A DNA stretch of 64,000 nt, from the NCBI GenBank assembly GCA_017506865.1, contig JAFCMP010000514.1, positions 1,178,001 through 1,242,000 of the forward strand, read 5' to 3'. The translations under genes were made by a program, and so were the position numbers. Positions 1-64,000 of this stretch are shown piece after piece. Within the stretch, counting starts at the first letter, position 1. Each line of letters begins with the position of its first letter. Source of the DNA: Tribonema minus. Lineage: Eukaryota > Sar > Xanthophyceae > Tribonematales > Tribonemataceae. Under the pieces are notes generated by a model. It searched no databases. It was not told where the DNA came from and was given only the letters and a program-made list of their open reading frames with translations.

Positions 1-68
1 CACCTCGAGCAGGCCCAGAGAATCAGCCTCAACGTACTATGTGAAGCATCCAACACAAGCGCCGTGCA

Positions 69-3000
69 CTATTGTAGTCTCGGCGTGACGCACCGTTCGC
101 GCCGCTCCTGCGCCAGCAGCGCTCGGCAGTCGCCGTCGCCGCCGCCGCCCTCCTGCCGCTCGTGGGCGCGAAACGGCCACGCCGCGTCCCCGTCCCCCCT
201 CCCCCCCCCACGACACTGACTGTCGCCATCGCCAACGGTGTCGATGGCAGCGTCCGCGGCGGCATCGCTGCCGCCGCCGCCGCCGCCGCAGGTGCACGCG
301 GAGGAGACGGAGAGGGTGAGCTCGCGGCGGCGCTCGCGCTCGCGCGCGAGGCACTCGTCCCTGTCCCTCTGCGCCCTGCGCACGTAGATCTGTACGGTGC
401 AGCGCGGCGCGGCGGAGGCGGCAGCAGCGCAAAGGACGATCGCGGTGAGCGGCGGCGCGGCGTTCACGTGCTGCTATCCAGAGTTGTTCAAAAACGACAT
501 GGGGGTTGGGGTTAAACTTCTGCTGCGGTTCAGGCACGGCACTCGTCCCTGTCCCTCTGCGCCCTGCGCACGCAGATCTGCGCAGCGCGGCGCGGCGGAG
601 GCGACGCGAAGGGTAATTGCGGTGAGCGGCGCGGCTCCACGTGCGCTGAGCTCTGCTGCAGTTCAGAGTTGCTCTGAAAAGGTGCTCAGCAGCTGATGTA
701 TTCTCAAAAGTTTGTGGTGCAGCAAGCAGCGGGCCAGCTGTCCCTGACCCTAGCCCTACGCTGGCACGGGGGCCCCGCAGTGGTGCTGCGCCTCAGGATT
801 GGGGTTAGGTTAGGGTGAGAGCTGCGGTGAGGAGACTTGGGGATAGGAATAGGGTTTGGAGTGGGGAGACTGCCGATCTTGGTCAGCCCGCGCTACGGGG
901 CTGCTAAGCCCAACCCTATCCCTACGCAGCGCGCTTTTCCGTGCATGGACCTCGCAGCCGTGCTGTACATTAGGGTTAGGGTTGGGGTGAGGGCTGGGGT
1001 GAGGAGGCTTGGGGTTAGGGTAAGGGTTCGGTTACGCTGCTGCGGGCACACACGGCCCGTCTCGATGCGCGCTACAGTCCCATGGACTATGCTCCTGACG
1101 TGGTGTGAACGGGCAATGGTAAGGCTTTGTTGTTTATGAAAAACGAATCAAAAAGATCTTTGAGCTCTAAGTGACAAGGGATGGTTAGCCGCAAGTGCCT
1201 TCCACCAATAACCGTGATCGCCGCTGCCGCAGCCATTGGCCACGAGTCAAACAGTGCCACCATAACCTCAGTAGATAAGACTTCTGTGTGCAAGTTTTTT
1301 AGCGTTCGAGGCAAGGGTGTTCAGTATGGACAGGTCTCACGTGTTTGGTAGGCCAGCTCAGTTTATATTGCATGCTTAAGTACCCGAAACCCTATGTGTG
1401 TTTGCTCGCATACAGTCGTGATGGCCTCTTGCAGGCACCCGCCAAGTATCTGCTCTGCCAGCAGTTATGGCATACTGAGGACAGTGAGTCTAGGGTGCGT
1501 CCGATAGACTGGGTTGCCCCAGAGACACCAAAGGCTGACAGCACCGTGCAGAGCGCGCTGCGGGAATTTGAAAGGGCGATGGCGATCAGGAATGCAACCC
1601 TCAACACATACTGTTGGAATATGAGATGGTCCAATACTGGGTGCATACCCTAGGGGTAGGGGATGGTCCAGTTCTAAGGGTTTCTCCAGGAATTTCTGCC
1701 AAGTTCTTGAAGGGTTATGGTGCCCCTACGGCAGCTACAAAGGGTACCTTCGCAGAGCATAATGTGCCACGAGTCAGACTTGTCCCCCATCACAATCGCC
1801 TGCATTTGCCACTCGACCTGGTCAGCAGCGCAATCACGTTTTTGCTCAATGTCAGGCTCATCATCTGGGGCAAGCGATACAGCGTCAGGCTTTTGCGAAG
1901 TACTCTTTGTAGACTATGAGTTCAGCGCTTCCTTTCGGATCGCCAGTACCCTTTCAGATTCCCGCAGCGCGTGCTATCATCATCCTTCCGTATCTCTGGG
2001 GCGATCCAGTCTGTCAGACGCACCCTAGGCTCACTGTCCTCAGTATGCTACAATTGCTGGCAGAGAAGTCATGCTTTGTGGGTACCTGCAAGACTGATTA
2101 CAACAATCGAACCAGTGAGTAAGTGGGTGACTCATACTTTTAGGAATGTTCCGGACTCTCATGACGTGGACATTCATTCAATGTCAATGGACGCATTCAT
2201 TCATTCATTCAATGTCCATACTGCTCAGCAACAAGGAACACCTCGAGCTGCTACATAGCACACAATTCTTGAGCGAGCCCAAGCTGAACTCCTTGTACCT
2301 TGCTGCCCAAAGTTCCTGGCCATAGGAGCACCAATACCCCTCTGAGCCTGCCCCACACCCTTGGCAGGACTCCTCTTGGACAACAGGTGATTGACTGTTG
2401 CTCACCTTTGCATCAATTGGTCCAGAACACTTCACCTCAGCTGCACTTGCTGGTCACTTGCGTGCCCCTTATTTCGCTCGTCGGCACAGCGCCATTCACT
2501 CATTTGGCAATTAAAACAGGAAATTGAACCTGTAACCCCCGAATTGCAGACGAACGCCCGTCCGATTAGGCCAGGGTACCCTCCACTGGCCATGACCCTG
2601 TGCCTCTGCTTCAATATCGGACGGTGCAGCACGATCACTGACGCGGACAGGTGATGCTTCAAAGCAGATTGGAGGTACGCCACGCTGTGCTACCATCAGA
2701 GGTGGTTGCGGATCAGGTGACAGCAGCAGCCTGCTGCAGCTATGGCGGCACAGTGACCAACCGTAAATCTGACCCCACGCCTGCAGCTGCTGCGGCCGCG
2801 GGCCCACTCAAAAGCGCCATCAGCGCCGCCGCCGCCGCCACTTCGGCACTCGCCGCATCTGCTGAATCTCACCTCCTCCCCTGTGATGCATTGATCATCG
2901 CGCACTGCAACGCCGCTGACGTAGCTCGCCAGCTGACAGTCCATTTTAGTTCAACACACGCTTCAAGAGCTGACGCTCCGCGCGCTGCGCACCTGCAGCT

Positions 3001-6000
3001 GCGCCAGCTCCTCCGCCGCTGCCGCCGCCGCAGCGCGCTCCCGCGACAGCGCCGCCGCCGCGCGCGCCGCCGCCGCCTGCGCAGCGTCGCGCTCCACCGC
3101 TGCCGCCGCGCCGCCGCGCTGCAGCTCCTGCAGCTCGGCGGCGCGCGCCGCCGCCGCCGTCACCGCCGCCGCGCGCTCGGATTCGAGTATCGCGGCGACG
3201 TCTGCAGGTACGGACTGCGCCAGCGCCGCCTGCGGTCGCATTGCGGTGCAGCGAGTGACAGAGCAGCGCTCAGCACATGTTACGGTTAAGTGTTTGGTTG
3301 AAGGGGGGGGGGGGGGGGAGACTGACGTGCCACCTCAGACAGGGTTCACATCGTGCTTCTAACTCACTTCTTCTGCGAGCAACACATGCTCCCGCGAGTT
3401 GTGTCTGCTTGACTGCTTAATTAGCACGGTGGTGGCGCTATGCGTACTAGTACGGTGGTGGCGCTATGCGTTGTCAGCAAGGAATAGTGGGCTGGGCAGC
3501 GGGCGGCGCGAAGGGTCACAGCGGCGAGCAAGAACGGCGGCAGCGGCGCATGACCATCACTGGCGGCGGCGTGCGCGCACGGCCGTCGTGCGCCGCCGCC
3601 GCCGCGCGCTATGTAGGGCCAGCGCAGGAGTTTCTCAGATCGGTCAGATTTACGAATGTGTCTTGCGCTCGGGCACGAGGGGTTGGCGGCTGAGCTCTGC
3701 CGCCGCCGCTGCTGCCGCGGCATCTGAGCATGCGCCGGCGAGGCAGATAAGGCAGAGTCAGAGCAGCCTCTACGCATGCATCGGCAAGCCAGGCTGCTGA
3801 CCAAAGCAGGTGGCGCGGTAGGTCCAGACAGACGACCCGTGATAGTGGCTCCCGCCGCCACCCCCCTGAACCTCACGATTCTGCGCGCCGTGCGGGAACC
3901 CGCAGCGCAGCGCCGGCGCGCGCGCACACTGTGAGCTAGCCGCGCGTCTCACCTCAAGCTTCTCGATGCGCTCGCGCGCCGACTTGACGAACGGCGGCTC
4001 AGCGCCGCCGCCGCCGCCGCCGCTGCCGCCGCCGCCGCCCTCGGCGCCGCAGCACGCGCGCGCGAGCGCCCGCGACTCGGCGGCGTTGAGGCCGCGCGCC
4101 AGCGCCGCGAGCGCACGCCGCACGTGCGCGAGGCTCAGCAGCGGCGGCTCGCACGCGCCGCCGCCGGACCACAGCGAGCGCTCGTACGCGGCGCGCACGG
4201 CGCGCGAGAGGCGGACGCGGCACGCTCCGCCGCCGCTGCTGCCGCTGCCGCCGCCGTCGCTGTCGCTGGCAGCGGCGTCGGCGTCCGTGACGATGGCGTC
4301 CGCGAGGCCGCGCTCGCGCAGCCGCAGCGCGTGCGCGCGGCGCCCCGCGGCAAGCCCCGCCAGCAGCGCCGCCGCGGCGCCCAGGTCCTGAGCGGCGCCG
4401 CCGCCGCCGCCGCCGCCGCCGCAGAGGCCGCTCAGCACCGCGTCCAGCGCGCGCAGCGGCGGCAGCACGGCCAGGGCGTGCGCCGACGGCAGCAGCGGCG
4501 CCGCCGCCAGTGCCGCCGCCGGCAGCGGGCGCGGCGGCGGCGCAGGCGGCTGGCGGTAGCGCTCGTCCACAGCAGCAGCGGCGGCAGTGGCGGCGATGGC
4601 GGCGCCGCTGCCGGCGACAGCAGCATCGCCGCCGCCGCCGCCAGTGCCAGCGGCACCGTTGGCGGCGCGGGCAGCGCCGAGCGCGCGTAGGCGGTTGGCG
4701 GCGAGCACGGCGATGGCGACGGCGCGCAGCGATGGGAGCAGGGGCTCGGGGGCCATTCCCAAGGGGGAGAGGCCGGGGGCGTGCCAGCCCCCTCGCAGGC
4801 CGTTGCAGCCCTTGCCTTTGATGGTCGCAGCGAGCTCGAATAGGGCTGTACGAGGGGGTGAGGGGGAGGGGGGGAGGGGGGGGTTGAGCGCTGCGTTGCG
4901 CAAAGTCGGCGCGCGAAAGTCTGCGTGCGGCATATGCTGATGTCGATGCGTCGAAGCATCGCTTGGTCTGTTCATGAATTCTCGCACAGGGCGCAGGAGA
5001 GGCGGACTGTTGACGTCAAGCTTGCCAAGTACCGCAGTGCTTTGCGGCACAGTGTCTCAATGCGCACTGACGATCACTTCCTCACTACTTGCACTACTCG
5101 TCTGAGGGGGCTAGGTTGAGCATGGCAGCATGAGCGTGAACGCACAACGCTCGAGCTGCGGCACTTGCGCACAGAAGTCTTTTTGCCTGCTGTGGTTATG
5201 GTAGCACTGTTTGACTCGTGGCCAATGACTGCAGCAGCGGCGACCACGGCTATTGGTGGAAGGCACTTGCGGCCAACCATCCCTTGTCACCTAGAGCTCT
5301 ACAATCTTTTGATTCTTTTTTCATTTGATGCAGAGAGTGAAGCCGCAGCGTTGTACTGCTTCGGCGGGTGTTCCAGGAGCGCACCGACACTTCACCAGGA
5401 GAACTGAAGCACCAGCCCCGCTCGCTGACGATCCGTCACGGCGAGCTCTCGAAGAGCGCGCCGAGGGGGGCTGCGGAACACCGGGGGTTGAGCGCTGCGA
5501 CGCATGCCATTGGCACGTACACAGTTGAACGCTTCTTCTGTGCTTAACGTGAGCTTCCCCGTGTGCACTGCTGCTTGACGACGGCAGAGCGTAGAGTGAG
5601 TGCACGTCATTGCCGGCGGTGGCTTGCAGCGAGCTCAGAATAGGTATATATAGGGGGGGGCTGGAGTAAGGGGGGCTGACGAAAATGGGGCTGAGCGCTG
5701 CCGCATTCTTGGGGTTAGGGTTAGCCCTGACCTCAAGGCGGGTATCGAGGGCACCTTTGCGCGCGTCGCTGGCCTTGCGGAACAGCGCAGCGCTCAGCAC
5801 ACACACAACGCGAGTATCCGTAAATCACTCGACGCCCGGCGGCGGTACCGACAGAGATGCGCAAGTGGCAGCATGTTTTACGAGGGCAGGTTTTGCATGC
5901 TAGGATGTGGCCGTTACAGATCAGGAGGCGAGGTCATGGTATGGAGGCATTAGGGTTAGGGCTATTAGGGTTAGAGTACGGCCGTCCACTAAAAGCAGAC

Positions 6001-9000
6001 AAATGGATTCTGAAACAGGCTAAGCCCTGTAGTCTGCCCCAGTGGCGGGAATACCATTCCCCCTTTTCCTTCTCCACACAAACAATGCCAATCCATCTTG
6101 ACCACAAATGACTCTGTTTCTTGAGTGTGCTTCTGTGTCTGGTGGGGTGCTCTATTTGCACCATTGTGCCTTGTACAAAAGGGATGCCTTTTTCGGCACA
6201 GCAGAGAGATAAATGCAGTTTTTTTGGACCCAAGAATTGCGCCACCGGTTTCGGCAGGGTCTACCGCAGGAATGAGGTTCTTGGTGCATCCTCGTACTTC
6301 CTACGGCCAAGCACGGCAACGAAAGTATAATCAATATTACCCACCAGCCCACGCCTATTTTGGTCAAGTGTAGGTGAGGGAAGTGGCGTGGAGAGAGAGG
6401 GGGGGGGTCTTCGCTTCGCTGGATTATGCAAAAAGTCATTACTGCGCACTCTCTTCATCAGAGCGCGCACGTGGGCACACACGCGTACGCACTTCCCTGC
6501 CTGCAGAGGGGCATTCATGCGGTACATAGTGGCGCCGTCTGCGGCTGTATCAGTTACGCCATTTCGCATCATCATCCGCGTCGAAATGCGCGCACGATGC
6601 TTGACCAACGGTGGCGCGGCGCATTCCGTTCGTCGGCGAACGTGCCAGCGACTCATGCGTGACTCGGTGACTCAAGAATCACGAGTGCCTCGCCTGCCTG
6701 CAGCGGAGCGCTGACGCGGTAGTGGCGCGCCAGAAACGCCCTGCAAGCGCATCACTTAAACGTGCAAACGGTGTGTTGCCAGCAATGGTACGGCACGTTG
6801 CCCGCATCAGGGCATGCGCGAGTAAATCGTGACTGACTCATGACTGACTCGTGAGTGACTCGCCTGCCTGCAGCGGAGCGCTGACGCGGTAGTGGCGTGC
6901 CAGGAAGGCCTTCTGCGCGCGCAGCTCCGCGCACAGCGCGCGCAGCGGCGCGAGGAAGCGCGCCATGAGCTGCGCCGCCGCCACCGCTGCTGCGCGCTGC
7001 TGCTGCGCGGCGGCGGCGGCGGCGTGCGCTGCGGCAGGCGCGGGCGGCGGCAGCGAGGGGGCGATGCGTTGGCATGATTTGTTGTGGATTAAGCAAATGC
7101 TGTCGGCTGAAGTGTCATATGTTGATAGCATCTGCTGTGTACATCATCTCGACGACTTCACAGCATGCGCGACTCGTGCTGAGTCAAGCACAGGCTTTCT
7201 GTTGTGGTGTCATACTCTGGCATCTGCTGTGAAAATCGTGTCTACACCTTCAAAGCATGCGCAATCATACTCTAGCGTCTGCTGTAAACATCGTCTCTCA
7301 CTTTTAAAGATGCGCGATCCGTTATGAGTCGAGCAAAATCTGTATGCCTTGGTGTCATACACTAACAGGCTTACCAACAGCATCTGCTGTGTACATGATC
7401 GCAGCTGCGCTGTGACACTGCGCACGCGGCGCCGGCAGCGGGAGCGACGCGTCGTCGCGATTCGTCGTCACCATGCGAAAAGACAAGCACTGACGTGTCA
7501 CGTAACACTGCAGCAGCAGGTCTGCAACGTCCTACCATAGCATCCGCTGCAGTGCCAGCCTATACTGAATACTTGCATATACTTCGACTATAGCATCTGG
7601 AGCGCCTACTGCGCGTCGCTCGACATTGGCATACAGCACTCGCTCCTCACGTATTCGGCGACACCACAATCTGTGCGCAGAGTGCATAGTCATTTGGAGT
7701 ACGTTGAAGCAGTTGATGAAGCGATGTATCCTTTGTAGTACAACGGTTCCTCAACGTTCTCTGACTCTGCGACAGCGGCAGCCGCCTAGCTACGCTAGCG
7801 CCATGGACATGTGTACTGCTGAAGTCACACACACGAGTGTACATGAGTACGTACTTCAAGTATATGATACTTCGAAGCATCAGTGGATTATGTGAGGCGC
7901 ATTCAGTCATTTATTATTGGTACTTCCAGCGCGAGTCTCGCCCTTCTCTGCCTCTGCGGCCGCGGCAGCTGAGCTGGCTCGCGACATGAACGTGTATTGA
8001 GGTATGTATGTATACGCATCAAGTTCAATACGCACATCTATACAGAAGTGTAAACTTCCGGAGAGTATGTATGAGTATGCACACGATATTAGATTTTGTC
8101 AATGGACTTTGTGACGCGTATCCCGTCATTGATCATTGATGGTTCAGACGCTTCTCACCTTCCTGTGCCTCTGCGGCCGCAGCAGCCGCACCCTCTTGCG
8201 CCTCGTTCAGGGCCACTCGGTACTTGCATGCCTGTCACACCAACAGGCGCCACATGAAAGACGAAAGGCAGTTGAGGTGGCACGATTGCCGGATTCATGG
8301 CTCAACGCGAAGGAAACAACAAAGTAGACGTACTTGAGGAATAGTTGTAGGTGAGACGTGGCGAACCCTTGGGATTTGGTTAGGAGTAGGGTTAGGCGAC
8401 AACCTTGCGTGCATGCGCAAAACAGCGCCTCCTCTGCAGCAGCAGGCAAAGTTGTCCTACGCTACTGGACCTGAGCGTGATGATCACGTGCGCATGCATG
8501 CATACATACACACCCTTGACTTCAACCACTACTTCAAGTGCTGGCCGAGCGGCAGCGGGGAGATCCACACTCACACCGACGGGCGCCGGCTCCGCGCCAC
8601 TTACAAGCAGCGCATAGTGCAGAAGCCCATAACATTGCGCGATATCCCTCTCAATGTATAATGTATCGCGCCCCTATAGCAAGCAATGCGCTGTCACCTC
8701 TGCTTCGACGGCCTCGCGGAGCTCCTGCGCAGCGCGCGCGGCGGCGGCGCGCTCGTGCGCGGCGCGCTCCGCAGCAGCGCTCGCCAGCTCTTGCGCGTGC
8801 GCCTCGCGCGCCGCGGCCTCGCGCGCAGCGGCGACGCTGGCGGCGTGCGACGCCTGCAGCGGCAGAGGGCAGGTAGTGCGATTCAGGTGAGACGGCGTCA
8901 AGAACTCATGAATATTATTGTGGAAACAATTTGGAAACAATTTGAAAGATTGTGCTTCTACATTATATTCATGAACGTATACTTACTCGTGGACATGAAC

Positions 9001-9907
9001 TATAGGTACCAGCATGAAGGCCCCGAGGGATGTCAGGCACCTGTGCGTCGGCACAGGGTAGGTATTGCAATTAAAGGTATATAGGTATTGCGGTTCAGGT
9101 GTGACGGCGTCGAGTGTACTGACACCGGGCGTGAGGCGCAATGTACTGTTTCGAGTGCGTCGGCGGCCGCAGAATACACGACAATTGTGGAAATGGTGGA
9201 GGTCGCCTTGTGGATGCGCTGGAGCCCCCCCCTCTCCCGCCCCCCCCGCCCATAAGAAGATGTCGTTTTCTGAACGCTGCTATTATGGTGCAAAACCCTA
9301 CAGCCAGCAGCAGCGAGAAACATCTGGCGGAAAAGATCGATTTCCGTGAGGTCTGATGTGTACTGCAAGTGGAACTTTAAGCAGAAACGCGCGCGACGCA
9401 TACAATCCTGGCACCCATGCCACCGCGCGCCAGAAGCAGCTGGTTGACCCTCCTGATTGTTTAGCCACTCCTGAAATCAAGCAGATGCTTACAACTGTCC
9501 GGAAGTGTTCACACCGGTCTTACCCTGACCCTAATCCTAACTCTAACTTCAACCCTGAAAACACACCCCTGCTGCCCTTTGCTGACCTGGGGACCGTCAC
9601 CTCAACTGCGCTCTACTGACTGGTCCAGATGCAGCGAGTGACAAGACAATCAAGCAAAACAGCAAAAATAAATCTATGATACGGCTGGCCGCACCTGCTG
9701 CTCCGCGGTGCGGAGGTCCGCGTCCCGCCCGGCAACTTCAACTTGAAGACTGGCGCGCACCGCCGCAAGCTCCGCACGCGCGCGCGACGCTTCCGCCAAT
9801 GCGTCATCTCGCTCGTTAACGACCATCTCCACGTGGCGAGCCGCGGCAGCAGCTGCGTCGGCGAGCGGGGCGGCGGCCGGCAGTGCCTGTCGCAGCGGCG
9901 GCAGCAG

Positions 9908-9945
<38 letters not shown>

Positions 9946-10106
9946 GCAGCGGCAGCAGCGGCGCACGCGCGGGGTGAGAGCGGGCGTTGCGGCGCGCGCA
10001 CGCGCGTTGGATAGCAAAGGCCTGGCGCACCTCCGCGCTCGACACAGTGAGAGGTGCATTGCTCTGCAGCGAGCATGCATTGCTCAGCAGCACCCCCGAG
10101 CCCCAG

Positions 10107-10138
<32 letters not shown>

Positions 10139-13100
10139 GCACACACACACACACCACCACCCTGCAACACGGCATGCACAGCCACGCGCACCAGTGAGCA
10201 CAAGGGGCACGCTGCTCGCCGATGCGCATAGCTCATCATGGCCTTACGGGAAAGGGACACCACGCTGATGATGAACACGGGGCATCTGCTGCAGCCCTGC
10301 TGCTGGTGTGCGCGCTGGCGCAGCACTGCCGGCGGGCGATGTGGAGGTCAAAGTTAAAGCGTACGCCCCAACACAAAAACTTCAACGATGAAATCTGTAT
10401 GCCTTCATGATGACCTCGATATGTATGCCTGCACGCATGCTACGGAGACACACGCGTCGCACAGCACTTCAAGTCCACAACTTCAACAGAGGCGCGTCAC
10501 CACCTGCGTCGCCCACCGCTGCAGCGCGGCCGCCGCCAGGTCTGTATGCTCTTGCACATGTGCCAAGGCACGCACGTTGCACACTGCACTTCAAGCGCAT
10601 AACTTGAACACAGGCGCGTCACCCACCAGCGTCGCGCACCACTGCAGCGCGGCCGCCGCCTCTGCGTGGAGGCCAGAGTTGAAGTGTACGTCACCACATG
10701 AAAACTGCAACGATGAAATCTGTACGCCTTCATGCGCGCTACAGTTTGTAGACACGCACATCGCACAGCACTTCAGGTCCACAACTTCAACACAGGCGCG
10801 TCACCCACCGCCGTCGCCCACCGCTGCAGCGCGGCCGCCGCCAGGTCTGTATGCTCTTGCGCATGTGCCAAGGCACTCACGTCGCACACTGCACTTCAAC
10901 TCTACGACTTCAACACAGGCGCGTCACCCACCAGCGTCGCGCACCGCTGCAGCGCGGCCGCCGCCTCCGCGACCTCCGCCTCCAGCGCGTGGGCCCGTCC
11001 ATGCGCCGCGGCAGCGCGCTCGCGTGCCTGCAGCGCTCAGCATCAGGATCAGCGACATCAGCGGTGCTGTGTGACGCTCGCTTTTCGTCACAGCAATTCT
11101 GTGGTGCCTGAGCTGCGCATGCACTGGTGCAGGTATGCGCAATAAATATCTATTAGGGCTAGGGTTACAAGCGGACGCGCAGGCGCAGCGCTGCCGCAGC
11201 AGTGCCCAGATCACGAGCGCGCTCGCGTGCCTGCAGCGCTCAGCAAGCGTCAGGATCAGCGGCATCAGCAGCGCGGTGTGGCGCTTGTCACAGCGATTCC
11301 GTGGGTGGCTGAGCTGCGCATGCGCCGGTGCAGAGTGTGCGCAGTCACTGTTAGGTTGCCATTCGGCACAGTGCTCAAATCGCGAGCCCCCAGCGCTCCG
11401 TATCGTCAGCAGCGGTGTCAGTAGCGCTCCGCGACGCATTGCTTACCCTCTTGATCTGCAGGCGCAACGGTCGAGGCACGCGCGGCGGCACTGTGCAAGT
11501 GCGCACTTAGGGCGCTGCCGCTGCAGTGCTCAGGCGCATACGTACATACCCAGGATGCCGCTGCTGCAGCGCTCAACGGCGTTTATGTCATCAGAATATA
11601 TGGCGTCCGCTGTGGTCATGGCGAAATCCCGCCCACAGCTGGCCACGATCAGAGGTCGCGTCTCCCTCAAGCGCTCAGACGAATCCATGAAAAATGGGGT
11701 CAAAAGGTTTCGAGGTGCAGACCCGGCTCACCAGCAATGCCATTCTTACATGCTACGAAGGCCCCTCCCAAATGCTAGATGCACAAAACAACGCACTCAA
11801 GAGGCGACAGCTGCTGACCTCATCTAGGTGAGCCGATACGCCTTCGGCTGCGGCGCGCGCTGCCGCCAGCTCCGCCGTGCACGTCTGCAGCTCAACTTCA
11901 AGTCGGTGACGCTCCTCCCCATCCCTGAGCGCTGCCTGCTCCGCTGCTGCCTGCGCGCGCCGCGCGTGCAGCGTCGCGCGCACCGCCCGCCCCGCAGCTG
12001 CGCATGCGCGTGCAAGATGACGCAAACGGTCTTGCTGAGGAGGTTGTACTGAGAGCGTGAGTGCGGTTCTGATTTCTTTCACCCCTAGAACTTCAATGAG
12101 AAGTTGAGTGCGGCGCGATCTGTCGCCACCGACACGCCGCCATGTTTGGGTTGCTGAGAGAGAGAGCAAATGCTGCATCAAATGGCATCATACGAGGCGC
12201 GTGCACACATCCACAAGTGCACCACGTACAGTACTTGATGCTGTACAGCGGTGTATGCTTTGAAGCACGTGCTACCGTGTTTTGCGCAAAGGCGGACCGC
12301 AACCGTGCAATCCTCTGCGCAGCATGGCAGCTCTGCACACAAGTGCTCTGTTCATCACGCGCGACCTTGCGCATACCAAACCTAGGTGTAACCTGGTCAG
12401 AGCACTCACGATTTGAAAAACGTGTTCAGAGTAAGCATCAAAGTGTGACTCCCCCCTCCCCTGCCACCCTCCACCCCCGTCCCCTTATCAATGAGTATGA
12501 ACTGCAACTGCAAATAGACGTGGAGCTACAGCATCGATGACCTCACCTCGCCACAGCGGCACCAGCGCTGCCCCCCCCTCAGACTCCCCCCCAAGCTCCT
12601 CCAATACAGCATCCCCCTCCCCCTCACCCTGCCCTCCCCCCGGCACCCCCTCCCTAGCCAAGCACGCCTCAAGCGCCTGCGCCGCCGCCGTCACCCCCTT
12701 CGAAACCTCCGCGCCACTGCGCGCCGCCGCCGCCGCGCGCTGCTCCGCCGCCGCTGCCGCCGCCGCCGCGCCAGCGAATTCATCGCGCAGCTCGGCAGCA
12801 GCGCGCGCTGCGGCGGCGGCGGCGGCGCGCGCGGCGGCGGTGTCGGCGGCGGCAGCGGCGGCGGCGGCGCGAGCGGCGGCGGCGGCCTCCGCAGCGCGGC
12901 TCCGCACGTCCGCGACCTCCGCGTCCAGCGCGTCGCAGCTGTAGCAGCGGCAGGACATGTAAAGGGAATTGTACGCCTGAGGCGATGTGTCAGCGGCACA
13001 GGAGCGCTGGCGCAAGTCGCACTGGACGCGACGGTCATCGCATCAGGCGACGTGTGCGGCGGCGGCGGCGGCAGCAGCGGCGGCCACGGCGTATCCCGCA

Positions 13101-14427
13101 GCGCGATGGCGTGCGCAGAGCACTGACGCCTTCATGCAGTGCCCGTCGCACAAGGACGTTTGCAGCGGTGAACCACTTCATGCACGCATACGCCGCATGT
13201 CACAGTCATGCACACCGATGCATACATGTGCAACGCCCGTGTCCAGGTTCGATATGGAGACGGTGCCGACATAAATTGACTCGAGGCCAGTTGCTGCAGC
13301 AGCGGCGACCACGGTAGTCGGCGGTGGAAGGCACTGGCGGCTAACCGCACCTTGTCACCTAGACTACAGCTCTACAATCTTTTGATTCATTTCCATAAGC
13401 TCACCGCTGCTGCAGCGCCGCCGCGCCGGAGCGCAGCGCGTCCGCCTCCGCGCGCCGCGCCGCCTCGCGCGCGAGCGCCGCCGCCTCCGCCGCCTCCACC
13501 GCCGCGCAGCGCTGCTCGAGCATGCGGCAGTGCGCGGCGAGTCGCGACGCGCGGCCCGCGTCCGTTTGCGCAGCGTGAAGCTGCTGCTGCAGCTCGCGGA
13601 CCTGTCGGCAGCAGCGCGGCCGGGCGACACAAGTGGGTGTTGTTTGGATGTGAAGGTGTGCGGTGGTCGGGAGGATGCGAAAGGTGCAGGGTGCACACAC
13701 ATGCAGTGGGGGGGGGGGGGGGCGGCAGGTGCCGCTGGTGCTCTGTGCTGGTCGTGTTGTGTTGTGGGCTGATTGACAGGAACGTGTGTGAAAAGCTGCT
13801 GTCCACAAGTGCTTGTCTTGAAAGCTGAAGACTCCATTTTGGAATTACATTTGCCTTGCGCAGCCGCCAGATCGCAGTGTGCAGATGGCGATGGCGCCAG
13901 CAGTGAGCTCAGCTCTGCGCAGCCAGCAGTCTCATTGCGTTTAAATTGAAATCTTTAGAGGGTCTCCGCATCCACTGGTCAGCTTACCAGTGCGTCCTTG
14001 CGCTGTTCGTCGTTGCGCAGGTGATCGATGGCGGCGCGCTGATGCTTGAGCAGCCGCAGCGAGCGCTCCTCCGCCACCAGGTCGTCCAGCTCCATGGCTG
14101 CTCGCACCTGAAACAGCATGCCAGTGTAGAGGCTGAGATGATGTGTAGCAGTTGCAAAGGATGTGCTTCTAGCCCAGAAAGTTTCGCGGGCTCTGAGTAA
14201 GTCGGAGGCATCGCGCAAACACGGACCTCGGCAGACAAGTCGGATTCCTTGGGGTCCAGACGCACAACTGGCGAGAATGGGCTCCGGTCCGCCGCCGACA
14301 CCGTCGAAGACGATGATGACCGATGGCTGTTGCCTCCAAAGAGCAATGCAGCTCCAGCAGCACTCGCATCCGACAGGCTCTCCCGCAACTGCTGCAGTTG
14401 CTGCAGCGACGTTTCCAAGTCTGCCAT
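69..14427 (-). CDS. Long Ala-rich coiled-coil protein, multi-exon
   Basis: Exons with matching phase, in transcript order: 14427-14227, 14107-13988, 13601-13405, 12938-12547, 12048-11819, 11027-10932, 10063-9695, 8853-8698, 8231-8159, 7106-6868 (691 codons). Then an exon ending at 3953 whose 5' boundary (near 4840-5050) is unsure, then 3229-2993, 2932-2873 and 389-69 with a TAG stop. The N-terminus begins MADLETSLQQLQQLRES. Most of the product is Ala/Arg/Glu-rich heptad sequence typical of long coiled coils, with Leu-rich and Gly-rich low-complexity stretches. The exon at 3953-4840 contains SLRAVAIAVLAANRLRALG, which faintly resembles the end of a PACT centrosome-targeting domain. A basal-body, centrosomal or cytoskeletal scaffold is therefore possible, but no family is firmly recognised. 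The 5' splice site at 6867 is GC rather than GT. It is head to head with the ferredoxin gene. The first ten exons are solid. The left third may be a separate gene or have missing exons. Confidence 0.6.
538..655 (-). repeat. Acceptor-side copy of last coiled-coil exon
   Basis: Repeats the GCAG acceptor and ~45 nt of the exon start at 389 (IYVRRAQRDRDEC), with the upstream intron segment (~70 nt) also copied. Confidence 0.85.
1132..1310 (+). repeat. Dispersed repeat family R1, copy a
   Basis: About 180 bp, opposite in orientation to copies b-e. It shares GAATCAAAAAGATCTTTGAG, GTGACAAGGGATGGTTAGCC and GGCCACGAGTCAAACAGTGC blocks with the others. Confidence 0.85.
5165..5330 (-). repeat. Dispersed repeat family R1, copy b
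   Basis: About 165 bp, some 85% like copy a in reverse orientation. It contains a short frame (VMVALFDSWPM...IGGRHLRPTIPCHLEL) that is open in copy a too, probably because both copies are young. Confidence 0.85.
6490..6725 (-). repeat. Two donor-side copies of coiled-coil exon 6868-7106
   Basis: Copies at about 6495-6535 and 6688-6735 repeat the exon end (HYRVSAPLQ edge) and its unusual GCAGGC donor. Confidence 0.82.
7130..7420 (-). repeat. Intronic tandem units upstream of exon 6868-7106
   Basis: Four units (near 7130, 7220, 7276, 7385) carry a CAGCATCTGCTGTGTACAT-like word, resembling the acceptor edge of the exon (ACAGCATTTGCTTAAT), with TCATACTC words between them. Confidence 0.6.
7925..7985 (-). 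repeat. Donor-side copy of coiled-coil exon 8159-8231
   Basis: Repeats the exon end (AAAAAEAQE edge: CTCTGCGGCCGC block) about 200 bp downstream in sense. Confidence 0.7.
10480..10875 (-). repeat. Three donor-side copies of coiled-coil exon 10932-11027
   Basis: Copies near 10493-10540, 10616-10662 and 10798-10850 repeat the last ~45 nt of the exon (AAAALQRCATL edge) and the GTGGGTGACGCGCC donor. Each is preceded on the plus strand by an ACTTCAACACAGGCG-like word. Confidence 0.92.
11215..11440 (-). repeat. Acceptor-side copies of coiled-coil exon 10932-11027
   Basis: Copies at about 11218-11285 and, weaker, 11385-11435 repeat the region around the CGCTGCAG acceptor and its upstream CTGATCCTGA branch-site-like segment. 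Confidence 0.8.
13288..13400 (-). repeat. Dispersed repeat R1, copy c, abutting a 5' splice site
   Basis: In gene sense the element's left end TTATGGAAATGAATCAAAAG begins immediately after the GTGAGC donor of exon 13601-13405, so the element supplies the intron from its seventh base. Confidence 0.82.
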
Positions 14428-14629
14428 GGTAGTTTCCTGCTTAGCAACACTGGTGCTTGACTAGTCTGGTGCTTCAGCAGAAAGCGTACATCCTAGCGCG
14501 CTGTCGGCGGCTCAGAAGGGGCTGTTGCAGCACACACCTGCAGCACACGAACACCTCAACGGCCGAAGAAGTTCGAAGTTGAAGATCGCGCCTCAGTGAA
14601 GTGAAAGGTGCAGGTTTGCAAGCAGACCA
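14428..14629. promoter_or_regulatory. Shared divergent promoter region, coiled-coil gene / ferredoxin
   Basis: This 202-bp gap separates the start codons of two genes read outward, so both promoters and 5' leaders must lie here or overlap it. I see no clear TATA box. The region contains a copy of the acttc/gaag-type short words (around 14570-14590). The call rests on geometry alone. Confidence 0.45.
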
Positions 14630-16770
14630 ATGGCGTCCGGTACTCTAGCTCTCAGGTGTTTGCGGACTACATTGAGTGCTCCTGCATTGCGGCAACTTCC
14701 AAGACGAGCACCTGTGCCCGCTGCCCGAGCTTGCGTCAGGCGACATTTTTCCTGTACAGGTCAGTTTTGCGAGACTGTTGTACTTGATCAGCCAGGAAGT
14801 TGCAGCCACTACTGCATATCAGCAACGATGAACATGAGCCCCTTGTTTGCTGTTTAACCGTTACTCCAATTGCGTGAGCTGCCATGAGCTGCACGGTCCG
14901 TGACGCCGGTGCACCCATCGCGCTGCTTGTAATGCACACACTGACGCAGTGCACTTCAGCTCAAAGAGCTATTTACAAAGGCTGACAAAAATTGCGTGCC
15001 ACTCGTAACTTGCCATTCAGCGCCGGCGCGGGACGAAGGCAGCGTCAACGTAACTTTCGTGGAGGCGGATGGGAGGAAAGTCAGCGTGAAGGCGCCATTA
15101 GGCAAATCATTGCTGGAGGTTGCACATGAGAATGATGTAGAGTTAGAAGGTGAGCTTGAGCTTCTGCTGAACCTATACTGGTTTTGTCAACATGTGTCAG
15201 TCTTGTTTTCTGTGTCACTGGGGCGTGATCAGCGGCGGAAGACTGTACACTTTGAAGTACCTACACGCAATTTTGGCAAGGCAGCCCATTTCATCGGAGC
15301 AACAATGGCGCTCAGCGCCGTATAACAGGAAGTTGATATCAACGAGTTCCCTGATCAGGCTGCAAGTGGAGCACTTGGTATTGTCTGATGCGCATCTCTG
15401 CAGCGAAATTCACCATCTCAAGTGGTGTTACCTGTCGCCTGGGTGCACTTCATGACGAGAAAACGGCCTGACCTTGCACTCTGCGCCTCATGGTACGAGT
15501 AGTTGAAGATCCCAATCATCATTGAGCAGTAGCAGCGGCGCATGTCATGACCTTCCCTGTAGATTGATCAACCTCGCAATGCGTGCACGTCCCACACAGC
15601 ATCAGTGCTACATCATTCATCAGGTGGCCCTCAGCAACTACTGGGGGGTCTTCCCGCTTGGCATCTGCTGCAACATAGAGAGCTGCTGCTCACTAGCCTG
15701 TTGCTTCACACCGACAGAGGCAGACATCGAGGTGGCCGATGCAACAGGAGGCCGACGCCAGTGCTGCTAGAAGTGCTGGTACTGCGGTCTGTGTGCCGGC
15801 CAGTGTAGGTGCCATAAGCGTCAAGCGTGCCACGGGCAATGAGCATGTAACTGCTATATGCTCCGACAACATCATTATAGATTGGTTGATCGTTTGCGTC
15901 CATTGCAGGGGCCTGCGGGGGGGATCTGGCATGCTCAACATGCCACCTGGTCTTTCCGAAGGACGTATATGATACGCTGCCACCGAAGCAGGAGGAGGAG
16001 GAGGACATGCTGGACTTGGCATGGGGCCTGACAGACACGTGAGCGCTGCTGTGTGTGCTCACAACTACTTCAACATCAAGTTGAAGATGTGTTTGTTGGC
16101 AGTGTCGAGATAGTGTCAGCTTAATTTTGCGCTTTGAAGGCCATGGGGCTTGGGTGGACGCTCAATCCTGTCAGGTTCTCTCCTAGAAGCAACAAAACAG
16201 AGCGTCTTTTGCGCCGTGACTTGCATTCGTGACCGAGTCTACACAATTCGTGAGGCGGCTCATGCCATTGTTCAAGTAATGTGCACTGCCATACCTACAG
16301 GCAGGCAGGCAGGCTTGCATCGCTCCCGTGCCCCCAGGTGTTGTTGAAAACAGGTACCGAGATGCGTTGCATCGGCAACACCTGCGTGCACACTCCAGAC
16401 GTGATATGTCACCATGCTTGCGACCAGAGGCATGCGACATTCAGTCAGCTGGGTATGATTTGGTCTTGCTACGCCAGCCACATGTGACCTCGCTGCAAAC
16501 CAAAGACACCTTGTGAGGGCGATTCAAAAGCATTGAGAGGCTATGTATAGCGCATCATGGACGTGCCAAGCAATGCGCTTCGTTGCAAAGATGATCTGTC
16601 AAAGCCAAACATGTGCGCTGTTCTCATCCGTCAGTGTCCACATCTGTTGGCCCCGTTGCCATTGCAGATCAAGATTGGGTTGTCAGATCAAGGTAACCCC
16701 CGCTCTGGAGGGGGCGTTGCTGAAGATACCGGAAGATCCATATGCGCCGCCACCACCCATCGAGCCCTAG
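14630..16770 (+). CDS. Mitochondrial adrenodoxin-type [2Fe-2S] ferredoxin
   Basis: Four exons, 14630-14759, 15021-15149, 15909-16038 and 16668-16770, join in phase to 163 aa ending in TAG. Residues 1 to about 40 are Arg/Ala-rich with no acidic residues, a mitochondrial presequence. The ferredoxin fold follows. Its cluster ligands are Cys89, Cys95, Cys98 and Cys135, in [13 protein letters not shown] and SRLGCQI; this C-X5-C-X2-C-X36-C spacing matches adrenodoxin/Yah1 and differs from plant photosynthetic ferredoxins. Proteins of this family pass electrons from ferredoxin reductase to iron-sulfur cluster assembly and to haem A or sterol hydroxylation in the matrix. The PEDPYAPPP tail and the acidic interaction helix ([16 protein letters not shown]) fit the family. 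The introns lack the large junction-copy arrays of the neighbours. The start is the first ATG in frame with the presequence. Confidence 0.93.
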
Positions 16771-18430
16771 TTGCCGTAATTTCAGTCGGTTAACCCTAGT
16801 TGCCATCAGCAATCACATGCGGCAGCAGAAAGTGGCGTGCGCAATATGTCGCCGCTGCCGCTGCCGCCGCCGCAGCAGCAGCAGCAGCAGCAGGGTATGA
16901 GCTGCGAGCTGACTGCCGATAATGTCACACATCACAATGCAATCCAACCCTGATCACGCCCGGCGCGTGCTTGTCTTCCAGCAAGTGCCTTCATTCGCGC
17001 ATCACCGCCTCTTGCTGCTTTGAAACTTGTGACGCGTTGGAGCACGCCAGTGCTCATGACATGGGGCCATGGCGGCCGCAGACTTTTGCTATGCAAGTGC
17101 TACTGCTGCGGCCTCTGGGGCTGAGTACATGTGAACACGCGGAACAACTGTGTGAATTCTGTCAAGGTCATTACCCGTGCATCAGCCCTGTGCAAAGATT
17201 ATGCAGCAGCGAGTTGGTGTAATCTGCTTGCTTGTCCATACCTGCTGGATACCTGCTGAACACTTCGATATGTGAATGCTTCAACACGTGGGATGGCGCT
17301 TCATCGTGCGGTCTGCTTTGCAAGGTGTTGAGCGGCCAACAGAGGTGCTCGCAGTGGTGCTTTGCCTGCAACGGACGCATGCATGAGCTGCTTAAAGTCC
17401 TCTTCTCAGCGGCTTTTGGAATTGGCGCCCTCGGTGACGTTTAAAACGTCATGTTTTGAAGATCAGCCACGACTCGCTTGTGAGTCTTCCTCTGAGTTGT
17501 AAACTCTGGGTCGAGGGGCCATGCGACGATGCGACACAACAGCAGAAAGCTCCCGCAGGTGCATCCTCAAAGCCATCACAGTGCAGCAGGTTCTTACTGT
17601 TCCGTGTGAGTGTTGCGCCACAATCGCTTTGGCTGCGCGACCGGGTGTGCTTCACAGCTGTGAATTCACAGTTGTGAACAACACGTGAAGCGCGGAAGCG
17701 CAGAGAGATTATCATGAGCGTCACACATGGTGCAGCAAGCGTACACAGCAGTGGAAGCAAAGCACAACACGGGGGCTGGAGCGCGTTTGCAAGGATCGTA
17801 ATAAACAATTAGGCGCCCGCTTGTACGCACAATTCTCTTTGCCTGGCCCGGTCTACCCCCCCCCCCCCCCTGCAAGCTGCAGCAACGGAGGCGACGACGC
17901 AGCAGCAGCCTTGCGGCATTTGCTTGATGCCGCTGCAGCCGGGGTACCAGCGATAGCGGCGCAGAGGGGTACTGCTGCCGCTGCCGCCGCAGCAGCAGCA
18001 GTTCTAAGCGCTGCTGCACAAATGGCCCGAGCTGAGCACTGCAACAGCGCCTGTGTGCCACATCCCATGCGCTGCTGGCTGCCTTGCTGCCATGCGAGCC
18101 CAGTCGCCGGCCGCACCACATTGCTGGCTGGTGCTGGAGTCGACATCCAGTGCGTCTGCAGGCACGCGCTGCGCTGTGGGTGCCTCACTGCGAATCAGGG
18201 GGGAAAGAAGGGGGTATGCACACGGCTCAAATGAGTCCGGTGTCAAAAGCAGATGAAGAAAATGCGAGACAGTCCTACAGCCGCCTCTGCCTCACTGCAG
18301 ATCACCAGGGTGAACAACAAGAGGATATACAGGCTCACATGAGTCTGAAGTAAAAACCAGATGCACAGGCGTGATCGTCCTGAACTGCCTGCACGATAGC
18401 ACAATGCCTCAAAGTGGGGTGTGCGCCAGC

Positions 18431-18480
18431 ACTAACCCTAACCCTAACCCTAACCATAACCCTAACCCTATCTCTAACCT
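18431..18480. repeat. Interstitial telomere-like (CCCTAA)n tract
   Basis: About eight CCCTAA units with some substitutions, on the plus strand, far from any chromosome end visible here. Similar shorter or more decayed tracts recur across the window. Confidence 0.85.
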
Positions 18481-18842
18481 CGCGCCTGGTGCAAAACTCA
18501 AAAGCTACACACATGTCACTGCATTGCAGGTGGTTCATGAAGCCTCCACAGCGCAGTCTCAGTCCCCAGTTATGCTCCTCCGTGTAATGCGACCCTTGCT
18601 ATCTGTTCAGGAAGAACGCAGGGACCTCTTTGGAGATGCGCCACTCCTCAAAAGAACCGTCTGAACATCAAGTCAAACGCTCCAATGGAACTCGGCAGTT
18701 CAAACCGCTGCTGCGACATCTCACCAGACTAGTAGTTGGGGATTCTGGTGGCGGTGCCAGCCCCATGCCTACGTTGAATGCCTTAACTGATAGCAAAGTA
18801 CTTCAGTTCTCCACATTGCTCTATTAGTACACGATGCGGTGT

Positions 18843-18895
18843 TTCTCACCAGGAAATAGTCTGGAATCCTTTTGAATGTGCGCCAGCCCTCATGC
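18843..18895 (-). repeat. Junction copy of last mapped PP2A exon edge
   Basis: A diverged copy of the end of the exon at 18985-19110 (KRIPDYFL plus its GT donor) sits about 140 bp downstream of the real donor, inside the intron. Confidence 0.8.
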
Positions 18896-18984
18896 TTACC
18901 ATGGCAAACAAAACACACACACAAACACACCAAAGTGCCGCAGTTCTTCATTGCTCCTTCAATGCATAGTGTGGTTGTTCTTAC

Positions 18985-28144
<9,160 letters not shown>

Positions 28145-29800
28145 TGCCGCCCCTGCTTTTGCCTTCCTTGCTGCCCCCCTCCGTGTGTTCCGCCAACAGA
28201 GCCTCGGAAGCTGGCACTCGCCAGGATATGCTGCGGTACCAAGATACGGCCTTCCACCTCTCTGACTCCTTTGCTGCCTTGCCGCAGCTGAAGCGCGGCG
28301 GCAGCTGAACCAACTCCAGGCTCTCTGCTATCGGCGGCAGCGCTCCACAAAAAAGCGAGCGCCACGTGGAACCCTAAAACATGTTAACATCACTGCGAAA
28401 GTCTTGCCAAGCAGGCAATGGCACCAGCAGGTGTGCTGATGGTGTAAAGCGTATTCCATGTGCTGCGCGCCTGCACTGTGATTTGCCGGCACACGTGGAC
28501 ACAGCGAATGGTATAGTTCCCCATGGACGCATGCCTGAAGCAGACAGCCAAAACCACACCGTCATGGCAAACACCTCATAAAGTCCTGCATAAGCGAAAG
28601 GACATCAATGTCTGATTGTGTGACGGCCTGTAAACGCGTGCTGAAATGATGCTACGCGCTACGCAACAGCATTTGCCTGGCGCAGTACTGATGCAACTCG
28701 TGTGCCCGGTGCACAGTCGCAGGGACAAGTCTACAACCGTGCGGGGCGTAGTGCATGACACTATCGCTGCAACAGAGTGATGCACCGTTGATTCTTGCAG
28801 AGATGGCGTGGTGGTCCTGCAGGCTAATATATGGCATGTGTGCCTGATACGCCAACACTTTCGAGTATACACGGATGAATGTCCCCCATTCCTTGCGTCG
28901 ACTCGACGCCGCGCGGCAATGGCGCTCACTGTCAGCTTACGCACACGGTCAAGCCTGTGAATCGAACTCACTGTGCAAGTCCTGCAGGTATGCGCTAGAG
29001 TCTGAAATCTGATGCAAGCCAACAACAACATTCTGCTTGCACCTGACTGAGACTCTGTTCAGTGGCAGCAATGTGTGCAAAAACATGAGAGCGCTGACAC
29101 TAGCACAGCACGTGCACATTCATGATGATACATGCATACCCATGTCGCAGTGGGAGGGCACATCTGGTGGCAACGCTCAACCACATCACGTCACCCATCC
29201 ACCCTCGACACTGCAGCGGGGCATATGCAGAGCCTTGTGCAAACACTGCAGCAGCCGAAAAAGAATGCGATGGAAATGGGCGAAAGTGGTCGGAAACACT
29301 TGGCAAGCTTGCATTTACTGATGCATTCATGAAATCCGCCGTGATTATTGAATGAATGGATGAATGAATGAATGAATGTGTGGCGGTGACGGTACCTCGG
29401 CACACCCCACTTGCGGCGCGCAACCCACGCCGCATGGCGACAGCGTATTTACCAAAGAGCTGCACCATGTGTGTAAATCAAAGCGCAGCCCGATCGCTGT
29501 TCAGTGCCTGCCACTGTTAATGCACGACTGCTCCCTACTTGTCGCATTGCGAGCATACTTGTTCAGTGGACACTACTCTGACATAAAAACCATGAATGTG
29601 CAATGCTGCACAGCCGCCGAGCGGGCGTAAACCTCTGATAATTCGCTCTAAACTGCTCAGCCTGCGATTCAGTGTCTCTGCGCCTGGATGCACTCGTCTC
29701 GCACACTTCTCTAGCGCTCTATGATTGCGCACACTGATTGGCCAGGCAGTGCACGCCTCCTTCATACTAAACTGACAACTGCATGGTGCAGCGCCAATCG
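28145..29800. other. Region without recognisable gene
   Basis: Upstream of PP2A and downstream of the ankyrin gene. It contains only short open frames with no recognisable protein similarity or convincing splice chain. A short TGAA/ATTC microsatellite lies near 29350-29378. The PP2A promoter should be in its left part. Confidence 0.5.
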
Positions 29801-30215
29801 ACTTCAAGCTCCTTTTGCACAACTTTTCTGCTCATCAACTTCAACTTGAAGCAGTGTCGGCAAGCCCCCCACCGCACTATCTCCACGCGGGCTATTCCCG
29901 CGATTGACCCCCACCGGCCACCCCACACCATGTTCAAACTTCCTTTGCGCAACCTTCAACTTCAAGTTGAAGCAGCGGCAGCAACGGGGAGTCCCTCTGC
30001 CCACCGCACAACCTCCGCGCGGCGCTCCCCCGCCACACTGCAATGCACCCCCTCTGGCCAACCCACGCCATGTTCGATCCTCCTCTGCGCAGGGCGAGGT
30101 TGTACTTCAAGTTGAAGCAGCGGCGGCAGCAAGCCCCCACCTCACGATCTCCGCGCGGCGCTCTTCGCAACGAACCCCACCAGCCACCCACGCCGATGTA
30201 CTTTCCTTGCACAAA
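29800..30215 (-). repeat. Copies of the ankyrin gene's 3' coding edge with a palindromic word
   Basis: Three to four units of ~130 bp each repeat ~35 nt of the gene's last coding stretch (RRAEIVRW region). Each is followed by a near-palindrome of the form CTTCAACTTGAAGTTGAAG and then a shared segment containing AACATGG. They continue directly downstream of the stop codon. Confidence 0.85.
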
Positions 30216-30223
30216 CTTCAACG

Positions 30224-31163
30224 TCAAGTTGAAGCAGCGAGCTCCTCCGCCCACCGCACAATCTCCGCGCGGCGCTCCCCCGCGGCGCTCCAGCGCACCC
30301 CCTCGAGCCACCCCCGCCCCTTCGGGCAGCCGTTCGCCGCGGCCCACCGCAGCACCCCCAGGTGCCCGCGCTCCGCGGCGACGGCGTACAGCCAGGGGCC
30401 CCACGCCGCGCCGTGCGCCGTCGCGTAGCGCAGCACATCGACATGGCCGTGCCGCGCCGCCGCCATGCACACGCCGCAGTCCAGGGGCCACAGGTAACCG
30501 CCCGCGGCGTGCGCCCACCGCAGGACGGCGAGGCAGCCGGCCTCCGCGCCACGTAAGAGCGCGCTGCGCGTGGGCGGGCAGCCGCTGGCGGCGTACCACC
30601 GCAGCAGCGGCGCGCAGCCGCAGGCGCCGCTGATGGAGGTGGTGCGCTCGTGCAGGGCGGCGTACAGGCGACGGAGCTGCCTGTTGACGGGTGCCACCTG
30701 CATGTAGTTGTCGGGCCCCAGCAGGTGTAGGACGAGCGTCCAGAGGTCCTCGCTGCAGCCCGATTCAAGCGCTGCCAGAGCTGCTGCGCCTGGCGAGGCA
30801 GGAGCGCAGCAACACCGTCTGACTCACAGGTTTTTGCGTGCATGTACGTCGCCACGACGTTCTGAGCCAAAGGTGTGTTGTTGGTTTGCAAGGTTTCGGA
30901 CAGCTTCTGAGAGTTGGTTCGTGCGAGCTAAGGAGTGGGGTACGATACCGTCCTCAATGGTATCATGTCATCTGCATGAAGGCCAGAGTCATGCCAGAGT
31001 CATCCTCCAACGGACACAGCTCAAGCAACTGAACTGAGGAGCATTCACAAGCACCTAGATTGATGCGGCACGATATGCCAAAGCAGTGGTGAATCTCACC
31101 GTTGGGATCAGCGATGCGTGACGCACGCGCTGCCTCAGATGACGCAGCGCAGTAAGCTGCCAT
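30224..31163 (-). CDS. Ankyrin-repeat protein
   Basis: Two exons, 31163-31100 and 30789-30224, join in phase 1 to 209 aa. The N-terminal ~55 residues (EDLWTLVLHLLGPDN...RQLRRLYAAL) look like an F-box-type or cap helix pair. Four to five degenerate ankyrin units follow, built on the pattern VLRWAxxxGCP and AAxxGHxxVLRxA. These are common in large algal and giant-virus ankyrin families and mediate protein binding; the partner is unknown. The start is the ATG of a short exon whose donor (AACG followed by GTGAGA) matches the phase of the next acceptor. The TGA stop falls inside the palindromic CTTCAACTTGA word that recurs in the tandem copies beyond it. The stop may therefore have been created by the repeat process, shortening an originally longer array. 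Confidence 0.72.
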
Positions 31164-31484
31164 CTCCGCGCAGGCAGTGGTTCCTAAGCAAGGAGGTGCG
31201 CACTTCGCGCTCATGTTCCTGGTTCCCGAGACCGTTCTATTGCACTGCAAATAGGTTCTGCCGGCTTCATGCACGCGAGCACCAACGCATCGCCATGCAG
31301 TGCTCGCAATGTTTGCAGTTTTCTTCACAACAACGCAGCACCCAACGCAGGCAATCATCGCAATGGCACACGGTGTGTGCAGATTACCACCTGCACAGCC
31401 ACCGCCTCATCTATTCACATGTGTTGACACTGTTGAGGCACGCCGCCCCCCTTCCCCCCCCCTCCCCCCCCTCCCCCCCCCTTG
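31164..31484. other. Spacer between ankyrin and dehydratase-dehydrogenase genes
   Basis: 320 bp between two minus-strand genes, C-rich at its right end (31440-31484). It must hold the 3' end of the fusion gene and the promoter of the ankyrin gene. No further feature is seen. Confidence 0.45.
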
Positions 31485-34400
31485 TCAAACGGCAGCGCTC
31501 TGCACGCCGATATCCGTGTGCGACTGCACCTCCGCATCGGCCGCGTCCCCTTCCGGCACCAGCTCCCCCTCAATCGTCGCCCCCCCCTCCCCCCCCTGCC
31601 CCTCCCCCTCCCCCGCCGCCGTCGGCGCGATGGCGCGCATACCTGCGTACTCCGTCTGCACGGCGGCGTCGAGACCCGCGCGCGCCGCCTCGCGCAGCAG
31701 CCCGCGCACCTCCGCCAGGATGCGCTGCCGCTCCTCGCTCGCCATGTCCGCCTTGGCAGCCATGTACGCCTGCGCGCGCGGGTGCAGAGAACCAAGGCTC
31801 AAATCGCTGTGCACTGCTAAGTCAGGGTCAGGGTGTTGGGGGGCTAGGGTGGTAAGGGTTCAGAAACAGGCATCCGAGGCCGTGTGCCTGCGCGCGCTCG
31901 AGACAAATGCAATGCGCTGCTGTTCGCTCGCCATGTCCGCCTTGGCTGCCATGTACGCCTGCGCGCGCGCGGCGGCAGTGAAACGAGGACCAGGGTTGAG
32001 ACCGCTGTGCACTGCTGGGGTCTGGCGGCGGCGCGCAGGAAACGAGGTTCTGAGCACTGCTGGAGCCAGGATGAGGGGTTTGGGCGGCTAGAGGTTTTAA
32101 CTTGAAAGCATATGGGGCCACGTGCGCCTGCGCGCGCGCGAGCAAAAGGGCCAGGGTTTGCACTGCTGAGCACTGATGGGGCTAGAATTAGGTTGAGGGG
32201 CAGCTCTTCTTAAGCTGATTTTCACCTGCTCAAATGGGCTGAGCACTGGTGCCGGGGTTGGTTGGACCTCGACACCCGCTCAACAGCGCGCGGCTAGCTG
32301 CAGGCCGGGCGGATTTGTGATGCTCAGCACTGTTGGTATTTGGTTGTGGGTTTGGGGTTGGCGGTCCACCTGCGCGAACGACTCGCGCAGGCCGCGCAGC
32401 GTGCCTCTGCAATGGGCAGCGTTTAAGTCTGCTGGCGCCGCACATGTATTGCACTACAGTACAAATGCGGTACAAAGGCGGTGCAGAAGTTGTTGGTGAG
32501 CGCTGACTCACCTCCTTGGCGGCGACTGACGCTCCCACCTGCGTGAACGACTCGCACAGCCCTAATCCTAAATCTGACCCTAACCCTAATTTTAACCGTA
32601 ACCCAAATAGAGGTTTGTAAAGTACGACTAGCAGTACTTTTTATTAATTCTCGCTCACGGCGCGAAAAAGCCCAGATGATGGTCTAACTTGATGCTGCTA
32701 TACGGAATCTGCATGTCGTGTGACTTCTGAAAGTGTCTCAACGACAACCACTCAAACGCCGCCGCCGCCAAATGGCATCTCGGGATCCTCCCCTACGTCC
32801 TCCTCCATGTGCCCCCCCCCCCCCTGGATTCTACTAGCAGTACTACATTGAAGGAGCGCTGACTCACCTCCTTGGCGGCGAGTTGACGCTCCACCTGCGC
32901 GAACGACTCGCGCAGGCCGCGCAGCGTCTCGTGCGAGTGCGCGTTGAACTTGTACAGCCCGTAGAAAAGGTCGAACGAGTCGCTGCACGTCGTCTCCATC
33001 AGCCGCAGCGCGCTCTGGAAGCCGCGCGTGTCGATGGGCGTCTGCGCGAGGCGCTGCTCCCCCAGGATGCGCCCCATGAGGTGGGTGATGAACTGCGCAC
33101 GTGTGCAAAGGACACAGGAAAGGGGTATGTGGGTCAGGCTTTCAGCAGCAGAGCTGCAACGGTTGTAATGATAGCGTTGGAGTTGAAGTCAGTGTCATGC
33201 GGTAGGCGCTGCTCCCCCAGGATGCGCCCCATGAGGTGCGTGATGAACTGTGTACCGTGGAGAAAGGGTGAGGTGTTGGGTTACTTTCAGCAGAGCTGTT
33301 GATGACTTGCGATTGTTATACTTCCAGGTATGACGCGGAACTCTAGCATCAAGTTGGAGGCAGTGTGGCGCTGCTCCCCCAGGATGCGCCCCATGAGGTG
33401 GGTGATGAACTGCGCAAGCGTACAGAAAAAAGTGGTATTGGTGTTGAGTCACTTTCAGTCAGCAGAGCTGTCAATGACTTGCGATTGGTATACTGCGAGG
33501 TACCATGGGATAGCGTACAGTTGGAGGTATCGTGGCGCCGCTGCCGCAGGATGCGCCCCATAAGGTGGGTGATGAACTGCGTGCGCGTAAAGAGGAAAGG
33601 CATCAAATCAGTTTCAGCAGAGCTGTCGTGATTTGCCACTGTAATGTAGACTTTGATGAATTGATCTAGCATTAGAGCTCTACGATCATTTGATTCGTTT
33701 CCATGAGGGTGAAAATGAGTGTCACGCGCTGCTCCCCCTGGATGCGCCCCATGAGGTGCGTAATGAACTGCGCACAGAGGAACAGGGGAAGTTGTTGGGT
33801 CAGTTTTCTGGGCAGCTGATAGAGGGGCAGCAGCAGAGCAGATGCGTGACGAGCGTTGAAGTTGAAGTTTGTGGCATCTGAATTGAGTTTGTGGCATGCG
33901 CGACGCGGTGCTCCCCCAGGATGCACCCCATCAGGTGGGCGGTGAACTGCGTGCGCACGGTGGTGGAAAGGTATCTGCATCAGGGCGTCTTGGCAATTCA
34001 ACTTGCTGTTGTGGTGAGAGCATGTCCAACTAATTTAACACCATCAGATTGAAGGCTCTAGCATGGGTAGGTATCGAATCACGTGTGCATGCTCATACAT
34101 ACATACCCGCGTGTTGGCGGCGTACTCGTCATGTATCATGGGTACGTATCACGTGTGTATGCTCATACACACGTACCTGCCTCTCGGCGGCGTACTCATC
34201 GCAAAGGTACAAATAGGTGTGTGTGCAGGTAGGTATCATGGGTTAGGTATCATGTGCACGTGGTCATACGTACAGTCATACGTACAAACCTGCGTGTTGG
34301 CGGCGTACTCATCGTGCATCATGAGTAGGTATCACGTGTGCATGCTCATACATACTGCGTGGTGGTGGCGTACTCATCGTGCAGGTGGGTATGTACAGAT

Positions 34401-37400
34401 AGGCATCATGGGTACGTATCACGTATGCATGCTCATACATACGTACCTGCGTGTTGGCGGCGTACTCGTCATACAGGTAGGTTTGTACAGGTAGGCAGTC
34501 ATGGATAGGAATCATGTGCGCGTGCCCATACATGCGTACCTGAATGTTGGCGGCGTACTCGTCGTGCAGCTCGCAGCTCATCGCCTCGCGATATGCAGGC
34601 AGGTATCATGTGCGCATGCTCACAATTACCTGCGTATGTACGTACCTGCCCGTTGGCGACACACTCGTCGTGCAGATAGGCATCATGGGTAGGTATCATG
34701 CGCATGCTCATACATGCATACATACCTGCGTGTTGGCGGCGTACTCGTCGTGCAGCTCGCAGCTCATCTCCACCATCTTGCAGCGCTCCTGCTCCCAGAT
34801 GGCGAGGAAGTCGGACGCGCGCTCGTGGTCGCCGACGCGCACCTGTGGGAGACAAATAACAGGCTCTCAGAAGGGACTTCATGTGAGCCGCATCAACAGT
34901 TGTTGAGAAATGCGCTTTGAGAAGGGACTTCGAAAATATTTCTCGTGACACACTGCAAGTACTCCTAACGTGCTGTTCAAAGCTGGCAAGGGAGCCGGAT
35001 GCGCGCTCGTGGTCGCCCTCGCGCACCTGCACCAGCAGTTAATAATGGGCTTTTAGAAGGCATTTCGGGACACTCTTTGTCCCACAGTGATACTTCAAAG
35101 TAGACTCATTATGTAGAAGTACTTCACAGTAGACTAGGAATGACTCGGAAGCATGCCTTGTGGTCGCCGACGCGCACCTGTGGGAGACAAATAACGGGCT
35201 TTCAGAAGAGACTGCTTGTGGGCCGCACCAACAGTTAACAACAGGCTTTCAGGAGGGACTTCAAAATATTCTTCGTGTTGTATTTAAAATACTCCTACAG
35301 TAATCATTCGGAAAACACTAGAAATGACTTAAAAGCATGGACCGTTGCCGCCCATGTGCGCCTGTGGGCTGCACCAGCAGTTCTGACTAATGGCTTTTAC
35401 AAGGGACTTAAAAGGGTGCCTGCCTCACACGCGCCCGTGGTCCGCACCAGCAGTGAATGATGGCATCTCAGAAGGGACTTTGAAGCACGGCTCATGGTAT
35501 AGTCATGCCAAGACTTTGACAAGGGACTTTCAAGCATGCTGTGGCCGCCCCGGCGCACCTGTGCGCCACGTCAGCAATCAATGACGAACTCTCAGAAAGC
35601 AGTTTCAAGGGTGCCTTGGTAGTTGCCAACAATTCACAATAGACCTGCACTGTAAAGTGTACTGAAGTGTACACTGCAAAGTATGCGCAATGACAACAAT
35701 CCACCGCGCAGGTGCGCTCAGGATGAACTCGACGCAGCACAAGTTTAAAGTAGCTCCCACTTCGTCACAGACAAAGGGTAGGCTCTGCCATCCTGCCCTG
35801 CCGGACTCTGGCCCGAACATGGGGTGCACGAGGTACTTGACAGTATACCACAAAGTGATTCGCTTCAGAGTAGTTGCGATTCACAATGAAGAGCGCAAAT
35901 GCGCACAAGATGGCATGAATGTGAAGTAGTTCCCACCTTGTCGTAGACAAAGGGCAGGCTCTGCCACCCCGCCCTGCCGGACTCTGGCCCGAACATGGGG
36001 TGCGTGCACAGGATGTCGGCGTCGCCGGGCAGCGCGTCCAACATGGTCTTCTTAGCGTGCACCTTGACGCTCAGCACGTCCACCACCAGCTTGCCGCGCA
36101 GGTACTCGGCGGGGATGTTGCGCAATACCTGAGAAAGAGCGGGGGGGGGGGGGTGCGTAGTGAGCGCGGTGAGGTGGCTGTGCATGCGCGACATCACAAG
36201 TTGAAGTTGAGGTTGCCGCGCAGGTACCCGGCGGGGATGTTGCGCAATACCTGAAGGGAGGGGGGCGGGGGGGGGGGGGGGGCAGCGAGGGGGGTGCTTT
36301 GCGCGTTTTGACCGCGGTGAGGCGAACGTGCATGTGGGACATCACAAGTTGAGGTTGAGATTGCCGCGCAGGTACTCCGCAGCGATGTTGCGCAATACCT
36401 TGGGGGGGGGGCAAGGTGAGCGGGGAGACGGCGGGGCCACGCAGCGAGGAGAGGGCTTTGTGTCGGCGCGAGACACCATCATGGCGCGGCGTCCAAACGG
36501 CGCGAATGTCGACACGCAAACGCGACCGGACACGACGGGCGCCCCAAGGACAGCATGCTTACGTTTAGGGTCAGGCGCGCCGCCGAAGGACGCAGAAAGC
36601 GCGAGTACACGCGGCCCCGCGAGCGGCGCTGCACGATGCGTGTGTAGCTATGCTTGGGTGGCTTGGGACGGCGTGCGTAGAGATCGCCACTGACCTCCTC
36701 GGAGGACAGGATGCTGATGGCGAAGACGACGAGATGAGCTCAAACAGCTCGAACGTCGATGAACAGTGCATCTTCTCCGTAATATTCATGGCGCCACACG
36801 GTGCGCGTGCACGGCAAGACCACGCGATACGGTCTGCTTGGGTAGCTAAGGGACGGCAGAGACGCCACCGCTCACCTCCTCGAAGGGCATGATGCTCAGA
36901 CTCGCCGCCGAACAACAGAATGCGCGCGCACGAGTCTGCGAGCGGCTGGCTATGTGTGGGTAGGAATGCATGTGAACGCAGAGGCGCCGCCGCTCACCTC
37001 CTCGAAGGACAGGATGCTGACGGCGAAGACCACCACGTCGAGGCCGCGGAAAAACTCATCCTGCTCGTACATGGGGTAGAAGCGCGCGCCCATCGCGCGC
37101 GCCGCCGCTGTCTCGTCCGTGCGCCCCGTGCCGCGCACCGCCGCGCCGCGCCGCGCGAACGCGCGCGCGATGAACTGCCCGAACTTGCCGAAACCGACCA
37201 CGCCAATGTTCAGGCGGCGCGCCCCCGCCGGTGGCGCGGCCGCGGCGGCGGCGCTGGGCGTGGCGGCGGCGGCGGCGCTGCCCTTGCCTGCTGCGGCGGC
37301 GCGCGCTTGGCGGCGCAGCGCCTCGAGGGTGTCGCGGACGGGCCCGACCTGGTGTGCGCGGCGTGCGGGTAGATAGGTAGGTATTGGGAAGAGAATGAAT

Positions 37401-40400
37401 GAATGAATGAACTCACTATCATGAATTGTGCTTGGCGGCGCAGCGCCTCGAGCGTGTCGCGGACGGGCCCGACCTGGGTGCGCGGCGCGCGGGTAGGTAG
37501 GTATGTATTGGGAAGAGAATGAATGAATTCGCCATCGTGAGCGGAGGGAATGGAAGGTGAATTCGTACGGAAAGGGGGGGCCGATGGGGGGGAATGAATG
37601 AATGGATTGCGGCGGGGGGACCCTGGCGCAGGTTTGGCCACTGCATGTGCGCGCGCGCTGCAGGATAAGAACCTCAAATCTCAGACTCGAGTAACAGACA
37701 TGAGTTGGTTGAAGCAAAGGCCGGAGGTACCAGGATTGCGTGAGTGGTCAGCTGCCCTGGCCCAGCGCGATTTGAGTGCGTGCATCAGCGGCAGCACACA
37801 TAGCATGGGCGCGCCAGCGCGCACTCATGTCCCACCTTATGATTCGAGTCCTTTGCAGATGCCGCAATGTTGGTGGCGGCAGGGTGACTGACCAGGAGCG
37901 GCTACGAGCCGAGGATGCGCATGAACGTTGCTGTACTTCAAGTATTTCAAACAGTTTCACGGAAACGGCAGTGACTGACCAGCTTGCCTTGGCGCGGGTA
38001 CGAGCCGAGGACACGCACAAACAACAATAACTTGCACACGTGCTGTGCTTCAAGTAGTTCAGCTCCCACGGTAGTAGACCTCCCCGGGTAGCCGCAGCTA
38101 CAACAGTATACAAGTCACTCACCAGTAGCCGCAGCTGCTACAAATGTTAGTCACTCACCAGCTGGCCCTGGCGCGGGTACGCGCCGAGGACGCGCATGAG
38201 CGGCGCGACCTCGCGAAGGTGCGCGAGCGCGCTTGCATGCTGTACTTCAAGAAGTTGAACATTCTCTATTTCAGCAAAATGCGTCACTTACGAGCTGCCC
38301 GTACTAGCCGCGGACGCGCATGCACGGCGCGACCTCCCCCAGTTGCGCTGTCGAAACTCATTGCTGTACTTCAAGCACTTGAACATTATCTAGTTTCAGT
38401 CAGCAAATAAATCACTTACGAACTGGCCCTGGCGCGGGTACGAGCCGAGGACGCGCATGAACGGCGCGACCTCGCGCAGGTGCGCTGTCAAACTCATTGC
38501 TATGCTTCAAGTATTAGCAGTTTAACTTCAAGTAGTTGCAGTGTCGCACAAAAGCGGGCGTGACTCACCAGCTGCCCCTGGCGCGGGTATGAGCCGAGGA
38601 CGCGCATGAACGGCGCGACCTCGCGCAGGTGCGCGAGCGCGCTCTGCGCAGCATCATCCAGCTCCGCCGCGAGAAAGTCCAGGTAGAAGCAGTACTGGAA
38701 GCGCGGCAGGTCGTCGCTGCCGCCGCCGGCGCCGCCGGCGCCGCTGCCGCTGCTGCGCAGCTGGTAGCGCAGGTACTGCAGGAGCTGCGCGGAGGTCGGG
38801 CGCGACTCGATCTTGGAGAAGTCGATGTCGCGCAGCGAGAAGCACGCGAGCGCCTTGTAGAGCGCGCCGGCGGTGTTGGGCAGCGTGAACACGACGCTCG
38901 TCTTCGCGGGCACGGGCGGCGCGATGAAGACGCCCACGGGCTGGCGCGCGAGCAGCAGGAAGCGCGTGAAGTTCACGTGGTCGTCCTCGATGTTCGTCGC
39001 CAGGACCTGCGACGGCTCAGGCGATACCACACAGGGGTCAGGGCTAGGGCTAAGGTTGGAAGATCTGCAGATGGCACGCACGTACACGAGTCTACGCTGC
39101 GCCTGTAAGACACTGCACATCTACTCAAGCCTCTTGCACACATCTAAACGGCTAGAATGGGTGATGAATGACCGAAGTACAATCACCTCGAGACCGTAGG
39201 TCTCTGCTGCGAGCTCGCTGGCGATCGTGGCGCGCCCCTCCCTAGCTTTCCTCGAGTGCTTGAAGTGTAGTGTTTGAGGGCCTGACATTGTGTTTGAGGG
39301 CCTGACATCCATACACCGTCTAGGAGTCAGAATTTTTAGGGTTAGGGCTAGGGTCAGGGTTAGGGTTAAAGTTCACGAGAGGGTTACCTCGAGGCCGTAG
39401 GTCTCCGCCGCGAGCTCGCTGGCGATCGCCGCGCAGCCCTTCATGCCCTTCTCGGCGATCATCTTGGCGCTGCCGGCCGTGTCGTACGTGGGCACGCGCT
39501 CCACGCCGGGCATTGCACGGAGGTAGTTGTCGCACTGCGCGAGCGCCTGCTGGTGGCTCAGGACCTGCGGCACAGGAAGAACGATATCAACCACTACAGT
39601 GATCAGTATGCGCCAAGGCTTATTTGAGTGTTGAATTGTGAGTTGATGAACGCCACGAGTAGCAAGTGCCTGCTGGTGGCTGAGCCTCTGCAACGAGGCG
39701 CGGTGGAGCGATGACACGGTGGTGAGGCAGTGCTCAGCATAGCGGGGCATCGCGCGCAGGCAGTTGTCGCACTGTGCGAGCGCCAGCTGGCGGCTGAGCA
39801 CCTGCGATATTAGCGGTGGAGCGGTGAGGCTGTGTGATGAGGCAGCGCTCAGCACCTGCAACGTGTACGACCGGGCGGTGACACGGTGTGGTCACACAGC
39901 TCAGCGAAGCGAAACTTCGTGTGCACGCAGTGCGAGCCATGGCCTTCACCAACGGCCCGGTTGCGAAAGCGCCATCGGACTGTCGCTGGACATGCATGGC
40001 TGATGTGGGAGGGGCGGTTAGGGTTAGGGTTAGGGCGGCGCCTGTTATTTTCGCGGCGCCTGATATTTCCGCAGCTCAGGGCGTGCATTTGTTCGCCACA
40101 GACGACGGAAAGTCGGACGGCGGCGGCGCGACATGCGGCGGTCCCCTAGGGTCAGGTTAGTACTACGATCAGGCGAGTCTGGCAGCGGTCCCATAGGGTT
40201 AACCTTAGGGTTAGGTTAGGTCTACGGTTAGGGTTCAGCCACCCACCGCTGACAGCACTATGGGAAGCGCACTTCGACCCCATCCAGATACTTCCACTCG
40301 CAGCGAGGCGAACAGCGGACCGCAGAGGTTGCGCGCTGCTCCCTCTGCGCTCAGGCGCTAGGATGCGCGACTTCAGTCCCGAGCTAGAAGTTTCAGCATC

Positions 40401-42695
40401 AGCTAATTTATATGTGTAAAGGAATACATGTCCATGGTGGTCGTGCGCAAGGGCTGATTGAGGCGCCCTGCTCCTCTGCGCACATCGATGCATCCGCCGT
40501 CGCAAAGCGCAGTGGCGGCAGCAGCGCAGTGCGCTGCGCCGCGCTGCCGCGCGTGGCGAGCCGCGGCCGGCCGCCGAAACAGGCGCGAACGCACACTGCG
40601 TCGCGCCGCCGCGAGAGTCGACATGCGCTCGTTTTTCTTTGCGCGCCCAACTTTAACCCTAAGGAATGTGGGTGTGGCCTGAGCGCTGCTGCATGCATTC
40701 CAGCGGCGAGCGGCGCGCTGGCCTAGCCCCACTGAACACCTCCTCTGATGTTTTGGGGCGGGAAGCCTCTCCCTGACCATTACAAATTGTGGGCGTGACC
40801 TGAGCGCTGCTGCATTTAGAGAAGCAGTGCATTTCAGCTGCGAGCGGTGCGCTGGACTGGCCTCACTGGACATCTGCTAAATGACGACAGCTCTGTCGTC
40901 GGCGCATGTAAGCGTGGCGCAGCCGGCGCGGGCTTGCAGCATGCGTCTCGCCGTCGCATAGATACTCCGGCGCAATCGGGCTGGTACAGCGCTCTTCTCA
41001 GAGGGTATGTACGTATGTATACTGCACTGAGTTGAGTGCATTTGCTTGATGAAAAGTTATTAGAAGTGGATTGCAGTTATGCATCGACACAATCTGCTGC
41101 CGCTGCAATGATACAGGAGACTGGAACCTGTATACCGTAGGAAACGGATTATAATACCCCCCCCTTGCCCTTGTATAACCCCCCCTTTGTATAAGACCCC
41201 CCCGTCTTGTTGTTTTGTGCTTTGCGTTGCTAATACAGGGGCCACTTTGTATAAGACCCCCCCTTCTTGTAAGCTGATGCAGATGACCAGAGACCAGACA
41301 AAATGGAGTGTTCTGTGTTGTTTCCCTCCCCTTGAACCTTTTTGACCAGACAAAATGTAGTGTTCTGTGTTGTCTTCCCCCCTCTTAAGGGCCCTTTTCG
41401 TCGATCAGCCAAAGTGAAGTTTGAACTAAATTGTTGAAGTTTGTGGCGCTCGAGGTACAGTGGCGGCCTGTGCCGATACTTGTGCCGATACTTGCATGCG
41501 CTGCCAACGCAGCGAGCTCTGAGCAACGCACAGCTATGGCTTAGGTTGTGCTGTGCGCTTGCTGCGCACAGCGTATTGTGGCTCAAAGGCTAGCAACCTG
41601 AATCTGAGCATGTGCGTTCGGTGAGCTGAATGCCGCAATTGTGCTGCACGATGATATACGTAAAACCCGAAGGCTGGTAACACTGAACGGTTCCCACCAT
41701 CGCGATCGCTTGATTGACCAGCAGATGAGGCTATAGCTGCCTGCTCCAGAGCGCAGAATTGAGTAGATAAATTTGCCGAGGACGGGAGGACTTGTCAACA
41801 CGAGGCTTGGAAGGAGGTAAGACATGGGGAACTCTGTAGAAGAGCGGCTACTTTGTATAATACCCCCCCGTCTTAGCAACAAGGGCCTGAAACTGCAAGA
41901 CGGGGGGGTATTATAATCCGTTTCCTACGGTACATCAATGTCAGCAGCCGATACACCTTGCATTAGCTGCAAAGCGAATGCCTGGTGCGCACGTTCCCTC
42001 ACTGAACCATCAAACCGCTGGAAGCAGCAAATGCCACTCGCTGCGCGCTAGGCCTTGTTGCCTGTTGACAGCCGTTTCATGATAAGTAACGCATATACAC
42101 CTGAGGTGTCCCTGACGGTAGGCGACTGAGCTATACTTCTACTTACACAAAGTGAGTGCAATGAACAAATGCTCACCTGCTTAATCTCAGACGCCTTCGT
42201 CCCAGGCAGCGCCATCAGGCTGTGCTCCACCTTAAAATCGTGCTCCCCGATTATGAACAGCTCAAACCTCAGCAGCAGATCGTAGTTGGCGTGTATTGAC
42301 CCCCCCAAGCTGTTCTCAATGGGTATCACCGCGTAGTCCGCCTCCCTGTTGCTCACGGAACGGAAGACATCCTCGAAGGAGGGTCGGCCGACGGCGATGA
42401 CATCCTGCCCCAGCATCTCCCTCAGACATTTTTCTGAGTAGGCTCCAGGCTCCCCCTGAAAGGCCACCTTAGTTGGGTACGGCGGTCTGCCTCCGCCAAG
42501 AGACATGTGCAATTGGCTGCTCCCGGTTCTGCTGCTGCTGCCACCGCTGCTTTGCCTGGAGTGCTTGAGGCTTGATGCTGGTGATTTACGGGATGAAAAT
42601 ACTGCAGAAGGGCTCGCGATGAAGGCCTGGCTGCAGCAGGCGCAGTGCAACACAATCGCGCTCGCAGCCAGAAACGTGCGCTGCAGCAAGCCCAT
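31485..42695 (-). CDS. Fused prephenate/arogenate dehydratase - dehydrogenase, plastid-targeted
   Basis: Eight exons, all in phase 0: 42695-42177, 39564-39388, 39006-38569, 37348-36998, 36128-35937, 34842-34726, 33092-32868 and 31769-31485, giving 767 aa. Residues 1 to about 70 are a bipartite plastid leader (hydrophobic signal, then SQAFIASPSAVF and a Ser-rich stretch). Residues ~73-255 are the dehydratase (VAFQGEPGAYSE, ENSLGGSI, VLSHQQALAQC, catalytic NFTRF at ~243-247). Residues ~264-350 are an ACT domain with the Phe-binding ESRP motif at ~299-302. Residues ~424-673 are a TyrA-type dehydrogenase: Rossmann GFGKFG, catalytic His in THPMFGPESG (His538), FITHLMGRIL and SDSFDLFYGLYKFN, closest in style to plant arogenate dehydrogenases. 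The last ~95 residues are unassigned. One chain thus covers the last specific steps to both Phe and Tyr. The sequence does not settle prephenate versus arogenate as substrate. The start is the Met opening the signal peptide. Confidence 0.92.
31900..32175 (-). repeat. Acceptor-side copies of last exon of the fusion gene
   Basis: Copies at about 31920-31975 and 32120-32150 repeat the 3' splice site and first ~45 nt of exon 31769-31485 (AYMAAKADMASE). They are interleaved with GGGTTnGGG-like tracts. Confidence 0.82.
32345..32565 (-). repeat. Donor-side copies of fusion-gene exon 7
   Basis: Pieces at about 32366-32402 and 32505-32560 repeat the end of exon 33092-32868 (RGLRESFAQVERQLAAKE edge, with the GTGAGTCAGC donor in the second). 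Confidence 0.82.
32567..32608. repeat. Degenerate CCCTAA tract
   Basis: Decayed CCCTAA units directly left of a short inserted element (32639-32833). Confidence 0.7.
32639..32833 (+). mobile_element. Short retroposon-like element, family R2, copy 1
   Basis: Flanked by an 11-bp direct repeat CTAGCAGTACT (32628-32638 and 32834-32844). The left end TTTTATTAATTCTCGCTC and the body (GCGCGAAAAAGCCCAGATGAT, ...GAAAGTGTC, ...CAAATGGCATCTCGG) match the copy at 48472-48609. The right end is extended and C-rich. No ORF. A non-autonomous insertion that made a target-site duplication. Confidence 0.75.
33180..33965 (-). repeat. Five acceptor-side copies of fusion-gene exon 7
   Basis: Copies at about 33205-33251, 33368-33414, 33537-33585, 33727-33772 and 33908-33952 repeat the CAG acceptor and first ~47 nt of exon 33092-32868 (FITHLMGRILGEQR). 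Each is followed in sense by ~120 nt of related intron ending in a CAGCTCTGCTGAAA word. Period 160-190 bp. The true exon is the last in transcript order. Confidence 0.95.
33668..33712 (-). repeat. Dispersed repeat R1, fragment e
   Basis: About 45 bp of the R1 left end (GGAAACGAATCAAATGATC, AGAGCTC), placed next to one of the exon-edge copies. Confidence 0.6.
34085..34680 (-). repeat. Seven donor-side copies of fusion-gene exon 6
   Basis: Copies start near 34107, 34177, 34290, 34357, 34448, 34538 and 34647. Each repeats ~24-55 nt of the end of exon 34842-34726 (HDEYAANTQ edge) and a GTAYGT donor, with intron pieces rich in ATGCTCATACATA. This is the densest array in the window. Confidence 0.94.
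34985..35565 (-). repeat. Five acceptor-side copies of fusion-gene exon 6
   Basis: Copies near 34998-35030, 35158-35185, 35345-35368, 35425-35450 and 35540-35562 repeat the 3' splice site and first ~25-35 nt of exon 34842-34726 (VRVGDHERAS), each with a GGACTT/AGAAGG word nearby. Confidence 0.85.
35745..35840 (-). repeat. Donor-side copy of fusion-gene exon 5
   Basis: About 80 nt repeating the end of exon 36128-35937 (HPMFGPESGRAGWQSLPFV...K edge), well conserved. Confidence 0.9.
36205..36410 (-). repeat. Two acceptor-side copies of fusion-gene exon 5
   Basis: Copies at about 36210-36252 and 36362-36402 repeat the acceptor plus first ~35 nt of exon 36128-35937 (VLRNIPAEYLRG). Each runs into a TCAACTTCAACTTGTGATGT-like word and follows a poly-G run. 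Confidence 0.9.
36690..36900 (-). repeat. Two donor-side copies of fusion-gene exon 4
   Basis: Copies at about 36692-36735 and 36871-36900 repeat the last ~30-40 nt of exon 37348-36998 (FAVSILSFEE edge) and donor. Confidence 0.85.
37425..37480 (-). repeat. Acceptor-side copy of fusion-gene exon 4
   Basis: Repeats the acceptor and first ~45 nt of exon 37348-36998 (VGPVRDTLEALRRQA). GAATGAATGAAT microsatellites lie on both sides (37388-37412, 37517-37530). Confidence 0.9.
37885..38495 (-). repeat. Five donor-side copies of fusion-gene exon 3
   Basis: Copies near 37888, 37977, 38156, 38290 and 38418 repeat up to ~75 nt of the end of exon 39006-38569 (REVAPFMRVLGSYPRQGQL edge) and donor, joined by intron sequence with CTGTACTTCAAG words. 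Confidence 0.92.
39175..39250 (-). repeat. Donor-side copy of fusion-gene exon 2
   Basis: Repeats ~55 nt of the end of exon 39564-39388 (AIASELAAETYGLE edge). Confidence 0.9.
39338..39370. repeat. TTAGGG-type tract just beyond a 5' splice site
   Basis: Four to five TTAGGG-like units begin about 15 bp downstream of the exon 39388 donor. Confidence 0.8.
39655..39810 (-). repeat. Acceptor-side copies of fusion-gene exon 2
   Basis: Copies at about 39662-39692 and 39745-39803 repeat the acceptor and first ~30-55 nt of exon 39564-39388 (VLSHQQALAQCDNYLRAM). Confidence 0.86.
40017..40240. repeat. TTAGGG-type tracts in intron 1 of the fusion gene
   Basis: A clean three-unit tract at 40017-40035 and decayed units at 40190-40240. 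Confidence 0.75.
41135..41930. mobile_element. 796-bp element with terminal inverted repeats, probably non-autonomous
   Basis: The ends match as a perfect 29-bp inverted repeat starting CCGTAGGAAACGGATT. It is flanked on both sides by TA, the target-site duplication expected for Tc1/mariner- or pogo-like elements. Inside are further diverged copies of the subterminal motif (TGTATAAnACCCCCCC) near both ends. Only short frames with no recognisable transposase, so it was likely moved by an enzyme encoded elsewhere. It sits in intron 1 of the fusion gene. Confidence 0.85.
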
Positions 42696-42902
42696 CTGAG
42701 CCGATTGCGCTACTGCCCCTGTGTGGTGATGTAGAGCTGCAGTGGCGTTATCTTGGGGCCCTCGCACTGTCTGATCTCTCAACAGCCACCAGAGAACGCT
42801 GCATGGGCACCACTCCTTAGACGCTTCTCGCTACAACTTCAATTGCAACGTGAAGTTGGATGTAACGGGAAAAAATTAGAGAGGATACAACCTCTGGGAG
42901 AA
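42696..42902. promoter_or_regulatory. Shared divergent promoter region, fusion enzyme / IQ-WW-SAM-FKBP gene
   Basis: 207 bp between two outward-facing start codons. It contains the word CAATTGCAACGTGAAGTTGG (42841-42860) and no clear TATA box. Inferred from geometry. Confidence 0.45.
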
Positions 42903-50655
<7,753 letters not shown>

Positions 50656-52227
50656 GGTATGTAGGTATGAACTGGTAATAATGGGTACGCGAAGAAGCCC
50701 AGCTGAGGCTGACATCAAAGCTCAAAGCACAAATTCGTGTGTCATGTGCCGATCTGAAAGTGTCTCAATGACTTCTTGTTGATTCTCAATGGGGCGGAAA
50801 ACAGCCCAGATGGTTGATGCCTAGCGTTCTACCAGAATCTAGATGCATCTTGTGTACATCTAGAAAGCGTCTCAATGCACATTGACGATCGATCACTGCG
50901 AACGACATACGTTATGTACCATAATCAGGTTTATGCATACCTGTGACAGTCTCATACCAGCCATGATAATGTGTGCATACCGTAGGTATCCATCTACATG
51001 CGTGATGTTTGCGTACAGCCACTGGGGCTGACCACTCCTTGCGGACCAAGCGAGCATTTGAGACGTAGGTTCATGATGAAACTACTGTGGCGCCTCTGCA
51101 TCTTCCTCGTTGGTGTTGTATTGGTGTCCCGCACTGGTCTCATGTACAATGTGTGGTCTTGCTAGCAATATTTTCTGGCATCAACCCACTCTCAGTATTG
51201 CAGCAGCAAACTCAGTACTATATCAACAAGGCGCTCAGTCTGTGCTAGTCCTAACCCTATTCGTGACACTGATCTGGTGAGTATGCAGTCTGCTGCTGGA
51301 GGCATCTGCCCCCATCACTATGAAGTGTGGATTATTGCCGTTGGCTCGACTTGACGTAGCCATTCGTGTATTTCGGTACTGCAGCATCTCTGTTCCAGTT
51401 CAGGTATGTGTATGTATTCCGCAAATCACATCATGCCTGCTCGAGCGCCGTCTGACCGAGGGCTCGTCATAACCCTTCTCTTTGGGTTCAGGTATCAGTT
51501 ACGTTCAAGTATCAGTTACGTTCAAGTAAAGTCATGCACATTCATGCACATTTGCGCAAGCACCGAATGACACAGTTAGTTAGCAACATGACACAGTTAG
51601 TTTCAAGTAAAGCCATGCACATTCATTCATAAACACTCACATAAACACAGACTGACACACACATGAAGCCCATGCGCCACAAGCGGTGATGCAACGTGTG
51701 CAGAGTTACATTTATCGATAGCTGTCCGTGGCAACCACCTACATCCATGCTGCCCCGATGCACGTACCCATGGCGCAGGCATGCGCTTCGCAGCAACGCT
51801 CATCTACACCCCACCACCTGTACATACATCCTGAACCCTAGTTAGATGCGCTGGCTTCAAGAGATGCAACACCCATGAATGCCGCGCGAAACGCGGCGGC
51901 TTATGTGCACAGCCTGACCCACCCCCACCCCCCTCCCCCCTGTTTGCTGCCCCGGCACCTCTGCTCCTTACGTGCAGATTGCGCCAGAGCGCAGAGAGCT
52001 TTGAGCCCTGCTACCAACTCCCATGCCGGCAGCAGCATGGCAACAAAATGTGAACCCCCTTCGCAAGCGCCCCCCCCCCCCCCCCCCTTGACGAGCGCAG
52101 CTCTTGAATGTGTGTGTGTCAGGGGGCCGCAATGGTGTTGAGCACTGTGTACAGTGTGGTGCCGAGCGTTGTGACAGCCCAGCTCATCGAGTGACTCATG
52201 CAGTCAGTCACACCCCGCGAGTTGCAC
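50656..52227. other. Spacer with diverged R2 copies
   Basis: Between the 3' ends of the FKBP gene (plus) and the small membrane-protein gene (minus). Two tandem, diverged R2-like segments lie at 50683-50885 (AGCCCAG, ...GAAAGTGTCTCAATG). The rest (50900-52200) shows short direct repeats such as AAGTATCAGTTACGTTC near 51490-51530 and no gene. Confidence 0.5.
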
Positions 52228-55200
52228 TCAGTGAGTCACTCGCGGGTTGTCCTTGGGCGACTCCCAGACCCAGAAGATGGAAACGACGCCCACCAAGCTC
52301 GTCAGCAGCGCCGCCTGTGAAACAAAAAAGGGATGCAGCAGCGATCAACGGCAGCGAAGATCAGCACAGGTGCAGCCGCGCGCGCGAGCCAGAGTGGGAG
52401 ATCAGACTGTAAAGACATGCACCAAATCAGATGACTGCACTGCAGCAGCTGTGTGTGTGTGGGGGGGGGGTTGGTACTGCTCATGCCGATGTTCGCCGCC
52501 TGTGAGCGGGGGGGGGGCGACGCCTTACCCCCCCCCCCCCCCCAACACACACACACCAAAAGAAGGCCTTCATCGCCAACGCGCGTGAGCAGTCACGCTT
52601 CCTGAGAGCGGACGGCGGCGGCTGAAAGAGCAGATGGCCATTCGCACGCCTGCACGCGTCGTGCTGGCGGAATAAGACAGACACAACGCTGCGCATGAGG
52701 TTTACGATGCTGAGCGCTGCGCAGCGCGCGGCTGCTGCGCATGGACGCGAAGCGCAAGGCTGGAACAAGTGACTCGTGAGCGTTTGCGCTGTACGGTGCA
52801 GGCGGCGACGTCAGCGGTTTCACATGAGTACTGTCGTGGGAGCACACACGTGGTGCAACCACCATTCACACATTCAGGCGTGAGCGAGCGCGAAGGGAGA
52901 CTGCAAGGGGAAGCCAAGGCCTTATTAGGCCATTTCGTTCAGACAAAAGCTGCTGCGCGCGTCGCTGCGCACAGCGAGGTCGCATGGCCTACTCCAGGCA
53001 GAATATGTATATGCAAATGCACGTGTACGCCAAAGGTTGTGCGTGAAATACTTGAAGTGCATGCATTCTATATTGTTGATACACCTCTGAGGTGCATTCT
53101 ATATTGTTGATACACCTCTGAGGTACATGCCTCATATGCTGCTGGTCTTTGTTATGGCAGACTTGGAGTAGAGCAGATATGTGTATGTATATAGATGCTT
53201 CACGTAGGGAATTCAAATAGGTTTTTTATTGGCTGGCAAATGCAACAACAAACTTCATTAGCGCAAGTGTGCATCATGCAGGTGACGTGCCACTCGCACC
53301 AGCACGCTCAGCGCTGGCGTTCCTTGCTCTCCGGGTGCTTGAGGTGATCCGTCTCCTTGAGGAGCTCCCAGACCCAGAACACGGACACCATGCCAACAGC
53401 GCTCGACAGCAGCGCGGCCTGTGATTGGCGCGCAGGCAGCCAATCAGCACACGAATACTATGCCAGAACACGGCCACCATGCCAACAGCGCTCGTCAGCA
53501 GCGCGCCCTGTGATTGGCACAAAGGCAGCCAGAAAGCAGAACCTACAGCGCTCGTCCTGCGCGGCGCGCGGCGTGCCACAGGCTGTGATTGGTGCAAATG
53601 CAACCAATCAAAATGCGGAGACCCAACAGTGCCAGTAAACAGCGCCAGTAAATAGCGCGACTCACCAACAGCCTGTGATTGCAGCCAATCAGAAAGCAGC
53701 CAGCGCCCGTCACCATGCAGCCTGCGTTTGTTGCACAGGCTGCCGACTGAGATGAAGCTGCTGCATTGTTTAACTTAATCACACTGTTGATGCGGCCGTA
53801 TTCGACTTAAGTTGGTGCAGGCGGGCAGTTGTAGCCATACTCCCGCGCCAACTAGTGCGCATCACCAGTGCAGCCTGTGATTCATTTGTTCTACTTGTCC
53901 CCCACCTGCAATCTCAAGTTGATGCAGGCGGCAGTTGTATCCAGACTATTCTACGGCATGCCGTATGTATAGTATCTTGCATAGCGCAAATTGCTTTGCG
54001 GCATTGGACCGCTTTGCACATGTGCAACTTGAAGTCTAGTTGACTTTGCAGTGCCACCCCTAGAGCATTAATGCAAGACGGAAGTTTGATTGAGAGTTTC
54101 TTTCAAAAGCTGCTTACGAGCAGACTCCTGTACTGACGGCAGCCCTCAGCGCTGATGGCAGGAACATGATAATGTGACCCGTGTCATTGGCGATATGTGC
54201 AAACGACAATGGCCACTGCCTTTGCCGCCTTGCCTACATGTGGCGTTTGTGCTTACAGGGTTTCTGATATTACAGTTCACCAAATTTGTGATTATAATAT
54301 TTCAGAATATGCTTGGCAACTTGTAGCAGGAGCTATGTTCTAAACAAGAACTCATATTGTGATGAATGATTTTGCCGACTGGAACTACACAGAGCACGGC
54401 ATAACCTGGAATGCTGCTACTATCCCTAGCGCTAACGTTTTCACCTAGGGGTTTCCGGGTTTCTGTGTCGGTCGAAGTGCATGCCTTCAATCTTGAATTC
54501 GTGTGCCATCTTTCAAGCGTCAACTTTTTTCCATTCGCGTTTGACAGAGGCCATCGGTGATTCCATCTTGACAGCTTACCCCAAACCCTAACTTCCCCCA
54601 AACCCTACCTGTCCCACCCCTGAGCAAATACTCCCAACCTCGGGGCAAATGCGCGTGCGCATGAGTTGTGTGCCTGCCACTAGCCGCCTACAGAGCTGGT
54701 GTCATTTGAAAATCATCGCCCATAATGGCTGCGGAAGACGGGTATATATTTGAGAATCATTCCCCATAATGGCTGCAGAAGACGGAGCATCCGCCCGATA
54801 GAAGTAGCAGCTATACTTGGGACGTTAGACGTCGTGCAGAGACGTGCTGACGGCTGCACGAAAATCAATGACATACCCAGACCCAGACTCTCACTCACAT
54901 TGCCGATCATCCCCGTGCGCGCGAACCGCTCGCTGAAGCGCATCCCCGGGTGCTCGACAGCCGCGTACTCCGCATCAAGACTCAGACTCGGACTCGTGAT
55001 ACTTGCAAGAATTCGCTTTTTGTTTTTAATCAGACTCAGACTAGTGCCAAATCCAGACTCGACTCTTGCTCAAGACTCACATTTCCGATCATCCCCGTGC
55101 GCGCGAACCGCTCGCTGAAGCGCATCCCCGGGTGCTTGACGGCCGCGTACCCCGCCCACCCCGCCGTAGGCGCGAGCGCCCACCCCATGGCCAGCATGGG

Positions 55201-55329
55201 GTTCTCATTGGCCCACACGGCGAACTTGGAGGCCTTGCGCTCCGCCTCCGCAGTGCGGTCATGGGCAGCGTCCGTGGGCGCCGCCGCCGCCGCGTGCACC
55301 GTCGGAACCAGTTTCGCCATGCGGAACAT
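52228..55329 (-). CDS. Small two-helix membrane protein with alternative last exons, HIG1-like topology
   Basis: Exon 1 is 55329-55081 (83 codons, MFRMAKLVPTVHAAAAAPT start). It can join in phase 0 either to 53418-53308 (36 aa plus TGA) or to 52314-52228 (28 aa plus TGA), giving 119 or 111 aa. Both last exons encode a second helix, AALLxSxVGxVSxFWVWE, then differ (LLKETDHLKHPE versus SPKDNPRVTH). The layout is an Ala-rich N-terminus, ANENPMLAMGW helix, RFSERFARTGMIGN loop, then the second helix. This resembles HIG1-domain respiratory-chain assembly proteins of the inner mitochondrial membrane, but the match is only topological. Which last exon is used, or whether both are, cannot be told from sequence. 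Confidence 0.62.
53460..53705 (-). repeat. Acceptor-side copies of last exon 53308-53418
   Basis: The copy at about 53465-53515 repeats the CACAG acceptor and first ~45 nt of the exon. Weaker copies centred on CCAATCACAG occur near 53590, 53680 and upstream. Confidence 0.82.
54880..54970 (-). repeat. Donor-side copy of the small gene's exon 1
   Basis: About 75 nt repeating the end of exon 55329-55081 (KHPGMRFSERFARTGMIGN edge) and GTGAGT, downstream of the real donor. Confidence 0.92.
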
Positions 55330-56555
55330 GCTGCTGCTGCTGTCCGGTGGTGTGTGTGTGCGGAGTGGGTAAGAGTGTGACTGCGGGGTGTGGCGGCGGA
55401 GGCGGCGGGAGCGTGAGGCGAGGTTAGCGCTCTGCGTGAAGGGCGCCGCATGCATGCGTGCGAGTGTATGTGTGTGTGTGTGCGTGCATGTGTGCGTGTG
55501 TATATGCTTGCGCGTGTTTGTGTGCGTAATTGTGTGTGTGTGCTGCATGCAGCGGGTGCGGGCGCAGCGTCGTCAGCGCTCGAGAGAGGCGTTCCCAGGC
55601 GCACCGCAGGCATCAGGAGCGACGCAAGAACATGATCGGACGAGGGTGCCTACGCCAAAGTGTAATCCTCCCATAGAAGGTCATGCTTTGAAGTATGACG
55701 TGATGAACATATGAAAGTTCCCAGGCGCACCACAGGCATCACAAGCGACACACGATGCATGTGCCACAGTATAGTACGCCACATGATACCTATCACATAA
55801 TGCATAGTACTCAGATAGTTGGCAGAAGCGCCGTGGTCGTCACACTTCAACTTTCTATTTAGCGACGGCAGCCTCAATCCGCTAAAGCCTTACTCCGCTG
55901 AAGCCTCCCGCCAGTTTGACATCAGAGAGTCATGTGATCGAGGATTGAAGATGTCACGCCTGGCCCTGCCGACTTGACATTACACAGGCCATGTACTAAA
56001 CGCGACACCACCCATGTACTAAACGCGACATTCAACCAACATTCCAGAAGTTGCTGGTGCACGTGGCTACCGCATCACGCACCGGTGTGAACACAAAATC
56101 TTCAGCCCTGCACTCTTTGCAGCCAGGCCGACGATCAACCGTGCTAGATGTGTGTGTTCAAGGGCATCAACTGCCTGCATTCGTGCTCTGCTTGAAGGCA
56201 CCATGCATACAGCAAGGAAGGTGGAGTGTCGGCAAGCGCGCGTGCCAAGTTTTCAACAAGGCCGAGCACATCAGTCGCAGCATCCGATGACCGAGCGCTT
56301 GCATACCGTTCAAGACATCCTTGTCGTGTTCTTCACATGTCATTCCGACTTCACCGGCAACAGACTCACGTTGTTCATGACTACCGGGAACAGTGCAAAC
56401 AAGTCGTATGTGCATCACCTGCGAAACCGGCTGCTGGCTGCTTGCCGACTTCTCCCGTGCGCCTGCTGCTGCTGCTGCTCTCTGCTTCTTTGTTTCTTTC
56501 TTCAAGAGGAAGGTGAGTCACAGCGGTGGAATCTTGAAGTTGATGTTGGTCTGTT

Positions 56556-56668
56556 GCGAATTTGGAGGCCTTGCGCTCCGCCTCCGCAGTGCGGTCGTGA
56601 GCGGCGTCCGCAGGCGTCGCCGCCGCCGCCGCGTGCACCGTCGGAACCAGTTTCGCGATGCGGAACAT
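56556..56668 (-). pseudogene. Partial duplicate of the small membrane-protein gene, 5' end only
   Basis: ATG at 56668 with the first ~38 codons of exon 1 (MFRIAKLVPTVHAAAAA...KASKFA) intact, then an abrupt switch to unrelated sequence. The homology continues upstream through the leader and the GT-rich segment to about 57000, matching 55330-55640. It is a truncated gene copy ~1.3 kb from the original, and carries its promoter. Confidence 0.82.
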
Positions 56669-56828
56669 GCTGCTGCTACTGTCCGGTTGTGTGCGTGTGA
56701 GGGGAGTGGGTGGAAGTGTGACTGGCGTGTGGCGGCGGCGGAGGCAGCGGGTGAGTGAACTGAGGTTAGCGCTGAGGGTGAAGGACGCCGCTGAGTGCGT
56801 GTCATGAGAGTGTGTGTGCATGTGTGTG

Positions 56829-56860
<32 letters not shown>

Positions 56861-57120
56861 ATGTGTTGCGCGTGGCGGCAACGGCGGCGGCGGGATGTGC
56901 GCGCTGCATGGCCAGCGCTCGACAGTGGCGTTCTCAGGCTCATTGCGGGTATCACAAAAAACGCGGAAAACATGATCGGGCGAGGGTGCATATGCTGCAG
57001 TACAATACTATAGGATAACGCACATGATAAATATAGGCAAGCTTTTAAGAGTATGAAGACAGCATGTCGCGCTCACATAATGCATTGTAAATCAGCTTAA
57101 TTGGCGGAAGCGATGAGTGA
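56669..57120 (-). repeat. Duplicated promoter/leader segment
   Basis: Parallels 55330-55830 in order: the CAGCAGCATG leader, TG microsatellite (56828-56858 versus 55467-55545), GGCGTTC and CATGATCGG(A/G)CGAGGGTGC blocks, then ACATAATGCAT. Diverged but collinear, so a segmental tandem duplication of the 5' region. Confidence 0.75.
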
Positions 57121-57790
57121 GCATTATATGCGCCTGCGGCACTGTCATCACTTGAGGTTGAGGACAGTCAATGTCACTCATCAGGCCGTTGCAAGTAATC
57201 AAGAGAGCGGTTCTTGTCGGCGCCTCACGCGGTTTGATGGTGCGCTTCTCGCGCAACGTGGTGAAGGTGACTCTTGGTAACAGTGGGGAAAGAGATGTAG
57301 CGGGAGAGGAGAGTACAGAGAGACAAGTCAGGGTTACCTGTGTTAGTGTGTAAGTTCACAGCCAGTAGCTGTAGAGAGTGTCATGCTTGGGTGAGGGGCT
57401 TCCCTCACTCAGTCTTGCTCCAGCGGGTCAGTCTTGCTCCAGCGGGTTTCCAGGAATAATGTGTACAGTATTCGTCCCAGCTCGTTAACGCCGAAAGGCG
57501 AGGCAGCGAATGCGGCTGGTTTGGTGGGTGGGCTGGGCTGCAGGGCCTGCAGGAGCTAGCACCAGCAGCCCTCAGGTGATGCCAGCGTGCGTAGCCCCTT
57601 CGAGAGAACTTCAAACGTGTGGTGGTGTCTCGGAAGCCCTGGCTGGCGTGCGGAGGAGGGACAGGCAGCGGCTTGGCGTGCTTGGAGAGCAAGCGGAGTC
57701 GGCTGCACGCCACGGCACCAACCACAAGTTACTCGCAGCGGTAAATGGCAATATCTTGTCAGGCTTGCAGCCTGCGGTGAGCGGTGACCT
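57121..57790. other. Unassigned stretch
   Basis: No recognisable gene. Open frames on both strands are present without known motifs or splice chain. Confidence 0.4.
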
Positions 57791-58430
57791 CGCTCATCAA
57801 GGAGGCGATGCTTTACTTAGTTATATAGCCTTTCTCTCTAGCGTCAGCGCCTGGCGCCCAGTGACTCCCTCTGCTTATCTCTATGATATCGGGGTTCACG
57901 TAGATAGCCACAATCTCCAGTTCAGGCCCATTATGGTGACCTTGGCCTGCATGAAAACTTTGAGATGGAGTCTGCGTGGAGCTGGGTGGCCCTTAGAAGG
58001 GTCTGTCTGTGGGGGGAGAGTCTTGCAGCTTTGTTTGGTATCCCTGCTAGTGTGTGGGGGACAGTCGCTTGCGGATGCTTTGTTGGGGGTGATATGGGAG
58101 GCCCGGTGAACCACCGTCCCGCTCATCAAGGAGGCGATGCTTTGCTTAGTTATATAGCCTTTCTTTCTAGCGTCAGCGCCTGGCGCCCAGTGACTCCCTC
58201 TGCTTATCTTTATGATATCGGGGTTCACGTAGATAGCCACAATCTCCAGTTCAGGGCCCATTATGGTGACCTTGGCCTGCATGAAAACTTTGAGATGGAG
58301 TCTGCGTGGAGCTGGGTGGCCCTAAGACGGGTCTGTCTGTGGGGGGAGAGTCTTGTAGCTTTGTTTGGTATCCCTGCTAGTATGTGGGGGACAGTCGCTT
58401 GCGGGTGCTTTGTTGGGGGTGATGTGGGGG
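57791..58430. repeat. 329-bp tandem duplication
   Basis: Two copies (57791-58119 and 58120-58430) about 97% alike. This is much younger than the other repeats here. Frames stay open through both copies on both strands (for instance AYLYDIGVHVDSHNLQF on plus, LEIVAIYVNPDIIKISRG on minus). The minus reading faintly resembles an endonuclease-type retroelement strand but is too short to call. Confidence 0.9.
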
Positions 58431-60666
58431 GCGGGGTGTGGCGTGCAAGCTTTGCAATCTACATCCAAGAGTGAGAACAAGGCGACACACCTACAACATG
58501 GCATTTCCACAGCCACAAGTGGAATATAATAAAAGTTCAGTACCACTCTCAAAATCTGGGCAGCTTGGGCCTGGGCAGAGCTACAAATGTGAAGTTGCAT
58601 ACAAACACCTAGAGACATCATATAGGAACTTCTTGAAGACCTGGTACCTGAGACTCTTTCATCGCATGTCATCCTATCATTTACTAGCAAGGTGCACAAG
58701 CCCAAAGCCGTAACACGAGTGTAATTGCAGCCCTGGCGCTTGTTGTGCTTCGCTGGGCACTTGGTGTGTGTGCTATTCGCGATGCTGCTGTTGCTGTCTG
58801 CATGCAAGTGTTGTGGGGGCAGGTGCATGCACCACGTGCAGGCATGTGCACGCATCAAAGTCACATGGTGTGCATCGCTGCCGCCAAGTGTCCCCATTTG
58901 TGACCAGAGCTTGTTTGTGAAGTTACTGCATGTGAAGGTGGTGACGTTCCCCTGGCTTGCCTGTGCATCTTTGCTGCTGTCCTGCGCACGAGACTCATTC
59001 GCAAGCCACAATCTGGCAAGTGCAGCATGCGCATCAATCCCCAACTCACACATTGCCGCATCTACTGCGTCGACGGTCCAGCCACTGCTGCACAGCAGCA
59101 GCAGCCCGACCACACGCGTTGAAGCACGCTGGAGTCTGCCAGCGTCGCTACCACAGTTGTGCACTTCACGTATGGACTTGTATTTATAAAGGCCCAAGGG
59201 AGGCCGGGTTGCCTATGCAATCGAAAAGCTTGCGTCAACGCAGCAGCCTAGTCTGCGCTGTGCCCTAGGACAGTTGTGCACAGCTCGAGCACAAAGTCCT
59301 ATCCTGCCTTGTATGATGCACCATAAGGTGCCGTGGCGATGCGATGCTGAGTATACGCTTGCTTCTGCACAACAAATTGTTCCAATGTGACACAGTGCTC
59401 AGCCAACAGTTGTGACCGGAGCCATCATCATGTGTGTCAATCATGTGAGCAGCGCTCTGTGTCTCACATCCAGAGAGCCGGGCTTACGCGCTGTAGGCAA
59501 CAGCCGCAAAGCGAGCGCCGCTGGCATTGCAGAAAACAGCAATCACCACACGAGATGCAGAAGGGCAAGACACTGCAGCCATGCAGCACGTGACACAGAG
59601 CCGCAGGCGCGCAACAAATGTTGCAATCATCATCTGACGCGTGAACAGCATCAACAGTCAGATGCATTGAGAGCACCAAAATTGACGGCGGCGCGCCGAG
59701 TGCAGGCAGCGTCTCCGCCTTCCCCCGCTTCCAACGCTACGGAGTGTCGGACATCTCTATGGCACTGCCGTGCGCGCACGGAAAGTGCGGGGCGCAGAAG
59801 CGTGCGCCTCGCAAGTATAACTGCCCACGCACGGGGGGGAAGGGGGGCACCCAGAATTGCCAATGCCTTCTGTGAACCTCGTGTAGCAGGCAGCGGGGGC
59901 TGATGTATGGGGGGTTCTCTTGGCGGCACGCTGTGATTCCGGCCGCGGCGGACTGGCAATGTCGGCAGGTCAAACACCTGCCCCCCACACATTTACACAA
60001 TTATGCGAGCCGAAATAATCGGATAGGGTACGCAGCGAGCGCTGGCCGGCGCGGGGGTGATATCACTGATACCTGCCGTACGATCAACCGACGCGAGCCG
60101 CCATGCATGGCGACCGCGCGCGCTGCCGCAGTGGCCGCAACCGGCCAGAGCGACCCCGTGAGGGCGGGTGAGAGAGGGCCGCTGCAGACAACCGGCGCGC
60201 AGCCGCGCCGCAATTCTGTGCTGTGTGTGCGCAAGCGCAGCGCCGACCACCCTGTGCATGGCCCTGCTGCTGCGGCCCGGGCGACCATGGCTGCAGCAAA
60301 TTGCTGCCCAAGCGCGCTCTGCGCCTGATTACAGGGGAGGTCGAGCCCACACATGCGGCGTGCAGCATGTAGGCGCCCGGCGTTGTGCTGCGCTGCGCAA
60401 GGGCGGCAGCAGCAAAGACCCGCTCGACACGCGCTGCACATCAGCGCGCGCACGGCCGCAGAGAGTCCCTGACCGCGCTCGCTGGATGCATGCGCACGCG
60501 CCCCGCATGCGTCAGTGACGCCGCCGTCGGACATGCGCGTCGCGCGCAGCGTTCTGCGAGAGATGGCTGCACACGCGCCGGGCTCCTGCAGAGTGCACCG
60601 CGGCTCCCTTCTGCGCCGCAGCTGCTAGGCGCAGCGCCGCCGCCCTGGAGCGCTGCTGCCGTCGCG

Positions 60667-60699
<33 letters not shown>

Positions 60700-60815
60700 T
60701 CGTTCTGGGCGCTGCTGCACACACCGGCGGCAGCTCACAACGCGCACGCCCAAGCGCCAGCTGCCCCTGCGGAGGCTCGCCGCGCCTCCGCCGTCGCTGA
60801 GCACTGGCGCGCGCG
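58431..60815. other. Region without supported gene
   Basis: A 291-codon open frame on the minus strand (58322-59197) and several shorter frames exist, without recognisable domains, codon bias like the real exons, or splice chain. The right end is the 3' flank of the IF-2 gene. Confidence 0.4.
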
Positions 60816-63405
60816 CTACAGCGGCTCGCCGAGCGCACGGCGCGTGCGGCGCACCTCGTACGTCTCGATGACGTCGCCCTCGCGGAAGTCGGAGAAGCCG
60901 TCGAGGCTCACGCCGCACTCCTGCCCCTTGCGCACCTCGGCGACGCGGTCCTTGAGGTGCTGCAGCGCGCCGACGCGCGGCGCCGAGTGGATGACGGCGC
61001 CGTCGCGCAGCACGCGGTACGCGTGGACGGCGCGCAGCGAGCCCTCCGTCACGCGGCAGCCCGCGACGGCGACGTCGCCGCCCTTGTTGCGCGCGTCCAC
61101 CGTGAAGAGCTGCGGTGCGGCGGCGGCGGCGACGGCGAAGGTAGCGCACAATGAGAATGCTTACGACAGGGAGCAGCACCGGCGCCGACGGCAGCGAAGG
61201 TTGCGCACGTGTGAGAATGCCAATGACACGGAGCAGCAGCAGCAGCAGCATTAGCAGAGTGCGGACATGGCGAGGCACTTGAGTGAGCAGCGCTGTGCCA
61301 CGCGTTGCGCGTGGCTTACTGAGAGTGAGTGCCAACGAGAGGAAGGGCGGACACAACGCAGCGCGGTGTGGTGTCCTGCGTCGTGCGTACCATGCGACAG
61401 CCCGCGGCGGGGGCCGTGTTGCGCGCATATCAGCAATCAGCGGCAGCAGCGAGAGCGCATGATCGCGTGCGCGCAAGAATTGAAAGGGCGTCAGTGCGCG
61501 ACGCAGAGCGTGTGCAGCACCAGACAAGGGCACGCACGCGCGTTGGCGCCGATCATTTGAACCTCGGTTTGCCCGCGAGCGGAAGCGGGGGAGACACACG
61601 ACAATTGCGGCCGTACCGGAGCGGAGCCACACGCGGCTTCCGTGCGTCCGCGCCTTGAGATGATACGCGCGCACGACCACGAGCGATGGTAAGACAACGA
61701 GAGCAGCAGGCGGCGGGAACCGCAGGCGCTGCGGCAGAGCGACGGCCGCCGCCCGCGCTCCGCACCCCTAACAGCGCGAACGCATGCGCACGAGCGTAAA
61801 GCGAGCGAGACTGCAAGCAGCGCGGGCGGCGGCACTCCACGACAGCGTCGCATAGACGAGCTCGATTCGCCCCGCGTTTCTGATTTGGCCCAAAGGCTGA
61901 GGGTGCCCGGCAGCCGCGCGGGTCCGAACTTCGGATCATATTGAACTTGTCTGCAGTTGACCCTGAAATTTGGGGCAAATTGAACTCGTCTGTAGTCGCC
62001 TTGAGCACGTCCGCGCGGCCGAGCGCGACGCCGGCGACGCCTACAAATGCCTGTAGATGAGGAAAGCAAGCGAGACCGCAAGCAGTGCGCGCGGCAGCGC
62101 TGCGGCGGCGGCGCAAAGCGGCAGCGCTCCACAACAGCGGGCCGCGCATGTAGCTCACTTTAAGGACGTCCGCGCGGCCGAGTGCGACAGCAGCGACGCG
62201 CGGCGGCAGGCGCTCCTCCAGCAGCGCGGCCACGTCCTCCTGGAAGCGGTAGATGACATCGTGGCGCGTGATGGCGACGCCGAGCGCGCGCGCCGCCGCC
62301 GCGACGTCGTTGCCGACAGCGCCGACGCCGTACGCGAAGAGCGGCGCGCAGCCGGCTGCGGCGGCGCGCTCCACGTCGCTGTTGGTGACGGGGCCGACGC
62401 CTGGGGGGTGAGGGGGGGGGGGGGGGGGGGGGGAGGGGGGAGGAGGGAGGATGAAGGTTGCGGTGGAGCTGCGGGAGAAGAAAGAGGGGGAGGGGGGGGG
62501 GGCTGCGCAGCATGCAGAAGCCAGTGCAGGAATATGTTGTTGCAGATATATGCGGCGGCGCGCTCGACGTCACTGTTGGTGACGGGGCCGACGCCTGGGG
62601 GGCATGGAATGGGGAAGGGGTGTGTGGGAGGTTGAGCGGAGGAGGAGGGGGGACAAAGGTTGCGGTGGAGCTGGGGGCTGCGCAGCACGTAGAGACCAGT
62701 GCGGACGAATGTTGCCGCAGAGAATAATGAGTGCTTCGCGCAGCGGTCTGGGTTGCGGTGTTTGTACTGATGTCAGCGCCTCACTGCGCCGAAGATCGAG
62801 GTCGGGGCGAGGGGCACGTTGATACCCTGTACCTTAAAGTTCAGAGTACCTCATTCAGGTCGCCATGTAAGGGAATCGGCGCGGGTGGCGGCTTCGAGAG
62901 CCACTCCGTATGGCTAAGCTGTTGTCAAATGTGATGCGACACAGCGGCTGCAAGTCCAAACCTCAACTTGATGTGTTAAGTACACAAACCCTGGACTGAA
63001 CCCTCACTCCACGAGCAAGGCCACGCACTTCAAACGCATGAGTCTGACCCTGACCTGGACCTGAACCTTGCCTACATGGACAAGGCAAACTAATCCATAC
63101 CCTACCTCTAGCCCTAACTCACCTGAGTGCGCAACCTTCAGCAGCACCTCGTCCTTGTCCCCCCCCCTCCCCCCCATCAAGATGCAATCTCAACCCCTTG
63201 CTTGAGCGGTATTGCTATCCTCTGCCCCTGAAATTGATGACCCTAACTCACCTGAGTGCGCAACCTTCAGCAGCACCTCGTCCTTGCCCGGCAGAGCCTC
63301 CACCGCGGAGATCATGGCGGCGAGCGCGCCGTGCCCACTGGCCTTGAACACAGCGGGGACGCTGATGGGGCCCGTCGGTGCCGCCGCCGGCTCCACAGGG
63401 GCATT
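60816..63405 (-). CDS. Organellar translation initiation factor IF-2, C-terminal part
   Basis: Three exons, 63405-63252, 62400-62159 and 61109-60816 (stop), join in phase and cover domains III and IV of the bacterial-type factor. They match the canonical order: a PAVFKASGHGALAAMISAVE segment, HSGVGPVTNSDV, the YRFQEDVAALLE stretch, then the last beta-barrel (GCRVTEGSLR, YRVLRDGAVIHS, LKDRVAEVRKGQECGVSL, EGDVIETYE). The GTP-binding domain and targeting peptide must be encoded right of the window, so plastid versus mitochondrial location cannot be told. IF-2 brings initiator fMet-tRNA to the small ribosomal subunit. Exon-edge copies occur in both introns. Confidence 0.92.
61985..62050 (-). repeat. 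Donor-side copy of IF-2 exon 62159-62400
   Basis: Repeats ~30 nt of the exon end (VALGRADVLK edge), followed in sense by short TTTGGGGCAAATTGAACT-like direct repeats (61925-61990). Confidence 0.78.
62545..62605 (-). repeat. Acceptor-side copy of IF-2 exon 62159-62400
   Basis: Repeats the CCCCCAG acceptor and ~45 nt of the exon start (VGPVTNSDVERAAA), beyond a G22 run (62412-62433 on the plus strand). Confidence 0.88.
63115..63165 (-). repeat. Donor-side copy of IF-2 exon 63252-63405
   Basis: Repeats ~40 nt of the exon end (DEVLLKVAHSG edge) with GTGAGTTAGGG. The intronic part of this donor itself starts a TTAGGG-like tract. Confidence 0.88.
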
Positions 63406-64000
63406 CTGCAAGGGGGGGGGGGGGGGGTTGTTGGGGGGTAGAGGTGGGGGGTGAACGTTTGTTGCTGTTTATACAGCTTGTACTTGTGATCGGAACCGAC
63501 ACCGGCGCTAGACGGGCATTCTGCAAGGGAGGGGGGGGGGGGGGGATTGGCGGTAGAGGTGGGTGTGGGACGGGGGGTGGGGGTGAGGGTTAATTGAGGG
63601 TAAAGGGGTGACCGTTTGTAGTTGCTTCACAGAAGTAGTTGTGAAGCTTGTGCTTGTGATCGATAAATGAGGTCTCGCTTGAGGCGTGAAAAAGCCGCCG
63701 CCTGGGTGATGCCACGCTCGCTGCCTGAATTTACATACGTGCACAGTGTGACAAAAGTGTCCCAGTGCGCGTTCGCGCTCACTTCTGAACGACGTCGTCA
63801 AGTGTACTAGGAGCATGTACGAATGCATAAGTCGCCGGCGGCGAAAGGAAGGAAAGACAGGAGTAGAGTCGCAGACTCTGTAGCCGGCAGATAGGCTTGG
63901 CCACTGCAGTACCGTTCATAGCGCCAAGGAGTGCTGGTGCTGGCTCATTTTTGTACATGCTGGTTCAACTTTCTGTACATATACTTCGACGTACATCCCT
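63406..64000. other. Intron of IF-2 gene with poly-G runs
   Basis: Contains G runs, a short acceptor-side copy at 63508-63530 and a weak R2-like segment near 63680-63770. No further exon is seen before the window edge. Confidence 0.5.

Follow-up and report, generated by a model that had tools for sequence, protein, structure and literature searches.

Many introns of the yellow-green alga Tribonema minus contain copies of the edges of their adjoining exons. Such copies are present in 32 of the 55 introns sampled, of which 27 hold donor-type copies, 20 hold acceptor-type copies and 15 hold both types, and the total of 91 copies comprises 58 of donor edges and 33 of acceptor edges. The copies are real, as the original prediction held, since every null comparison is empty: exon edges give 0 of 2160 matches at a score of at least 40 in the introns of other genes (maximum 38), reverse-complement edges give 0 of 110 matches in their own introns, and the intron on the wrong side of the exon gives no match in either of two sets of 43 edges, where the right side gives 21 and 16. 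Exon interiors copied into introns were found in 0 of 47 tests. Donor copies therefore lie downstream and acceptor copies upstream of their exon (wrong-side intron, 0 of 86), and the predicted number of one to seven copies agrees with the 1-7 found per occupied donor junction and the 1-5 per acceptor junction. The arrays probably result from pervasive local tandem duplication, in which units that cross a junction survive and the outermost junction, paired across its exon, still wins.

Intron sample and genes of the window

The assembly of T. minus comprises 158 Mb in 554 contigs, and the window is the whole stretch of 64,000 nucleotides that was analysed (C511:1178001-1242000). The sample of 55 introns contains 15 from the window (five of the PP2A catalytic subunit gene, seven of PheA-TyrA, two of IF-2 and one of FKBP) and 40 from seven CCT/Cpn60 loci elsewhere, which were picked by gene family, repeats playing no part in the choice. 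Protein homology and codon usage served to locate the exons, and exact junctions were placed by coding model and splice consensus; junctions of 12 of the 55 introns (seven of PheA-TyrA and five of CCT-theta) are backed by annotated T. minus proteins. Of 54 introns, 53 begin with GT and one with GC, all 54 end in AG, and the 55th intron is GT-AG. Exons of the sampled genes are short (median 154 nt) and their introns are long (median 777 nt). A copy was accepted when the exon edge (up to 120 nt) aligned to its own intron with a Smith-Waterman score of at least 40. The locus L027, in which the gene finder found no gene, two of the ten CCT/Cpn60 clusters, the terminal or uncertain exons of L021, L024, L025, L026 and L028, with some introns there, and the coiled-coil, ankyrin-like, WW/SAM and two small genes of the window are outside the counts. 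An exon of L022 that the gene finder split was taken whole (1379-1507), and the exon ends of L025 at 6300 and L028 at 1375 were placed by eye, only the opposite edges being used. Five unanchored copies are included in the 91 and lie outside the codon, spacing and splice-site counts.

The PP2A gene shows six exons, assigned by frames, splice sites and a Metallophos match (E 4e-42), and its protein is 92% identical over 100% to proteins of Pylaiella and Chrysoparadoxa. Among the 120 matches listed a 100% match is absent (best, 95%), perhaps because decoy exon edges misled gene prediction in T. minus. The gene and its copies, with identities in brackets, are as follows:

18985-25092, minus strand: PP2A catalytic subunit gene
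24980-25092, 22938-23098, 22439-22627, 21384-21500, 20013-20162, 18985-19110, minus strand: its six exons
24852-24884 (100%), 24655-24693 (95%), minus strand: donor-edge copies of exon 1
23187-23290, minus strand: acceptor-edge copy of exon 2 (104 nt, 97%)
22745-22817, minus strand: acceptor-edge copy of exon 3 (84%, one-base gap)
22252-22323 (94%), 22067-22125 (93%), 21886-21946 (87%), minus strand: donor-edge copies of exon 3
21625-21653, minus strand: acceptor-edge copy of exon 4 (97%)
21260-21297, 21152-21189, 21035-21072, 20707-20729, minus strand: donor-edge copies of exon 4, with weaker ones besides
20238-20286, minus strand: acceptor-edge copy of exon 5 (78%)
19878-19943 (98%), 19696-19761 (94%), minus strand: donor-edge copies of exon 5

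The second gene encodes a chorismate mutase/prephenate dehydratase/prephenate dehydrogenase fusion protein (PheA-TyrA) with PDT and PDH_N domains, of which eight exons were used. The first seven match the annotated protein P0001 at 100% over 580 aa, and the eighth was read directly in P0001; the relative of P0001 in Ectocarpus aligns with the query in full at 69%. Listed relatives that have PDT and PDH domains include proteins of Ectocarpus, Chrysoparadoxa, diatoms and Phytophthora.

31491-42416, minus strand: PheA-TyrA gene
42177-42416 (continues further 5'), 39388-39564, 38569-39006, 36998-37348, minus strand: exons 1-4
35937-36128, 34726-34842, 32868-33092, 31491-31769, minus strand: exons 5-8
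39742-39801, minus strand: acceptor-edge copy (83%)
39187-39240, minus strand: donor-edge copy (87%)
38423-38485 (97%), 38306-38348, 38159-38233 (93%), 37980-38017, 37892-37927, minus strand: donor-edge copies
37430-37473, minus strand: acceptor-edge copy (98%)
36695-36730, minus strand: donor-edge copy (92%)
36210-36250 (95%), 36358-36398 (90%), minus strand: acceptor-edge copies
35769-35827, minus strand: donor-edge copy (95%)
34973-35026, minus strand: acceptor-edge copy (81%)
34545-34585 (98%), 34447-34476, 34355-34384, 34290-34318, 34109-34133, minus strand: donor-edge copies
33198-33247 (94%), 33367-33409 (100%), 33531-33576, 33726-33767, 33897-33946, minus strand: acceptor-edge copies
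32512-32562 (88%), 32357-32402 (96%), minus strand: donor-edge copies
31912-31958, minus strand: acceptor-edge copy (90%)

Parts of two further genes were used, IF-2, with an IF-2 domain (E 6e-14) over its first two exons, and FKBP, assigned by domain and coding model. The Pfam matches do not cover the third IF-2 exon, placed by the coding model, or most of the first FKBP exon, so that the junctions there lean more on that model.

63252-63405, 62159-62400, 60820-61109, minus strand: IF-2 exons
63123-63160, minus strand: IF-2 donor-edge copy (97%; 11 intronic nt identical)
62551-62594, minus strand: IF-2 acceptor-edge copy (95%)
62001-62040, minus strand: IF-2 donor-edge copy (85%)
48083-48227, 49390-49680, plus strand: FKBP exons
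48841-48904 (75%), plus strand: FKBP donor-edge copy
49119-49178 (83%), plus strand: FKBP acceptor-edge copy

Copies were originally described in seven of eight genes of the window; this holds in the four genes tested, in 15 of 15 introns, and similar local direct repeats, which are uncounted, are visible elsewhere in the window. Copy-bearing introns are denser in the window than in the CCT/Cpn60 loci elsewhere (17 of 40 introns; p=5e-5), and the frequency is uneven by gene, with 0 of 8 introns in L022, 0 of 3 in L026 and 1 of 4 in L021. All 12 introns verifiable by annotated proteins hold exon-edge copies.

The window also contains a dispersed repeat family of approximately 75-160 nt, in both orientations and at 78-96% (1136-1295, 5163-5324, 13276-13392 and 23585-23660), perhaps the remnant of a mobile element. 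Hexamers resembling telomere repeats (TTAGGG and close variants) form short interstitial arrays at 18432-18479, 39336-39368 and 46797-46852, and further ones at 47128-47158, 48253-48321 and 48391-48462. A perfect (GCT)39 run at 46237-46353 (plus strand), a leucine stretch in the coding model, is followed by a copy of a neighbouring exon edge. Two direct copies of 330 bp at 57791-58432 are 96% identical and show no coding segment by the model, as a young non-coding duplication. The segments 55220-55655 and 56556-56995, 1.3 kb apart and 78% identical over 451 aligned positions, both overlap coding-like sequence of a small predicted protein.

Anatomy of the arrays and the junction in use

Copies reach 21-115 nt from the junction into the exon and then end sharply, and the repeat unit consists of exon edge, splice site and intron, arranged head to tail. 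The period of the first copy shows a median of 172.5 bp on the donor side (range 124-710) and 171.5 bp on the acceptor side (range 122-271), and that of later copies ranges from 65 to 341 bp. The spread of periods is broader than the 110-190 bp that had been proposed, and the proposed decay with distance is present but weak (Spearman -0.29, p=0.006; by copy rank, p=0.18). The Cpn60 array of L028 shows four inner donors spaced 148-151 nt, with exon parts of 79 nt at 90-97%, and CCT-theta (L024) has five inner acceptors upstream of one exon, with exon parts from 48 to 112 nt. Period remainders modulo 3 of 0, 1 and 2 are found in 12, 3 and 9 of 24 young copies, and were not taken as significant. 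If introns grow by duplication, those with copies should be the longer ones; their median length is 939 nt, against 515 nt for the others, and copies are present in 19 of the 21 introns of at least 900 nt and in 7 of the 24 below 700 nt.

The original prediction allowed either copy to be spliced. In the two genes checked the annotated proteins hold only the outer edge: P0001 and P0121, the latter matched at 100% by the CCT-theta exons of L024, join outermost exons only and skip the inner copies in 12 of 12 introns, both being database gene models. Splicing at the nearest inner site would lengthen the message by a multiple of three nucleotides in 17 of 46 cases, approximately the chance level. 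In arrays with at least two inner copies, changes private to the inner copies are about evenly distributed over the codon positions (43/41/57), frameshifting indels are present in 15 of 84 inner copies, and the outer copy differs from all the inner ones at one second-position and nine third-position sites (unpolarised). These codon-position counts and frameshifts reveal coding constraint on the outer copy and none on the inner copies, which decay without codon bias. That the copies are an artefact of the assembly or of the gene models is hardly credible: inner copies are indeed among the exons of an ab initio prediction, and a simple gene finder takes them as in-frame exons in L024 (oriented 5074-6016) and L028 (oriented 3238-3908), but the copies differ by point changes and indels, their flanks differ, and in two genes the annotated proteins agree with the outer exons at 100%. 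Decoy edges are a possible source of annotation errors in the T. minus genome.

The median donor strength is 8.25 bits for inner sites, 9.35 for outer sites and -3.5 for other intronic GT, and the corresponding acceptor values are 7.18, 7.51 and -0.9; an inner site is at least as strong as its outer site in 25 of 53 donors and 14 of 33 acceptors. The AG is retained in 32 of 33 inner acceptors, a small excess over the neutral rate of 0.83 that was assumed (p=0.017), and the GT in 39 of 53 inner donors, a small shortfall (p=0.056 for loss). Inner sites that stay strong and keep their AG would fit copies with a function in the regulation of splicing, whether as decoys, as recursive splice sites or as alternative edges; such a role is highly improbable, given that codon constraint is absent and that presence varies widely between genes. 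Recursive splicing, in which use of the inner acceptor regenerates a donor, would favour acceptor copies at exons starting with GT, but statistically these show no excess (10 of 26 such exons and 10 of 29 others, p=0.79), and donor copies are not in excess at exons ending in AG (p=1.0).

The intron left before the nearest anchored copy is at least 65 nt in 46 of 46 cases, whereas 12 of 40 gaps between later copies are below 65 nt (p=4e-5). This contrast sits on the donor side, with 11 of 27 later gaps below 65 nt and a difference between the medians (p=0.008); the acceptor side has 1 of 13 such gaps (medians, p=0.67). The exception, nearer than 65 nt, is an unanchored exon fragment of 23 nt at intron positions 38-60 in L023, which is outside the 46. 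The spacing of the nearest copy may reflect a splicing constraint.

Local duplication and the origin of the copies

Self-comparison of the window shows 129 direct and 18 inverted pairs, and local repeats at 40-1000 bp in 278.6 kb are 394 direct and 8 inverted. Duplication was scanned by searching intron windows of 50 nt for a second intronic copy no more than 400 nt away, at a threshold that slightly exceeds the 99th percentile of the null. The duplicated fraction is 0.34 at 0-50 nt from the junction and 0.30-0.39 elsewhere; with exon-derived copies masked it is 0.32 beside the junction and 0.18-0.29 elsewhere, the windows being overlapping and non-independent. Where coding signal is low over the surrounding 1 kb, 0.166 of the windows (93 of 561) are duplicated. 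For windows in curated exons the fraction falls from 0.31 in the 50 nt next to the junction to 0.08 at 50-100 nt and 0.02-0.06 beyond. In an unselected sample a local direct copy is found for 893 of 2270 coding-like windows (0.39) vs 802 of 4768 non-coding windows near coding sequence (0.17), which at face value runs against duplication confined to non-coding DNA; we think that the coding-like excess is due to triplet-rich (alanine) coding stretches and to inner copies scored as coding. Mid-intron windows are duplicated almost as often as junction-adjacent ones, gene-poor sequence somewhat less often; duplication therefore appears general in non-coding DNA, and exon edges join in only as far as the duplication unit reaches across the junction.

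Under pervasive local tandem duplication, the non-coding DNA of T. minus would gather local tandem duplications with periods mostly of 65-340 bp. A duplication wholly inside an exon would break the protein and presumably be purged, and one that is intronic, or that crosses a junction from either side, would be tolerated and accumulate because a full exon and one intact splice site remain. A junction-crossing unit would place a copy of exon edge and splice site inside the intron, where two donors, or two acceptors, would at first compete; the inner copy would then decay free of coding constraint, and with further rounds both the ladder and the intron would grow. Use would stay with the outermost donor and acceptor because only they pair across the complete exon. 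From the annotated outer edges and the exon and intron lengths we infer that exon definition discriminates between inner and outer sites, and short exons with long introns are as exon definition would expect. The mutational process may be slippage, template switching or Okazaki-flap misprocessing.

The original prediction had favoured a junction-directed process, such as template switching on unspliced RNA or intron re-insertion; reverse splicing is another candidate for a process that keeps writing exon-edge copies into introns. Copies do end exactly at the junction in 71 of 91 cases and within 8 nt of it in 86 of 91, identity falls sharply at the junction and is then flat, and junction-adjacent windows are slightly enriched. 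Even so such a process is unlikely: mid-intron and gene-poor DNA is duplicated at comparable rates, the units carry intron sequence too, and inclusion of the junction is already predicted by tandem duplication with loss of exon-internal events. The masked rates beside the junction and elsewhere in the intron lend no support to direction to the junction and come near the equality of exon-edge and intron-internal copies by which the original prediction would have failed, with a slight junction excess remaining. The growth of introns by tandem duplication across the splice junction, also predicted, is supported by homologous intron parts, by young units repeated whole and by the ratio of direct to inverted repeats.

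Homology extends to the intron part of the unit, which in 28 of 31 strong copies scores higher than the 95th percentile for unrelated intron pairs, and young units repeat whole, as in the Cpn60 array of L028 (intron identity 0.98). In most strong copies, the exon parts are approximately 96% identical and the intron parts of the same units are much more diverged. A neutral simulation with uniform rate, run on shuffled introns, gives an intron-part identity of about 0.88-0.94 for strong copies (exon part at least 92% identical over 40 nt), against 0.747 observed (n=34); larger indels in the simulation close this gap only partly, and GC content accounts for only +0.02 identity (49 alignments). 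The exon-seeded set fits introns evolving about 2-3 times faster than the copied exon parts, whereas exon identity in the intron-seeded set fits a rate ratio near 1; intron-seeded detection gives 54 matches, and 25 of the 42 near a junction carry the exon edge. Selection or conversion acting on the inner exon parts was considered and rejected, as codon-position counts, simulations and intron-seeded detection leave a modest rate difference only. Its likeliest explanation is faster turnover of introns by further small duplications.

Gene conversion, or repair templated by cDNA or mRNA, with the working exon as master, would also keep inner exon parts similar, and the well-preserved exon parts of strong copies, the intron parts far more diverged than simulated and the identity step located at the junction are in its favour. 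It is quite unlikely, as private changes are numerous in the inner copies and frameshifts occur there too, 10 sites set the outer copy apart from all of them (unpolarised), and the intron-seeded set has hardly any excess of exon identity. More specifically, repeated templating of the repair of intronic copies by spliced RNA or cDNA, which would slow the decay of exon parts and set the step at the junction, is very unlikely; if it were true, introns would keep a running, RNA-written record of exon edges.

Significance and comparison with known systems

The arrays are a natural test of splice-site choice, with decoys of near-equal strength set in as much as 115 nt of authentic exon context. If RNA confirms use of the outermost junction, they offer numerous ready-made competitions in which to study exon definition, and with it a possible minimum spacing from the working junction to the first decoy. 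The arrays also show how introns may grow by local duplication, and warn that gene finders can call decoys exons.

Gao and Lynch in 2009 reportedly described internal gene duplication, with short within-gene duplications involving splice sites. The T. minus arrays have the characters of tandem duplication, being adjacent and in direct orientation, with a unit that joins exon sequence to the intron beside it. Among the recognised mechanisms of intron gain is tandem genomic duplication, which, in the available part of its description (PMC3443670), resembles the arrays in short within-gene duplications involving splice sites; there new introns derive from duplicated AGGT exon segments, whereas the products in T. 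minus are decaying decoy junctions. A single tandem duplication across an intron-exon boundary is known in potato and, as far as the available part of that report goes (PMC4974935), likewise inherits its splice signals from the parent junction; it is one event making a new intron, whereas T. minus shows repeated copies at many junctions of existing introns.

No element common to the introns of different genes was found when intron windows were compared with other genes' introns in a 54-intron sample (maximum score 33). Introners copy themselves into many genes. The arrays are like introners in their genome-scale intron remodelling, to judge from the available part of PMC9860276, and unlike them in that each copy derives from its own neighbouring exon. 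Such arrays of exon-edge copies were not found in the literature searched, a search thin on subscription journals. The T. minus arrays are distinct from the known cases of tandem duplication in their density, known from this genome alone, and in their repetition within existing introns.
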